Assembly: GCA_900318565.1 (NCBI GenBank)
Contig: ONLD01000014.1
Coordinates: forward strand, 1 to 56,611
Direction of reading: 5' to 3'
Source: an uncultured Bacteroidales bacterium
GTDB taxonomy: Bacteria; Bacteroidota; Bacteroidia; Bacteroidales; UBA932
DNA length: 56,611 nucleotides
Part shown: positions 1 to 56,611 of the stretch, in pieces
Layout of the letters: each line of letters starts with the position of its first letter
Numbering within the stretch: position 1 is the stretch's first letter
Made by a program: the position numbers and the translations under genes
The notes under the pieces: generated by a model
What the model was told of the DNA's origin: nothing
The model's input: only the letters and a program-made list of their open reading frames with translations
Databases searched by the model: none

Positions 1-54
1 ATCGAAAATCCGGAATCGGAATCAATAACTCGAGGGGATCGTTCAAATATGTAA
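1..54 (+). CDS. Possible C-terminal tail of an unidentified protein (partial)
   Basis: Frame 1 is open from the first base to a TAA at 52-54 and would give 17 residues ending in DRSNM. Too little is present to name a family. The only support for it being coding is position: a hairpin followed by a T run lies 8 bases after the stop, as expected for the 3' end of a + strand gene. It could equally be non-coding. Confidence 0.3.
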   Translation: MENPESESITRGDRSNM

Positions 55-62
55 ATCTCAGG

Positions 63-86
63 AGGTTATTTGGGGATAACCTTTTT
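63..86 (+). terminator. Intrinsic terminator, + strand
   Basis: Stem AGGTTAT (63-69) pairs with ATAACCT (76-82) around a TTGGGG loop, and the stem runs into five T (82-86). It would end transcription of the gene entering from the left. Confidence 0.55.
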
Positions 87-224
87 CAGTGGCCTCTTAA
101 AACGCCGGGACGATTTCTTGTAATTGATTGACTAGAAGCAGATTACATTTCACGCAAAATAAGGACACCCAAGCAGTCTGCCGGGCAGGCAGTTAAGACG
201 CCCCTACCGCGAGAGCGAACGGGG

Positions 225-248
225 AAAAACCGGCGGCATTGCCGGCTT
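225..248 (-). terminator. Probable terminator after prfA
   Basis: On the minus strand, CCGGC (245-241) and GCCGG (234-230) form a short GC stem around AATGCC, followed by TTTTT (229-225). It lies 25-48 bases past the prfA stop and would close the recG-prfA operon. The stem is only 5 bp. Confidence 0.5.
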
Positions 249-272
249 TGCCACGCCTGCCAATGGTCAGGA

Positions 273-1358
273 TTATTCCCCCGCTTCCTTGAGGCGCTCA
301 GCGTTTTCGGCAATCTGGAGCTGGTCTATGCATTCCTGGATGTCGCCGTCCATAAAGACGGGCAGGTTGTACATACTCCAATTGATGCGATGGTCGGTCA
401 CACGGCCCTGGGGATAGTTGTAGGTACGGATTTTGGCGCTGCGGTCGCCGGTGGAGACCATAGTCTTGCGCTTTGCGGCGATGCCGTCGAGGTACTTCTG
501 GTGCTCCAGGTTGTAGAGCCTTGTACGGAGCTCTTCGAAAGCGCGGTCCTTGTTTTTGAGCTGCGAACGCTCTTCCTGGCACTGCACCACCAGACCCGAA
601 GGAATGTGGGTGAGGCGCACTGCGGAATAGGTCGTATTCACGCCCTGTCCGCCGGGGCCCGAAGAGCAGAAAAGGTCGAGACGGATATCGTCCCAGCTGA
701 GGTCCACGTCAAACTCGCCCGCTTCGGGGAACACCGCCACAGAAGCCGCTGAAGTCTGGATGCGGCCCTGGGTCTCGGTCTGCGGCACCCTCTGGACGCG
801 GTGCACGCCAGACTCATACTTCATCACGCCATAGACGCCGTCTCCGCTGAGCTTGAAGACAATCTGCTTGAAGCCGCCGGAGGTGCCGGGCGCCTGGTCG
901 GTGACCTCGAGACGCCAGCCCTTGGACTCGGCAAAATGCTGATACATACGGAAAAGGTCGCCTGCGAAAATAGCGGCCTCGTCTCCTCCGGTACCGCCGC
1001 GGATTTCCACGATGGCATTCTTGGAGTCATCGGGGTCAGCGGGAATCAGCAGGAGCTTGATTTCCTGCTCGAGAGCGGGAATCCTGGGCTCAAGCTCGGC
1101 AATCTCTTCGCGGGCCATCTCCCGGAGCTCCTCGTCCTTCTCATTGAGCATAATGTCCTTGGCCGACTGCAGGTCGGAGACTACCTTCTCGTACTCGTGG
1201 CCCTTCGCGATGATGGGCTCGAGCTCCTTATAGTCCTTGTTGAGCTGGACGTACTTCTTCATATCGGACATCACTGCCGGATCCGACAGCTGGTCCTGTA
1301 TGGACTTGAACTTTCCTTCGAGGGAAAGCACCTTTTCAATCAATGTGTTCTCTGCCAT
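273..1358 (-). CDS. prfA: Peptide chain release factor 1
   Basis: Class I release factor that reads UAA/UAG in the ribosomal A site and triggers peptidyl-tRNA hydrolysis. The catalytic GGQ is at residues 236-238 (GPGGQG), followed by VNTT and the conserved ERSQ-KNK region. The stop-codon reading loop is PQT at 192-194, the PxT form of RF1; RF2 would carry SPF. The length of 361 aa is normal for RF1, and no programmed frameshift is present, as expected. It is the last gene of the operon: the upstream acetyltransferase-like gene ends 3 bases before this ATG, and a hairpin follows the stop. Methylation of the GGQ glutamine by PrmC is expected from the family, but prmC is not in this window. Confidence 0.98.
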
Positions 1359-1361
1359 AGC

Positions 1362-2477
1362 TTAAGCTATTTTCTTGATATAGCAGCGACGCCTCATAAA
1401 AGGCTCGTGCTCGTAACTGTTCCAAATATTCACGGCGCTGTTGGACTCTATCTGAGGATTCGAAATCGCCCAGCGGTTGCCGATGCGCGCGGCCTTGTCG
1501 GCCATTTCCTTGTAGTACACGGCGGAGACGCCCTTGTTCTGCCACTCGGGCACGGCGCCGTTGATCATCAGGTCGGTGGTCTCGTAATTGCGGAGGGCCT
1601 TGAGCAGATGTATCCAGCCGAAGGGGAAAAGATGTCCCTTAGCCTTCTGAAGGGCCTTGGATATACTCGGGAAGGAGATTCCGAAAGCTACGATTTCATC
1701 TTTCTCGTCCAGCACCAGGCAGCTGGCCTTGTCGGAGATGAAGCGCATCGACATACGGGCTTCCTCCTCAATCTCTTCTTCCGTGAACGGGATGAAATTA
1801 TAGACCGTCTGGGAAAAACTGTCCGAATACACGTGGAAGAAATGGCGCACCAGCTCCTTGTCTTTCTTGAGCTTGTCCAGGCTTCCGAAATGCAGGTTGT
1901 AGCGCTCCTCCACAATCTTTGCGACCCGGCGGGCCTTCTCGGGCACGCCGTGGTTGGCTACCATCTTGTACTGCACCCAGTCGCACTCCTTCTCGAATCC
2001 GAGAGCCGCCATTAAATCATTGTAGTACGGGAAGTTGTAGAGGCAGTTGAAGGGCGGGATATTCTCATAGCCCTCAACCAGCATACCCTGCTTGCCGAGG
2101 GTGTTGTAGTAGAGAGGACCGTGGATTTCTTCCATACCCTGGGCGCGGGCCCAGTCTTCGGCGGCGCCGATGAGCAGTTTCGCCACCTCGATGTCGTTGA
2201 TGCAGTCAAACCAGCCGAACCTCACGCTCTTGCGGGAATAGCGCTCGTTGAAACGGGGGTTTATCATAGCGCAGATGCGTCCGACCACCCTGCCGCCGTC
2301 TTCGGCCAGCCAAAGCTTGTTGGTACAGTACTTAAGGCTCGGAGACTTGGTCAGCGAGTGAATCTGGTCCGAGTGCAGGGCCGGCACATACTGCGGGCAG
2401 TTCCTGTAAAGCTCATCCGGAAAGCGGACAAACTTCAGAAGCTGGGAACGCGATTTGACTTCTACAAGATTAAACAT
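1362..2477 (-). CDS. GNAT-like acetyltransferase-fold protein, conserved in Bacteroidota
   Basis: A 371-aa cytoplasmic protein that looks like the large GNAT-fold 'hypothetical/N-acetyltransferase' proteins of Bacteroidota. It has no signal peptide. The N-terminal half includes VGRICAMIN and GLVEGY-like stretches; the C-terminal half has NKGVSAVYYKEM followed by SNPQIESNSAVNIW, which resembles the acetyl-CoA-binding turn and the N-x-x-A-xx-x-W end of GNAT domains. The substrate cannot be told. The start MFNLVEVK (ATG at 2477) was chosen because conserved-looking protein begins there and the upstream in-frame stretch overlaps tcdA. It lies 11 bases after tcdA and 3 bases before prfA, so it is co-transcribed. 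GNAT assignment is by pattern, not by alignment. Confidence 0.7.
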   Translation of the reverse strand: MFNLVEVKSRSQLLKFVRFPDELYRNCPQYVPALHSDQIHSLTKSPSLKYCTNKLWLAEDGGRVVGRICAMINPRFNERYSRKSVRFGWFDCINDIEVAKLLIGAAEDWARAQGMEEIHGPLYYNTLGKQGMLVEGYENIPPFNCLYNFPYYNDLMAALGFEKECDWVQYKMVANHGVPEKARRVAKIVEERYNLHFGSLDKLKKDKELVRHFFHVYSDSFSQTVYNFIPFTEEEIEEEARMSMRFISDKASCLVLDEKDEIVAFGISFPSISKALQKAKGHLFPFGWIHLLKALRNYETTDLMINGAVPEWQNKGVSAVYYKEMADKAARIGNRWAISNPQIESNSAVNIWNSYEHEPFMRRRCYIKKIA

Positions 2478-2488
2478 AGCCTGCAAAG

Positions 2489-3217
2489 TTACGAATTTTC
2501 TTCCATACTGACAATATGATCCACGGCTGCCTGCGCGCACACGCACCCGAAAACAGCCGGCAGATAGGACACGGTTCCGGTCTGGGATTTCTTGTTGCGG
2601 CTCTCTTCGAGCACCACCGAACTGCGGTCGGGCTTCTCCGATGAGAACACCGCCCGGAAGCCGCTCGTGATGCCCAGACGGTGCAGGCGCTTGCGCAGCA
2701 TATGCGCCAACGGACACTGGAAGGTGCGGGAAATGTCATCCACACGCACCTTGGTAGCATCCCGCTTGGAGCCGCTGCCCATAGAGCTGACCAGGTAAAG
2801 CCCCTGCGAGAGGCAGTACTGGATAAGGGCTATCTTGGGGCTGAGAGTGTCGATGGCATCGACCACGCAGTCCGGCCTCAGGCCATCGAAAAGCGAAGCC
2901 ACGCTGCCCTCGTCAAGGTATTCCTCCAACGTGCGGAGCTCCAGCGCAGGATTTATGTCCAGCAGACGTTCCCGCATCACCTCGCACTTGGGACGCCCCA
3001 CGGTGGAGTGCAGCGCGGGAATCTGGCGGTTGATGTTGGTCTCCGACACGCAGTCGGCGTCCACGAGCACCATCTTCCCCACTCCGGCGCGCACCAGCAT
3101 TTCGGCAGCCATAGCTCCGACTCCCCCTATGCCGACCACGACCACGCAGGCATCCTGCAGTCTCCCGAGGCCCTCCTCGCCAAGCAGCATAGCGCTGCGT
3201 TCCTGCCACGACTGCAT
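2489..3217 (-). CDS. tcdA: tRNA threonylcarbamoyladenosine dehydratase (ThiF/E1-like)
   Basis: TcdA (CsdL/YgdL) uses ATP to cyclise t6A37 to ct6A in tRNAs reading ANN codons. The protein opens with an LLGEEGLGRLQ helix, then the nucleotide-binding GIGGVG loop near residues 29-34 and the VDADCVSETNINRQ segment, where the Asp and the N-R-Q residues are typical of adenylating E1 enzymes. DAIDTLSPK follows mid-protein. At 242 aa it matches TcdA rather than the longer MoeB or ThiF, and no thiamine or molybdopterin gene lies nearby. It starts 3 bases after the S9 peptidase stop and is followed 11 bases later by the GNAT-like gene. Partners CsdA/CsdE are not in the window. Confidence 0.9.
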   Translation of the reverse strand: MQSWQERSAMLLGEEGLGRLQDACVVVVGIGGVGAMAAEMLVRAGVGKMVLVDADCVSETNINRQIPALHSTVGRPKCEVMRERLLDINPALELRTLEEYLDEGSVASLFDGLRPDCVVDAIDTLSPKIALIQYCLSQGLYLVSSMGSGSKRDATKVRVDDISRTFQCPLAHMLRKRLHRLGITSGFRAVFSSEKPDRSSVVLEESRNKKSQTGTVSYLPAVFGCVCAQAAVDHIVSMEENS

Positions 3218-3220
3218 ACC

Positions 3221-5398
3221 CTACTGCATCCAGCGGCTGAGCCAGTCAAAGAAGGTGCGGTGCCAGTAGAGGGCGTTCTGCGGCTGGAGAATCCAGTGGT
3301 TCTCCTCCGGGAACACCACCAGCTTGCTCGGCACACCCATCATCTGGGCGGCGTTGAAAGCGGCCATTCCCTGCTCGTACGGGATACGGTAGTCCATCAT
3401 TCCGTGGATGCACAGGATGGGCGTATGCCACTTGGTGACCATATCCACAGGAGCGTTGGCATAGTGCCTGCGGGCGCGGGGCGTATCCGCATAAGGGGCG
3501 CCTGCCTGCTGCATTCCGCCGAAGGTCACGCCGTCTCCGGCCGGACCCTGCTCACCCTCGCGGTAAGCGTACTCCGTCAGGCCGCCGTTGTCCCAGTTGG
3601 CGAACCACATCTCTTCGGTGGTGTACCAGAGATGGCGCTCGTCAAAAATGCCGGCGTGCGCGATGAAGCAGTCGTACAGGTCTCCGTGCATACCTTCCAG
3701 CATATAGGCCGAATAGCCACCGTAGGAAGCGCCCACGCAGGCCAGCTTGCCCACGTACGGCTGGCTCTTGATGTAACGGCCTGCGCTCAGGTAGTCCTGC
3801 ATATTGAGTCCGCAGTAGTCGCCGCTGATCTGCTCTTTCCATTCCTGGCCGAAAGCGGTGGTGCCGCGGCGGTTGGGCATTATCACTATGTAGCCCTGCT
3901 GGGCCATCATACGGTAGCACCATCTGTAGCTCCAGTCCTGTGAATTGGTGCCCTGGGGACCTCCGAGCACGATTTCGATTGCCGGATAACGCTTCGACGG
4001 GTCGAACTTCGGCGGATAGAGCACCCAGCACTGCATCTGCTTATGATCTACCGTCTCCACGAAAACGCTCTCCGAGCGAGGCTCGTCAAGCTGCCGCAGT
4101 ATAGCTCCGTTGACGTCGGTAATGGGCTCGAATGCAGGAGCAGCAGGGTCCACGGCCACGAGCTCCTGGGGGAAATTGAGGCAGTAGTAGCTCGTCAGGA
4201 GCTTTCCGTCCGCGAAACCGAACGGAGAGAAGAAATCATAAGGCCAGGAGGCGGGAGTAAGGCGCGTGAGCTCGTCTTCCGGGCTGACTTTGAAAATCGC
4301 CTGCACCCCGTCGATGAGCGCCGCAAAGTAGATTTCACCATCGTGCCACACAGGAGAAGAAGCGTCACGGTCGAGTCCCGCAGCTAGCTGACGGGCTGCC
4401 CCGAACACGGGAGCGGCAGGGTCGGAGAAATCGGCGCTGCACACCATAAGTCGCTGTGCATCCGCTTCATAGCCATCGCGAGGCATCGAAATCCAGGCCA
4501 GGGTCCGGCCGTCTTCGCTCCACACCGGGTCGGTATCATATCCGCCGCCGAAAGTGACCTGGACAGTCTTGCCGCTTACGGTGTCATAGACGAAGATGTC
4601 GGTATTGGTGCTGAACGCATATTGCTTGCCGGCAAGCTTGCGGCACGAATAAGCTATGTACCTGCCGTCAGGACTCCAGTCCAGCTGCTCGACACCGCCG
4701 AAAGGCTCGGTTGGGAGCTCCCAGGGCTCTTCACCGAGCAGGTCCTTGGAGCCTTCGGGCGTAATGAGGCCTTTGCCTAAAGGCGCCACGTAACTGCGGG
4801 GGGTCTCGGTCACCCAATGGTCCCAATGACGATACATAAGGTCTTCGGTAGCATAAGCCCGGGCTTTGTCCAAAGCGGGGTCGGAATCCGAAGGCTGCTC
4901 GAGCTTGGGATTCTTTATGGTACTGGTGTAGATAACGCTTGAGGCATCGGCGGAGAGCTTGAACTCCCCTATTCCCGAAGGCACTTCGCTGAGTTTCACC
5001 TTCTTGCCCAGCTTGCTGCCTGAGAGGGGCGCCTGCCATATCTGGCCGCCCTGCACAAAATAGATTGACTTTCCGTCAGGTGCCCAGCGGGCGCAGGAGA
5101 CGCTCGCCGCATAACGGGTCAGCTGCACGGAGGAGCTGCCGTCGGCATTGCAGAGCCAGAGATTGCGGCAGCTGCGGTTCTGTGCGATATCGGTCCAGGA
5201 GACTCCGTAGAGGATACGGCTGCCGTCCGGACTGAGCTGGGGATCGCTCAGGCGTCCCAGCGACAGGAGCACTTCGGGAGTCATCACTCCGTTTTCAATC
5301 TTGATTTCCGAAGGAGCGATATATCCCTGCCCCTCATCCTGCTTTCCGCAACTCATAATCGCAACCAGTGCTAAAGAACAAACAATGTATTTTTTCAT
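3221..5398 (-). CDS. S9 family prolyl oligopeptidase-type lipoprotein (DPP-like)
   Basis: A 725-aa serine peptidase of the S9 clan, probably a dipeptidyl or acylaminoacyl peptidase. The N-terminus is a lipoprotein signal ending in IMSC, so it should be anchored in the periplasm or outer membrane. Residues about 45-420 form a WD/PD40-like propeller (LSPDGSRIL, WSPDGRYIAY, WSEDGRTLAW). The C-terminal alpha/beta hydrolase holds the triad Ser558 (GASYGGY), Asp669 (MMDYRIP) and His701 (ENHWI), plus the GGPQG oxyanion region. It sits 11 bases downstream of the DUF2207 gene and 3 bases upstream of tcdA. A role in taking up peptides is likely for a peptide-fermenting Bacteroidales member, but the exact cleavage specificity cannot be read from the sequence. 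Confidence 0.93.
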   Translation of the reverse strand: MKKYIVCSLALVAIMSCGKQDEGQGYIAPSEIKIENGVMTPEVLLSLGRLSDPQLSPDGSRILYGVSWTDIAQNRSCRNLWLCNADGSSSVQLTRYAASVSCARWAPDGKSIYFVQGGQIWQAPLSGSKLGKKVKLSEVPSGIGEFKLSADASSVIYTSTIKNPKLEQPSDSDPALDKARAYATEDLMYRHWDHWVTETPRSYVAPLGKGLITPEGSKDLLGEEPWELPTEPFGGVEQLDWSPDGRYIAYSCRKLAGKQYAFSTNTDIFVYDTVSGKTVQVTFGGGYDTDPVWSEDGRTLAWISMPRDGYEADAQRLMVCSADFSDPAAPVFGAARQLAAGLDRDASSPVWHDGEIYFAALIDGVQAIFKVSPEDELTRLTPASWPYDFFSPFGFADGKLLTSYYCLNFPQELVAVDPAAPAFEPITDVNGAILRQLDEPRSESVFVETVDHKQMQCWVLYPPKFDPSKRYPAIEIVLGGPQGTNSQDWSYRWCYRMMAQQGYIVIMPNRRGTTAFGQEWKEQISGDYCGLNMQDYLSAGRYIKSQPYVGKLACVGASYGGYSAYMLEGMHGDLYDCFIAHAGIFDERHLWYTTEEMWFANWDNGGLTEYAYREGEQGPAGDGVTFGGMQQAGAPYADTPRARRHYANAPVDMVTKWHTPILCIHGMMDYRIPYEQGMAAFNAAQMMGVPSKLVVFPEENHWILQPQNALYWHRTFFDWLSRWMQ

Positions 5399-5409
5399 AA
5401 ACTGTAATT

Positions 5410-7137
5410 TTATCTGCTTCCGCCGCCGTGACCGCCGCCGCTGAATCCGCCGCCCCCGCCGAAGGAAGAACGGCCTCCGAAGCCCCCTGAGGAGCCTCTG
5501 CCGTACCGGCCGGAGGGCGTAGAAGAAGAATATGAATAGACGGGGCGGGACGCCCTGCTGATGCTGTTGCCGAACGAATCGGAGAAAATGACCAGGTTGC
5601 CGAGATTGCGGGAATCAAAGCTTATGCCTCCAAGCTGAATCTGCGGAGCGATTTTCTCCATCTCCTTCGCCACCTGCTCCGCCATTCCGAAGACTGCGGC
5701 TACGACAAGATACTCACCCCACAGGGTCACTTCCTCGGGATAGCGTTTGTTGATGAGAGTGAAGTCCTTCAGGAACCGCTTGAAGCGCAGCGCCCCCAGG
5801 GCCCGCTCCTTACCGATGGAAGTGAACGACAAGCCCTCGTAAGAGGCGCCGCTGAATTCCAGGCAGCCGTCAGCTGAAAGATGAGACGACACATCGCTCT
5901 GAAGGTTCGAGACAAAATCCCTTACCTTGGAGCGGTGGCTGTCAGACCAGGTCTTGAACTCCTTTTCCTGCAGCACCCCGTCCTGTCCGGAGGCCTCCTT
6001 GATAAGATAGAAGAACTGTCTCTCGGAAACGGACATATACTCAAGGTCCGGATTCTGTCCGAAATGGAATTCTTTCTTGCCCTCAGCATCCGCTGTCATA
6101 GTCAGCACGCCGTGCTGCATCATCCTGAGAAGGAAAGCGGAGACCACGCTGTATTTCTTGTCATCTTCCCCGCCCAGATGCGAAGCCACATAATAAGTCT
6201 GGAGTATATCGCCGCCAAAAGGCAGGTCCCTGGTCCAGCCCGGGTCGGACGGGACCGACTTCAGGCCGAAAATCCTCTTGTAGCATTTCCTTTTCTCCCG
6301 CCTGCTGGTCTTGGGCCGGAAGAAATTTTTCAGGAAAACCCGCCACATAACCCAGGCGGTGAACAGGGATCCGATAAAAGTAGCGAAGGGGTCGTTCTCC
6401 TCTTCATTTGCATCCTCTTCGAAATGAGAGCCCTCTCTGGCTTTTTCCAGTACCGAGTCAAAATCGGTATCCCGCACGCTCTGGGAGTCGAAAATACCTT
6501 TGTCGAAACGCACGAGCAGGATGAGGGAAGATTCGCGGGAAAAAGCCTCGTCGGATTCAGCGACCACAGTCCCGTCCGCGGTCCAGCCGACGGTCCCGCT
6601 GTAGCCGAAAGCCCAGATATTGGAGTTTTCATCGCTAAGAGCCACGGGAGAGGTAAGTTCTACCCGCACGTGCTGCGGACCGGCGGAGAGCTCATCGGAG
6701 ACGAACTGCATATGCAGCATATCGAAATCATTGAGCGTCTTGACTGCATTGGTCATCTCATAGCTGACCGTAAAGACGTGCGGGCCGTAAGAGCCCACGC
6801 CCCAGCATATTTCGTATCCACGGCCGGTGCGGTGCAGGCCGCACTTGCCCGCTTTCTGCGCAAGGCTGCGGTCCACGTCCCAGGAGCCTTCGTCGAAGTA
6901 CTCCAGTCCGGTCTCGTCGGTGACGCCGAGGCCGCGGATGGAAATATCGCCCAAATTCTCCCGGACAAGGTACCACTCCGTACCTGAAGCCACCACCACG
7001 TCCCAGCGCTCCACGATACGGGCAGTTCCGTCTTCAGAAAGCGAAACACGTATGTCTATGTCCCGGATTGCAGGCTCATAGGCATACGCAGATATGGTGC
7101 TCACTAGTAAAAGGAGCAGGACAGGCAGCTTTCTCAT
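5410..7137 (-). CDS. DUF2207 membrane protein with Gly/Ser-rich C-terminus
   Basis: A 575-aa protein with a cleavable signal peptide (hydrophobic, ending SAYAYEP), a long periplasmic beta-rich N-terminal part (residues about 20-240) typical of DUF2207, a membrane segment around ATFIGSLFTAWVMWRVF, then a basic stretch (RPKTSRREKRK) and a cytoplasmic part. The last 40 residues are low-complexity Gly/Ser/Phe with repeated GGGG and GGHGGG; such tails are common in this family and in TPM-domain proteins. It follows lemA by 12 bases. LemA next to DUF2207 is a recurrent pair in bacteria, which suggests a shared envelope function; the biochemical role of the family is not known. Confidence 0.88.
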   Translation of the reverse strand: MRKLPVLLLLLVSTISAYAYEPAIRDIDIRVSLSEDGTARIVERWDVVVASGTEWYLVRENLGDISIRGLGVTDETGLEYFDEGSWDVDRSLAQKAGKCGLHRTGRGYEICWGVGSYGPHVFTVSYEMTNAVKTLNDFDMLHMQFVSDELSAGPQHVRVELTSPVALSDENSNIWAFGYSGTVGWTADGTVVAESDEAFSRESSLILLVRFDKGIFDSQSVRDTDFDSVLEKAREGSHFEEDANEEENDPFATFIGSLFTAWVMWRVFLKNFFRPKTSRREKRKCYKRIFGLKSVPSDPGWTRDLPFGGDILQTYYVASHLGGEDDKKYSVVSAFLLRMMQHGVLTMTADAEGKKEFHFGQNPDLEYMSVSERQFFYLIKEASGQDGVLQEKEFKTWSDSHRSKVRDFVSNLQSDVSSHLSADGCLEFSGASYEGLSFTSIGKERALGALRFKRFLKDFTLINKRYPEEVTLWGEYLVVAAVFGMAEQVAKEMEKIAPQIQLGGISFDSRNLGNLVIFSDSFGNSISRASRPVYSYSSSTPSGRYGRGSSGGFGGRSSFGGGGGFSGGGHGGGSR

Positions 7138-7149
7138 AGGAGCGGGAAA

Positions 7150-7701
7150 TCAAATCTTGAGCGAAGGCATATCCTTCTTGGATGCGTCTTCCTTGAGGTA
7201 TTCCTTTTCGGTAAAATGGAAGATGGAAGCCACTATGCTGTCCGGAATCTGGCGGGTGAGGCGGTTGTAGCGGGTCACGGAATCATTATAGACCATACGG
7301 CTCATACGCACCTGGTTCTCGTAGGTGTTGACTGAATCCATAGTCTTCACGTACATTGCATCGGCCTTGAGGTTGGGATACTGCTCCGCCACGAGGGAAA
7401 TACGGGACATCACGCTGGTGATGAGGTCTTCCTGGGCCTGGGCCTCGGCGGCGGTGCTGTTGGAACCGATGGCTGAACGCGATGCGATAACATCCTTCAA
7501 GGTATTGTATTCGTGCTCGTTGTAAGACTTGAGCAGTTCCACGAGGCCTGTCAGGGCATCCCAGCGGCTGGACTGTTGGACGCCGATCTGGCTCATAGCG
7601 TTTTTGGTGAGCTCTTCGGCATTTACGAGTTTGCGCTGGGCGGAAATAATCCAGAGCACAATAAGCACGATGACGGCGATGACGATAACGGTTGTAAGCA
7701 T
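7150..7701 (-). CDS. lemA: LemA family membrane protein
   Basis: A 183-aa protein with one N-terminal transmembrane helix (MLTTVIVIAVIVLIVLWI) followed by the LemA four-helix domain. Recognisable pieces are AEELTKNAMSQIGVQQSSRWDAL, LVELLKSYNEHE near residues 50-62, the ISLVAEQYPNLKA motif near residue 105, and the ending in VRMSRMVYNDSVTRYN, all characteristic of LemA. It lies 32 bases after recG and 12 before the DUF2207 gene. A sequence one base off the Bacteroidota -7 box (TATCTTGC) lies about 19 bases upstream of the ATG, so it may have a weak promoter of its own. Function unknown; probably envelope related. Confidence 0.93.
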   Translation of the reverse strand: MLTTVIVIAVIVLIVLWIISAQRKLVNAEELTKNAMSQIGVQQSSRWDALTGLVELLKSYNEHEYNTLKDVIASRSAIGSNSTAAEAQAQEDLITSVMSRISLVAEQYPNLKADAMYVKTMDSVNTYENQVRMSRMVYNDSVTRYNRLTRQIPDSIVASIFHFTEKEYLKEDASKKDMPSLKI

Positions 7702-7733
7702 AATACTGTATTTTTTTGCAAGATAGTAATTTT

Positions 7734-9833
7734 CTATGAAATAGTGCTATAATCTTCGATATCGTATTTACCCTTACGTAATTCCCGGAGAAGCACCGAG
7801 TTACGGGGATTCGAGAGCGAAGGGTCATCATCCAGAACGCCCTGGGCGCAGTGGCGCGCTTCCTCCAACAGCAGGGAGTCCCGCGAAAGGGATGCGATAC
7901 GGAGATTGATAGGAAGCCCGCTCTGCTGCGTGCCTTCCAGGTCTCCGGGACCGCGCATCTTCATATCCTGCTCGGCAATCTCGAATCCGTCTTCGGTCGA
8001 GCACATAAGTTCCAGCCTCTGCTGGGCCTCGCGGCTTGTCTTAGGGTCCTTTACAAGTATGCAGTACGACTTCTCCGCTCCACGTCCCACACGTCCGCGC
8101 AGCTGATGCAGCTGGCTCAGGCCGAAGCGCTGGGCGCTCCGTATGACCATCACGCTGGCGTTGGGCACGTCCACGCCCACCTCTATCACGGTAGTGGATA
8201 CCAGTATGTCGGCGCGTCCCTGCACGAAAGCGTCCATATTGAACGCCTTGAAATCGCCCGTCTGCTGCCCGTGCACGATGGCGACCTTGTAACCCTCTTC
8301 CAGCGGAAAAGCCTTCAGTATCTCTTCATAACCTTCCTCCACGTTGCTGATGTCTTCCATCTTTTCGTTGATGAAAATCATCGGATACACCACGAATGCC
8401 TGCCGCCCGAGGGCAATCTGCTCTTTGATGAAGCGGTACATCGCAGGCAGGCGGTTGTGCCCTATCAGCATAGTCTGCACAGGCTTGCGGCCGGGAGGCA
8501 TCTCGTCTATCACGGACACGTCCAAGTCTCCGTACAAGGTCATTGCGAGCGTGCGGGGAATAGGGGTGGCAGTCATCACGAGGATGTGCGGGGGCGCTCC
8601 CGCAGGTCCCTTTGCCCAGAGGCGTGCGCGCTGGTCCACGCCGAACCGGTGCTGCTCGTCGATGACGGCGAGCCCGAGGGCCCGGTACTGCACGCTGTCC
8701 TCGATGAGAGCGTGCGTGCCAACCACGATGCCTATGCTACCGTCGGCGAGCCCTTCCAGCAGGGGCCGGCGCTCTTTTTTGGTCGTACTGCCCGTAAGCA
8801 GGGCGCACTGCACCCCGGTGGGGGCGAGATACTTCTTTATATTGGCATAATGCTGCTGGGCAAGCACTTCCGTAGGCGCCATAATGCAGGCCTGATAGCC
8901 GTTGCCTACGGCGATAAGACAGCTCAGCACCGCCACCATAGTCTTCCCGGAGCCCACGTCGCCCTGCAGCAGACGGTTCATCTGGCTGCCGCCGCTCATA
9001 TCGGCGCGGATTTCCTTGATGACCCTCTGCTGCGCTCCCGTCAGCGAATACGGCAGGGCGTTGTAGCAGGCGTGGAACGCCGCGCCGACGTGCGGCATAC
9101 GTATACCGTTTTCAGCGCTGCTGCGCACGTAACGCTGCTTGAGCAGGCTGAGCTGCAGGAAAAAGAGCTCCTCGAACTTCAGCCGGCGGCTGGCTATGGC
9201 AAGCGATTTCTGGTCAGAGGGGAAATGGATGTTCTTTATTGCAAACGGCAGCGGGCAGAGCCCGTGGGCCTTGAGCACATAGTCCGGAAGCGTCTCCCGT
9301 ATCTCGGACAGGCACAGCGAGAGGGCCGCCTGCTGGAGCTTGCACATCACCTTGCCCGTCACTCCCCCGCTCTTCAGCTTTTCGGTGCTGGGATATACGC
9401 CGGTGAGCACGCCCTGCGCGGACGGGTCCGAAAGAGGCGAATCTATTTCGGGATGGACTATGTTGATATGTCCGTTGTACGACTGGGGCTTCCCGAAGAA
9501 CAGGAAGACGCAGCCGGGCTCGAGCTTCTCGAAAGTCCATTTGACACCTTTGAAAAACACCATCTCCATACGCCCCGTCTCATCTTCCACATACACGCTG
9601 AGGTGCTTCATATTCACGAGGTTGCGGCTCACGACCTTGCCCTGCACCTGCACGTATGCCACGTCCGGGGTCACCTGGGAGATGGGAGTGACGCTGCTGC
9701 GGTCGATATAGCGAAAGGGATAAAAATGCAGCAAATCCTCCAGCGTGTGGATTTCCAGCTCGTTTTTTATGAGAGCCGCCCTCTTCGGGCCCACGCCGGG
9801 AAGAAACTGTATGTCATTTTTCAACTCTCCCAT
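7734..9833 (-). CDS. recG: ATP-dependent DNA helicase RecG
   Basis: A 699-aa superfamily 2 helicase that remodels stalled replication forks and branched DNA. It opens with an HhH-like segment (FLPGVGPKRAALI), has the OB-fold wedge domain (residues about 60-150), Walker A GDVGSGKT at 291-298 (Lys297), the RecG-specific DEQH box (DEQHRFGVDQRAR), TATPIPRT, and the C-terminal QLRGRVGRG motif VI. The ATG at 9833 starts MGELKNDIQFLPGVG; a longer in-frame extension is rejected because it has no helicase character and would cover the divergent lipoprotein start. A TATATTTG box ends 4 bases before this ATG, suggesting a nearly leaderless message. First gene of the operon that ends with prfA. Confidence 0.97.
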   Translation of the reverse strand: MGELKNDIQFLPGVGPKRAALIKNELEIHTLEDLLHFYPFRYIDRSSVTPISQVTPDVAYVQVQGKVVSRNLVNMKHLSVYVEDETGRMEMVFFKGVKWTFEKLEPGCVFLFFGKPQSYNGHINIVHPEIDSPLSDPSAQGVLTGVYPSTEKLKSGGVTGKVMCKLQQAALSLCLSEIRETLPDYVLKAHGLCPLPFAIKNIHFPSDQKSLAIASRRLKFEELFFLQLSLLKQRYVRSSAENGIRMPHVGAAFHACYNALPYSLTGAQQRVIKEIRADMSGGSQMNRLLQGDVGSGKTMVAVLSCLIAVGNGYQACIMAPTEVLAQQHYANIKKYLAPTGVQCALLTGSTTKKERRPLLEGLADGSIGIVVGTHALIEDSVQYRALGLAVIDEQHRFGVDQRARLWAKGPAGAPPHILVMTATPIPRTLAMTLYGDLDVSVIDEMPPGRKPVQTMLIGHNRLPAMYRFIKEQIALGRQAFVVYPMIFINEKMEDISNVEEGYEEILKAFPLEEGYKVAIVHGQQTGDFKAFNMDAFVQGRADILVSTTVIEVGVDVPNASVMVIRSAQRFGLSQLHQLRGRVGRGAEKSYCILVKDPKTSREAQQRLELMCSTEDGFEIAEQDMKMRGPGDLEGTQQSGLPINLRIASLSRDSLLLEEARHCAQGVLDDDPSLSNPRNSVLLRELRKGKYDIEDYSTIS

Positions 9834-9837
9834 ACAA

Positions 9838-9845
9838 CAAATATA
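9838..9845 (-). promoter_or_regulatory. -7 box of recG promoter
   Basis: Minus-strand TATATTTG fits the Bacteroidota TAnnTTTG box and ends 4 bases from the recG ATG. No clear TTTG -33 element is seen about 19-21 bases upstream. Confidence 0.6.
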
Positions 9846-9856
9846 CAATTTTTTTA

Positions 9857-9864
9857 TAACTTTG
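9857..9864 (+). promoter_or_regulatory. -7 box of the GLUG lipoprotein promoter
   Basis: TAACTTTG fits TAnnTTTG and ends 5 bases before the ATG at 9870. It is back to back with the recG box, 11 bases apart. No -33 element is evident. Confidence 0.5.
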
Positions 9865-9869
9865 ACATT

Positions 9870-12479
9870 ATGAAACATCTCATTAAGTTTTTGCTTCCTG
9901 CCGGGCTTGCCCTGGCAGGGCTGATCTCCTGCGAAAAAGACGTTCCTGCAGGAGAAAAAGCAGGCCCTGTGCCTGCCGCAGACAAGGTTGCAAAAGAGTT
10001 CACCGGTTCCTTCGCCGGCTCCAAAGCGACGCTGGCCGCTTTCCCGGAGGTAAGGTGGCAGCAGGGCGACGACATCTCGGTATGGGACGGCTCCGACCGT
10101 AACGTATTCAGCATCAAGCCCGGGACCAACCAAGGCAGCACCGCCACCTTCGAAGGTTTCGTGGCCGAGGACGCGACGGCGCCCTTCCCGGCCCTGTTCC
10201 CCGCCTCGTCATTCATTTCCTGTGACGGCACTTCCTTTACCGCCGCTGTTCCCGCCACGCAAAGCATCGTTCCGGGCTCTCCCAACGCGGCCGGAGCCAC
10301 TGTCGCCGTGGGGCAGGTCGGAAGCGACGGCAAGCTTAGCCTGAAAAACGTAGTCGGCCTCGTGAAATTCACCATCGGGGACAACTTCGACGGGCAGATA
10401 AATACTGTCATCCTCTCCGGAGCCGGCTCCGAGCCCGTTGCGGGCCAGGTGGTAATCGACTCCGCGACCGGTGAGATCACTTCCGTAAAATCCGCCTCCA
10501 CAAGCATAACCCTTACCGCAGGCTCTTCCGCTTCCCTGCCCGCCGGCGATTACTACATCGCCGTGCTGCCGGTCGCTTTCAGCCAGGGCTTCTCGCTCTC
10601 GTTCAAGAACCTGAGCGGCAAGACCATAGAGAAGAGCACTTCCAACGCTATGAGCATACCTCGCGGCGGCGGCAAGGACCTTGGCACCGTGACCGCCGGC
10701 CTGAAGGAGTTCAGCTCCGAGATTATGACCGCCGACGAGCTCGTGGGCTGGAACGAGAACTGCCAGTTCGCCGAGGGCGAGGTCTATAAGCTCGGCGCCG
10801 ACATCGATATGGAAGGCAAGCCCTGGACTCCCCGTTCGGACTTCGTCGGCACTTTCGACGGCCAGGGCCACAAGATCTACAACTTCGTCGTCTCCACCAA
10901 CGAATACACAGGCTTCATCCGCACCACCAAGGATGGCGGCACCGCCTGTATCAAGAATCTCATCATAGGCTCCAAGGACGGCAAGACCTGGGACGGCGTG
11001 AGCAAGATCGTCCACACCTCTTCCGCCAACAACTACACCTGGTACTATGCAGGCGTAGTGGCCAAGACTATGGGACAGACCGACCTTACGGACATCATCA
11101 ACTTCGCGGCAGTGGAAATTGAGGCCGGCTCGACCGGAAAGACCCGCGCTGCAGGTATCTGCGGCAACGTCGCGAGCACCGGCACCATCAAAGGCTGCAT
11201 CAACTACGGTTCCGTGACCAACAACGCCTCCGTGACCGGCGTGAGCTCCAACGGCAGCACCACCCTCCAGCCCAGCGCCCTCGGCGGCATCGCAGCCCAG
11301 ACCGACAAAGACGTGACCTACGACCACTGCATCAACTACGGCACCATCACCAACCGCAACCCGGGAGTCTTCCGCATCGGAGGCATCCTCGGCAACACCA
11401 GCTACGCATACCTCATTACCGACTGCGAGAACTACGGAAACATAGTGCTCGAAGAGACCTGTTCTTCCGAAAACTCCTACATCGGAGGCATCCTCGGATA
11501 CGGCAAGGGCACCAACCTCAAGAACTGCACCAACCACGCCGACTTCAACTGGAACACCTTCAACGCCACTACTTTTGCCGGCGGAGTGTTCGCGTACGTC
11601 GCGAGCAGTTCGGTGGAAGGCTGCGTCAACGAAGGCTCGCTGACCGTAGGCAAGGGCGGCAAATATGCCAACTGGTGTTCCTTCGGCGGCGTCGCCGCTT
11701 CCATCTACACCAGTGCGGTGATGAAAGACTGCAAGAATCTCGGCGCAGTCGACGTGTATTTCGAGCAGACCGTCCGCGTCGGCGGCGTATGCGGCACGCT
11801 CAACTCCAGCTGCACCCTCTCGAATTCCGTCAACAGCGCCCCCGTCCGGGCTGAGCTCAATGTCGAGAACAACCGCTGGGCGGCAGTCGGCGGCGTGTGC
11901 GCCTTCCAGGAGAAGGGCAGCGGCAATGCCGTCACCGGCTGCAGCAACTCCGGTAAAGTCAGCCTCGAAGGAGACTTCAGGCCCACTTCCGGCTCTGTCC
12001 ACGGCAACGGCGGCAATGCCGGCGGCATCCTGGGATTCGGCTGTCTGAGCTTAAATATCAAGGACAACGTGAATACAGGTGAAGTCTTCGCCTCCAACTC
12101 TTCCACGCCTCCCTTCTATGCCGGCGGCATCGTCGGACATCTTATCACCGGCAGCGGCATCACCACTTCCGGCAATACGAATGAAGCACCCGTCAGCGCT
12201 TCCACTTCCGACGGCACTGCAGCTTGCGCAGGCGGCGTCCTTGGCTGCGTCTCGGTCAGCTCCTTCACAGCCTCAGCCGACCGCAACTACGGAGCCGTGA
12301 GCTGCTCCAATGCATCCAACGCCGGTTCCGTCGCAGGCGTCAACGCCGGAACCCTTACCGGATGCGGCGCAGGCGGTTCCGTATGCGGCACCGTCCTGGA
12401 TTCATCCAACTTCTCCGGATTCGTACAGGGAGGGGCCAGCACCGGCTCCCACAGTGGTTCAACGTTCATCAGCAAGTAG
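9870..12479 (+). CDS. Surface lipoprotein: fimbrillin-like N-terminus plus GLUG-type repeats
   Basis: An 869-aa lipoprotein (signal ends in LAGLISC). Residues about 35-275 show the fimbrillin-like pattern seen in two other genes here: a W-x2-GD-x-I-x-x-WDG segment, a GLVKFTI strand and an AGDYYIAVLP strand. Residues about 290-330 begin the GLUG region (GTFDGQGHKIYNF), followed by about ten repeats of roughly 45-55 residues with a Cys-x-N-x-G-x-V core, such as CINYGSV, CENYGNI and CSNSGKV, each preceded by a GG(I/V) turn. GLUG repeats are associated with surface and adhesin-type proteins. No enzyme domain is visible. Its stop is 2 bases before the next lipoprotein's ATG, so the two form an operon. 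The start was set at the lipoprotein signal peptide. Confidence 0.85.
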   Translation: MKHLIKFLLPAGLALAGLISCEKDVPAGEKAGPVPAADKVAKEFTGSFAGSKATLAAFPEVRWQQGDDISVWDGSDRNVFSIKPGTNQGSTATFEGFVAEDATAPFPALFPASSFISCDGTSFTAAVPATQSIVPGSPNAAGATVAVGQVGSDGKLSLKNVVGLVKFTIGDNFDGQINTVILSGAGSEPVAGQVVIDSATGEITSVKSASTSITLTAGSSASLPAGDYYIAVLPVAFSQGFSLSFKNLSGKTIEKSTSNAMSIPRGGGKDLGTVTAGLKEFSSEIMTADELVGWNENCQFAEGEVYKLGADIDMEGKPWTPRSDFVGTFDGQGHKIYNFVVSTNEYTGFIRTTKDGGTACIKNLIIGSKDGKTWDGVSKIVHTSSANNYTWYYAGVVAKTMGQTDLTDIINFAAVEIEAGSTGKTRAAGICGNVASTGTIKGCINYGSVTNNASVTGVSSNGSTTLQPSALGGIAAQTDKDVTYDHCINYGTITNRNPGVFRIGGILGNTSYAYLITDCENYGNIVLEETCSSENSYIGGILGYGKGTNLKNCTNHADFNWNTFNATTFAGGVFAYVASSSVEGCVNEGSLTVGKGGKYANWCSFGGVAASIYTSAVMKDCKNLGAVDVYFEQTVRVGGVCGTLNSSCTLSNSVNSAPVRAELNVENNRWAAVGGVCAFQEKGSGNAVTGCSNSGKVSLEGDFRPTSGSVHGNGGNAGGILGFGCLSLNIKDNVNTGEVFASNSSTPPFYAGGIVGHLITGSGITTSGNTNEAPVSASTSDGTAACAGGVLGCVSVSSFTASADRNYGAVSCSNASNAGSVAGVNAGTLTGCGAGGSVCGTVLDSSNFSGFVQGGASTGSHSGSTFISK

Positions 12480-12481
12480 TT

Positions 12482-15400
12482 ATGAAAAAAAGCATCATAT
12501 ATATTGCGCTCGCGGCACTGGCCGCCGCTGCCTGTACCCGCACGGTCGAGACTGAGACTCCCGTGGAAGGCAGGCTCAAGACCATAAGCATCAGCGCAAG
12601 CGGCGAGCAGATTTCCAAGGCCCGCCTGGACTTCCCCCGCATCAACTGGGAGGAAAGTGACAAGGTCGCCATTTTCGACGGCGTGGCAAAGCGCGAATTC
12701 TCAGTGACTTCCTGCGACGGGGCCAGCGCCCGTCTCAGTGGCGAAGTGGCCGAAAGCGCCACTAATCTTGTAGCCGTGTCTCCCCTGTCGGCGGGAATCT
12801 CCTATGAAAAAGGAGTCCTCAGCGTGACGCTGCCTTCGGAGCAGACTGTCCCAGACGGCGCCTGCATCGACCCTTCAGCCCTGCTGAGCGTGGCGAGCGC
12901 TGAAACCGGAGCCGCACTCCAGTTCAAGAACGTGCCCGGCCTCATCAGGATCACCGTCGACCGTGACGGAATCAGTGAAATCATACTCAGCGCCTCCGGT
13001 CCAATCGCCGGCACCGCCGCGGTCAATCCCGCGACCGGAGTCCTCGAGAGCGTGAGCGGCGGCTCAAATTCCATAGTCATCAAGCCCGCTGGCAGCAGTT
13101 TCGCCCAGGGTGATTACTATGCCGCCCTGCTTCCCGGAAACATCGCCGCCGGCTTCAAGGTCAGCGCCGTGGCCCAGGGGAAGAGCGGCGTGCGCGAGAC
13201 TACCTCCGCCAATGAAATCAAGCGCAGCATCTGCCTGGACAAGCTCCTGCTCTCCGACATCGCCTGGTCCACTGAAATCAGCAGCTACGCCCAGTTCAAA
13301 GCCTGGGCTGAAGACGGCAAGGAATCGGCAAGCCTCACAGCCGACATCGCGATTCCCTCCACCTGGGCCCCGGTCGCCATCGAGGGCGTGAGCCTCTACG
13401 GCAACGGCCACACCATCTCCGGCTTCGAGAAGAAAAACGGCAGCGGTCCCTTCGGTCTCTTCAAGAGCGCGAAGGACTGCAGCTTCGAGGACCTGTCAAT
13501 ATCCGGCTTCAATCTTGAAAGCACCTCCCAGTTCCTGGGCGGCCTCGTGGGCAGCGCCACCGGCAGCAGTTTCAAGAACTGCTCCTTCGACGGCAGGCTC
13601 GAGTGCACTGCAAAGGAGACCTGGTCCGGACGCGGCACCGTCACATCCGACGCCAACAACTTCGGCGTCACCGGAGGTCTCGCAGGCTATGCCGAAGGCT
13701 GCACCTTTGAGGACTGCAGCTACAGCGGCGTAATATCCTCATTCGGCAAGTGCACCGGCGGCGTGTGCGGCTACAGCAAGTCCAGCACCATCAAGAACTG
13801 CAAGACTTCAACCGATTGCGAAGTGTACTGCTACTACCACTGCGCCGGCCTGATTGCCGGAGCCGTGACCGGAGATTCCGCCATTGAAGACTGCTCCGCA
13901 GAAGGCTTCGTGGGCTGCCTCGGCTGGTTCACCGGCGGCATCGCCGGCTGGTTCGAGAACGGCCTCATCAAGCACTGCGTGGTCGGCAGCCACTCCTATA
14001 TCAGCAGCACCCAGTACGACGTGGGCGGCATCGCCGGCCATATGCAGGCCTTTGCCGGCGGCAAGGCTGTAGTGGACCGCTGCACCGTGTATGCCAATGT
14101 CCAGGGGCAGTATAACGTGGGCGGCATCGTGGGTTACACCTGCCAGAAGGCAGCCGGCACGCTTGCCCTGACCAACTGCGCCTACCTCGAAGGCGACATC
14201 TTCGCCACCGGCGTCAACTCCAACTACTATTCCCTCGCTGCAGGCATCTGCGGCTGGAACCAGAATACCAGCGGCTCCGTGGTATTTGAGAACAACGTCG
14301 CCCGTCCAGCCCTGATAAAGGCCCTCAACAACCGCGAGAAGCGCCTCACCGAGCCCGCCAGCTACGTCTATAAGACCATCGGCGGCGTGGCCGGTCTGCT
14401 GGGCTTCACCAACGGCGCAGGCACGACCACGATGTCCAACTGCTACACCACCCTGACCAAGCCTGAAATCCTCGTGTCCCATCAGGGCATCGACACCTTC
14501 GGCAGCGTGTTCGTCAACTGGGGAGCGCTCTACGGAAAGGCCAACACCGCCCTCGTGTACGGAGCCGACTGCTACAAGGACTCCGATACGCAGTCCGGAG
14601 CCGGCGCCCCCGCCTCCACCAGCGGCGAAATAGGACTCAGCGTGCAGCAGATGACCGACGGCACCCTCCTCGGCAAGCTCAACGCTTCTGCCTCCAAATG
14701 TACCGCGGCAGGCATCGAGCCCGCCTCCTGGATCAGCGGCGACTTCGGCTACCCGGTGCCCGACAGCGTGATTCCCGACCCTACTCCCCGTGAAAGCACC
14801 ACCAAGCGCGTCAGCGTGTGCGGAGACTCCATCTCCACCTTCGCCGGCTACATTCCGGCATCCTATGCTTACCACTTCCCCTGCTCCTACACGGATCACC
14901 ACTACTGCGAGTGCGTACGCAACGTATCCCAGACCTATTGGTATCAGGTGATTTACGACTATATGAAGGATGCGCGCCTGGATATGAATATGTCCTACTC
15001 CGGTTCCGCCGTAGCGCGCAGCACCAACACCGACAAGAACACCAACCACTGGTACACCCAGTGCTACACCCAGCGCTACCTGCGCCAGGGCGGCATCGGC
15101 GAGCCCGACGTGATTATCCTCCACGGCGGCACCAACGACTGGGCCCACAACGACAACCGCCTCTATCCCGGTTCGGCCCTCTGCAAGAGCGCCGACGCCC
15201 CGTCGGAATCCGCACTTAACGATATGTTCACCACCGCCGACTCCGCAGTGACGCGCGAGCAGATCGAGGGCCTCGATGACACGACCTTCTGCACGGCTTA
15301 CATCAAGCTCCTCAAACTCTGGAACGAGCAGTATCCGGGCGTGAAGATTGTGTGCGTCATCGGCGACTACCTTTCCGAAGGCGTGGAGAAGAGCATACTC

Positions 15401-15649
15401 GCTATCGCCTCCCATTACGGCGCCAAGTGCGTGGACCTGCTGCAGGTCAACGGTTTCAACGACCAGACCTATATGCCCAAGCACGACTACAACGGCAGCT
15501 CGGGCTGCCACCCGGGTGTCGCGGCTATGAAGTTCATCTCCAATAAGATCTACACCGAGCTCGGTCCCTGGATGGAGAATGTCTCGGCCAACAAGAACGC
15601 CGAAGCGTCCTTCGAGCGCTTCGATAACCTGGAGCAATTCACGATGTAG
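12482..15649 (+). CDS. Surface lipoprotein: fimbrillin-like domain, GLUG-type repeats, C-terminal SGNH hydrolase
   Basis: A 1055-aa lipoprotein (signal ends AAAAC). The N-terminal third has the same fimbrillin-like pattern as its neighbour (INWEESDKVAIFDG; GLIRITV; GDYYAALLP). Residues about 300-720 are GLUG-type repeats with Cys-containing cores. From about residue 775 a GDSL/SGNH hydrolase begins: block I GDSIS with Ser783, block III GGTND with Asn885, and His1010 in GCHPG. The usual Asp three residues before the His is absent here (S-G-C-H), though an Asp lies seven residues before. SGNH enzymes are esterases or acetylhydrolases, so deacetylation of a glycan held by the repeats is plausible. 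It is translationally close to the upstream lipoprotein and converges with the radical SAM gene (5-base gap). Confidence 0.87.
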   Translation: MKKSIIYIALAALAAAACTRTVETETPVEGRLKTISISASGEQISKARLDFPRINWEESDKVAIFDGVAKREFSVTSCDGASARLSGEVAESATNLVAVSPLSAGISYEKGVLSVTLPSEQTVPDGACIDPSALLSVASAETGAALQFKNVPGLIRITVDRDGISEIILSASGPIAGTAAVNPATGVLESVSGGSNSIVIKPAGSSFAQGDYYAALLPGNIAAGFKVSAVAQGKSGVRETTSANEIKRSICLDKLLLSDIAWSTEISSYAQFKAWAEDGKESASLTADIAIPSTWAPVAIEGVSLYGNGHTISGFEKKNGSGPFGLFKSAKDCSFEDLSISGFNLESTSQFLGGLVGSATGSSFKNCSFDGRLECTAKETWSGRGTVTSDANNFGVTGGLAGYAEGCTFEDCSYSGVISSFGKCTGGVCGYSKSSTIKNCKTSTDCEVYCYYHCAGLIAGAVTGDSAIEDCSAEGFVGCLGWFTGGIAGWFENGLIKHCVVGSHSYISSTQYDVGGIAGHMQAFAGGKAVVDRCTVYANVQGQYNVGGIVGYTCQKAAGTLALTNCAYLEGDIFATGVNSNYYSLAAGICGWNQNTSGSVVFENNVARPALIKALNNREKRLTEPASYVYKTIGGVAGLLGFTNGAGTTTMSNCYTTLTKPEILVSHQGIDTFGSVFVNWGALYGKANTALVYGADCYKDSDTQSGAGAPASTSGEIGLSVQQMTDGTLLGKLNASASKCTAAGIEPASWISGDFGYPVPDSVIPDPTPRESTTKRVSVCGDSISTFAGYIPASYAYHFPCSYTDHHYCECVRNVSQTYWYQVIYDYMKDARLDMNMSYSGSAVARSTNTDKNTNHWYTQCYTQRYLRQGGIGEPDVIILHGGTNDWAHNDNRLYPGSALCKSADAPSESALNDMFTTADSAVTREQIEGLDDTTFCTAYIKLLKLWNEQYPGVKIVCVIGDYLSEGVEKSILAIASHYGAKCVDLLQVNGFNDQTYMPKHDYNGSSGCHPGVAAMKFISNKIYTELGPWMENVSANKNAEASFERFDNLEQFTM

Positions 15650-15654
15650 TACTA

Positions 15655-16917
15655 CTACTGCTGCATCATAATCAGTGCGGGAGCTTTTCCTTCTTCGAGG
15701 AGCTCCCGCATTCTTTTCATAGCGGGGGCGCTGCGGGTAAAGAACATCTTGTAGCCTTCGCACAGGGCGTTGAGCCCGGTCTGGCCGGTGTCGGTGGTGT
15801 TGAAACGGTGTTTGGGACAGCCGCCGTGGCAGAGCTGGAAGGCTTCGCAGCGCAGGCACTTGCGGGGCAGCGAGTTGCGCTTGTCGATGCCGAAGCGCAC
15901 CTGGGCGGGCGAAGACATCATCTCCTTGAGGGAGTCGCGGTAGATGTTGCCCAGGAGGTACTTGGGATACACGAAGTGGTCGCAGGCGTACACGTCGCCG
16001 TTGTGCTCGACCACGGCATTGCCGCCGCAGGTCTCGGCGAAGCTGCAGGTCCCGGGCATCACGCCGCACCAGTTCGCGAGGGTGCAGTCGAAGAAGTTTA
16101 CGAACACGCGGCCCACGTCGTGACGCACCCAATAGTCGAATATGTCGCATATGAAGCGGCCGAAGCCGACAGGGCTTACCGACCAGGGCGCAAGGGCTGC
16201 GCCTTCTTCCGAGGGTTCGACGATATGCGGCCTCCTGCTCTTGTCGGGCTTCCCGTTCTTCAGGGGCCATACCACGTGCTCAACGACCGGAGAGAACTGT
16301 ATGAAGTTGCTTCCCAGGCCCTTCAGGAACTGATAGACCTGCAGCCCCTTGCCTTCGGAGGCGCTGTTGATGGTCGCCATTATGTTGTACTCGACCCCGG
16401 CGGCGTGGAGTTTGCGCAGGCCTTCGATGACCCGTGCCGACGTCGGCGCGCCGCCCTTGTCGCGGCGGTAGCGGTCGTGGACTTCCGGAGTGCCGTCCAT
16501 CGACACGCCGAGCAGGAAGCGCTCGCGGGCGAAAAACTGCGCCCATTCTTCGGTGACGAGGGTGCCGTTGGTCTGGAGGGTGTTGTGGATAATCTTCTTG
16601 CCGGCGTACTTCTTTTCGAATTCCACGGCCTTGCGGTAGAAGTCAAGGCCCAGCACCAGGGGCTCTCCCCCGTGCCAGTTGAAGGTCACTTCATTCAACT
16701 CGCAGGACTCGATATAAGTACGCACATAGCGCTCGAGGTCGTCGATGCTCATCCTCGGCTCCCGGCCGCCGTAAATCTCGGACTTGTCGAGATAATAACA
16801 GTAGGAGCAGTCGAGATTGCACAGGGAGCCCGCCGGCTTCAGCATAAGATTAAACGCGAGCGGCCCGGACAGGCGCTCGGCATCCTGCAGCGTAAGAGTA
16901 TCCTTTATCGTTCTCAT
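15655..16917 (-). CDS. Anaerobic sulfatase-maturating enzyme-type radical SAM/SPASM protein
   Basis: A 420-aa radical SAM protein. The SAM-binding cluster is Cys33-x3-Cys37-x2-Cys40 in SLCNLDCSYCYY. The C-terminal SPASM region supplies further Cys for two auxiliary clusters (CGVMPGTCSFAETCGG, then YACDHFVYP and LRCEAFQLCHGGCPKHR). Length and order match anSME, which oxidises a Cys or Ser of sulfatases to formylglycine under anoxic conditions; FNWHGGEPLV and VSMDGTPEVHDRYR also fit. No sulfatase lies in the window, so the client is elsewhere or is a different protein. A TATCTTTG box lies 11 bases upstream of the ATG. It converges with the SGNH lipoprotein. Confidence 0.9.
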   Translation of the reverse strand: MRTIKDTLTLQDAERLSGPLAFNLMLKPAGSLCNLDCSYCYYLDKSEIYGGREPRMSIDDLERYVRTYIESCELNEVTFNWHGGEPLVLGLDFYRKAVEFEKKYAGKKIIHNTLQTNGTLVTEEWAQFFARERFLLGVSMDGTPEVHDRYRRDKGGAPTSARVIEGLRKLHAAGVEYNIMATINSASEGKGLQVYQFLKGLGSNFIQFSPVVEHVVWPLKNGKPDKSRRPHIVEPSEEGAALAPWSVSPVGFGRFICDIFDYWVRHDVGRVFVNFFDCTLANWCGVMPGTCSFAETCGGNAVVEHNGDVYACDHFVYPKYLLGNIYRDSLKEMMSSPAQVRFGIDKRNSLPRKCLRCEAFQLCHGGCPKHRFNTTDTGQTGLNALCEGYKMFFTRSAPAMKRMRELLEEGKAPALIMMQQ

Positions 16918-16928
16918 ACAGTCGGATG

Positions 16929-16936
16929 CAAAGATA
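16929..16936 (-). promoter_or_regulatory. -7 box of the radical SAM gene
   Basis: Minus-strand TATCTTTG matches TAnnTTTG, 11 bases before the ATG at 16917. A matching -33 element was not found. Confidence 0.5.
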
Positions 16937-17021
16937 ATAAAAAAGCGCTAATCGCTCCGCCTCTCACAGCAGGCCGTCACAAAGGTGCCCGACAATTGCT
17001 TATCCTCCAGCCACTTACCAT

Positions 17022-17083
17022 ATCTGCTTGCATCTTATACAATGCAAGCAGATTACGTAAGTAGCAGACTATCATCTGCTTGC
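17022..17083. repeat. 12-bp perfect inverted repeat plus a third copy of ATCTGCTTGC
   Basis: ATCTGCTTGCAT (17022-17033) is mirrored by ATGCAAGCAGAT (17042-17053) around an 8-base loop, and ATCTGCTTGC recurs at 17074-17083. No T run follows on either strand, so it is not a standard terminator. It lies in the 262-base gap between the radical SAM gene promoter and the 3' end of the HAD gene; the rest of this gap shows nothing recognisable. Confidence 0.6.
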
Positions 17084-17179
17084 GCGCCACCGGCATAGGT
17101 AAAAAAACTGCCATTCTGCACACGGGCGGCCGCGGGCACGGAATAAGTACCGGACCTGGGTGTCTTGCCGGAGCCGGGG

Positions 17180-17827
17180 CTAAGGAATAAGGCGGAGGAG
17201 CTCGGAGAAGTCGTCGATGACGGAGTCGGCACCGGCTCCGAGCAGGGCGGCGCGGTTCGAGTTGCCGTAGGAGACGCCGCAGGTACGGGCTCCGGCAGAG
17301 CGGCCCATCAGGATGTCCACGGGCATATCGCCGACGACAAGCGCTTCCCCGGCTTCGAAGGACAACTCCCGCAAAGTCTTCAGGACAGGCTCCGGATGCG
17401 GCTTCGCCAGCTCCACGTCATCAGCCCCGAGCACATATGAAATAAACGGAGCTATCCCCATCTCGTGCAAGAACTCCATCAGGGACTTCCGGCCACGGGA
17501 GGAAGCGATTGTGAATATGCATCCCCTGCCGGACAATACTTCCAGCGTATCCTTGACATTCGGGAACAACTTCGGTACGATACGCCCTTTCAGGGTATCG
17601 AACACCTCGCGATAAGTGCTCACCCAGGCGGGAATCTCCTCCAAAGGCAGGTCCGGATACATAGTCAGTATGCCTTCCTGCAAAGGAAGTCCGACCGTTG
17701 CCACTATCCCCGCCTCGTCAGTAATAGGATAACCCATCCTGCGCTGCACCTCCTGGTTGGTGCGCACGATAATTTCGCGGGTGTCGGCCAGAGTGCCGTC
17801 AAAATCAAGAATCGCCAGCTTAATCAT
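17180..17827 (-). CDS. HAD superfamily hydrolase, phosphoglycolate phosphatase-like
   Basis: A 215-aa haloacid dehalogenase-type phosphatase with the aspartate nucleophile motif DFDGTLAD (Asp8, Asp10), a helical cap domain of the Gph/PGMB type, the motif II Ser/Thr around FTIASSRGR, the motif III Lys at AKPHPEP, and motif IV VVGDMPVDILMG. Members of this subgroup act on phosphoglycolate, beta-phosphoglucose or similar small phosphates; the substrate is not decidable. The start MIKLAILDF (17827) was chosen over an upstream ATG because the domain begins there. A TAGATTTG box lies 30 bases upstream. It stands alone between the maturase gene and tRNA-Ser. Confidence 0.88.
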   Translation of the reverse strand: MIKLAILDFDGTLADTREIIVRTNQEVQRRMGYPITDEAGIVATVGLPLQEGILTMYPDLPLEEIPAWVSTYREVFDTLKGRIVPKLFPNVKDTLEVLSGRGCIFTIASSRGRKSLMEFLHEMGIAPFISYVLGADDVELAKPHPEPVLKTLRELSFEAGEALVVGDMPVDILMGRSAGARTCGVSYGNSNRAALLGAGADSVIDDFSELLRLIP

Positions 17828-17857
17828 TTTTCTTCTTCTAAAAAACCGAATCTGCCA

Positions 17858-17865
17858 CAAATCTA
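17858..17865 (-). promoter_or_regulatory. -7 box of the HAD gene
   Basis: Minus-strand TAGATTTG, matching TAnnTTTG, 30 bases before the ATG and downstream of the tRNA-Ser hairpin. A TTG at roughly -36 is spaced 23 bases away, longer than usual. Confidence 0.45.
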
Positions 17866-17897
17866 AAAAAGTCCCGAATCTGTCCCGGCAAGAACCG

Positions 17898-17933
17898 CGT
17901 AAGGGCTTGAATACTGATATTCAAGCCCTTACG
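17898..17933 (-). terminator. Perfect 16-bp palindrome 3' of tRNA-Ser (possible terminator)
   Basis: CGTAAGGGCTTGAATA (17898-17913) is a perfect mirror of TATTCAAGCCCTTACG (17918-17933) around a CTGA tetraloop, 8 bases past the tRNA 3' end. It lacks an immediate T run; a run of six T lies about 25 bases further on. It may end the tRNA transcript or guide 3' processing. Confidence 0.5.
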
Positions 17934-17941
17934 AAACGGAG

Positions 17942-18029
17942 CGGAAAGACAGGGATTCGAACCCTGGAGCCGCTTTAGGCGGCCACACGCTTTCCAGACG
18001 TGCCTCTTCAGCCACTCGAGCATCTTTCC
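17942..18029 (-). tRNA. tRNA-Ser(GGA)
   Basis: An 88-base class II tRNA. The acceptor strands GGAAAGA (18029-18023) and TCTTTCC (17949-17943) pair, with discriminator G at 17942. The D arm contains GAGTGGCTGAAGAGG, the anticodon loop reads CTGGAAA (anticodon GGA), there is a long variable arm (GGCCGC/GCGGC), and the T arm reads GGGTTCGAATCCC. The layout matches bacterial tRNA-Ser reading UCC/UCU. CCA is not encoded, as usual in Bacteroidota. Confidence 0.97.
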
Positions 18030-18038
18030 TTGGGACTA

Positions 18039-18046
18039 CAAAGGTA
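18039..18046 (-). promoter_or_regulatory. -7 box of tRNA-Ser
   Basis: Minus-strand TACCTTTG, 9 bases upstream of the tRNA 5' end, with a TTG 18 bases further upstream. The expected start point lies about 5 bases before the mature tRNA. Confidence 0.55.
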
Positions 18047-18090
18047 ATAACTTTTTTGGGATTTCAATGCTTTGTTCGAAAAATAATGGC

Positions 18091-18098
18091 TACATTTG
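18091..18098 (+). promoter_or_regulatory. -7 box of the nuclease lipoprotein
   Basis: TACATTTG matches TAnnTTTG and ends 5 bases before the ATG at 18104. This is the same arrangement as in front of the GLUG lipoprotein at 9870. Confidence 0.55.
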
Positions 18099-18103
18099 TG
18101 GAT

Positions 18104-20194
18104 ATGAACATAATTAAGCACACACTTTCCACCCTTGCTGCGACCGCAATAGCCGTGTCCTGCACCATCGGCACAATTGATAACAAGCAGCTCGTCACCC
18201 GCGAATTCACGGCCACCCTCTCCCCCCAGACCCGCACGTCCCTCGCCGACGGCGGCAAGGTGCTATGGGACACCGAAGGAGAAAGCATCTCCATCATCGC
18301 CGGCGACGGCGAATGCTACACCCTGACGCAGAAAAGCGTCAGCACGGACCGCCGCAGCGCCACCTTCACAGGCACCGTGCCTTCGGAGGGCTGCGTATAT
18401 GCCGTGTACCCGTCGATAGTCGAATCGGACTACGACAACGGCCTCGTGACCCTGAGCATCCCGACCATACAGGAAGCCCGGCCCGACAGTTTCGACACCG
18501 GCACCAACATCGCCATCTCCCCCGTCAAAGAAGGCGGCACCCTTTATTTCCAAAATATCTGCGGACTTATCGGCTTCACCGTCAATGCTGAAGATATTAC
18601 ATCCATACGCCTGAGCGCTGACGAGACCTCCGGCGGAGCCATTACAGGCAGCGCCCTTGTGGAACACGACGGCTCCGCTCCGTTCTGCGTCAGCGACATC
18701 GACAAAGGCTCGCCCTTCGTGGAACTCGAAGGAGAAATCCAGTCCGGGCAGAGATACTACGCCCTGGCCTTCCCCGGCACCTATGGCGACCTCCAGCTGA
18801 CCTTCACCGACAGCAAAGGCCGCACAGCCACCTTCCCCAAGAAAGAAAGCATTAAGATTGAGCGTAGCAAAGTCCTCAACATCAATCCTATAACCATCCC
18901 CGCAGACGCCTGGACAGGGGGCGAGGAGCCCGGCGGCACCGCCAGCCTCACCTACGCGGAAATCGCCAACCCCAAAGACTATGTCAAGGGCTACGGCTCC
19001 CCCACCACCTACACCAACGACTTCGGCAGCTGGGAAATCTGCGCCTACGACGCTACCAGTGCCTTCCAGCTCAACAAAGACAAGGTCGCATACATCGGCA
19101 GTCCCGCGATGCAGGGAGCCATCACCAGCGTAGTCATCACCCAGAAAGCCGACGGCAGGTCGGGCAATTTCATCATCGGCACGAATTCTTCCGTGAGCGG
19201 CAGCACCGTCACCGGCCCCTACGCCAATGCAGGCACTTTCACCTACGACGTCACGGAGCTGAACACCAATAAAATCTACATCAAGTCCTCCGCCGTCGCC
19301 CACATCACCGCCGTCACCATAGTCTGGGGAGGCGGTTCCTTCGAACCCGAGCCCGGCCCCGACCCGGAGCCTGAGCAGCCGCAGCCCAACCCGGATCCCA
19401 ACGCCAAGGCCGACTACGGCTGGTTCGAACTTCCCGCACAGAGCGACAAGAACGCCGACGGCATCGACGACGCCAACACCGACTACTATTATTCCCATAC
19501 TTTCAGGGCTGACGCTCCGAGGATCCGCAACTTCTCCTGCTGCTATTCCAAGGGCTATATGCAGCCGGTTTGGGTTGCCGCTCCTATGCATTCCTGCTAC
19601 AAAGGCAGTTCAGGACGCAACGATTCCTACAAGCCGGATCCCAAGATAAAGTGCGAGCAGGCCAGCAAGGTGGAAGGATACACCAGGGGCCATATGCTCG
19701 GCTCGTCAGACCGTACCGTAAGCAAGGAAACCAACAGGCAGGTCTTCTACTATTCCAACATCGGCGCGCAGCTCCAGACCGGATTCAACACCGGCGGAGG
19801 CGCCTGGAACAACCTCGAGAGCCTGACCGACGGACAGTGGTGCTCCGACACCCTCTATCAGGTCATCGGATGCATCTTCACCCGTTTCACCGACCGCTAC
19901 GGCAAGACCGTGGAGCCCAGGAAAGTGGGCAGCGTGCAGATACCTACCGCATATTACAAAGTGCTGCTGCGCACCAAGAATGGCAATACCGGCAAGAAGG
20001 TCAACCAGTGCAGCGCGAGCGAGCTCAAATGCGCCGCCTTCATCCTCGGGCACCGTGCCAATGCCGGCCATAAACCTACTGCCAGCGATATGTACACCGT
20101 AAGCGAACTTGAGAGCATCACAGGACTGAACTACTTCGTCAATGTCCCGAATGCTCCCAAGAGTACCGCTACGGCGTCGGACTGGAATCTGTAA
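18104..20194 (+). CDS. Surface lipoprotein: fimbrillin-like N-terminus with C-terminal DNA/RNA non-specific endonuclease
   Basis: A 696-aa lipoprotein (signal ends AVSC). Residues about 25-265 repeat the fimbrillin-like pattern of the two lipoproteins at 9870-15649 (VLWDTEGESISIIAG; GLIGFTV; GQRYYALAFPG). A beta-rich module follows (residues about 285-410), then a Pro/Glu/Asp linker (PEPGPDPEPEQPQPNPDP). The rest is a NUC1/NucA-type nuclease: catalytic His530 in TRGHM, YYSNIGAQ, and probable Mg ligand Asn562 in FNTGGGAWNNLE, 32 residues after the His as in the family. Such enzymes cut DNA and RNA without sequence preference. The ATG at 18104 was chosen for the signal peptide and the promoter just upstream. 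It converges with the glycosyltransferase gene. Confidence 0.88.
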   Translation: MNIIKHTLSTLAATAIAVSCTIGTIDNKQLVTREFTATLSPQTRTSLADGGKVLWDTEGESISIIAGDGECYTLTQKSVSTDRRSATFTGTVPSEGCVYAVYPSIVESDYDNGLVTLSIPTIQEARPDSFDTGTNIAISPVKEGGTLYFQNICGLIGFTVNAEDITSIRLSADETSGGAITGSALVEHDGSAPFCVSDIDKGSPFVELEGEIQSGQRYYALAFPGTYGDLQLTFTDSKGRTATFPKKESIKIERSKVLNINPITIPADAWTGGEEPGGTASLTYAEIANPKDYVKGYGSPTTYTNDFGSWEICAYDATSAFQLNKDKVAYIGSPAMQGAITSVVITQKADGRSGNFIIGTNSSVSGSTVTGPYANAGTFTYDVTELNTNKIYIKSSAVAHITAVTIVWGGGSFEPEPGPDPEPEQPQPNPDPNAKADYGWFELPAQSDKNADGIDDANTDYYYSHTFRADAPRIRNFSCCYSKGYMQPVWVAAPMHSCYKGSSGRNDSYKPDPKIKCEQASKVEGYTRGHMLGSSDRTVSKETNRQVFYYSNIGAQLQTGFNTGGGAWNNLESLTDGQWCSDTLYQVIGCIFTRFTDRYGKTVEPRKVGSVQIPTAYYKVLLRTKNGNTGKKVNQCSASELKCAAFILGHRANAGHKPTASDMYTVSELESITGLNYFVNVPNAPKSTATASDWNL

Positions 20195-20199
20195 CAGAA

Positions 20200-21519
20200 T
20201 CAGGCCTTGCGCCTGTTAAGTGCAATCCGTGCCTGGAGTTCCCAGGTGCGGATTCTGTCTTTATAGAGGTTGTTGGCGTTGACTTTAATTACGTCGAGGG
20301 CCGTGTCGGAATTGCCGCCCCAGCGGCGGCAGTTGTACATCACGTCGTAGATGCGGCCGATTCGGTATTCCCTGCTTATGCGCAGCGCCACGGCATAGTC
20401 TTCACCGTACTTGGTCGTCGGGAAGTTGATCTGCCGGAGCAGAGGGGTCCAGAAGCCGCGGGGAGCGCCGAGCCCGTTGACGCGAAGGGCGTTGTTGCGC
20501 CCGTTGTCGGGAGTCCACTCCCTGTGGTCGATTATTCCCGGAGGAAGCTCGCGCATCTCGAAGTCGGTAATCCTGTAAGTCCCAACGACCATCGCGCATT
20601 TCTGCTCGCGGAAGGCATCCACGAAGCGCTGCACGGTAGTATTGTCGGAATACACGTCGTCCGAATCCAGCTGGAGGGCGAAGCGTCCGCAGCGGGGATG
20701 GTGCACGGCGGCGTTCCAGTTGCCTCCGATGGCGTGATAAGTCTTGTCCTGGGCAATGTAAATCAGCCTCGGGTCACTCTCGAATGAGCGTATGACATCG
20801 ACCGTGCCGTCGTCGGAATTGTCGTCCACGACGATGACATTGTACGGGAAATCCGTCTTCTGGTCGAGGGCGGAACGGATTGCGTCGCCTATGGTCTTCA
20901 CCCTGTTGCGGCACGGAATCACCACGGAAGCCTCCACCTCGAACGGCACGCTGTCCAGGTCCACGTCCTTGAACACCGGTTCGAGATAGCCTCCGATGCG
21001 CTTCAGATGCGCCGTGCAGACCTTCTCCATCTCCACCTGCACCGCCCTGTTGCGAGGATCCACATAATCGAACAGCTTCACCCCGGAATCCCTGCGGTCG
21101 GTCTCGGTCTCATAGTAGAGAAGCTCATTTATATGCACAAGGGGGCCGATCTCGGACACCCTGAGGCGCAAATCATAAAGAGCCGCGAACTCATAGTCGG
21201 CATCCATTTCAGAGACGGCTTTCTTGAGGGCGTCGGTGCGGTAGAGCTGGACTCCTCCGAAGTCGAAATCGTCCCGGAGCGACCCCTGCTGATAATCAAT
21301 CACTGGCGAAGGGACATCACCGTCAAAATGGTCGGCATAGGCGAGAGCGGCGCCGCTGTCGGCGGCAATCTGCAACATCCTCTCGAGGCCGAAATGCACC
21401 CAGTCCAGGCGGGTCTGGCGGGTATAAATGAGCGTGTATTCAGTATCCGTCTTGGACGCCACCTCGCGCACGGAGGCGGTAGAAGTCCTGGCGGGGAGAT
21501 CAAATCTTTTTACTTCCAT
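20200..21519 (-). CDS. Family 2 glycosyltransferase with an extra N-terminal domain
   Basis: A 439-aa protein. The C-terminal half (about residue 195 on) is a GT-A glycosyltransferase: EASVVIPCRNR, VIVVDDNSDDGT, and LQLDSDDVY, where the DSDD is the DxD-type metal/nucleotide-sugar site. The N-terminal 190 residues look like a degenerate second GT2 copy missing its own first strand (ALAYADHFDGD, then DFDFGGVQLYRTDALK). No signal peptide or membrane helix is present. It begins immediately after the cstA stop (no gap) and is the last gene of the FAD oxidoreductase-galM-cstA operon. Donor and acceptor sugars cannot be inferred. Confidence 0.85.
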   Translation of the reverse strand: MEVKRFDLPARTSTASVREVASKTDTEYTLIYTRQTRLDWVHFGLERMLQIAADSGAALAYADHFDGDVPSPVIDYQQGSLRDDFDFGGVQLYRTDALKKAVSEMDADYEFAALYDLRLRVSEIGPLVHINELLYYETETDRRDSGVKLFDYVDPRNRAVQVEMEKVCTAHLKRIGGYLEPVFKDVDLDSVPFEVEASVVIPCRNRVKTIGDAIRSALDQKTDFPYNVIVVDDNSDDGTVDVIRSFESDPRLIYIAQDKTYHAIGGNWNAAVHHPRCGRFALQLDSDDVYSDNTTVQRFVDAFREQKCAMVVGTYRITDFEMRELPPGIIDHREWTPDNGRNNALRVNGLGAPRGFWTPLLRQINFPTTKYGEDYAVALRISREYRIGRIYDVMYNCRRWGGNSDTALDVIKVNANNLYKDRIRTWELQARIALNRRKA

Positions 21520-22979
21520 TTATCTATTGTTAAGAGCCTTGCGGCGGACTTTAAGCACATACCTCACGAGCACGGCAGCCGATACCAGCGCCCATCCCAG
21601 GGCAAACCACTTGGTCCACTCCAACGGCAGGCCGAGACAGGTCTTGTCCACGCAGAAGAAGGTAAGACACACAGTGAACATAAACACGGCCGGAATGCCT
21701 CCGATGAGGAACTGCCAGCCGAGAGGATATTTGCGTATGAGCCATACGGTTATCGTGGCAAGGAAGCACACTGCAAGCGTCTGGTTGGACAAGCCGAAAT
21801 AACGCCAGATTATGTTGAAACCGTCCTCGTTGCTGATATTGAACCACAGCAGGACGCCCACGGCAGCGAAAATCGGGAGGCTTATGAGCAGGCGGTTACC
21901 GATCTTGTCCTGCTTGATGTGCAGGAACTCAGCGATATTGAGACGCGCCCCGCGAAGGGCGGTATCGCCAGAAGTGATGGGAGCGGCCACTACGCCGAGA
22001 ATGGCAAGGATGCTGCCCACGAGGCCGAGCCAGTGCTTGCTGATGGCGGTCACGACCTGGGGCGCGGAGGCGCTCTGGAGACCGCACTCCTGCATACCGC
22101 CGTCGAAGAAGAAATACGAACTCACGGCTGCCCAGATAAGCGCCACGACGCCTTCGGTAATCATAGCGCCGAAGAACACGGGGCGCCCCATACGTTCATT
22201 CTTGAGGCACCGTGCCATAAGCGGGCTTTGGGTGGCGTGGAAGCCGCTCACGGCCCCGCAGGCCACGGTTATGAACAAGCACGGGAAGATGTTCTGTCCC
22301 TTGACGCCCACCGAGGGGGCGCGGTTCTGCAGGCCGTCCCAGAACTCGGGAATGGAAGGCCATTTGGCAAACAGGCCGAACATCATAGCCACGGCCATAA
22401 AGAGCAGCGCAATGGCGAAAATCGGATAAATGCGGCCTATCAGCTTGTCGATTGGAAGGAGCGTCGCGATGATGTAGTACACCAGGATGATGATGGCCCA
22501 GATCAGTATCCAGCGGGAAGTCCCGTCTCCTGCGATATCTCCGAGGATAAGGGCCGGACTGTACACGAACACCGTGCCTACCATCAGCAGGAGGAAGGTC
22601 GTGAAAAGCACTGGCTGCCCTTGATTTCGGAGCCTATGATCTCGGGATAGGTCGCTCCTCCTTTGCGCATAGAGAGCATACCTGAGAAATAATCGTGCAC
22701 CGCTCCGGCGAAGATGCTGCCGAGCACGATCCAGAGGTAGCACGAAGGGCCGAACTTGGCGCCCATAATCGCGCCGAAGATGGGCCCGGTACCGGCTATG
22801 TTCAGGAACTGAATCATATACACCTTCCAGGAAGGCATAGGCACATAATCCACCCCGTCCTGCATCGACACGGCCGGAGTCACCCTGGCAGGGTCGGCGC
22901 CGAAAAACTTCTCGACCACCCGGCCGTAGATGAAATAGCCCACGACAAGGGCCACTATACTGATAATGAAAGAATACAT
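21520..22979 (-). pseudogene. cstA: Carbon starvation protein CstA-type peptide transporter, frameshifted
   Basis: The reading frame is split. The first part (22979 to about 22618) has MYSFIISIVALVVGYFIYG, NIAGTGPIFGAIMGA and SGMLSMRKGGATYPEIIG; the second part, in another frame, continues with LLLMVGTVFVYSPALIL and multiple helices to 21520. Together they give about 486 residues, right for the short Bacteroidota CstA, a proton-coupled peptide or pyruvate transporter. The switch falls at a CCC run near 22618-22620, where one extra base would restore the frame. It could be a real mutation or a sequencing/assembly error; a second gene (36305) has the same net -1 shift. It lies between galM (9-base gap) and the glycosyltransferase (0 gap). 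Confidence 0.85.
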
Positions 22980-22988
22980 AAAGCGTTA

Positions 22989-24032
22989 TTATTCAACTCC
23001 GAAAGCAAAAACTATGGCCTCGTGGAAGGTCTTGCCGGGCCTCAGCACCACGGGAGGATACTCCGGGCGGTTGGGGCTGTCCGGAAAATGCTGGCACTCT
23101 ATGGCCACGCCGTCATAATCCCTGTACACGCGGCCCTTCTTGCCCTTGGGGCAGCCGGAAAGCCAGTTGCCGGTATAAATCTGCACGCCGGGCTGGGTAG
23201 TCGTCACGCGGAGGGTGCGGCCGCTGGAAGCCGCCTTAAGCAGCGCGGCATCCTGGAGCTGGCCGGGAGTATATCCGTCTATGAGCCAGCAGGCATCGTA
23301 GCCCTTGCCGATTTTCAGCGCGGGGAAATCCTTGCGGATATCGCGTCCGAGGCGCTTGGAATTGAGGAAATCCATAGGCGTACCGGCCACGGGCTCGGAC
23401 TCGCCGAGAGGAATAAGGGTGGAGTCCGTAGGCAGATATTCCGATGCATTGAGCTTCAGGGTATGGCGCAGCACGGAACCGCGGCAGTCCAGGTTGAAAT
23501 AGGCGTGGTTGGTAAGGTTGACCACTGTCGGCGCGTCACTCTTGGCGGTGAAGGTAAGAGTGAGGACGTTGTCTTCGCTCCATTCGTAGTGGGCCACGAC
23601 CGCCAGCTTGCCGGGATAGCCCATTTCGCCGTCGGCGGCCACATACTTGAATTCCACGGCGCCGCCCTTCTTGCGGGACTCCCATACCTGGTTCTGGAAC
23701 CCCTCTGGGCCGCCGTGCAGGTGGTTGGGGCCGTTGTTGACAGGCAGCTCGTAAGTCTTGCCGTCAAGACTGAAACGCCCGCGCGCTATGCGGTTGGCGA
23801 AGCGCCCGGGACACTTGCCGAAGCAAGGGCCGTCAGCTATGTAGTTTTCGGCCTTGCCGTAACCCAGCACCACGTCCCCGAGCCTTCCTTCTCGGTCAGG
23901 CACGTTGACCGACACGATGCCGGCACCGATGTTGGTCAGCACCACGGATGCGCCTGACGCATTGGTAATTGTATAACGGTAAATGGCTTTGCCGTCCGCA
24001 GTTCTGGACCAGATTTTTCTCGAAACAGTCAT
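22989..24032 (-). CDS. galM: Aldose 1-epimerase (mutarotase)
   Basis: A 347-aa galactose mutarotase-like protein that interconverts alpha and beta anomers of aldoses. Family signatures are visible in order: VVLTNIGAGIVSVNVPDREG, GRFANRIARGRFSLDGK with the substrate-binding N-R, NGPNHLHGG with the conserved His, then VVNLTNHAYFNL with the catalytic His in NHAYFNL, and GVQIYTGNWL near the C-terminus. The catalytic Glu is likely in GVAIECQHFPDSPN. No signal peptide is seen, so it should be cytoplasmic. It lies 19 bases after the FAD oxidoreductase gene and 9 bases before cstA, suggesting an operon for sugar or peptide use. Confidence 0.95.
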   Translation of the reverse strand: MTVSRKIWSRTADGKAIYRYTITNASGASVVLTNIGAGIVSVNVPDREGRLGDVVLGYGKAENYIADGPCFGKCPGRFANRIARGRFSLDGKTYELPVNNGPNHLHGGPEGFQNQVWESRKKGGAVEFKYVAADGEMGYPGKLAVVAHYEWSEDNVLTLTFTAKSDAPTVVNLTNHAYFNLDCRGSVLRHTLKLNASEYLPTDSTLIPLGESEPVAGTPMDFLNSKRLGRDIRKDFPALKIGKGYDACWLIDGYTPGQLQDAALLKAASSGRTLRVTTTQPGVQIYTGNWLSGCPKGKKGRVYRDYDGVAIECQHFPDSPNRPEYPPVVLRPGKTFHEAIVFAFGVE

Positions 24033-24051
24033 AGTATTCAGTGTCTATTGG

Positions 24052-25452
24052 TTACACAAAAGCGCCGAGCCGCCGCACTTCTCGCACGAGAGCATCGGTA
24101 TCAATATCCTGCACGGGGCGTCCTTCCTTCAGGCTATGGACGGCGGCGACGCCGGCAGCCTGTCCCAGGCCCATACAGCTGGCCTGCACGCGCAGGGAAG
24201 CGAGGGCCTTGCGGTCGGCGGAGATGCAGCGCCCGGCCACGATAAGGTTGGGGAAACCGGGAGCCACCATAGCCCTGTACGGCACGTAGGCGGCCTGCTG
24301 CAGCTTTATGAGCACCTGCCCCGAGCCTTTGCTGGAGTGCATATCTATCTGGTGCGCACCGCGCGAAATGCTGTCGGGATAGTGCTCGCCTGCCACATAT
24401 TCTTCGGCTGTGACGGTGTGGACGCCCACAATGCGGCGCGACTCACGTATGCCCGCCTGCGGAGCGCAGGAAGAGACGTAGCAGTCTGCAAACTCAGGGA
24501 AGTGCTGCCGCAGCAGGGAGGTGAAGGTGAATATATCCTCACGCAGCCGGCACTCGGCAGCTGTGAAGTTGCGGTTGTCAGTGGAATCCGCTGCGCTGCG
24601 GGTGATATTCACGGCCACGCTTCCACGGTGCATCACGCTGTTGAACCAGGGGCCTCCGAAATCCGGCACCGGGACGCCCGCGGCCTTGAGGGCGAGGAGC
24701 TTTTCGCGCACAGGCTTGCACTCGCTAGAGCCTTTGCGGCCGCTGTGGTACATATACCTGGTCAGCAAATCGCTGTCAGTATCGACGCCGGAGAGCACGA
24801 AGCAGAACGATGACGGCTGCAGGTCGCCGCTTTCCTGCATAGGCACGCCGCAGAGATGGGCAAGGTCGCCGTCTCCGGTGGCGTCGATGAAGACGCGGCC
24901 GGCCAGCGATTCGAGGCCGTTTTTATTCTGGATGACGGCGGAGACTATTTTCCCTCCTTCCATCTCGCAGCCTATGAGAGAAGAGTGCATAAACACGCTC
25001 ACCCCGGCCTCGAGGACCATCCTCTGGGCGCAGAGCTTATACAGCTCTATGTCGAAATCCACATTGCCTTTCGGCCATTCGACGAAAGCGCCGCCCAACT
25101 CTTCCAGCCGGCCGACGAACTCCCAGGGGATGCCGCCGATGACCCTTTCTCCGCCGAAAGCGAATTCACTGATAGGGGCCACATAGCCCATCGTAGCCAT
25201 ACCGCCGAGGAAACCGTAACGTTCCACCAGGGCGACCTTCGCCCCCATCCTCGCGGCTGCGATTGCGGCTATGAAACCGGAAGGGCCGCCGCCGCACACG
25301 ACTACGTCGAAACTTCCGGCATCAGGGGCAGCCTTGCTGAACTCCCCTTCCGCGGAGCCTTTGCGGGAAACAGCCGCGGCAGCACTGCCGGAGCTGAGGG
25401 CAAGAGCGACTGCGCCCGCCACACTGTCTTTTAAAAAGAGCCTTCTGTCCAT
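24052..25452 (-). CDS. FAD-dependent oxidoreductase with Tat-type signal
   Basis: A 466-aa protein of the FAD_oxidored type. The N-terminus MDRRLFLKD has the twin-arginine motif RRxFLK followed by a hydrophobic AGAVALALSSGSAAAA stretch, so export of the folded flavoprotein by Tat is likely. The Rossmann FAD site follows: DVVVCGGGPSGFIAAIAAARMGAKVALVER, then FLGGMATMG. FIDATGDGDLAHLCG and the C-terminal NLIVAGRCISADRKA are typical of this family. The substrate is unknown; several relatives sit in sugar-use loci, which fits galM next door. The ATG at 25452 was chosen for the Tat motif and a TATATTTG box 4 bases upstream; an in-frame extension starts inside that promoter. First gene of a four-gene operon. 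Confidence 0.88.
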   Translation of the reverse strand: MDRRLFLKDSVAGAVALALSSGSAAAAVSRKGSAEGEFSKAAPDAGSFDVVVCGGGPSGFIAAIAAARMGAKVALVERYGFLGGMATMGYVAPISEFAFGGERVIGGIPWEFVGRLEELGGAFVEWPKGNVDFDIELYKLCAQRMVLEAGVSVFMHSSLIGCEMEGGKIVSAVIQNKNGLESLAGRVFIDATGDGDLAHLCGVPMQESGDLQPSSFCFVLSGVDTDSDLLTRYMYHSGRKGSSECKPVREKLLALKAAGVPVPDFGGPWFNSVMHRGSVAVNITRSAADSTDNRNFTAAECRLREDIFTFTSLLRQHFPEFADCYVSSCAPQAGIRESRRIVGVHTVTAEEYVAGEHYPDSISRGAHQIDMHSSKGSGQVLIKLQQAAYVPYRAMVAPGFPNLIVAGRCISADRKALASLRVQASCMGLGQAAGVAAVHSLKEGRPVQDIDTDALVREVRRLGAFV

Positions 25453-25456
25453 AATA

Positions 25457-25464
25457 CAAATATA
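25457..25464 (-). promoter_or_regulatory. -7 box of the FAD oxidoreductase operon
   Basis: Minus-strand TATATTTG, ending 4 bases before the ATG at 25452; the message would be nearly leaderless. Confidence 0.55.
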
Positions 25465-25502
25465 ATGATTTTTCAGTAAATGTGATTTTTTTCGGAACAA
25501 GT

Positions 25503-25533
25503 GTTGCACGAATCAAAATAATCTCTATATTTG
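25503..25533 (+). promoter_or_regulatory. Promoter of the trp leader
   Basis: TTG (25503-25505), 20 bases, then TATATTTG (25526-25533). Both element and spacing match the Bacteroidota -33/-7 consensus. The start point should fall near 25538-25541, just at the leader peptide ATG. Confidence 0.7.
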
Positions 25534-25540
25534 CGGAAGT

Positions 25541-25618
25541 ATGTGTTGCAAAATGACTGATATGTTCCAGAGCAAGTTCTGGTGGCGCCTGAAAGGATAT
25601 TCCGGTCAGGTACTCTAG
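25541..25618 (+). CDS. trpL: Tryptophan leader peptide (attenuator)
   Basis: A 25-codon open frame, ATG at 25541 to TAG at 25616-25618, with in-frame ATG alternatives at 25553 and 25562. Codons 14 and 15 are tandem TGG (25580-25585), giving FWWR. Right after them CCTGA (25588-25592) can pair with TCAGG (25606-25610), enclosing GGA-TAT-TCC, which would be the hairpin disturbed by a ribosome stalled at the Trp codons. A strong terminator follows at 25662 before trpB. This is the layout of a ribosome-mediated trp attenuator: low Trp-tRNA stalls the ribosome and lets transcription go through. The competing antiterminator pairing was not resolved by eye. Confidence 0.85.
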   Translation: MCCKMTDMFQSKFWWRLKGYSGQVL

Positions 25619-25661
25619 TCGTGCGCGCAAATTCCGGCCTCGTGCCGGGGCAAAGATACAG

Positions 25662-25697
25662 GGGGGCTGTCCGGAAAAGGACGGCCCCCATTTTTTT
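25662..25697 (+). terminator. Attenuator terminator upstream of trpB
   Basis: GGGGGCTGTCC (25662-25672) pairs with GGACGGCCCCC (25679-25689), 11 bp with one G-U, loop GGAAAA, followed by A and seven T (25691-25697). It lies 43 bases after the leader stop and 29 bases before the trpB ATG. A smaller hairpin CCGGC/GCCGG lies at 25634-25648. Confidence 0.85.
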
Positions 25698-25726
25698 GAT
25701 TATAGGTTAGTTATAAATATAGTATT

Positions 25727-27091
25727 ATGAGACAGAAAAAATTTATGCTTCCGGAGTCCGAGATTCCGACCCATTTCTTCAACATCCAGGCTGTGATGCC
25801 CAACAAGCCACTCCCCTTCCTGAATCCGGCTACAAAGCAGCCTCTGAAGCCTGAGGACCTCTACCCCATCTTCTGCAAGGCCTGCGCCGACCAGGAGCTC
25901 AACCAGACCGACGAATGGATCCCTATCCCTGAAGCCGTCCGCGAGCAGTATGCCGCATACCGCTGTACTCCGCTGGTGCGCGCTTATGAACTCGAGGCCG
26001 CCCTCGGCACGCCCGCGCACATCTACTTCAAGAACGAGAGCGTATCGCCCGCCGGAAGCCATAAACTCAATTCTGCCATAGCCCAGGCATACTATGCCAA
26101 GGAGCAAGGCATCACGAACCTGACCACCGAGACCGGCGCCGGCCAGTGGGGCGGCGCCCTGAGCTACGCCACCAAGAAGTTCGGCATCGACTGCGCCGTC
26201 TATATGGTCAAGATAAGTTACGAGCAGAAACCTTACAGACGCAGTATTATGCAGACCTTCGGTGCCGCCATCACTCCTTCCCCGTCGATGTCCACACGCG
26301 CCGGAAAGGACATCCTCACCAAGAATCCCAACGACCAGGGCTCCCTGGGCTGCGCCATATCCGAGGCCATCGAGCTTGCAGTGACCACCCCCAACTGCAA
26401 GTACGCGCTTGGCTCCGTGCTCAACCACGTCTGCCTGCACCAGAGCATCATCGGCCTCGAAGCGGAAAAGCAGATGGAACTGGCCGGAGAGTATCCGGAC
26501 ATCGTAATCGCTTGCTTCGGCGGCGGTTCCAACTTCTCCGGCATCGCCTATCCGTTTATGCGCCACAATATCCAGGACGGCAAAAAGACCCGTTTCATCG
26601 CGGCCGAGCCGTTCTCCTGCCCTAAGCTCACACGCGGCAAATTTGAATATGACTTCGGCGACGAGGCCGGAATGACACCTCTCCTTCCTATGTACACCCT
26701 CGGCCACACCTTCAAGCCGGCCTCAATCCACGCCGGCGGCCTCCGTTATCACGGAGCCGGCGTCATCCTCAGCCAGCTGATGAAAGACGGCCTGATGGAA
26801 GCCGTGGACATCGAACAGAGAGACTCCTTCGCCGCAGGCATCCTCTTCGCCCGCACGGAAGGCATTATTCCTGCTCCGGAGTCCTGCCACGCCATTGCAG
26901 CCACAATCAACGAAGCTCTCAAGTGCAAAGAAACCGGCGAACAGAAAACCATCCTCTTCAACCTCTCCGGCCACGGCTTCGTGGATATGGCAGCCTATGA
27001 CAGCTACTTCTCCGGCGAGATGCAGAACTACCACATATCCGACGAGGAGCTCGCGAAGTTCATCAAAAGCGCCGACGCCCTGAACGAGTAG
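25727..27091 (+). CDS. trpB: Tryptophan synthase beta chain, TrpB2 type
   Basis: A 454-aa PLP enzyme making tryptophan from indole and serine. The Schiff-base lysine is Lys113 in AGSHKLNSA; the phosphate-binding glycine loop is CFGGGSNFSG; ETGAGQWG is also conserved. The N-terminal extension, the length (TrpB1 is about 400 aa) and details such as KNESVSPAGSHK place it with TrpB2, which often works without TrpA, salvaging free indole. No other trp gene is adjacent. The gene is preceded by a Trp leader peptide and terminator, so expression should rise on Trp starvation. It converges with the DAHP synthase gene with 18 bases between the stops. Confidence 0.96.
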   Translation: MRQKKFMLPESEIPTHFFNIQAVMPNKPLPFLNPATKQPLKPEDLYPIFCKACADQELNQTDEWIPIPEAVREQYAAYRCTPLVRAYELEAALGTPAHIYFKNESVSPAGSHKLNSAIAQAYYAKEQGITNLTTETGAGQWGGALSYATKKFGIDCAVYMVKISYEQKPYRRSIMQTFGAAITPSPSMSTRAGKDILTKNPNDQGSLGCAISEAIELAVTTPNCKYALGSVLNHVCLHQSIIGLEAEKQMELAGEYPDIVIACFGGGSNFSGIAYPFMRHNIQDGKKTRFIAAEPFSCPKLTRGKFEYDFGDEAGMTPLLPMYTLGHTFKPASIHAGGLRYHGAGVILSQLMKDGLMEAVDIEQRDSFAAGILFARTEGIIPAPESCHAIAATINEALKCKETGEQKTILFNLSGHGFVDMAAYDSYFSGEMQNYHISDEELAKFIKSADALNE

Positions 27092-27109
27092 GCAAAAGAC
27101 GGCAAGATT

Positions 27110-28138
27110 TCAGAGCGCTTCGGCCAGTTCCAGGACGAGGCGCTCTGTTTTTTCCCATCCCAGGCACGGGTCGGTAATTGAGCAGCCGTAACGGTGCTCC
27201 CCCGACTTCTGCGCTCCGTCCTCGATGTAAGACTCTATCATAAGCCCTTTTACGAGACCGCGTACCGTAGCGCATTCCCTGGCGCTGTGCAGCACTTCCT
27301 TCGCTATCCTGCCCTGCTCCAGATACTGCTTGCCGGAGTTGGAATGATTGCAGTCCACGATGACGGCGGGATTGGCGTAGCCTCCTGCGGCATACAGGTC
27401 CGACAGGCGCCGCAGGTCTTCGTAGTGGTAGTTGGGGTGGCTGGTGCCGTGGCTGTCCACGTAGCCGCGCAGGATTGCGTGCGCATACGGATTGCCCTTG
27501 CTGGATACATCCCAGTTACGGTATATGAACGAATGGCCGTGCTGGGCCGCGTTGATGGAATTCATCATCACCGAAAGGTCGCCGCCGGTAGGGTTCTTCA
27601 TTCCCACGGGGATGTCAAGCCCGCTCGCCACGAGCCTGTGCTGCTGGTCCTCGACGCTCCTTGCGCCCACCGCCACGTAAGACAGCAGGTCGGAAAGGAA
27701 CTGGTGGTTCTCGGGATACAGCATTTCGTCGGCACACGAGAAGCCCGTCTCCTCCAGCGCGCGCAAGTGCAGCTTGCGTATGGACACGAGCCCCTTGAAC
27801 AGGTCGGGGTCGGCTATGGGGTCGGGCTGATGCAGCATCCCCTTGTAGCCGGCACCTGTCGTGCGGGGCTTGTTGGTGTAGATGCGGGGCACTATAACTA
27901 TCTTATCCTCAACCTTCTCCTGCAAGGGGCGCAGGCGGGAGATATAATCTATCACCGAATCCTCCCTGTCGGCCGAGCAGGGACCTATGACCAGCAGCAA
28001 CTTATCGGAGCTGCCGTCGAGCACGCTGCGTATCTCCTTGTCATTCTCGGCCTTACGCTCTGCAGCTTCAGCCGAAGCTCCATACATTCGCTTTAATTCC
28101 TGCGGGCTGAACAGCTCGCGGTTGAATCTCATATTCAT
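27110..28138 (-). CDS. aroG: 3-deoxy-7-phosphoheptulonate (DAHP) synthase, class I
   Basis: A 342-aa DAHP synthase of the AroF/G/H type, condensing PEP and erythrose 4-phosphate at the entry to the shikimate pathway. Seen in order: LLVIGPCSADRED, PRTTGAGYKGMLHQPD with the PEP/E4P-binding KPRTT, WVAVGARS-like SYVAVGARSVEDQQHR, GMKNPTGGD, and IVDCNHSNSGK with the metal His and Asp. The symbol follows the E. coli isozymes only by family; which amino acid inhibits it is not clear. There is no fused chorismate mutase, unlike the fused type in some Bacteroidota. It is the last gene of the pheA-aroB-aroC-aroEK-tyrA operon, 9 bases after tyrA. MNM at the start gives a second ATG two codons later. Confidence 0.93.
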   Translation of the reverse strand: MNMRFNRELFSPQELKRMYGASAEAAERKAENDKEIRSVLDGSSDKLLLVIGPCSADREDSVIDYISRLRPLQEKVEDKIVIVPRIYTNKPRTTGAGYKGMLHQPDPIADPDLFKGLVSIRKLHLRALEETGFSCADEMLYPENHQFLSDLLSYVAVGARSVEDQQHRLVASGLDIPVGMKNPTGGDLSVMMNSINAAQHGHSFIYRNWDVSSKGNPYAHAILRGYVDSHGTSHPNYHYEDLRRLSDLYAAGGYANPAVIVDCNHSNSGKQYLEQGRIAKEVLHSARECATVRGLVKGLMIESYIEDGAQKSGEHRYGCSITDPCLGWEKTERLVLELAEAL

Positions 28139-28147
28139 ATCAGTCTG

Positions 28148-28999
28148 TCATTTATCAAACAATGCCCTGCGCTCCGTGGAAAGGCGCATAAGCTCGCGCA
28201 GCCGCTGCGAATCCCCCACCGCCACGGCCTCGCGTATATCCGCCATCTGGCCGATGAACAAATCCAGCTGCGAAAGCAGCTCATCTTTATTGAGCAGGAA
28301 CAATTCGCTCCACATTTCGTCGTTGATTCTCGCAATACGCGTCAGGTCCCTGAACGAGTCTCCCGTATAGGCGGACATATGCCGCACGTCCTTGCAGGTC
28401 ATAAGCCCCACGGCGATGCAGTGCGTCAGCTGGCTGAGGAAACCGATCATCTCGTCGTGCTTCTCCGGGCTGAGGCGCGAAATGCGCTCAAAGCCCAGCG
28501 TCCGTCCGAGCTCTTCTATCTCCAGAATCGCCGCTTCACTGTTGGAGGGAGTGGGGGTGACTATGAAATTAGCGCCCTTGAAAATGCGGCAGTCGGCGTT
28601 GCGGACCCCGTACACCTCGCGTCCGGCCATAGGGTGGGCCCCCACGAATTCCAGGTCCGGGCGCAGCATCTCCTGCACCTTCCCCACTACGGAACCTTTG
28701 ACCCCGGTCACGTCGGTAAGCAGTGCTCCGGGCTTGATAAGATGCTGATTATCGGCAATCCACTTCAAGAACACGTGCGGATAAAGCGCGAAAACCAGGA
28801 TATCATAACGACCCACGAAATCGGCATCCGGGGATATCGTACCGCAATCAATCAGCCCCTTCTGCAGGGCATAGTCTATGCTTTCCCGGCTGCGGGTCAC
28901 GGCCCCGACCTCGAAGCCCTCGCGCTTAAGAGCCTCTGCGTAACTGCCGCCGATGAGCCCGAGGCCCACAATCAATATTTTCTTTCCCTTAAGCGACAT
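28148..28999 (-). CDS. tyrA: Prephenate dehydrogenase
   Basis: A 283-aa NAD(P)-dependent dehydrogenase converting prephenate to 4-hydroxyphenylpyruvate for tyrosine. The Rossmann loop VGLGLIGGSYAEAL is at residues about 11-24; DVTGVKGSVV and the signature GAHPMAGREVYGV, which holds a catalytic-site His, follow; the C-terminal half is helical as in the family (MIGFLSQLTHCIA, SFRDLTRIA). There is no chorismate mutase domain and no ACT domain. Its start overlaps the end of the aroE-aroK fusion by 11 bases, a sign of coupled translation, and DAHP synthase follows after 9 bases. Confidence 0.95.
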   Translation of the reverse strand: MSLKGKKILIVGLGLIGGSYAEALKREGFEVGAVTRSRESIDYALQKGLIDCGTISPDADFVGRYDILVFALYPHVFLKWIADNQHLIKPGALLTDVTGVKGSVVGKVQEMLRPDLEFVGAHPMAGREVYGVRNADCRIFKGANFIVTPTPSNSEAAILEIEELGRTLGFERISRLSPEKHDEMIGFLSQLTHCIAVGLMTCKDVRHMSAYTGDSFRDLTRIARINDEMWSELFLLNKDELLSQLDLFIGQMADIREAVAVGDSQRLRELMRLSTERRALFDK

Positions 29000-30224
29000 A
29001 CTTTTCCAATTCTTCTACGGCCTGTCCGGGAGCGCCGTCGTTGCTGATTGTTATGTCCGCCACCTGCCGGTAGCGAGGCAAACGCCTTTCATACAGAGAC
29101 ATAAGAGCTTCCCTGGAGCCGGAAAGAGGCCTTCCCGATCCGGGCTCCAGCAGCATAGGATTCCGTTCCAGGAAGCAGAGCAGGCCGTTATGGCGCAGAA
29201 GGCGTATGTTTTCATCCTTCAGCACTGAGCCGCCCCCTGTCGCGATTACAAGTCCCTGCTCGGCGGCAAGCGACTCGATGGCCGCAGTCTCGCGGGCCCT
29301 GAAGCCGGCCTCGCCTTCGCGGGCAAAAATCTCGGGAATCTCCATACCGGCCTGCAGCACGATTACCTCATCCGTATCCACGAAACGGCGGCCGCAGCTC
29401 CCGGCAAGGGCCTTTCCAACCGTGGTCTTGCCGCAGGAAGGCATTCCGCAGAGCACTATGTTCTGCTTCGAGCGAAGCAGGCGCTGATACTCCACCTCCG
29501 CAACACCGTCAGGGAGAGGCTCTCCCGTAAACAGCTCGCGGGCGCGTATTGCCTGGCCCACAAGCATATAAAGGCCGCCTTCGGAGGGGATGCCTTTGGC
29601 TGCGGCATCCAGCACGAGGCGGGTACGGAGCGGATTATAGACACAGTCAAGCACTCCGCGAAGCCCCTCAAGCGCTTCAAGGTCCAGGATTCTCCCCTGC
29701 CAGTCGGGATACATCCCCACGGGAGTGGCGTTCACGACGATATCGCAACCGCCCCAGCTCCCAGGATCGGAAAGCGGCAGTTCGTCTTCCAAGCCAGGAT
29801 TCCGCACCGCATTCCGCACGCTCACGGCATCCATAGATATGGCGGCGGCACGCACCGCCTTTGCGGCGCCGCCCCGGCCCAGTATGACCGTGCGGGCTCC
29901 GGCGAAATCCACTCCGGCGTGGCGCGCAAGAAGGCAAAAACCGTCAAAATCGGTATTGTGGCCGTACAGCTCGCCGCCGCGGTTGACAATAGTATTGACG
30001 GCGCCGCTGCGCACGGCAGACTCCGCCAGGTGGTCCAGATGCGGCATAACCGCCTGCTTATAGGGGATGGTCACGTTGACGCCCTTGAAACCGCGCTCCC
30101 GAAGGAATGGCGCAAGGGCATCGGGGCTCAACTCCCGCAATTCGTACGGATCGGAAGAAAGCGCCCCGTGGATTTCCCTGGAAAAACTGTGGCCGAGCTT
30201 TTCGCCTATGAGTCCGTAAATCAT
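28989..30224 (-). CDS. aroEK: Shikimate dehydrogenase - shikimate kinase fusion
   Basis: A 411-aa two-domain enzyme. Residues 1 to about 245 are shikimate dehydrogenase: LIGEKLGHSFSREIH, catalytic Lys56 in VTIPYK, Asp92 in HNTDFDG, the NADP loop GRGGAAKA (116-123), and the C-terminal GLYMLVGQA. Residues from about 255 are shikimate kinase: Walker A GMPSCGKT (260-267), DTDE, and ATGGGSV. The two enzymes perform consecutive steps (3-dehydroshikimate to shikimate to shikimate 3-phosphate), so the fusion joins pathway neighbours. No stop or ribosome site separates the domains. It begins 1 base after the aroC stop and overlaps tyrA by 11 bases. Confidence 0.95.
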   Translation of the reverse strand: MIYGLIGEKLGHSFSREIHGALSSDPYELRELSPDALAPFLRERGFKGVNVTIPYKQAVMPHLDHLAESAVRSGAVNTIVNRGGELYGHNTDFDGFCLLARHAGVDFAGARTVILGRGGAAKAVRAAAISMDAVSVRNAVRNPGLEDELPLSDPGSWGGCDIVVNATPVGMYPDWQGRILDLEALEGLRGVLDCVYNPLRTRLVLDAAAKGIPSEGGLYMLVGQAIRARELFTGEPLPDGVAEVEYQRLLRSKQNIVLCGMPSCGKTTVGKALAGSCGRRFVDTDEVIVLQAGMEIPEIFAREGEAGFRARETAAIESLAAEQGLVIATGGGSVLKDENIRLLRHNGLLCFLERNPMLLEPGSGRPLSGSREALMSLYERRLPRYRQVADITISNDGAPGQAVEELEKYVA

Positions 30225-30225
30225 T

Positions 30226-31326
30226 CTATTTCAAGTAATCGGTTCCGAAACGAAGAGAAAGCATATCGCAGAGCACTATGGCCGTCAGGCTGGTGACCAC
30301 TATGCAGACGCGCCGTACGATGGCCGGGTCGTGCCGGCCGTTTATGCGCAGTTCCGTGCTTTCCAGGCTGTCCAGCCGCACGGATTCCTGCGGCAGCGAG
30401 ATGGACGGGGTAGGCTTCACCACAGAATTGAAAATCACGGGCATACCGTTGGATATGCCGCCGTTGATTCCGCCGCTGCGGTTGGTGCGGGTGCGCACCT
30501 CGCCGTCGCGTATGCAAAAAGGGTCGTTGGCCTGCGAGCCGCGCATCGAAGCGAGCGCGAAGCCGGCGCCGAATTCTATGCCCTTGATACCGCCAATGGA
30601 CAGCACCGCATTGGCGATAGCGCCTTCAAGCGAAGTGAACCACGGCTCCCCCACCCCTGCGGGAAGCGAGCAGACGGCAGTCTGGATTATGCCGCCCACG
30701 GAGTCTCCGGCGGCCTTTGCCTCGAGTATGCCTTTTTCCATAGCTTCCCTGCAATCGGAAATGACAGGGAAATCTTTCTCTGCGATGCTCCCGATCTGCC
30801 TCCTCAACACGGCATCATCGACATCCTCGAAAGGACGGTCCTCAACTCCCGCGCAGGACAGGATGTGGGTGCCGAGAGTAATGCCCTTGCGCCGGAGAGC
30901 TTCGATTGCTATGGCGCCAGCCGCAACTATCCCGGCCGTAATGCGTCCGCTGAAGTGCCCGCCGCCCCGCCAGTCCTCGAAGCCGCCGTACTTGACGGAA
31001 GCCGCGAAATCAGCGTGCGAGGGCCGGGGAATATTCAGATTCCGGGCGTAATCCTCACTGCGTGTATCCTCGTTGGGGATAAGTATGCAGATGGGAGAGC
31101 CCGTGGTGCAGCCTTCAAACACGCCGCTGACCACGCGGAAAGCATCTTTTTCGCGGCGCGCCGTGTCGGTCCTGCCGGACGGGCGGCGCAGGGAAAGCTG
31201 GGAAGCGATAAACTCCTCGCTCACGGGGATGCCGGGGGCGAGGCCGTCCAGGACGGCGCAAACCATCGCCCCGTGCGACTCTCCGCTGAGAGTCAGAATC
31301 ACGCTGGTGCCTATACTGTTTTTCAT
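30226..31326 (-). CDS. aroC: Chorismate synthase
   Basis: A 366-aa FMN-dependent enzyme converting EPSP to chorismate. Signatures: GESHGAMVCAVLDG near the N-terminus with the conserved His, RRPSGRTDTARREKD, IPRPSHADFAASVKYG where most members have RPGHAD, the GGGHFSGRITAG block, GAGFALASMRGSQAND, and RTNRSGGINGGISNG at the FMN/substrate site. The length is normal. The start overlaps aroB's stop by 4 bases (ATGA) and the aroE-aroK fusion starts 1 base after the stop, so the cluster is translationally coupled. Confidence 0.97.
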   Translation of the reverse strand: MKNSIGTSVILTLSGESHGAMVCAVLDGLAPGIPVSEEFIASQLSLRRPSGRTDTARREKDAFRVVSGVFEGCTTGSPICILIPNEDTRSEDYARNLNIPRPSHADFAASVKYGGFEDWRGGGHFSGRITAGIVAAGAIAIEALRRKGITLGTHILSCAGVEDRPFEDVDDAVLRRQIGSIAEKDFPVISDCREAMEKGILEAKAAGDSVGGIIQTAVCSLPAGVGEPWFTSLEGAIANAVLSIGGIKGIEFGAGFALASMRGSQANDPFCIRDGEVRTRTNRSGGINGGISNGMPVIFNSVVKPTPSISLPQESVRLDSLESTELRINGRHDPAIVRRVCIVVTSLTAIVLCDMLSLRFGTDYLK

Positions 31327-32339
31327 TTGCGGGATTGAATTAACTGTCTTAAACTGTCCTCGTCAGCCCACTCGAAGCGGAATTCTCCAGGCTTGTCCAC
31401 CAGGACCAGCTTCACGGCGGCGCCGTTGCGTTTCTTGTCCTTGAGGGCGTAGGCCAGCAGCTCATCGGCGCCGAACGGGTCGGAGGTCGGAAGGCCGAAT
31501 TTTTCCAGCAGGCGGGCTATCCTGCCGTGGGCCTCACCGGCTGATGTGTACATCATACCGGCCGCTACGGCTTCCCCGTGGTAGAAAGGCGCAGGAGTCT
31601 TTGCCGAGGCGGCTTCGATGGCGTGGCCAATGGTGTGGCCGAAATTAAGCACCGCACGCAGGCCCTTCTCCTGAGGGTCCCGGGCCACCACTTCAATCTT
31701 TATGCGCAGGGCGGAAGCTATGACTTCCGGCAGCACGGGGCCGAGGTCGGGAGTCTGCTCAAGCAGGGAGAACAGCCCGGCGTCACTTGTGGCGGCCATT
31801 TTCACCACCTCGGCGACGCCCTCGGCAAACAGCCTGGAGTCCAGGGTCAGAAGGGTGTCGGGATCGATCAGGACCGCCGAAGGGTTGTGGAACGCGCCCA
31901 CTATGTTCTTGACGCCACGGAAGTTGACGGCCGTCTTGCCGCCCACGGACGAATCCACTTGCGAGAGCAAGGTCGTGGGCACATTGTAGTATTCTATACC
32001 CCGCTGATAGACGGCAGCGGCAAAGCCCGCAATGTCTCCCACAACGCCTCCGCCCACCGCTACCACGGCGTCGCTCCTCGTGAATCCGAGACGCAGCAGT
32101 TCATCCAGGATGGAAAGCAAGGTCTCGGGAGTCTTGGCGCCTTCTCCCTGCGGGATGGTCAGCAAGCTGCCTTCCCGGCACTGCCTGAGAATCGTGCGCG
32201 CATAGTCTTCCGGCACTCCGGAATCGGTCACCACCAGCACTTTACGGCGCAGGTCCAGCAGCCTTCCCGCTTCTGCGAGCAGGCCGCGTCCTATCCTGAT
32301 ATCATAGGCATCCTGGCCGAAGTGGCAGTGCAGTGTCAT
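31323..32339 (-). CDS. aroB: 3-dehydroquinate synthase
   Basis: A 338-aa NAD- and metal-dependent enzyme making 3-dehydroquinate from DAHP. The NAD-binding VAVGGGVVGDIAGFAAAVYQRG, VPTTLLSQVDSSVGGKTAVNF, and the metal ligands in RAVLNFGHTIGHAIE and FYHGEAVAAGM are all present. The start MTLHCHFG (32339) was chosen because it overlaps the pheA stop by 4 bases and the family fold begins there; a longer in-frame form would run 45 bases into pheA. It overlaps aroC by 4 bases. Confidence 0.96.
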   Translation of the reverse strand: MTLHCHFGQDAYDIRIGRGLLAEAGRLLDLRRKVLVVTDSGVPEDYARTILRQCREGSLLTIPQGEGAKTPETLLSILDELLRLGFTRSDAVVAVGGGVVGDIAGFAAAVYQRGIEYYNVPTTLLSQVDSSVGGKTAVNFRGVKNIVGAFHNPSAVLIDPDTLLTLDSRLFAEGVAEVVKMAATSDAGLFSLLEQTPDLGPVLPEVIASALRIKIEVVARDPQEKGLRAVLNFGHTIGHAIEAASAKTPAPFYHGEAVAAGMMYTSAGEAHGRIARLLEKFGLPTSDPFGADELLAYALKDKKRNGAAVKLVLVDKPGEFRFEWADEDSLRQLIQSRK

Positions 32340-33430
32340 ATTTTGATGCTTTTGTATGCTCCTATCATCTTGAGACGGTCGCATACTGTTTCCAGCTGGC
32401 GCAGCAGGTCGCGGCCGTTTTCGGTGCCGACGCCGCCTTCGAGCTCGGCGAAGAAGTAGTGGTTCCAGAGAGGGCCGGCTACGGGGCGGCTGTGCAGCGA
32501 AGACATATTGAATCCGTGCGAGCCTATGATATTCAGAATCTTGGCAAGGGCGCCGGCCTCGTTGCGCACCGTAAATACGAGTATGAAGTGCTCTCCTTCG
32601 GTCTCGGGCTGGCTGGTTTTGTTGCGGGCCCGCGAGAACACGGCGAAGCGCGTCTGGTTGGCGACGGCCGAATTGATTCCGGCCTCGAGCACTTCAAGGC
32701 CGTAGAGAGAGGCCGTCTGGCGGGAAGCGATGGCGCCGATGCTCTTGTCCGCAGTCGAGGCCACGTATTCAGCGGCGGCGGCCGTGTTGCTGAATTCACG
32801 GACGTCGAACCCCCGCTCGGTTATGAAACGGGCGCACTGGGCAAGGGCCTGAGGATGGCTCACGACCGTGCGTATGTCTTCGGGGCGGGCTCCGGGGATG
32901 CCTAGCAGGTTCTGGTGTACATCCAGCTCGAGCATAAGATTTATGTAGAGGCTGCCCTGGAAAGTCAGGTCCATCACGCCGCCCACATCGCCCGCGAAGC
33001 TGTTTTCGATCGGGAGGATGGCGGTGTCGGCCTCCCCGGTCTCACAGGCCCTGTAGGCGCTTTCGAAATCGGGATACGGCACTATGTCGGCCTGGGGGAA
33101 GATGCTCTCGGCGGCGATGTGGGCAAAGGCTCCGGGGACGCCGCAATAGGCTATTTTCATCCCGTTCATCAGGCGACCCTGATATGCTTTGGACAGCTTC
33201 ATCAGGTCGCGCAGGAACAATACATAGTATTCCTGTATCGCCGGGTCCGCGATGTTGCCGGCGTTGCGGGCTATGACCCGTTCTTCCTGCGCGGCGTCGA
33301 GTATTGGCAGGCCGTTGCCTTTCTTGTAGTCGAGCACCTTGCCTGCGAGGCGCATTCTCCGCTCGAAGAGGGATGCTATTTCTTTATCGACTTCCGCTAT
33401 GCCCTGCCGGGCTTCTTCCAATTCGTTCAT
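32336..33430 (-). CDS. pheA: Bifunctional chorismate mutase/prephenate dehydratase
   Basis: A 364-aa P-protein for phenylalanine synthesis. Residues 1-90 are an AroQ-type chorismate mutase helix bundle (IAEVDKEIASLFERRMRLAGKV). Residues about 91-275 are prephenate dehydratase, starting MKIAYCGVPGAFAH and holding the catalytic Thr-Arg-Phe in ANQTRFAVFSR. Residues about 283-360 are an ACT domain (GALAKILNIIGSHGFNMSSLHSRP), which binds Phe for feedback control in relatives. It is the first aromatic gene of the operon; a GC hairpin and 74 bases separate it from the rubredoxin gene upstream. No leader peptide rich in Phe codons was found. Confidence 0.95.
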   Translation of the reverse strand: MNELEEARQGIAEVDKEIASLFERRMRLAGKVLDYKKGNGLPILDAAQEERVIARNAGNIADPAIQEYYVLFLRDLMKLSKAYQGRLMNGMKIAYCGVPGAFAHIAAESIFPQADIVPYPDFESAYRACETGEADTAILPIENSFAGDVGGVMDLTFQGSLYINLMLELDVHQNLLGIPGARPEDIRTVVSHPQALAQCARFITERGFDVREFSNTAAAAEYVASTADKSIGAIASRQTASLYGLEVLEAGINSAVANQTRFAVFSRARNKTSQPETEGEHFILVFTVRNEAGALAKILNIIGSHGFNMSSLHSRPVAGPLWNHYFFAELEGGVGTENGRDLLRQLETVCDRLKMIGAYKSIKI

Positions 33431-33453
33431 AGAGTGCTGTGATTAATGAGAAA

Positions 33454-33482
33454 GACGCGTGGCCGAAACCGAGCCGCGCGTC
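33454..33482 (-). terminator. Hairpin between rubredoxin and pheA (weak terminator)
   Basis: GACGCGTGGC (33454-33463) pairs with GCCGCGCGTC (33473-33482) with one mismatch. On the minus strand it is followed by TTTCTC, a poor T tract, so partial read-through from the rubredoxin promoter into pheA is possible. Confidence 0.45.
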
Positions 33483-33504
33483 CTTTGTTTTGGAGTCGTG
33501 CGGA

Positions 33505-33639
33505 TTACTGTTCGGGCTCGAACATATCTTTACCTACTCCGCAAAGGGGGCAGAGCCAGTCTTCGGGGAGCTTGTCAAAAGGTACGCCTTCGACTTCTTC
33601 GTCATAGACGTGTCCGCAAACGGTGCAAACGTATTTCAT
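33505..33639 (-). CDS. Rubredoxin
   Basis: A 44-aa one-iron electron carrier. The two Cys-x2-Cys pairs are Cys5/Cys8 ([12 protein letters not shown]) and Cys30/Cys33 ([13 protein letters not shown]), with the usual [13 protein letters not shown] stretch between. It is slightly shorter than typical rubredoxins (about 52 aa) but the fold elements are all present. Rubredoxins in anaerobes pass electrons to peroxide- or superoxide-detoxifying enzymes; no partner gene lies beside it. A full TTTG-N19-TATATTTG promoter precedes it. It is in front of, and possibly co-transcribed with, the pheA operon. Confidence 0.95.
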
Positions 33640-33661
33640 ATCTTTAGTTTTTATATTCTTG

Positions 33662-33692
33662 CAAATATAATCAATCTCCGATATAAATCAAA
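33662..33692 (-). promoter_or_regulatory. Promoter of rubredoxin (and perhaps the aromatic operon)
   Basis: On the minus strand TTTG (33692-33689), 19 bases, then TATATTTG (33669-33662): a perfect match to the Bacteroidota -33/-7 consensus, 22 bases upstream of the rubredoxin ATG. Confidence 0.75.
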
Positions 33693-33725
33693 TACCCTTC
33701 TCCCGACTGCTGCTGCGCTATCCGC

Positions 33726-33796
33726 CAAAATGTCGGCCTATTTGACAAAATGTCTTGATTTTCAGACAATTAGGCAGAAAAATAGGACAAAATGTA
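33726..33796 (+). promoter_or_regulatory. Three phased CAAAATGT repeats upstream of hsp20
   Basis: CAAAATGTC at 33726-33734 and 33746-33754, CAAAATGTA at 33788-33796. Starts are 20 and 42 bases apart, about two helical turns each. The middle copy sits in GACA-AAA-TGTC, an inverted repeat. They lie 111-181 bases before the Hsp20 ATG and may bind a regulator. Confidence 0.4.
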
Positions 33797-33837
33797 CAAA
33801 AATTCAGGATGGTCCCGGATTTGAGATTACATTAAGC

Positions 33838-33860
33838 GTCCGGCGTCCCAGACGCAGGAC
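33838..33860 (+). other. Hairpin in the region 5' of hsp20
   Basis: GTCC-G-GCGTC (33838-33847) pairs with GACGC-A-GGAC (33851-33860) around CCA: 9 pairs and one mismatch. It is 46 bases before the ATG and does not cover the AGGAG ribosome site near 33893, so it is not an obvious RNA thermometer. Confidence 0.35.
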
Positions 33861-33906
33861 CTTGAAACAAAAACAATAACAAATTTAAATTATAGGAGAT
33901 TTTATT

Positions 33907-34344
33907 ATGTACCCTGTCAAAAGAAATCAAACCTGGCTTCCCAGTATTTTCAGTGACCTGTTCGACGACGATTTCGCAGTGATGCCCGCAAGGCAGTATG
34001 CTTCCCCGGCAGTCAACATCAAGGAGACCGAAAAAGAGTTCAAGATTGAAATCGCGGCTCCCGGAATGACCAAAGAAGATTTCAACGTGCGCATCGACAA
34101 CGACGACGAACTCGTCATCGCACTCGAGAAGAAGAACAAGAAAGAGGAGAAGGACGAGAAAGGCACCAACTACCTCCGCCGCGAATTCTCCTACACTTCC
34201 TACCACCAGAGCTACACTCTCCCCGAGAACATCGACCTGGACAACATCTCGGCCGAGATGGTCAACGGAGTGCTCAACATCACCCTTCCCAAGAAGGTGG
34301 AAGAGAAGAAAGTTCCGGCTTCCCGCCAGATAGAAGTCAAATAA
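33907..34344 (+). CDS. Hsp20/alpha-crystallin small heat shock protein
   Basis: A 145-aa ATP-independent holdase chaperone. The alpha-crystallin domain runs from about residue 36 to 135: VNIKETEKEFKIEIAAPGMTKEDFNVRI, the loop-rich charged KKNKKEEKDEKG segment, FSYTSYHQSYTLPENID, and the terminal AEMVNGVLNITLPKK with the conserved GVL. It starts with an AGGAG ribosome site about 9 bases upstream. It stands alone and converges with the LytTR regulator gene with 3 bases between the stops. Upstream repeats suggest stress control. Confidence 0.95.
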   Translation: MYPVKRNQTWLPSIFSDLFDDDFAVMPARQYASPAVNIKETEKEFKIEIAAPGMTKEDFNVRIDNDDELVIALEKKNKKEEKDEKGTNYLRREFSYTSYHQSYTLPENIDLDNISAEMVNGVLNITLPKKVEEKKVPASRQIEVK

Positions 34345-34347
34345 GGC

Positions 34348-35070
34348 TTATCCCAGACTACGGTCTCTCAGATAGTCTTTAAGTTCCTGCCGGTAGAGTT
34401 CCCCTACCGGCAGTTTTGTGCTGTCTTCCAGCACGACCTCCCCCTTTCCGACTTCCTTAAGGTGCGCAAGGGAAATGATATACGAACGGTGAATCCGCAT
34501 AAAGCGCGACTCCGGGAGTTTCTCACAAAGAAGCTTCAGGCTCAACAGCACCAGCAGCGGAGCCCCTGCCCCGAGGGTGTATATTTTCACATACTCGCTC
34601 ATACTCTCCACATAGAGAATGTCTTCGAGCCTGACACGGACGGTCTTGTAGTCGGTCTTGAAAAACAGGGCATCGTCAGAGACGCCGCTCTCAATGGAGG
34701 ACTGGGCGTGGAGAGCCTCGAAACGGGCCCTGAGCCTGTCGCAGGACTTGATAAAGTCCGAAAGCGAGAAAGGCTTCAGCAGATAATCGACGGCATCCAC
34801 CTTGAAGCCTTCTACGGCATACTCCGAGTATGCCGTAGTAAACACCACCAGAGGCGCCGCAGCCAGAGTGCGCACGAAGTCCACCCCCGACAGGTCGGGC
34901 ATATTGATGTCCAGGAACATAGCGTCCACGGCCCTTTCCTCCAGCACGGCCCGCGCCTCAAGGGCGCTGCGGCACGAGGCCACCAATTTCAGGAAAGGCA
35001 CTTTGGCTATGTAGGACTCGAGCTGCCTGAGCGCCAGCGGCTCGTCGTCAACGGCAATAACTTTAATCAT
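34348..35070 (-). CDS. LytTR-family response regulator
   Basis: A 240-aa two-component regulator. The receiver domain has the acidic pocket VDDEPLALRQLE and phosphoacceptor Asp54 in FLDINMPDLSGVDF, then TTAYSEYAVEGF and Lys in DYLLKPFSL. Residues about 135-238 are a LytTR DNA-binding domain (IESMSEYVKIYT-like VESMSEYVKIYT, MRIHRSYIISLAHL, LPVGELYRQEL). LytTR proteins bind direct repeats about two helical turns apart; such a pair lies upstream of the kinase gene at 36220. The start overlaps the kinase stop by 4 bases (ATGA). Confidence 0.95.
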   Translation of the reverse strand: MIKVIAVDDEPLALRQLESYIAKVPFLKLVASCRSALEARAVLEERAVDAMFLDINMPDLSGVDFVRTLAAAPLVVFTTAYSEYAVEGFKVDAVDYLLKPFSLSDFIKSCDRLRARFEALHAQSSIESGVSDDALFFKTDYKTVRVRLEDILYVESMSEYVKIYTLGAGAPLLVLLSLKLLCEKLPESRFMRIHRSYIISLAHLKEVGKGEVVLEDSTKLPVGELYRQELKDYLRDRSLG

Positions 35071-36179
35071 AACTGCTTATCTGTTTTGGAGGGCAGCACG
35101 AGCAAAACCTCGTAGGCCTCGGCTGAATCTTCTATGTGGAGGGTGAAATCCTCCCCGTACAGCAACTGAAGTCTCGAGCGCACATTCTCTATCCCCAGGC
35201 CCTTTCCCGACACGGAAGAAGAAGCCGGGAGGCTGTTCACGCAGCGGAATATGACCTTTCCGCCCTCCTGGGCTGCGTTTATGCGCACGAAGCTCCGCTT
35301 CTCATAGCTTATGCCGTGCTTGAAAGCATTCTCCACGAATGATGCAAGCGAGAGCGGAGGCACCTCCGCGCCCTCTTCGGACGCCGGGCGGATATATTCT
35401 ATGGACACAGAATCCGGGAAGCGCAGGCGCATCAGGGAAATATAATGCTCCAGCAAGTCCAGCTCGTCCCGGAGCGGAATCGTGGCCTTGTCGGAGTCGT
35501 AGAGTATGTGCCGCATCATCTTCGACAGCTCCACGATGCTCTCCTTGGCCTTCTCCGGGTCCAGGTCCACAAGGGCGTGGATGTTGTTGAGCGTGTTCAT
35601 AAAGAAATGGGGGTTGATCTGGTAGCGAAGGTATTCCAGCTGGTAGCGCAGGTTTTCCTTCTCCAGTCTTTCCATAGACTCCCGCTCACGGATGCCGCGG
35701 AAATAGAACTTTAGCCCGAGGTTCGCACCCATCATTATCAGCGCGACTACGGCCTCGAGCACGTCAGGCTGCATCGGATGCCTGCCGCCTTCGGGCCCGC
35801 GAGGTCCCCGCGGTCCTTCCGGGCCGAACCCGTCCGGAGCGAAGCCCGGCTCAGGAGGAGGGCCTCCCGCCCCTGGATCTCCGTGGCCGAGGGAGAGATA
35901 AGCCACGAAAAGGCCGAAAAGCAGCACGGAAGCGGCAACATATACTGCCGTCCGCTTATGATAGACAAGCTGCGGAGCCGCCAGGTAATTGTGCAGCAGG
36001 AAAAGCACGAGGAAGGGCAGCAGTCCCAGCCACGACTCCAGCAGGGAGCGGATTTCAAAGCCGGAGCCGTCCAGCAGGCCTGTGACTACGCCACGCAGGC
36101 CGAGCAGCAGGAAAAAGGACGCCCATACCACCAGGTACAAGACGTTTTCCTTTCCGTTTTCTTTCCCTAACAGTTTCAT
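35067..36179 (-). CDS. LytS/YehU-type sensor histidine kinase
   Basis: A 370-aa membrane kinase. The N-terminal third has about four hydrophobic helices (starting VLYLVVWASFFLLLGL). Between the third and fourth lies an unusual Gly/Pro stretch with GPEGPRGPRGPEGG, a short collagen-like G-x-y run. A coiled linker (RERESMERLEKENLRYQLEYL) leads to the His_kinase domain: phospho-His in INPHFFMNTLNNIHALV, N-box ENAFKHGI, and G-box GKGLGIENVRSRL. The ATG at 36179 was chosen over one six codons upstream because a TATTTTTG box ends 5 bases before it. It pairs with the overlapping LytTR gene and faces a cell-envelope operon. Confidence 0.92.
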   Translation of the reverse strand: MKLLGKENGKENVLYLVVWASFFLLLGLRGVVTGLLDGSGFEIRSLLESWLGLLPFLVLFLLHNYLAAPQLVYHKRTAVYVAASVLLFGLFVAYLSLGHGDPGAGGPPPEPGFAPDGFGPEGPRGPRGPEGGRHPMQPDVLEAVVALIMMGANLGLKFYFRGIRERESMERLEKENLRYQLEYLRYQINPHFFMNTLNNIHALVDLDPEKAKESIVELSKMMRHILYDSDKATIPLRDELDLLEHYISLMRLRFPDSVSIEYIRPASEEGAEVPPLSLASFVENAFKHGISYEKRSFVRINAAQEGGKVIFRCVNSLPASSSVSGKGLGIENVRSRLQLLYGEDFTLHIEDSAEAYEVLLVLPSKTDKQL

Positions 36180-36184
36180 ATCTG

Positions 36185-36192
36185 CAAAAATA
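36185..36192 (-). promoter_or_regulatory. -7 box of the kinase-regulator operon
   Basis: Minus-strand TATTTTTG, ending 5 bases before the kinase ATG. Confidence 0.5.
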
Positions 36193-36219
36193 GGCAATAA
36201 AGAGCAAAGTAAAATCCCG

Positions 36220-36251
36220 TTCGCTGAAAAAAAAGCGGGCTTTCGCTGAAA
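36220..36251. promoter_or_regulatory. 22-bp-phased direct repeat, candidate LytTR binding site
   Basis: TTCGCTGAAA at 36220-36229 and again at 36242-36251. The 22-base spacing (two helical turns) is what LytTR dimers use. The second copy ends 2 bases before the -33 TTTG of the + strand operon and both lie upstream of the kinase promoter. Confidence 0.55.
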
Positions 36252-36253
36252 CT

Positions 36254-36285
36254 TTTGTTTTACGGCCGGAATCTTGCTTAATTTG
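36254..36285 (+). promoter_or_regulatory. Promoter of the DUF4353-VTC operon
   Basis: TTTG (36254-36257), 20 bases, then TTAATTTG (36278-36285), one base off TAnnTTTG. The ATG follows 19 bases later. Confidence 0.55.
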
Positions 36286-36304
36286 CACAGAAAAGATTTT
36301 TGTT

Positions 36305-37992
36305 ATGAAACGTGTACTGATTTTTTCTTTGCTTGCATTCGCAATTTCTTGCGCAGGCTGCTCGAAAGACAGGATATCCACCACCGAAGAGCCGGTGGAT
36401 ACCTCGGCCGTGGATAACGACGAGCCCGAAGAGCAGCTGGGAGACAATGACGACATTTCCTCGGTCAGCTTCGACCGCACGATTAATATAGTATGGTCGG
36501 GCAGCGCTGCGAGCGTGGACGGGGACGAAGGCGGCCTTGTGAGCGTCAGCGGAGCGGCCGTGACCGTAAACAACACGACCCAGGAAGTCATACGCTACTG
36601 CCTTTCCGGCGAGTCCGCAGCGGGCAGCTTCAAGCTCTATAGTTCACGCAAGCAAGCCATAGTGCTGCAGGGTCTCAAGCTCACCGGTGCCAGCGGCGCC
36701 GCCATCAACAACCAGAGCAAGAAGCGCACTTTCGTGGTAGTTGAGGGCGAGAATTCGCTTGCCGACGCCGCCACCTACTCAACCGCCGAGGGCGAAGACG
36801 AGAAAGCTGCATTCTTCAGCGAAGGGCAGCTGGTGTTCAGCGGCACGGGAAGCCTCAGCGTGACTGCCACAGGCAAGGCCGGCATCACTTCCGACGACTA
36901 CCTGCGCTTTATGGGCAGCCAGAGCATTACAGCGAACTCCACTGCAGGCCACGCGCTGCGCGGCAAGGACGCCGTCCGCATCGATGACGGCACCCTGACC
37001 CTGGGCGCCACCGCCGCCGGCAAGAAAGGCATAAGCTCCGACGGCGCCGTGACCATCAACGGCGGCGCTACGGTGATTACCGTCAGCGGCGGCACCGTGG
37101 CCGAGCAGGTCACGTCCGGGAGCAGCACCACAACCGAATACACCGGTTCGGCCGGCGTCAAAGCGGACTCTACCTTCGTGATGAACGCAGGCACCCTCAG
37201 CATAACCAACTCCGGACAGGGAGGCAAAGGTATCAGCGGCGATATGCAGGGCATCTTCGCCGGCGGCACGGTCAGCGTCAAAGTGACCTGCAGCAACTAT
37301 GGCAGTTCTGCGACCAAGGCAGGTCCCGGCGGTGGCGGATGGGGCCCATCAAGTTCGACGGCGACATCACCATCAGCGGCGGCAGCATCTCAGTCAGCGC
37401 CGCAAGCCACGAGGCCATCGAATCGAAGGGCAAGCTGACAGTGACCGGAGGCGTGCTGTATGCCTACTCCGCAAGCGATGATGCCATCAATTCAGCAGGC
37501 GATATGTCCCTCTCGGGCGGCTATGTGTGCGGATGGTCGGCAGGCAACGACGGCATCGACGCCAACGGCAATCTAAATATCGAAGGCGCCACGGTATATG
37601 CAGTGTGCACCAAGGGCTCGCCTGAAGTGGCCCTCGACGCCAACACCGAAGGCGGCAAGAAGCTCTACCTCAAGAGCGGCACGGTGATTGCCGTCGGCGG
37701 CCTGGAATCGGGCAGCAGCATCACCGGCAGCGCCTACAGCGCAAGCGGCTGGAGCAAAGGCGCCTGGCTGACGCTCTACGACTCCTCTTCCAATCCAATG
37801 ATCTCCTTCAAGACGCCTTCCTCCGGCAGTTCGCTGGTGGTCTATTCCGGCGGCAAGAGCGTCTCTCTCAAATCCGGCTCCACCCTAAGCGGCGAGCGTT
37901 CCATCTGGGACGGCAACGGTGCCTGCGAAGGCTCGGCAAGCGGCGGAAGCAACGTGTCTTTAAGCAGCTATTCATCTAATTCCCGCCGGTAA
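36305..37992 (+). pseudogene. Carbohydrate-binding-type (DUF4353-like) lipoprotein, frameshifted
   Basis: The first frame encodes a lipoprotein signal (ending SCAGC), an acidic spacer and a repetitive beta-helix-like domain (AGKKGISSDGAVTINGG; GKGISGDMQGIFAGG) typical of the 'carbohydrate-binding domain' DUF4353 proteins. Near 37339-37347, in a GGGGCCC run, the coding frame changes; the second frame continues the same repeats (SHEAIESKGKLTVTGG; NDGIDANGNLNIEG) to 37992. One extra base would restore about 562 residues. As with cstA, it may be a true mutation or an assembly error. It is the first gene of an operon with the VTC and DUF4956 genes, behind a candidate LytTR site. The TAA overlaps the next ATG (TAATG). 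Confidence 0.8.
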
Positions 37993-38399
37993 TGAAAAGA
38001 ATACTCACCCTTGCGGCGGCTCTGCTGCTCGCCCTGCCTCTCCTGCAAGCCCAGGAAGTGCAGAAAATCAACAAGAAGAACCTGGTCATCAAGGAATGGA
38101 ACACCGACGCCAGGACCAACGCCCGCGTACTCGACCACGTGACCACCTACAGCCCCGAAGGCAAGAAGATAGAGGAAATCGAGTATTCCGGAAGCCGCCA
38201 GAAATGGCGCAAGCGCTACGAATACGGCGCCGACGGGAAAGTCTCCCGCGAGCTGATTTACAATGAATACAACAAGCTTGAAGCGGTAAAGAAATACACC
38301 TACAACGAGTTCGGCCGCAAGCACACTCAGTACAATTACGACGGCCGCGGCAAGCTCCAGACAATCAAGGTTTTTGAATACATTACCCAAGATGTTTAA
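37992..38399 (+). CDS. Small secreted protein with RHS/YD-like beta repeats, function unknown
   Basis: A 135-aa protein with a cleavable signal peptide (LAAALLLALPLLQAQ). The mature part is made of strands with charged and aromatic residues, such as GKKIEEIEYSGSRQKWRKRYEYGADGKV and YNEFGRKHTQYNYDGRGKLQ, resembling short repeats of the YD/toxin-repeat kind seen in small Bacteroidota secreted proteins. I do not recognise a named family. It starts on the last base of the upstream stop and its 3' end overlaps the VTC gene, so it belongs to the same operon and may act with those envelope proteins. Confidence 0.75.
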   Translation: MKRILTLAAALLLALPLLQAQEVQKINKKNLVIKEWNTDARTNARVLDHVTTYSPEGKKIEEIEYSGSRQKWRKRYEYGADGKVSRELIYNEYNKLEAVKKYTYNEFGRKHTQYNYDGRGKLQTIKVFEYITQDV

Positions 38400-39162
38400 G
38401 GAAGTACTGGCAGGACTGGGAAGCATATCCCTGGAGGAGATGGACGGGGTGAAACTGATGAACCGTACGGATTCGAAGTTCCTCACCGACCAGGCCACGC
38501 TCCTCGGGATACTCGCCGACGCCGGCGCCCAAGGATACAGGGCCCTGGAGACGGAAGGCTCCAAAATAGCCACCTACGACACCCTGTACTACGATACCCC
38601 GGCGCTGCAGATGTTCCTGGACCACCACAACCGACGTCTGGTAAGGCAGAAGGTGCGCACTCGCATCTATGTGGACTCCGGCATTGGATTTCTGGAAATC
38701 AAGCGCAAGAACAACCACGGGAGGACCAAGAAAAAGCGCCTGGAAATCCCCGTCGCGGAATTCAAGGATTTCAGCTCGGACGACGGCGCCTGCGCATTCC
38801 TGGAAGAGAAATCTGCCTACAGCGCCTCTCAGCTGAGCCCTTCGCTGGAAACCGTGTTCAGACGCATAACCCTGGTCAACCCCGCAATGAGCGAAAGGCT
38901 CACGATTGACAGCCGCCTGGGTTTCCGCAACCCGCGGACGGGAAGGGAGGCATCGCTGCGGGACGCCGTAATAATAGAACTGAAGCAGGACGGAAGGGCG
39001 GAAAGCCCTATGCGCAAGATTCTTCTGGACCACAGGGTGAAACCCGTCAGGATAAGCAAATACTGCATAGGCGTCACGCTCACGGACCCGGACGTCAAGT
39101 CCAACCGCTTCAAGCTTAAAATCAGACGGATAGAAAAACAAATAAACAACAAACTGATATGA
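38374..39162 (+). CDS. VTC-domain (polyphosphate polymerase-like) protein
   Basis: A 262-aa cytoplasmic protein with the VTC tunnel-domain pattern: basic entry NRTDSKFLTD, TYDTLYYDTPALQMFLDHHNRRL, KVRTRIYVDSGIGFLEIKRKNNHGRTKKKR with the clustered Arg/Lys, and C-terminal VIIELKQDG and RISKYCIGV. In yeast Vtc4 this domain makes polyphosphate from ATP; bacterial members are annotated by similarity and many are linked to DUF4956 genes, as here. The start may be 38374 or the ATG at 38392 (MFKEVLAG), which overlaps the previous stop by 8 bases. It overlaps the DUF4956 gene by 4 bases. Confidence 0.87.
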   Translation: MNTLPKMFKEVLAGLGSISLEEMDGVKLMNRTDSKFLTDQATLLGILADAGAQGYRALETEGSKIATYDTLYYDTPALQMFLDHHNRRLVRQKVRTRIYVDSGIGFLEIKRKNNHGRTKKKRLEIPVAEFKDFSSDDGACAFLEEKSAYSASQLSPSLETVFRRITLVNPAMSERLTIDSRLGFRNPRTGREASLRDAVIIELKQDGRAESPMRKILLDHRVKPVRISKYCIGVTLTDPDVKSNRFKLKIRRIEKQINNKLI

Positions 39163-39923
39163 CACTTACCGATTTGCAGGGCGGCTTCGACCTCGCCGAC
39201 GAGAATGTGCTGGATGTCCAGACCATCACCGATGCAATGATGACCACCACCCAGAGCCTGACAGAACTCGGCCTGAGATTCTTCCTCAACCTTGCCGTGT
39301 GCTGGCTGCTCGTACAATTCTTCTACTACCGCAAAAGCCGCAGGCGCGACTACTACTTCACTTTCGTAGTATTCTCGTCCGCAATGCTGCTGCTTCTCTT
39401 TATGATGGGCAACGCCGAGGTGGGCGTGGGCCTCACCCTGGGCCTTTTCGCTATTTTCGGAGTCATCCGCTACCGCACCGAGACCGTGCCTATCCGCGAG
39501 ATGACCTACCTGTTCATCATCATCGCGGTGGCGGCGGTCAACGGCCTCTCGCCTCTTTACAAACTGGAAGGGCTGGACACCGACTTCCCGCACTACGCCC
39601 TCAGCTGGGGCTCGCTCGCCGTACTTGCGGCATCCAACATCCTGGTAATCGGCCTTGTCTGGCTCCTGGAAAACGGGCTTTCACGCCCCCAGAACGCTAC
39701 CCGGCTCGTGCTCTACGACCGCATTGACCTTATCGTGCCCCAGAAGCGCGCAGAGCTCATCGCGGACCTCGAGAAAAGGACAGGCGTCAAAGTGGATTCG
39801 GTCGAAATCGGCCACGTAGATTTCCTCCGCGACGCCGCCTACATCAAGGTACAATACACCCTCGGGAAGGGCGAAAGCTCCACTATAGGGGAACTCACCA
39901 AAGCTAAAGACTTCGTGCAATGA
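39159..39923 (+). CDS. DUF4956 membrane protein
   Basis: A 254-aa protein with about four transmembrane helices in residues 40-165 (FFLNLAVCWLLVQFFYYR; YYFTFVVFSSAMLLLLFMMG; VGLGLTLGLFAIFGVIRYRTE; LAVLAASNILVIGLVWLL). The motif FAIFGVIRYRTETVPIREMTYLF is characteristic of DUF4956. A soluble C-terminal part of about 80 residues (KRAELIADLEKRTGVKVDSVEIGHVDF) resembles a small regulatory alpha-beta domain. DUF4956 genes commonly accompany VTC-domain genes; the pair may handle polyphosphate or another polyanion at the membrane, but this is not shown. It overlaps both neighbours by 4 bases. Confidence 0.9.
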   Translation: MTLTDLQGGFDLADENVLDVQTITDAMMTTTQSLTELGLRFFLNLAVCWLLVQFFYYRKSRRRDYYFTFVVFSSAMLLLLFMMGNAEVGVGLTLGLFAIFGVIRYRTETVPIREMTYLFIIIAVAAVNGLSPLYKLEGLDTDFPHYALSWGSLAVLAASNILVIGLVWLLENGLSRPQNATRLVLYDRIDLIVPQKRAELIADLEKRTGVKVDSVEIGHVDFLRDAAYIKVQYTLGKGESSTIGELTKAKDFVQ

Positions 39924-40720
39924 AAAAGATCCTGACCATCCCCGTCTGCCTGATGCTGGCCGTGCTTCCGGCCGCGGGGCAGGGCACGGCCAGCGCCCTG
40001 AGCAGCGATTTCCGCACCCGCACCGCCATCGAACTGGACTGGAAACTGGCCAAGGGACTCCACCTTGACGCCGGCTACCAGCTGCGCACCCAGGGCACCT
40101 TCTCCAGCCTGGACCGTCACCAGCTAGAGATCGGGCTGAGCTACAAGATTACCGACTGGCTGAAGGCGGGCGCCGGCTACACTTTCATCTACCACCACCG
40201 TCTCAATGCCGGAGAATGGACGCCGCGGCACCGTCTGGACGCGAGCCTGACCTTCAGCTACAAGACAGGCGACTGGCGCTTCTCGCTGAAGGAGCAGCTG
40301 CGACTTACCCACAAGACTGAGAGCTTGAATCCATATCAGGAAGTGCGCAATCCCCTGCTGTTGAAGTCCCGAATCAAAGTGCAGTACAAGGGTTGGAAGC
40401 CTGTGGAGCCATACGCTTACATCGAGGCCCGAAACATTTTCAACGACCCCAGCCTCAGCGCCACCTGGAGCACTACGAGCCTCGCCTACTCCGACTACCG
40501 GTTCGGCGGCTATGACGATGCCTATTTCAACCGTATCCGAGGCGCCCTCGGCGTGGAATGGAAACTCTCGAAGCGCTCCGCCCTGGACATATATGCTATG
40601 CTGGACTACTGCTACGACAAGAACATCGACACGGACAAGACCGGCACCTACCTGAAATCCCTGACCTGGGACAGGTCCCTCAACACAATAATCGGAATAG
40701 GCTACAAGTTCTCCTTCTAG
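39920..40720 (+). CDS. DUF2490 outer-membrane beta-barrel-like protein
   Basis: A 266-aa secreted protein (signal ending LPAAGQ). The mature part is a series of amphipathic strands with aromatic girdles (IELDWKLAKGLHLDAGYQLRTQ; HQLEIGLSYKITDWLKAGAGYTFIYHH) ending in GIGYKFSF, the C-terminal aromatic residue expected of outer-membrane barrels. It matches DUF2490. It is the last gene of the 36305 operon, overlaps the DUF4956 gene by 4 bases, and converges with the NamZ-like gene (3-base gap). Confidence 0.85.
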   Translation: MKKILTIPVCLMLAVLPAAGQGTASALSSDFRTRTAIELDWKLAKGLHLDAGYQLRTQGTFSSLDRHQLEIGLSYKITDWLKAGAGYTFIYHHRLNAGEWTPRHRLDASLTFSYKTGDWRFSLKEQLRLTHKTESLNPYQEVRNPLLLKSRIKVQYKGWKPVEPYAYIEARNIFNDPSLSATWSTTSLAYSDYRFGGYDDAYFNRIRGALGVEWKLSKRSALDIYAMLDYCYDKNIDTDKTGTYLKSLTWDRSLNTIIGIGYKFSF

Positions 40721-40723
40721 GAG

Positions 40724-41992
40724 CTACGGATAAAGCAGATAAGGCCTGCGCTGCTCCAGGAAACGCTCCGTATCCTGACGCCAGCAGGCCTTTATTGCGT
40801 CCGCAGGCTCCCCGCGAAGAATCATATCCCGCACGTAATCCACTCCCACCTGCAGCTCGAAATGCCTGCGGCGCATAAAGAAGGCGCTGTCGGAGGGGAA
40901 ATGCGCCAGGGCATCCTGCAGATAGCTGAGGTCTATGCCTTTTGCCCAGATATCCTCCAGTGGCCTCCCCCTCAGGTCTTCTCCATAGCAAAGCTCGTCC
41001 TGGTAGCGAGGATGCCGCGCCCCAGGGATGCTGCGGGGCGTGAAACTGAACTCCTTACCCTGGATCAGAGGATGACCGTAGATCTCGAAAGGCCAGGGAG
41101 TGCCGCGCCCCGCCGTCACGTTGGTGCCTTCGAAGAAACAGGTGGAGCTGTAAAGATAAATCGAGCGCATATCTTTAAGGTTGGGCGAAGGAGGCACTAT
41201 CAGCGTGCAGTGCATATCGTGACGGTATCCCTTGCAGGGTATCACAGTCAGGTCGCATTTCAGTGAGTCCCGGAGCCATCCTTCCCCGTTCATCATCAGC
41301 GCCAGCTCCCCGAGCGTCATACCGTGCACCATCGCTACGGGAAGCGAGCCTATGCCGGATTTGAAGCGCATATCCAGTATGGGGCCGTCCACGTAGAAGC
41401 CGTTCGGATTGGGCCGGTCGAGCACGATGACCTGCTTGCCATACAGCGCGCAGGCGTCCATAAGGTGCTGCATCGTGACGTAATACGTATAGTAGCGGAG
41501 GCCGACGTCCTGGATGTCCACAAGGAGCACGTCAAAGCGCCCCATATCTTCCGCCGAGGGCATAGGTTCACCGCCGGAGTAAAGCGAAAGGATGGGCACG
41601 CCGGTCTTCTCGTCCACGCCGGAGTCCACGTGCTGCCCGGCGTCGGCAGCGCCTCGGAAGCCGTGTTCCGGAGAGAAGATAGCCGCCAGGTCAACGCCTT
41701 TTTCCAGCAGCACGTCCACAAGATGCGGCCCGTACTCGACGGGACGCGCAGTGTCCGAGGGTTGCCCGAAAGGCACGCCGGCGGATGCTTCCGTGACTTC
41801 CTGCCCGCCCTGCAGGCACCAGTTCACGACCTTGTCGCCCACGATGCCGCTCTGGTTGCTGAGCACCGCCACGCGCCGTCCCTCCAGGAGGGGCAGATAT
41901 TCTTCAAATCTTTCGTCGCCAAGCACCACCCGATTGGGTCCGCAGGCACATATCACGGCCAGAATAACCGCCAGGACTACTGCTTTTCTCAT
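40724..41992 (-). CDS. namZ: DUF1343 lipoprotein, exo-beta-N-acetylmuramidase NamZ-like
   Basis: A 422-aa protein with a lipoprotein signal (AVICAC). It has the DUF1343 hallmarks: RRVAVLSNQSGIV, FSPEHGFRGAADAG, VPILSLYSGG, FDVLLVDIQDVGLRYYTYYVTM, VLDRPNPNGFYVDGPIL and YSSTCFFEGTNVTAGRGTPWPFE, where the Glu and Asp residues form the active site in NamZ. Characterised NamZ enzymes release terminal MurNAc from peptidoglycan fragments. The ATG at 41992 begins the signal peptide 4 bases after a TATATTTG box; an ATG seven codons upstream lies in the promoter. It is divergent from an APH-fold kinase that could act on released amino sugars. Confidence 0.9.
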   Translation of the reverse strand: MRKAVVLAVILAVICACGPNRVVLGDERFEEYLPLLEGRRVAVLSNQSGIVGDKVVNWCLQGGQEVTEASAGVPFGQPSDTARPVEYGPHLVDVLLEKGVDLAAIFSPEHGFRGAADAGQHVDSGVDEKTGVPILSLYSGGEPMPSAEDMGRFDVLLVDIQDVGLRYYTYYVTMQHLMDACALYGKQVIVLDRPNPNGFYVDGPILDMRFKSGIGSLPVAMVHGMTLGELALMMNGEGWLRDSLKCDLTVIPCKGYRHDMHCTLIVPPSPNLKDMRSIYLYSSTCFFEGTNVTAGRGTPWPFEIYGHPLIQGKEFSFTPRSIPGARHPRYQDELCYGEDLRGRPLEDIWAKGIDLSYLQDALAHFPSDSAFFMRRRHFELQVGVDYVRDMILRGEPADAIKACWRQDTERFLEQRRPYLLYP

Positions 41993-41996
41993 ATCG

Positions 41997-42024
41997 CAAA
42001 TATAGAAAAACATTGCTATATTTG
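41997..42024. promoter_or_regulatory. Back-to-back -7 boxes in a 9-bp inverted repeat (namZ/kinase)
   Basis: CAAATATAG (41997-42005) mirrors CTATATTTG (42016-42024) with 10 bases between. The left half read on the minus strand is TATATTTG, 4 bases before the namZ ATG; the right half is TATATTTG, 19 bases before the kinase ATG. No -33 element is clear on either side. Confidence 0.6.
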
Positions 42025-42043
42025 TACACTGACTACAATTGAT

Positions 42044-43135
42044 ATGCTTACACAAGACTCCCTGCGCGCAATCGCACGCCGCTTCGCCATCGAAGGCAAC
42101 ATCACCGACATCAAGCCTCTCGGCTCCGGACTCATAAACGACACGCTGCGCGTATGCACGGACGGAAAAGACGACTACGTGCTCCAGCGCATCAACACCG
42201 GCATCTTCAAGGACGTGGCCCTGCTGCAGCACAACATCGAGAGCGTGACGGCCCACATCCGGGCGAAGCTCGAAGAGCAGGGCGTGAGCGAAGTCGAGCG
42301 CCGCGTGCTGCGCTTCCTCCCCTGCCCCGAAACCGGGCGCAGCTGGTGGGAAGAGGACGGCGGGTGCTGGCGTATGTCGGTGCTCATCCGCGATTCCTAC
42401 ACGCACGAGACCGTGGACCCCGCGCACTCCCGCATCGCCGGTCTTGCGTTCGGGCAGTTCCAGGCGCAGCTCGCCGACCTTCCCGAGCAGCTCGGTGAGA
42501 CCATTCCCGACTTCCACAATATGGAGCTGCGTGCCCGCCAGCTGCACGAAGCCGTCAATGCCGATGCCGCCGGCCGTATGGCCATTCCGGAAATTGCAGC
42601 CCTCGTCGGTGAAATGCAAGAGTGGGAGCAAGAGATGTGCAAGGCCGAGAGGATGCACCGCGAGGGCATACTTCCCAAACGCATCTGCCACTGCGACACG
42701 AAAGTGAACAACATCCTATTCGACGCCGACGGGCAGGTGCTCTGCGTCATCGACCTCGACACCGTGATGCCTTCTTTCGTATTTTCGGACTTCGGCGACT
42801 TCCTGCGCACGGCCGCCAACACCCTCCCGGAAGACGATCCTGCGGCGGACAAGGTGGATTTCAGGATGGACATTTTCGAGGCCTTCGCAAGCGGTTACCT
42901 CGAATCGGCAGGAGGATTCCTGACGAAGGTCGAAAGGGAGAACCTGCCCTACGCGGCCTGCTTGTTCCCTTATATGCAGGCAGTACGTTTCCTCACGGAC
43001 TACATCAACGGGGATACGTACTACAAAATCAAGTACCCCGAGCATAACCTCGTCCGCACCCGCAACCAGTGGGCCCTGTTCAAGGCCGCGCTGAGCAAGG
43101 TGCCGCAGATGAAGGAAATCGTGGAGAGAGCCTAA
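42044..43135 (+). CDS. APH-fold sugar kinase (amino-sugar kinase-like)
   Basis: A 363-aa kinase of the aminoglycoside phosphotransferase fold. The catalytic loop is HCDTKVNN (His216, Asp218, Asn223), followed by the metal-binding VIDLDTVMP, where family members have DxD. The N-terminal region GSGLINDTLRVCTDG-DDYVLQRIN is the nucleotide-binding lobe. The layout is that of N-acetylhexosamine 1-kinase-like proteins in Bacteroidota rather than antibiotic resistance enzymes. Divergence from a MurNAc-releasing enzyme suggests phosphorylation of an amino sugar in wall recycling, comparable to AmgK; this is inference. Its TAA overlaps the stop of the convergent pilus operon by 3 of 4 bases. Confidence 0.85.
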   Translation: MLTQDSLRAIARRFAIEGNITDIKPLGSGLINDTLRVCTDGKDDYVLQRINTGIFKDVALLQHNIESVTAHIRAKLEEQGVSEVERRVLRFLPCPETGRSWWEEDGGCWRMSVLIRDSYTHETVDPAHSRIAGLAFGQFQAQLADLPEQLGETIPDFHNMELRARQLHEAVNADAAGRMAIPEIAALVGEMQEWEQEMCKAERMHREGILPKRICHCDTKVNNILFDADGQVLCVIDLDTVMPSFVFSDFGDFLRTAANTLPEDDPAADKVDFRMDIFEAFASGYLESAGGFLTKVERENLPYAACLFPYMQAVRFLTDYINGDTYYKIKYPEHNLVRTRNQWALFKAALSKVPQMKEIVERA

Positions 43136-46100
43136 TCCGGGAGATCCCGGACGCAACGGATTGTATTACAGCCATTCTCACCAAGTGTCACTCGGCCGTC
43201 TTTACCCTTAATGACCGGTGTAACTTTGGTCTTTTCCGTAGAGTTGCCGGTTGATGCATAGTCGAAACCGGTGCCGCCAAATCCACCATCGGACTCTTTC
43301 GGGCCACAATAAATCCAGTTTGTGGTCATTGTGTTCGCACAATTGTTCCAGAAATTCTTATGGGCAAAAATCATCATCACGGCTCCTTCCCGCAAATTAG
43401 GGATTCGGTAGCCCTCCGGGCAAATTGAACGGCCTTCGTTCAGAAGGTTATAGATGTATTTATAGTTGTCGTAAGTTTTATTACTACCGCTGAAATCAGA
43501 TATTGTGATATATGGACCTGTCTCGAAGCGCTTCCACAGACGTGCGCTCTGCCCGAATTCACTTTCCGGCTCGAGCTCGAAAGAAGAATAATACCGAAGG
43601 GATTTTTCGTTCACGTTGCGGCAGTCAAATACGTATGTAGTGTTGCCGTCAACTGTAGCGCTCGATGGCGTAGCTTCCACCAGAGCCGTCGGCATCTGGT
43701 CCATATCGGCGATGACCGAAGCGGCCGTTGAAGGGTCAAGTTCAACTGCATCCCGACCCAAATTACGCACGCATCGGGTCGTGAAACGTCCCTGCTTATG
43801 ACTATTGTCCCAATAGACATCCATATGATAATAGCCATTTCCGATATTCGGCCCTTCCTCTGCCCTGATCATATCGGGCAAATTTTTGCCTACGGTTGAA
43901 TTCCTGTTGATAGTACTGGAAATATAGTGCTGGCGCCAGCGGTCCACGTTAGGGAAACACGGGTCAGTACTAGGGAATCTACCGCTACGGTTGGCCCAGG
44001 CTTGAGAATAAGTCATTGCCTCGTCTGAAAGTCCTTGCCCCCCAAGATAAAGGTCAATGATTTGCTCGCTCGATGCCATATACCAGCGGACCTCCTCCGG
44101 TTCGATGGTGCCGTTACCATTATTGTCACGGTTGCGCATAAGGCAGGACCAGCGCATCGTTGCATCCGAATCATCCGCCGGATCATCCTTCAGGAACACA
44201 TAGCTGGCATCATTATATGCCTCAAAGTCAAGGTGGTCGGACCACTTCTTCCCGGACATCCACGCCCCCCCGACAAGGAACTGCCAGTTGGAAACCGTGT
44301 TATATCTGCCATTGAATTTGCTATTTACGGGGAGTGAGATATAATTTGGAATTTCGTCAGCGAATCCGGGATAATTCCGTCCTCTGCTATATGCGTGCTC
44401 ACCCTGACTATAGAACCATACCAGACCTTCAGTTTCATCAACGACTTCCGTTCCCCAGCCCTCGCTGAGTTCCGACTCGGAGCGTGTAAGATTGTATGGA
44501 GTCTGGATTGCCCGCTGGCGTATTGTGATTACGGACCCGGTAGCAGAACTGTCATCGTCAAGGCTGAACTGGCTGTCGCACAACAGGAACATCATCCTGT
44601 TGGGCTGATTGCAGAAAGTCTTCCAGAAGTCCTTGGGATGCTTCTCCGGCGTTATGGGGTCAGCCTCGTAATAGAACTCGTCCACATAGACAGTGACATA
44701 CAACCTCCGGCGGTGGGCATTGGCCTGGGCCATAGCTTCTTTTTCCGCTGCGCTAAGGTCCGTACGGGAATTCAGGTCACCGCCCGTAATGCCGTGCTCT
44801 ATATCGGATGCCCGGAAAGACCAGTCATACCACTCCTGGTCGTATTCATCGCGAAAATCGTTCTCGTCACCATTGTCGAAAGCGATTTTCTGCTCGCGCA
44901 GGTATTGGCAGAACTGCACTACAGTCATCAACTGAGGACTATCGTCGCCGGGATAGGGCTGGTTGTTGTGCATATAGGGGAACTTCCCGTAACGGGTGGA
45001 ATCAGCTACAGCACTGTTATCCACGGTGTTCACCTTGAAATGCACCCACTTGTAGTCGTAACCTGTAGGGATATCCGCCCCGCCGATTCTCGGAGGGATG
45101 CCCTCCAGTCCGTAGGGAGTCTTGACATACCAGAAGCAGTGGTTCACGTCTATATGACTCTCGTCAAAGCAGAAAACCCTCTGGCCATAGTGCGCGTCGA
45201 ATGTAAACGCCGATTCCTTGGCAAGGTTCACGGCACCCATCGCGCCGCTGTTGTTCTCAAGCACGTGAGACGGGCCGAACTGGGAAGAAGATACCTCGAG
45301 CGTAATCGCATCCACACCTTTAATGTGCACCGTGTAAGTGTAATATGTGTTGCGTATGATATCGTAATTGTCCTGATCAGAGCCGAAATCCCCGAGGTGG
45401 ATGATATATGTCACGTCAGCGCAGAGCGTCTGCTCCTTCGCTTCGCTGGACACTTCAACTTCCATATTCATAGTGCCCTTGATGATCACGTAAGTACCCC
45501 ACTGCGGCGCATATTCCCACATATCCCCTGATTCCACAAGATAGCTGCCATCCGCCTTTTTCTTGCGGATTTCCCGCTTATGGTACTTCTCGGCAGCATT
45601 CGCACCTGATACGGACGCGTTCTTGTGTGCGCTTTCGCGGTTCTCCATCATATAGAAAGTGAAGCCATAGACAGGAGCTACGGTCTCGGCGTCCTCCACG
45701 GTCTCGGTTGGTATCGCTATAGAATCGAAATAGCCTTCCGCTTCAGCGGCATCAGTGTCCGCCGTGGCCGCAGCGTCTGCAAAGACGGTACAGCCCTTGG
45801 GCACGTTGACCACCTGCCAGCTCTCTGGCTGGAAATGCTTCAGCTCGCGATAAGTCTCTACGCCGTCAAAACTGGATGAGCCCAGGTCCACCTGTATGTT
45901 GAACTGGATCTTGGCATCCATACGTTCAAGGGCAAGATACCAGTTTTCCGTCCAGGTGCTCCCGTTGTAATACTGGACCTTATCTTTGCCGCCGACTATC
46001 TTCACCGGGGACTTTACCCCGGTCATAGGGAAATAGCCGTTGCGCTGGATCGTAGGCTGGTGCAAATGGGCGGTGAGCGCCTTAAGGGCAGATTCGGTGC

Positions 46101-46605
46101 GGATGAGGTTAAGACTCTCCGGCGAAACGTTGATCATATCACCGTCAATGTTGACCACCGCATAAATCTTGCCTTCGGCTGCAGGGGCCTTGATGCGCAT
46201 ACCTCCGTGGGTCCACTTACTCTCGTCCGGGCTGCCGATTGTATATGCTCCGTATTTGTCTGAACGATCAGTGGCGTTGGTTAGCCACCAGCCGTCGAAA
46301 TTACCCGCCATAATATCGGATTCTGTGCCCAGGTTGCGGGAATCAAAGAAATGGGCATACAGACGTTTGGTGCCGTCTGTGGAGAAAATGAAGAGGAAGA
46401 TATTCTTTACACGGGACTCCCCCACGATGCCGGTATCGCTCTTTGTCGCTATGTCCACGGAGCCGAAGGAAGCATTGACAAAAGGAATCGTGACCCAGGT
46501 TTCCCCGCCCACAGTGCCGTCAAAAGGTACTGGTTCGCGAGTGCATCCAGACAGGCCCAAAGAGGCAAGAATCAGGGCTATATATAGAAATCTCCTCATA
46601 ATCAT
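43132..46605 (-). CDS. DUF4906 pilus-associated lipoprotein, probable tip protein
   Basis: An 1157-aa lipoprotein (signal ends LGLSGC). The N-terminal 300 residues carry the DUF4906/fimbrillin-like pattern (KNIFLFIFSTDG; GMRIKAPAAEGKIYAVVNID; LALERMDAKIQFNIQV). The middle is long and without a recognised domain. The C-terminal 150 residues end CPEGYRIPNLREGAVMM and NGCNTIRCVRDL, the pattern of FISUMP-type C-terminal domains in surface proteins. Unlike the smaller subunits it lacks a terminal W-x(n)-strand tail, which suits a tip adhesin. It is the last gene of the pilus operon, overlapping the upstream gene by 4 bases. ATGs at 46605 and 46599 are both possible. Confidence 0.83.
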   Translation of the reverse strand: MIMRRFLYIALILASLGLSGCTREPVPFDGTVGGETWVTIPFVNASFGSVDIATKSDTGIVGESRVKNIFLFIFSTDGTKRLYAHFFDSRNLGTESDIMAGNFDGWWLTNATDRSDKYGAYTIGSPDESKWTHGGMRIKAPAAEGKIYAVVNIDGDMINVSPESLNLIRTESALKALTAHLHQPTIQRNGYFPMTGVKSPVKIVGGKDKVQYYNGSTWTENWYLALERMDAKIQFNIQVDLGSSSFDGVETYRELKHFQPESWQVVNVPKGCTVFADAAATADTDAAEAEGYFDSIAIPTETVEDAETVAPVYGFTFYMMENRESAHKNASVSGANAAEKYHKREIRKKKADGSYLVESGDMWEYAPQWGTYVIIKGTMNMEVEVSSEAKEQTLCADVTYIIHLGDFGSDQDNYDIIRNTYYTYTVHIKGVDAITLEVSSSQFGPSHVLENNSGAMGAVNLAKESAFTFDAHYGQRVFCFDESHIDVNHCFWYVKTPYGLEGIPPRIGGADIPTGYDYKWVHFKVNTVDNSAVADSTRYGKFPYMHNNQPYPGDDSPQLMTVVQFCQYLREQKIAFDNGDENDFRDEYDQEWYDWSFRASDIEHGITGGDLNSRTDLSAAEKEAMAQANAHRRRLYVTVYVDEFYYEADPITPEKHPKDFWKTFCNQPNRMMFLLCDSQFSLDDDSSATGSVITIRQRAIQTPYNLTRSESELSEGWGTEVVDETEGLVWFYSQGEHAYSRGRNYPGFADEIPNYISLPVNSKFNGRYNTVSNWQFLVGGAWMSGKKWSDHLDFEAYNDASYVFLKDDPADDSDATMRWSCLMRNRDNNGNGTIEPEEVRWYMASSEQIIDLYLGGQGLSDEAMTYSQAWANRSGRFPSTDPCFPNVDRWRQHYISSTINRNSTVGKNLPDMIRAEEGPNIGNGYYHMDVYWDNSHKQGRFTTRCVRNLGRDAVELDPSTAASVIADMDQMPTALVEATPSSATVDGNTTYVFDCRNVNEKSLRYYSSFELEPESEFGQSARLWKRFETGPYITISDFSGSNKTYDNYKYIYNLLNEGRSICPEGYRIPNLREGAVMMIFAHKNFWNNCANTMTTNWIYCGPKESDGGFGGTGFDYASTGNSTEKTKVTPVIKGKDGRVTLGENGCNTIRCVRDLPD

Positions 46606-48602
46606 TCGAATACAATTTCAGCTTCCTTCGGCACCCAGGGAATTACCTTGAAAAGGATAACTCCTCCGTCAGGCTGTATGGAAGCGAAGATGTTTACTTT
46701 TATAAAATCGTTGCGCCTCAGCTCCTCCAGGTCTTCAGGCTGGTGCGATAGCGGGTCCAGGATCTGTAAGTTGACAAGCTTCGTCACCTGGGCATTCTGG
46801 TCGCTCCGACAAGGATACAGCACCCACATATCATTTGTGTTGCTCTTCTTATTGTCAACGTTGCCGTAACCGTCACGGTGGAGATAGCAGATATTACTGG
46901 AGGATACTGAATTCCGGAAAGCAATGCCCTTGGTCGTTCCGTTGACAAAATCCACCGGTATATAAGAAGAATAACCCAGCAAAGTGGTGCGCAGACGATA
47001 CTGATTTGCGGTATTGTTGATTATTCTGTTGTCCCAATACTGTCCGGTAGCTTCATTCGAAATAAAGAATCCCCAGTCGCCGGTACGCTCGAAAGACCAC
47101 ACGAAACCGGGATAATCCGTATCGAGACGAAGGTCTGTGATTGCGCCACCGTCCCTGCGGGAAAGGACCAAATTGTTAGGAACTACCGTCGGCGACTGGG
47201 GGCCTCCCTTTTTATAATTCACATCCAGCCAACACTTTACGCCGGATTCCTGGACATTATAATTCTCAACCACGACACGCTGATTATCCGGGCTATCGGA
47301 AGAATTGAGCGTATTATCAAAAAGGAAGCCCCTGTCACTGCCCACTACTTTAATCAGATACTTGAAATATCCTGAATTATAAGCTGTTTTAAGTTCGGCA
47401 AGGGTGCGTATAGGAGTGCCGCTGCCGAGCATAACTTCCGGAGAACTGATACCCTTATATTCCAAATCAACCTTATACTGATACTCCCCTGCACCTCTCT
47501 TGCTCTCGAGGATATAGGCATCGTACAGCACTGCATTTCCTTCGGGAGCCACGACAAGACCGTCTCCGGGATACTTGTGTATGGCATAATCCGAACTAAG
47601 GGAAGGAGTGCCCACGCCCGCGGCGAACTCGGCATATTTCGCATCGTCCCCGAAATCAAAGAGATAAGTCTGCTTTTGGGAAAAGGGAGTCTGAAAGACG
47701 AAGCTGTTGAGAGAAAGATTCTCAACCAAACTATCATTATTGAGTATCAATCGAATACGCGAATAAGTCCGGATGAGTTCCCCGGAGACATATTGTGTGC
47801 CTGAGAGCACCAGAAAGTCTTTGATAAAAGAAAGCGGCTGTGGACGCTGTTCACACACATAATCTTCAGCCGCGCTACCGCTGTAGCTACCATCGGCCTT
47901 GAGGGTGCGGATGTCATACTTGAAGAAAGCTTCGTAGGAAGGGTTCGATGCCGTGAAATCTGAAAGGCCATCCGTAAGATGGGAATTGAACGCAGTGATA
48001 ATACCATCCACCAGAGATGTAAAATCAGTGCCGTTATCTTTAAGGCCTCCGTAGCTTCTGGCACCGCTCCCGGAGCTAACTCCTGAAACTGGTGAATAGT
48101 TGGCAAATACTATCGCCCTATAATCCCCGGAGTGCATTTTCTCGACCGAGCCTGAACCTCCGTGTAGCGGATACATATAGCTGAAATGAGCGCGTGCTGC
48201 CACAGCCTTTGTAGCAGTAGCGTCAAGCAGGGTGCCGTCGGCGGCGCAGAAACCGTTCTCCCGCCCCGGCTCGGCACAATAATCATTAAGGGTGCCGCCG
48301 TCGGAGTAAAAATCGCGATAGGCGACTAGCGTATTGTCACTCGAACGCACCAGGAATATCGTCAGGCGATAGAACGCCTGCCCATCCACAAACTGCTCCC
48401 AATCCGGCCACGAGCTGGCATCGGACGGCTTTACATCTCCGTCGGCATAGCCGGCCTTGGTACCATAGTACAATTCGGGAATGCTTATCGTGAACGTCAG
48501 GTCGGCAGGCTCCCCGTCGTGCCGCTCCGGCAGGATTTCTCCACAAGAGAGGCACAGAAACAAAGAGGCAAACACTGAAAATATGTATCCTGCTGCTTTC
48601 AT
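46602..48602 (-). CDS. Pilus-associated lipoprotein, family not recognised
   Basis: A 666-aa lipoprotein (signal ends FLCLSC). The N-terminal half has fimbrillin-like traits: LTFTISIPELYYGTKAGYADG after the lipobox, FYRLTIFLVRSSDNTLVAYRDFYSDG, and ARAHFSYMYPLHGGSG. The C-terminus ends in VIPWVPKEAEIVFE, a Trp followed by a short strand, like the tails of other subunits in this operon. I could not assign a named domain; it may be an accessory or stalk protein. It overlaps DUF4906 by 4 bases and starts 3 bases after the previous gene. Confidence 0.78.
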   Translation of the reverse strand: MKAAGYIFSVFASLFLCLSCGEILPERHDGEPADLTFTISIPELYYGTKAGYADGDVKPSDASSWPDWEQFVDGQAFYRLTIFLVRSSDNTLVAYRDFYSDGGTLNDYCAEPGRENGFCAADGTLLDATATKAVAARAHFSYMYPLHGGSGSVEKMHSGDYRAIVFANYSPVSGVSSGSGARSYGGLKDNGTDFTSLVDGIITAFNSHLTDGLSDFTASNPSYEAFFKYDIRTLKADGSYSGSAAEDYVCEQRPQPLSFIKDFLVLSGTQYVSGELIRTYSRIRLILNNDSLVENLSLNSFVFQTPFSQKQTYLFDFGDDAKYAEFAAGVGTPSLSSDYAIHKYPGDGLVVAPEGNAVLYDAYILESKRGAGEYQYKVDLEYKGISSPEVMLGSGTPIRTLAELKTAYNSGYFKYLIKVVGSDRGFLFDNTLNSSDSPDNQRVVVENYNVQESGVKCWLDVNYKKGGPQSPTVVPNNLVLSRRDGGAITDLRLDTDYPGFVWSFERTGDWGFFISNEATGQYWDNRIINNTANQYRLRTTLLGYSSYIPVDFVNGTTKGIAFRNSVSSSNICYLHRDGYGNVDNKKSNTNDMWVLYPCRSDQNAQVTKLVNLQILDPLSHQPEDLEELRRNDFIKVNIFASIQPDGGVILFKVIPWVPKEAEIVFE

Positions 48603-48605
48603 CCG

Positions 48606-49766
48606 CTAAAAATTAATGGTATATGAAGATTCCAGCTCGTTCCAAGGCTTGATGGTGATGTAGAGCTCTACGTTCAGCTGACTGATGACCACGTTGAACT
48701 GATACCTCCATCCCGGCTCAAGTGTGTTATGCGCCACGCTCGCCGCATCGATGAATGATGTCGGGAGCGCCACCCTGAACACGAAGCCCGAGGAGTTGCG
48801 GGTCGTAAAGCATAGATCCGTCCCCGAAGGCAAAGCCTGCGGAATCATATATATGTAATTATCATTGTCCGTATAAAGGGCTCCGGAGACGGTCCCGGCA
48901 GCGCCGTAAGCTGTTGCACGTGTCGCGACGGAATTTGAAAATTCGTAGCCGGGAGAAGTAGTCCACTCATACATCTTCTCCCCTTCCCTGGGGGCATAAA
49001 TCGAGTACCACTGAATCGTCTCCGCACCAGCCTCGGTACCGTCGCCATATACCAGCAGCCCATAGTTGAAGAAGTGTCCGGAAGCTGTATTCTCAAGCCA
49101 CACCCCGGTAAGATAATCGGTGGTCGGAAAGTCATCGGCAAAGCGGAAGGTAAACTTCACTGCCGACAGCATATGTTTCATTGTCAGTTGCACGTGCTGC
49201 TGAAGGTCGGACAGGGTATTTAACGCCACCTTCTGATAAGCGGCCATCATATCGTCCTGACGCTGGTCCGCACGGTACTCCGCGATAAAGGTTGTGGCGC
49301 TCGTGTTCTCCCGAAGTTCCACTCCGGCAGGATAGTATGCACGGAAACGGTAGGTTTCGCCGGGACGCCAGTACACTTCTCCCTCCCTTTCACTTCCGCC
49401 GTCCGTGATGACCGTATTCCACAACTGACGTTTTGACACATCCTCTTCATCTGCATCAGGATTGTCTTCGTGGCCGCCCGCGCGGGCCACCCAGCGCAGG
49501 CGCACGCCGCTGAACACGTCATTGACGGTGCGCCCGGCAGCGTCCGTCATTGCAGCCCAGAGGCCGATTGACTGACCCAGGCCACCGTCAGCGACGGGTG
49601 TGCAGCAGTTCTGAAGGGTGGTGTCATCGCCCACCATTACCCTGGTGCGCGCAGGCTCCTGCATCACCTCGAACTGTATGGCCGACATCCCTTCTCCTTC
49701 CTGCTTTTCACAAGCAGGAAGCACGAGGAGCGCAGCGGCCGCATAGAATGTGCAGAATCTTTTCAT
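48606..49766 (-). CDS. Fimbrillin family lipoprotein
   Basis: A 386-aa protein with lipobox LVLPAC and the fimbrillin/Mfa-like pattern: ITFEV-like IQFEVMQEPARTRVMVGDD, IGLWAAMTDAAGR, YWRPGETYRFRAYYPAG, a central MKHMLSAVKFTFRF strand where most members have R/K-H-A-L-S-x-V-x-F, and C-terminal ITIKPWNELESSYTINF. Precursors of this family are lipidated, then polymerised by strand exchange after proteolysis. It lies between the fimbrillin at 49774 (7-base gap) and the unassigned lipoprotein (3-base gap). Confidence 0.85.
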   Translation of the reverse strand: MKRFCTFYAAAALLVLPACEKQEGEGMSAIQFEVMQEPARTRVMVGDDTTLQNCCTPVADGGLGQSIGLWAAMTDAAGRTVNDVFSGVRLRWVARAGGHEDNPDADEEDVSKRQLWNTVITDGGSEREGEVYWRPGETYRFRAYYPAGVELRENTSATTFIAEYRADQRQDDMMAAYQKVALNTLSDLQQHVQLTMKHMLSAVKFTFRFADDFPTTDYLTGVWLENTASGHFFNYGLLVYGDGTEAGAETIQWYSIYAPREGEKMYEWTTSPGYEFSNSVATRATAYGAAGTVSGALYTDNDNYIYMIPQALPSGTDLCFTTRNSSGFVFRVALPTSFIDAASVAHNTLEPGWRYQFNVVISQLNVELYITIKPWNELESSYTINF

Positions 49767-49773
49767 CAGGGCA

Positions 49774-50928
49774 TTAAATATCTATTTCGATGCTCCCTCG
49801 ATCATTCCAGTGATCTACGGTAGGATCGACAAAAATCTTGAACAAGTTAACGGTAAAGTTGTAAGTATAACGATAACCCATCTTCCATTCCTCGATGTTG
49901 ACGGGAGTCCCTCCGTCGTCATACTGGAAATAGCTTCCGGACTTGCCGGTCACAAGGTCGATGGTGTCGGTGGTGATTGACGTGCTGCCACCGGTAGTAC
50001 GGGAATACCGGACCTCGATCTTCACGTGGTTCGTACCGTGATCAAGGTTCTGGGGGATTAGCAGCAGCAGGTCGGGAGCCACGTACGGGGTACTTGTGAG
50101 CTGGACTCCGGAAGCGGCCGCGCCGGTGTTGCGGTAAGCATAGTAAGACACTTCCGCTGCATCGCCGTCAGGAGTCCAGACAGGAGTGCCGCCGTCCAGA
50201 TGCTGAGCGAAACTGGCTTTATCCCAGACATTTATCACCCGTATGCTCTGCAAGCGTATTGTCTGGATGGCGTGCTCGTCCACGTTCGCTTTGATTTTAA
50301 AGCGTATAGAGCTGAGGGCGTGGCGGAAACGGATGTCGATGCCGTTGTACGCAGCGCCGTCACCGGATATCTCGTCATAAGGCACTCCGGGAGTATAGTC
50401 GGGGCGTTGCTTGTCGAGATGCCGGTCGCTGTAGAGAAGGTCATACTGGCTTCCAACCGCACGGGGACGGAAGCCCGAGAACGAGAAGCCGCCGGTCCAG
50501 TCGTGGCTCACGCTGCAGTCGTCCCGGGCAGCAGAAGGCGAATATGCCTGGAAGCTGAGGTAGAAACTCCCGACTGCAGGAGGCAGCCAGAAATAAGGAT
50601 GCTGCGGAGCCCAGGCATTGATGGAAGGTTCCCACTCGCATTCTTCGTTCTCAATGTAATAATTGCTGAGTTCTGCAGGGGTGGTCAGGGAAGCGAAAGG
50701 CGCCGTGTGGGCCAGCGCATACACGCTGAAATGCTCGCTGGTGCTATAGTTCACGCCCATTTCCGCATTGGGGGCACCAGGATCGGCCTTGGTCGAAGGC
50801 CCCACTGCGGGAGTGTTGAAGACAAGGGCAACGGGAGTCTCGTCACGCATCTCGGCAAGAGTGCGCGTGCAGCCTGCGGGCAGCAGAAGCAGTGAGACCA
50901 GGATAAGTATGGCGTTGCTCTTATTCAT
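49774..50928 (-). CDS. Fimbrillin family lipoprotein
   Basis: A 384-aa protein with lipobox LLPAGC. Fimbrillin traits: VALVFNTPAVGPSTKADPG, EHFSVYALAHT, YFWLPPAVGSFYLSFQAYSPSA, IDIRFRHALSSIRFKIKANVD with the family's RHALSS motif, and the tail VDHWNDRGSIEIDI. It overlaps the upstream fimbrillin by 8 bases. Two in-frame alternatives for function, shaft subunit or accessory subunit, cannot be separated from sequence alone. Confidence 0.87.
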   Translation of the reverse strand: MNKSNAILILVSLLLLPAGCTRTLAEMRDETPVALVFNTPAVGPSTKADPGAPNAEMGVNYSTSEHFSVYALAHTAPFASLTTPAELSNYYIENEECEWEPSINAWAPQHPYFWLPPAVGSFYLSFQAYSPSAARDDCSVSHDWTGGFSFSGFRPRAVGSQYDLLYSDRHLDKQRPDYTPGVPYDEISGDGAAYNGIDIRFRHALSSIRFKIKANVDEHAIQTIRLQSIRVINVWDKASFAQHLDGGTPVWTPDGDAAEVSYYAYRNTGAAASGVQLTSTPYVAPDLLLLIPQNLDHGTNHVKIEVRYSRTTGGSTSITTDTIDLVTGKSGSYFQYDDGGTPVNIEEWKMGYRYTYNFTVNLFKIFVDPTVDHWNDRGSIEIDI

Positions 50929-51862
50929 AGAACGGATTTGAAGATATTACGGTATCGTCCAGTATGAGGGACTCCCCGTCAGGATTAAAAGACAGCACGA
51001 CCGTGTAGTGACGGCCCGCCTCAAGGGTCTTGACAAGGGGATCGGACTCCAGGTTCAGCAGGTGGATAACTCCGTTGCTGCCGACATACTGGATCCTTGC
51101 CCTGACAACGGAATTCACCCCCTGCGGGATAGTCCAGCGGCCTCCGGGGAGGCGCGTATTTTCCTGGCCCACAGGGGTAAGGCCGTTGTAGAACAAGACT
51201 TCGCGGAACGGTCCGCCGACCGTCCAGGAAGCCTCAGGAAGCGAAGAAAAACTGCCGGAGCAGCGAAGCGAAGCCAGACTCACCTGCTGCACATTGACGC
51301 TCTCCGAGGCAGAAGCGTTGCTGCGGATTGCAAAATCCACATAACACAACGCATGGCGGAAAGGCACGCTGACGGTGCCTCCCTGGCTCTTGTCCAGACC
51401 TTCCGAAAGTTCCATATACAGGAGGTCCGTCTGGTCCGAGTATGTATCCACATTGCGGAACTCCACTCCGGAGCTCAGCGAGATGCGGTCGGCCCATCCG
51501 AAAGGCGAATGGGCGAGCACGGCGAGCTGCCGCTTGCCCGAAGGCCAGTTGACGGAAGGGACAGTGGTCCACTCGCCCGAGATGCAGCTTACCCGCTCTC
51601 GGGAGAGGAAAGCCGAGGCCTCCCCCAGCTCCCCTCCCGACGGGTAATCCCACACATCCACGCCGAAATCAACACCCTCAGGGTATTCTCCCAGACCCTC
51701 GGCCTTGCTGGCTGAATAGAGCACAGGGTCAAAGGTCAGGCGCAGCTTAAGGGTATCGTCGTAGCGCTCAGCGAGTGTGCAGGAGCACGCTCCGCCTAGG
51801 GCCGACCACAACAGCAACGCTGCCGCGGCGACCCTCAGCGAATATGTGCCTCCTTTAAGCAT
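50921..51862 (-). CDS. Fimbrillin-like lipoprotein
   Basis: A 313-aa protein with lipobox GGACSC. It is shorter than its neighbours but shows LRLTFDPVLYSASKAEG, VNWPSGKRQLAVLAHSPFG, VSVPFRHALCYVDFAIRSN (the RHALxx strand) and an ending without a Trp tail. The gene holds the only CATG found in this window (51351-51354), within the His-Ala codons of RHAL. The ATG overlaps the upstream TAA by one base (TAATG), and the 3' end overlaps the next fimbrillin by 8 bases, so translation is coupled. Confidence 0.82.
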   Translation of the reverse strand: MLKGGTYSLRVAAAALLLWSALGGACSCTLAERYDDTLKLRLTFDPVLYSASKAEGLGEYPEGVDFGVDVWDYPSGGELGEASAFLSRERVSCISGEWTTVPSVNWPSGKRQLAVLAHSPFGWADRISLSSGVEFRNVDTYSDQTDLLYMELSEGLDKSQGGTVSVPFRHALCYVDFAIRSNASASESVNVQQVSLASLRCSGSFSSLPEASWTVGGPFREVLFYNGLTPVGQENTRLPGGRWTIPQGVNSVVRARIQYVGSNGVIHLLNLESDPLVKTLEAGRHYTVVLSFNPDGESLILDDTVISSNPFYE

Positions 51863-53121
51863 TAGATGTTCTGGTAAGGCAGATCGATGTTGATGTCGGA
51901 TACCTCGACAAAAGCTTCCACCTTAGGATCGAAGATGATAGGATCCAGCTTGAACACGAGAGTGTAGAGGTACTTATGGTTGATAAGCCACTGATTGACA
52001 GTATATTCCTCGGTGGCGCCATTGTACTTCTGGGCCTTCTTTCCGGCGAGGGAAATCTGGGTGGTAAGGCCGGTATAGCTGTGCTCTGCTCCGTTCAGCG
52101 TGAACTTGTAGTCATAAGTCACCTTGACAGTGACGTCCTGGTCTGCAGAAGCGCCGTGACCGCCAAGAAGCTGGGGCATAGGGAGCATTGCCTTGCCGAA
52201 GTTGCCGAAGTCACCGGTAGTGGCGACAGCCTGCGAGCCGCTGAATACGGGATAGGTGACAACGTCAGTTGCGGTAGGAGTCCAGTACGGAGTGTTGGCG
52301 ACGCTGTTGTCCTTGTTGAAAGTGACGGACCCGGCGGCGGCATTGGCGTATGCGTTGCCGGTAGCAGCTGCACGGTTCTCATTGAAACTGCCCTTATTGT
52401 TGACATTCAGGACTTCGATCTTAGTCACTGTAAACTCGTGCTTTGCTGTTGCGGAAGCAGCATAATCCTGGTCCGTAATGACACGGAACTGGACGGAGGA
52501 AAGGGCGTGACGGAAGGTCAGGTTGACGCCGCTGTGAGCCCACGCGGTATTGTCGTCTCCGGTCTTGTCATCATACAGGGCACCGTTCTCGGGATTATAC
52601 ATACTGCGCTGCTTATATGCCTCAGTGTCGGAATAGAGCACATCGACTTGCTGGTCCATATTGGTGCTTGCGACAAAATCGGTGATGGTAATACCGCTTG
52701 TCCAGGCATTGGCAACAGTACCGGAGCAAGGAGTCAGCACTGAAGGAGAGAATGCGCGGAATGTCAGGAAGCCGGCCTTGGGCCAATAATAAGACGTGGA
52801 AGGAGCCCAGAAATCTGCAGGAGCAGTTGCTGCATTATAAACGCACTCCACGCCCGCTGCGGGGAAGAAATCGACGCTGGGAGCTGTCGAGGCATCCTCA
52901 GTGTAAGCCGCATACGCGAGGAACTTCTCGTAGCTGGGAGAGGTGCCTGCAGTGTAGGTAGCATTCTGCTCACCGAAGACTTCAGCCTTGGTGGCTGCCT
53001 TCTGGGCGATGGGTGAGAAGGCGATGGGAGTGTCGTCACTGACAGTCTGAATCGCCTCTTTCTTGGTGCAGCCAGCCAGCGCTACGCAAGCCACGGCTGC
53101 AAGGAAGATTAATTTTTTCAT
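51862..53121 (-). CDS. Fimbrillin family lipoprotein, candidate major subunit
   Basis: A 419-aa protein with lipobox VALAGC. It has TPIAFSPIAQKAATKAEVFG, YPTSTSYYWPKAGFLTFRAFSPS-like APSTSYYWPKAGFLTFRAFSPS, VNLTFRHALSSVQFRV, and a C-terminal VEVSDINIDLPYQNI strand. Ala/Thr/Asn-rich composition and the first position among the fimbrillins suggest the shaft protein, as an inference. A near-consensus TAACTTTA lies 5 bases upstream of the ATG in the 42-base gap after the DUF5119 gene, so it may have an extra promoter, as expected for an abundant subunit. Confidence 0.88.
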   Translation of the reverse strand: MKKLIFLAAVACVALAGCTKKEAIQTVSDDTPIAFSPIAQKAATKAEVFGEQNATYTAGTSPSYEKFLAYAAYTEDASTAPSVDFFPAAGVECVYNAATAPADFWAPSTSYYWPKAGFLTFRAFSPSVLTPCSGTVANAWTSGITITDFVASTNMDQQVDVLYSDTEAYKQRSMYNPENGALYDDKTGDDNTAWAHSGVNLTFRHALSSVQFRVITDQDYAASATAKHEFTVTKIEVLNVNNKGSFNENRAAATGNAYANAAAGSVTFNKDNSVANTPYWTPTATDVVTYPVFSGSQAVATTGDFGNFGKAMLPMPQLLGGHGASADQDVTVKVTYDYKFTLNGAEHSYTGLTTQISLAGKKAQKYNGATEEYTVNQWLINHKYLYTLVFKLDPIIFDPKVEAFVEVSDINIDLPYQNI

Positions 53122-53163
53122 AAAGATAAAGTTAATAAAATGAGTTAATATGTTATGTAATAG

Positions 53164-54294
53164 TTAAATATCAAATTCGCTTTCCACATCGCCCCAAGGG
53201 TCGACCGAAGGGGTAAGTCCCCCCGCCAAGTCCGGATTAGGGTCCGGATCCGGCGGAGCAGGAATCACAATTTCATCTTCGATGATTATCCATTGGTGCA
53301 CTATAGCGTCTTCTTCAAGGAATTTACGACTTATGTCGAAGGTCTTCTCAAAGCGGGTGCCGTAGGTCGTGATAAACTCAAATGACACCCGGATTTCATT
53401 GTCCGACTCGGGGAGGCGCCCGAAAGTGCCGAACGTGCTGTAGATGCAGGCATAGCTCTGGTCGTACTTGGTGTAGCGCCCTCTTGTCATATCAAAGTAC
53501 AGGGCGGTGGAGCCGCCGCTCTCGAAGTCGCGGTCGATGATCCGCGTCGAAGCCGCCATTCCGGACAGTACCGACGAAGAGGATGAAATGTACTGGATGC
53601 CACGCACGCCGATTTGTATGTAATACGACTTCACGATGCTCTCCGCCCTGAACCACGGCTCTCCGGCGCTGTTGCGAAGAGTGTCGACTGCCCCGTGCAC
53701 GGCAACCTGCAGTCCTTCAGCGGAAGATACGAACAGGTGGTCGGCATCGTAGCGTATGGAAGGCTCGTCGGACAGCGAGTATGGCGCAACATCTTCAGCC
53801 CCAGCGCCTTCCGCTGCGGCAGCCATACTGGCGCTTGCAGCGGCCGCCTCCTGCAGACGCGTGCGCACAGCCGAGGAAATTTCGTTGGTATAAGCGCACA
53901 TCTTGAAGCAATTGTACTCCTCGCTGAGCACGGTTGACTCGGTGCCGAAGTTGTATGCCACAAAGTCGTACGTGCCCGGCTCGACGATGATGTAGCCGTC
54001 GTAGTAATGGCCCCTCTCGTCATCCCCCTGGTTGCGGAGGTAGCGCTCGCTGACAAGCGCCCCTGACTGGGCATCGAAGAGAGCGACCCTCAGGATATCG
54101 GGACGGGAGTAAGTGGGATGCCGGAATTCCTTGTTGTAGAAGCCCGTAGTCACGTTGAGTATCTGTTCGTCCACATACACGCGCACATAGCTGACGTTCG
54201 CCGTCTCCTTGAGGGGACGGAAATTGCAACCTGCGGCAAGCATCAGGGCCACAAGCAGCGAAGCGAACGCAGATATGTATCCTCGGACTCTCAT
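53164..54294 (-). CDS. DUF5119-type pilus lipoprotein, probable anchor subunit
   Basis: A 376-aa protein with lipobox LMLAAGC. The DUF5119 pattern is present: VRVYVDEQILNVTTGFY, PDILRVALFDAQSGALVSERYLRNQGDDERGHYYDGYIIVEPGTYDFVAYNFGTESTVL. The C-terminus carries a PAPPDPDPNPDL spacer and ends DPWGDVESEFDI, a Trp plus a short strand. In Bacteroidota pilus loci such genes sit second, after DUF3575, and are often compared with the FimB/Mfa2 anchors; the equivalence is inference. It overlaps the DUF3575 gene by 4 bases. Confidence 0.83.
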   Translation of the reverse strand: MRVRGYISAFASLLVALMLAAGCNFRPLKETANVSYVRVYVDEQILNVTTGFYNKEFRHPTYSRPDILRVALFDAQSGALVSERYLRNQGDDERGHYYDGYIIVEPGTYDFVAYNFGTESTVLSEEYNCFKMCAYTNEISSAVRTRLQEAAAASASMAAAAEGAGAEDVAPYSLSDEPSIRYDADHLFVSSAEGLQVAVHGAVDTLRNSAGEPWFRAESIVKSYYIQIGVRGIQYISSSSSVLSGMAASTRIIDRDFESGGSTALYFDMTRGRYTKYDQSYACIYSTFGTFGRLPESDNEIRVSFEFITTYGTRFEKTFDISRKFLEEDAIVHQWIIIEDEIVIPAPPDPDPNPDLAGGLTPSVDPWGDVESEFDI

Positions 54295-55625
54295 CTCACT
54301 TTGTAACGGCTTATAATTGGACGCACGAGGGTAATCTGAAGCTGAGTGGGGCCGAAATAGTGGAGCACGCCCACGTCGTTGCGGTCCCGCCAGAGAATTT
54401 GCCAGTCTTCGGAAGGAGTATAGTGCTGGTAAGGGATGCGGGCGTAGCCCACGCTCAGCGAGAATTCCATATTAAGGTGCTTGGCGATAGGGAACGCGTA
54501 ACCGTAGGTCAGGCCGGCGCCCACCACGGGCACGCACTGGTAGCAGCCCAGCAGATCCCACTGCAGGTCAGTCTTCAGCCAGCGGCCATAGAGGCCGATG
54601 TAATGCCCGACGAGAGCGTCCCGGACAGCTCTTGTAGGAGTGGCTTCACGAGGCTGGGGAAGGAACCACCAGCGAGCCTCAGCGCCAAGCGAAAGGTACT
54701 GGAGGCTGGTGCGGTTGTCACGGAACAACCACCAGGGGAAATAATGCTCCCAGCAGAGGGAGAAGCGCTCCGTGAGCGGCAGCTCAAGGCCGTAATTGAA
54801 TGCCCACGCAGCATCGTACAGCAGGTTGGTCTTGACTGCGAATATGGTACGCTCGGCCCAACGGTCAGGCTCGGGGTATTTGTACTGGGTACGGGGAGCC
54901 AGATTCCCCCTCCAGTATGGAGCCGGAGCATAGGGAATGGTATTGGAAAGATCCGGGAACAGTTCAACGTCATACTCGAATTCCACACGGGCGCGCCTCA
55001 GCAGAGGGAACCATTCTTTTGTCATATACTCCCAGGCCTTCCCTCCGTCAAGCGACTTCAGGCGGTCCTTGCGCTCGCTGGAATAATACCTGCCATCGAA
55101 CTCGTAGGGATAAGTCCTGGAGATGATATCCATCGCGTCGTTCTTCCAGGGCTGGTCGCTCTGTGCCAGAAGTTCTGTAAGACCTTCATAGTTTTCTCCT
55201 AACGAACGTATGGTAAACAGGGAGTCTTCCAGCGTCTTGTCCAAGCTGAGGATATAATTGCGCAACGCGTCAGCGCGGTTGTCTGACAGCTGGAGATTGA
55301 GATGCAGCGGGCCTTCAGGAGAAGCGCCGGAGACGATGCGGATACCGGTAAGCTTACGGGTAGGGCGCTTGCGTATGGCGTTGAACACGGAGCCTATCCT
55401 TTCGAGGGAAGCATTGTTGAATAAAAAATTCTGCTTCAGGTCGGTCTTCGAGACCGCAAAATGTGCGTCCACAGGATAGGTAACGTGGGAGATGCGGATG
55501 TCGATTGAGTCAAGGGAACTATCCTCCCGCGCGAGTGTGTCTGGCGCTTGCGCGCGCGAGACGAACCCGTTAACCAACAGTGCCTCAAGCACTAACAGAA
55601 TTACAACCAATCTCGTCCTAATCAA
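54291..55625 (-). CDS. DUF3575 outer-membrane protein with OmpA-like region
   Basis: A 444-aa protein with a cleavable signal peptide (LEALLVNGFVSRAQA), no lipobox. Residues about 60-180 resemble an OmpA-like fold (NASLERIGSVFNAIRKRPTRKLTGIRIVSGASPEGPLHLNLQLSDNRADALRNYI). The second half is a DUF3575 barrel: IFAVKTNLLYDAAWAFNYGLELPL, SLCWEHYFPWWLFRDNRT, GHYIGLYGRWL. DUF3575 genes open many Bacteroidota pilus operons. The start codon is TTG (55625); no ATG or GTG exists between the preceding in-frame stop and the signal peptide. First gene of the eight-gene pilus operon. Confidence 0.88.
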   Translation of the reverse strand: MIRTRLVVILLVLEALLVNGFVSRAQAPDTLAREDSSLDSIDIRISHVTYPVDAHFAVSKTDLKQNFLFNNASLERIGSVFNAIRKRPTRKLTGIRIVSGASPEGPLHLNLQLSDNRADALRNYILSLDKTLEDSLFTIRSLGENYEGLTELLAQSDQPWKNDAMDIISRTYPYEFDGRYYSSERKDRLKSLDGGKAWEYMTKEWFPLLRRARVEFEYDVELFPDLSNTIPYAPAPYWRGNLAPRTQYKYPEPDRWAERTIFAVKTNLLYDAAWAFNYGLELPLTERFSLCWEHYFPWWLFRDNRTSLQYLSLGAEARWWFLPQPREATPTRAVRDALVGHYIGLYGRWLKTDLQWDLLGCYQCVPVVGAGLTYGYAFPIAKHLNMEFSLSVGYARIPYQHYTPSEDWQILWRDRNDVGVLHYFGPTQLQITLVRPIISRYKVR

Positions 55626-55652
55626 AACTTGTTTTTTCGCCCAAAAAACTTT

Positions 55653-55683
55653 TAAAGTTACTAATTATCTGCGATAAAAACAA
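55653..55683 (-). promoter_or_regulatory. Candidate promoter of the pilus operon
   Basis: On the minus strand TTG (55683-55681), 20 bases, then TAACTTTA (55660-55653), one base off TAnnTTTG. The TTG start codon follows 27 bases later. Confidence 0.5.
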
Positions 55684-55684
55684 G

Positions 55685-55722
55685 AAAAAAGTGCAACAGA
55701 AGAATCTCTGTCGCACTTTTTT
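55685..55722. terminator. Bidirectional terminator between CBM9 gene and pilus operon
   Basis: AAAAAAGTGCAACAGA (55685-55700) and TCTGTCGCACTTTTTT (55707-55722) form a stem with one mismatch, flanked by A and T runs that serve both strands. It ends the queF-CBM9 transcript before the pilus promoter. Confidence 0.8.
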
Positions 55723-55745
55723 AGTTATTTAGCCGAGGATGTCAG

Positions 55746-56378
55746 CTACAAAGAAAACTCTCCGAAGAACTCAGGACGGTGGAAATCCGGTGAGGGTGTA
55801 CCGACCGGATTCCAGGTGACAAAATGAGGATGAGCCGTTTTGTCTCCGCACTTGTATATATTGCCGCGAAGCTTTGCAGGCAGGTTGTCCGGGTCCAGCC
55901 CGAGGAGCTCGAAAGGAATCAGCACAAGGACTCTCCAGTCCCAGATTCCGCCTTCGTGGTCCTGTGGGCCCTCGACACTCGCCACACGGATGATTCCTGC
56001 CACGTCTTCGTCACTCAGCTTCACTCTGTCGCCCCTGCCCGTACCGCGGGCCGCAAGGATTTTTCCGGCGGCATTGATTTCAAAATTGAAATAAGCATCG
56101 TCCCCTGGCACCTGAAGGAAAAGCTCGCAGCAGCTGTCTTCCCACTGCCGCTGGTTATCCGACAGATTCTGCACCCGGAGGTCAAGTCCGCTGACGTGGA
56201 AATCCACGATAAGGGAATCCTCGGTGCGGGCGATTCTTCCGCCGCAGAGCGGAGCATAAGGGAAGGCATCGGGCCAGTTGACGCGGTCCACGATGAAACG
56301 GGCGCCCCCAAGTTCGAGGGCGGTGTCCATATCGGTCTCTTCCAGGCCGGCGAGGAGGGGAATGCGGAGAGCGGTCAT
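55746..56378 (-). CDS. CBM9-like carbohydrate-binding family protein
   Basis: A 210-aa protein without a signal peptide. It shows the family 9-like beta-sandwich: ALCGGRIARTEDSLIVDFHVSGLDLR, DNQRQWEDSCCELFLQ, YFNFEINAAGKILAARG, DWRVLVLIPFELLG, LRGNIYKCGDKTAHPHFVTWNPVGTPSPDFHRPEFFGEFSL. The last stretch, with W-NP-x-G-xx-PDFH-P-FG, is a strong signature of these proteins. Stand-alone members are common in Bacteroidota; the ligand is unknown and the absence of a signal peptide argues for an intracellular role. It starts 4 bases after the queF stop, so they are co-transcribed. Confidence 0.85.
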   Translation of the reverse strand: MTALRIPLLAGLEETDMDTALELGGARFIVDRVNWPDAFPYAPLCGGRIARTEDSLIVDFHVSGLDLRVQNLSDNQRQWEDSCCELFLQVPGDDAYFNFEINAAGKILAARGTGRGDRVKLSDEDVAGIIRVASVEGPQDHEGGIWDWRVLVLIPFELLGLDPDNLPAKLRGNIYKCGDKTAHPHFVTWNPVGTPSPDFHRPEFFGEFSL

Positions 56379-56382
56379 ATCG

Positions 56383-56611
56383 TTATTCGTGGGATTCCAG
56401 GCGGCGGAGCGCCAGCTCTTCGTAACGCGTGCCGGGACGGCCGTAATTGGTGTACGGATGGATGCTTATGCCGCCCCTGGGAGTAAAGAAGCCGGTAACT
56501 TCTATGTACTTGGGGTCCATCAACCTGATGAGGTCCTTGAGGATGATGTTCACGCAATCTTCGTGGAAGGCGCCGTGGTCACGGAAACTGAAAAGATAGA
56601 GTTTCAGGCTT
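56383..56611 (-). CDS. queF: NADPH-dependent 7-cyano-7-deazaguanine reductase (partial, 3' part)
   Basis: The last 75 codons of QueF enter from the right edge. QueF reduces preQ0 to preQ1 in queuosine synthesis. The visible part has [21 protein letters not shown], where FHE holds the substrate-binding Glu, then [31 protein letters not shown], the typical C-terminal block. The catalytic Cys and Asp lie in the missing N-terminal half. The stop TAA is at 56385-56383. Confidence 0.93.

Follow-up and report, generated by a model that had tools for sequence, protein, structure and literature searches.

The window, meaning here the whole stretch of 56,611 bases that was analysed, is nearly devoid of the tetramer CATG, and the features on which the analysis draws are as follows.

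1..56611, no strand: window with virtually no CATG (1 copy; 177-211 expected), from counts and shuffles
20200..36197, minus strand: gene block aligned with relatives, in which 0 of the relatives' aligned CATGs are kept
50921..51862, minus strand: ORF of 313 aa carrying the sole CATG of the window
51352..51355, no strand: sole CATG of the window, in a His-Ala pair (CAT GCG) inside the minus-strand ORF 50921-51862

The ORF 51862-53121, which adjoins ORF 50921-51862, gave a weak fimbrillin-like match that falls under the curated cut-off.

Near-total absence of CATG had been claimed by a sequence-only reading, and exact counting confirmed it, moving the start of the single copy from 51351 to 51352; base composition predicts 211 copies and a second-order Markov model 177. 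In the complete tetramer count that had been proposed as a check, CATG ranks lowest in the window by either expectation. In 200 shuffles that held protein and codon usage constant (28 ORFs, 37,635 bases), the mean was 120.7 CATGs (sd 7.7, minimum 100) against the one observed, and the palindromes that follow it, CTAG and GATC, stand at 0.20 and 0.37 of their shuffle means. The 3,357 bases outside the listed ORFs hold 0 CATGs with 8.5 expected. One word is strongly under-represented beyond the effects of codon usage and composition. Other palindromes such as GATC are present, as the same reading stated, yet presence understates the case for GATC, which is itself depleted (73 copies vs 218 expected, 0.34); CCWGG is not (200 vs 215 expected).

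The depletion reaches into codon choice, as had also been proposed. Within the window ORFs, a set that contains a few overlaps, the third base before an ATG codon is C in 0 of 189 cases, vs 335 of 601 where an Ile codon follows; His codons followed by G are CAT once in 101 cases and CAC in the other 100, whereas before other bases CAT accounts for 113 of 222; and NCA codons precede TG in 0 of 90 cases, vs 73 of 485 before TT, TA or TC. CATG is avoided in all three codon frames.

The depletion extends over the source genome, G000, a draft of 104 contigs that is 96.5% complete: 132 CATGs were counted in a sample of 0.97 Mb where 3239 were expected. Over 1,000,988 bases, window included, 31 of 58 stretches carry no CATG, and the sites that do occur are clustered, 100 of 123 lying within 2.5 kb of another, while random placement of the 123 sites gave a mean of 52.8 and a maximum of 75 clustered (500 draws). 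Only 23 sites in these bases are isolated. The CATG-bearing DNA of this genome includes two restriction-modification loci, one DpnII-type and one EcoRII-type.

Among 61 genomes of the genus the ratio of observed to expected CATG is bimodal, being below 0.3 in 12, between 0.3 and 0.7 in none and at least 0.7 in 49; a genome outside the genus (G068) has a ratio of 0.45. None of the 388 CATGs of seven aligned relatives is kept in the window. This figure includes nine from locus L088, which was aligned separately and of which 7/24 TGCA and 2/17 GTAC sites are kept. Depleted and non-depleted species interleave in the tree. G000 groups with L083 (CATG observed/expected 53/87) and L084 (94/104) at support 1.0, G047 (6/61, depleted) is sister to G023 (36/71) at support 1.0, and G020 (7/63) groups with L085 (120/119) at support 0.848 on 1,392 bases. 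The tree covers few depleted genomes because its marker, 24052-25509, belongs to an expanded family (matches of at least 74% were obtained in only 5 of 60 relatives), and the row of G022 (57% identity), probably a paralogue, was dropped from use. Less clear-cut cases are L088, which is intermediate (22/54), and G023, which is mildly low.

In the sister pair, G047 retains 0 of 22 CATGs of its 88%-identical sister G023, vs 33/42 TGCA and 19/28 GTAC, and since 15 of 27 CATG sites of G023 are common to L085, many of these sites are ancestral. Together these sequence comparisons show that a CATG purge can be fast and has occurred more than once in the relatives. Inspection by eye of the flanks of residual CATGs (20 sites in G022, 25 in G043, 25 in G030) revealed no common flank that would indicate a longer recognition word.

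An artefact, whether from assembly, library or codon usage, deserves hardly any credence: the genome is indeed a draft in 104 contigs, but the relatives' CATG sites are substituted within open frames rather than missing, codon shuffles restore the word, and identical counting found no depletion in 49 of the 61 genomes of the genus.

A mutational or methylation cause, also raised by the earlier reading, would have the methylated C of CATG deaminate or a Vsr-like repair enzyme rewrite the word. In its favour, TATG is the commonest fate of the relatives' CATGs (109 of the 379 tallied, a count that leaves out L088; 137 together with CATA), and among the bases other than C that precede ATG, the share of T is 0.50 in the window vs 0.33 in relatives. 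The C to T hypermutation suspected from this TATG excess was ruled out by the Ile-codon control. Where relatives have C before a conserved ATG, the window has T in 44, G in 23, A in 17 and C in 0 cases (n=84), whereas before Ile codons C was retained at 91 of 151 sites and became T in 30, A in 16 and G in 14, so that the share of T among replaced C is 0.52 before ATG and 0.50 before Ile codons. No single substitution type, of the kind expected from Vsr or deamination, is in excess at CATG (84 sites vs 60 changed controls). Moreover, cytosine deamination does not produce the T to C change by which His CAT before G was lost, CACG, the expected Vsr-like product, is the fate of only 38 of 379 sites, and the Vsr gene encountered sits in a CATG-bearing EcoRII island (contig C66). 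Because the replacing bases show the usual spectrum, the data favour selection over deamination, and the mutational cause is very improbable; the species comparison indicates an avoidance that is independent of frame and attributable to selection rather than mutation bias.

Based on this evidence, CATG was probably removed by an orthodox Type II restriction-modification system that was gained repeatedly and that is active in G000 or was only just lost from it. Such a system would consist of a separate endonuclease and methyltransferase, NlaIII-like in action and specific for CATG; sites escaping methylation would be cut, and selection would in consequence remove the word. It would have been gained more than once in the genus and would have acted in the G000 lineage until recently, or act there still, its genes having just been lost or lying on DNA that the draft lacks (an unbinned island or a plasmid). 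The NlaIII-like restriction put forward by the sequence-only reading is upheld as regards selection of that kind, which concerns one palindrome in all frames, is genome-wide, switches on and off within the genus and was fast in the sister pair; an NlaIII-like system itself was not recovered.

Against the restriction-modification reading, the searches of G000 yielded no fitting methyltransferase or endonuclease, and the less clear-cut CATG ratios of L088, G023 and G068 also weigh against it. The profile PF05315 (ICEA), which we take to be the family holding NlaIII, matched 0 of 101 genomes and MT-A70 (PF05063) gave 0 matches, the control being silent in both cases. In G000 the D12 and N6_N4 profiles match once each, within the DpnII-type locus, C5 matches once, within the EcoRII-type locus, and N6_Mtase has no match. 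Two candidates were rejected as the CATG agent: the D12 methyltransferase on contig C32, which is DpnM-like and part of the DpnII-type locus, and the C5 methyltransferase on C66, which adjoins an EcoRII-type endonuclease. Among 42 [DN]PP[YF] codon-pattern sites, those judged methyltransferase-like by eye were DpnM, DpnA, RsmD- and PrmC-like ORFs and one ambiguous NPPF frame. Profiles and motif scan thus left no methyltransferase over for CATG in G000, an absence that is not proven since the draft is 96.5% complete. Low-GC ORFs of the sampled genome (106 of 776 under 52.5% GC; 20 tested by Pfam and an overlapping set of 66 by PADLOC) include abortive-infection and other candidate defence families, with no restriction-modification system among the 25 of 36 families listed. 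Across the genus, none of D12, N6_N4, C5 and N6_Mtase is enriched in depleted genomes, and the only methyltransferase locus common to depleted genomes among the loci compared is the DpnII-type one, in three.

These results bear on two other readings. In the first, quite unlikely in our judgement, an unrecognised agent lacks a methyltransferase of the large families, relying on another modification or being a nuclease that does no harm to a core free of its sites. Four of the 12 depleted genomes (G001, G020, G030 and G043) have no match over cut-off to the four families, G030 being 97% complete and G020 having one weak N6_N4 match below cut-off, and no clear candidate emerged from the motif scan of G000. 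Against this, the genomes are drafts and the pattern scan covered only the [DN]PP[YF] motifs; furthermore, G043 has 10 GATCs vs 212 expected in 60 kb with no D12 or N6_N4 match, so that a missing cause is not decisive. A bare nuclease is opposed by the C66 island, whose CATGs lie within a longer contig where cutting would occur. It is quite unlikely that a CATG-specific defence, with self-protection outside the large methyltransferase families, passes between species of the genus and on every occasion clears the core of CATG within a few per cent divergence.

In the second, unlikely though less so, these genomes no longer carry the restriction-modification system, and the depletion is no more than a trace of it. 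Cognate genes were not detected in profile searches, traces of lost systems are documented (PMC4687349), and G043 and G030 hold 25/223 and 25/177 expected CATGs, scattered over five 20-kb stretches. The core of G000, however, is still near zero. Private gains amount to 2.5 (L083) and 9.0 (L084) CATGs per kb per substitution per site, from 3 and 11 events only; with 23 isolated sites, these rates allow about 0.0025-0.009 substitutions per site in the absence of the agent, vs a terminal branch of 0.17, a bound that becomes about 5x looser if the clustered CATGs are native too.

With one word switched on or off in 61 genomes, this genus offers an unusually clean natural experiment on the speed of genome remodelling by restriction, in which the pair G047/G023 dates one purge and the strength of self-restriction could become measurable. 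Foreign DNA in the G000 lineage may be recognisable from its CATGs alone, and the loss of the word points to a candidate CATG-directed enzyme.

Among the titles and abstract openings covered by the literature search, none described CATG loss in this bacterial group. That host genomes avoid Type II restriction sites was reportedly described by Gelfand and Koonin in 1997. The NlaIII and HpyAI (iceA-hpyIM) systems recognise CATG, the word concerned here; unlike them, the present case comes with 0 PF05315 matches in 101 genomes, from a profile with a silent control. G000 itself carries two orthodox Type II systems. The DpnII-type system on C32 has a depleted site, GATC; since its relatives recognise GATC and C32 carries 20 CATGs (57 expected), it is not the CATG agent. 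The second, the EcoRII/Vsr locus (CCWGG) on C66, is probably a recent arrival, as CCWGG is undepleted in the window and the island around the locus contains CATGs. Neither site avoidance nor the traces left by lost systems are new: the survey by Rusinov et al. (2015; PMC4687349) reports that genomes avoid the sites of orthodox Type II systems but mostly not those of other types, and that lost systems leave traces of avoidance. Like the cases described there, ours concerns one short palindrome whose under-representation is partly common to relatives and often unaccompanied by cognate genes. It differs from them in its extent, the Markov model giving the window an observed/expected ratio below 0.01 where the survey sets its cut-off at 0.78 (Karlin's ratio), and in its switching on and off within one genus, with the loss of 22/22 sites in a sister pair.

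The window holds a single CATG (at 51352), where 177 (second-order Markov model) to 211 (base composition) are expected, and CATG ranks lowest of all its tetramers under both kinds of model. In 28 ORFs (37,635 bases) one CATG was observed against 120.7 +/- 7.7, minimum 100, in 200 codon-preserving shuffles. CATG is avoided in all three reading frames: no NNC codon precedes ATG (0/189), His before G is encoded by CAT only once in 101 cases and NCA never precedes TG (0/90), and these codons are used ordinarily ahead of other bases. The base preceding 27 ATG starts was likewise never C (T16, A7, G4), and the 3,357 bases outside the listed ORFs contain no CATG versus 8.5 expected.

The loss extends over the genome holding the window (G000, a draft of 2.31 Mb in 104 contigs, 96.5% complete). 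In 0.97 Mb of its stretches, with about 4 kb of overlap counted twice, 132 CATGs were observed for 3239 expected; the corresponding figures are 2594/2925 for GTAC, 3842/4402 for TGCA, 1389/3893 for GATC and 136/1062 for CTAG. The window is among 58 stretches, 31 of them CATG-free. The remaining sites are clustered (100 of 123), exceeding every one of 500 random placements, and two of the places bearing them were identified:

Contig C32: 20 CATGs where 57 are expected; genes for an integrase and a Piwi-domain protein besides a DpnII-type system
Contig C32 (stretch L014), 6170-8834: DpnM-, DpnII- and DpnA-like proteins, the DpnII-type system, in an integrative element with the Piwi-domain protein
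Contig C66:22000-41000 (stretch L168), 7024-11382: EcoRII-type endonuclease, C5 methyltransferase and Vsr

The EcoRII-type/Vsr locus lies in a CATG-bearing island surrounded by CATG-free sequence; the window shows no depletion of CCWGG. The other CATG-bearing places hold a mixture of genes (RHS repeat, tRNA IPP transferase, PIN, acyltransferase, fimbrillin-like, or no family). The DpnA-like protein shows 87-97% identity to its counterparts in eight further genomes of the genus and 73% in one more, suggesting that the DpnII-type system may be mobile.

Additional features were recorded in G000. The window carries a run of large ORFs (43132-55625, minus strand), two of them of low GC; the matches in this run to DUF4906 and fimbrillin-like families are weak, while the one to DUF3575 is clear. 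The protein encoded at 24052-25509 has seven matches within G000 (33-100% identity), but just 5 of 60 relatives from the genus have matches of at least 74%. A low-GC, CATG-free ORF run on contig C27 (stretch L249, 10361-16397) encodes a sigma factor and a PP2C phosphatase along with an AbiEi-like antitoxin; these may be defence genes that have long been resident.

Across 61 same-genus genomes, the ratio of a 12-letter pattern containing CATG to its reversed control (GTAC) was below 0.3 in 12, between 0.3 and 0.7 in none and at least 0.7 in 49, G000 being the lowest (0.065; median of all 61, 1.33). Among 40 genomes of other families the lowest value was 0.45 (G068). One window protein led to 28 loci in named genomes, of which seven belong to drafts of Bacteroidia or Bacteroidales, several of rumen origin. 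As a guess, the genus may be Cryptobacteroides.

When six of these seven relatives were aligned with the window by codon (92,046 aligned bases, 72.7% identity), none of their 379 CATGs proved to be kept in the window, sites common to several relatives being counted repeatedly, versus 154/386 for TGCA and 40/202 for GTAC. The seventh (L088) added nine aligned CATGs, none kept; in its 14 kb CATG is intermediate (22/54 expected) and GATC very low (4/38). The window and all seven relatives are poor in CTAG and TTAG. They are also poor in CTAA, though L083 and L087 only mildly so; this scarcity is a lineage trait separate from CATG. The tree places the depleted species apart from one another: G000 groups with L083/L084 (support 1.0), G020 with L085 (0.848; 1,392 bases) and G047 with G023 (1.0; 88% identity). 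All 22 aligned CATGs of G023 are lost in G047, and as 15 of 27 G023 sites are common to L085, the loss was placed on the branch leading to G047, whose length is about 0.067 substitutions per site. CATG is mildly low in G023 itself (36/71), which keeps 9/21 ancestral CATGs, 18/24 TGCA, 6/10 GTAC, 9/15 CATC and 13/24 GATG.

At 84 sites a C in the relatives precedes a conserved ATG and belongs to a conserved four-fold codon; there the window shows T44, G23 and A17, never C. Before Ile codons, a fair control because they share AT with ATG, C was kept in 91/151 and changed to T30, A16 and G14; ahead of other codons that start with A the bases were divided differently from this control (T39, A25, G71). 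The raised T share before ATG (0.50 in the window vs 0.33 in relatives) counts against an ordinary spectrum of change, but is explained by the Ile control. The completeness of the change at CATG is out of the ordinary, its type is not.

Private CATGs in L083 (3) and L084 (11) give a return rate of 2.5-9.0 per kb per substitution per site. In 1.0 Mb of G000 there are 23 isolated CATGs, a number that would accumulate at this rate over 0.0025-0.009 substitutions per site free of selection. That span is about 1.5-5% of the terminal branch of G000 (0.17), a rough estimate whose bound would loosen about fivefold if clustered CATGs were added. This suggests that the agent removing CATG was active until recently, or still is, in G000.

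Regarding the enzyme, the methyltransferase matches in G000 number three (D12, N6_N4 and C5, one each), and all of them fall in the DpnII-type and EcoRII-type systems; N6_Mtase gave no match. A codon-pattern scan of the whole genome for [DN]PP[YF] (42 sites) further yielded ORFs judged by eye to be RsmD- and PrmC-like, together with one ambiguous frame. None of the four families is associated with depletion across the 61 genomes.

Methyltransferase family matches in depleted and non-depleted same-genus genomes
D12: depleted 2/12; non-depleted 19/49
N6_N4: depleted 6/12; non-depleted 14/49
C5: depleted 2/12; non-depleted 10/49
N6_Mtase: depleted 3/12; non-depleted 18/49

Four depleted genomes, G001 (74% complete), G020 (80%), G030 (97%) and G043 (89%), have no match over the cut-off in any of the four families. 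G043 has almost no GATC (10 observed in 60 kb, L173-L175, against 212 expected) despite the lack of D12 or N6_N4 matches in that genome, so not finding the cause is no decisive evidence when the genome is a draft.

Avoidance of orthodox Type II recognition sites in many genomes, and the traces of it left by lost restriction-modification systems, are described in PMC4687349, and the CATG loss behaves like such avoidance. Its membership in this class is incomplete because a cognate methyltransferase was looked for and not found. Among such cases, it is unusual in its depth, its bimodality within a genus and the dated purge in a sister pair.
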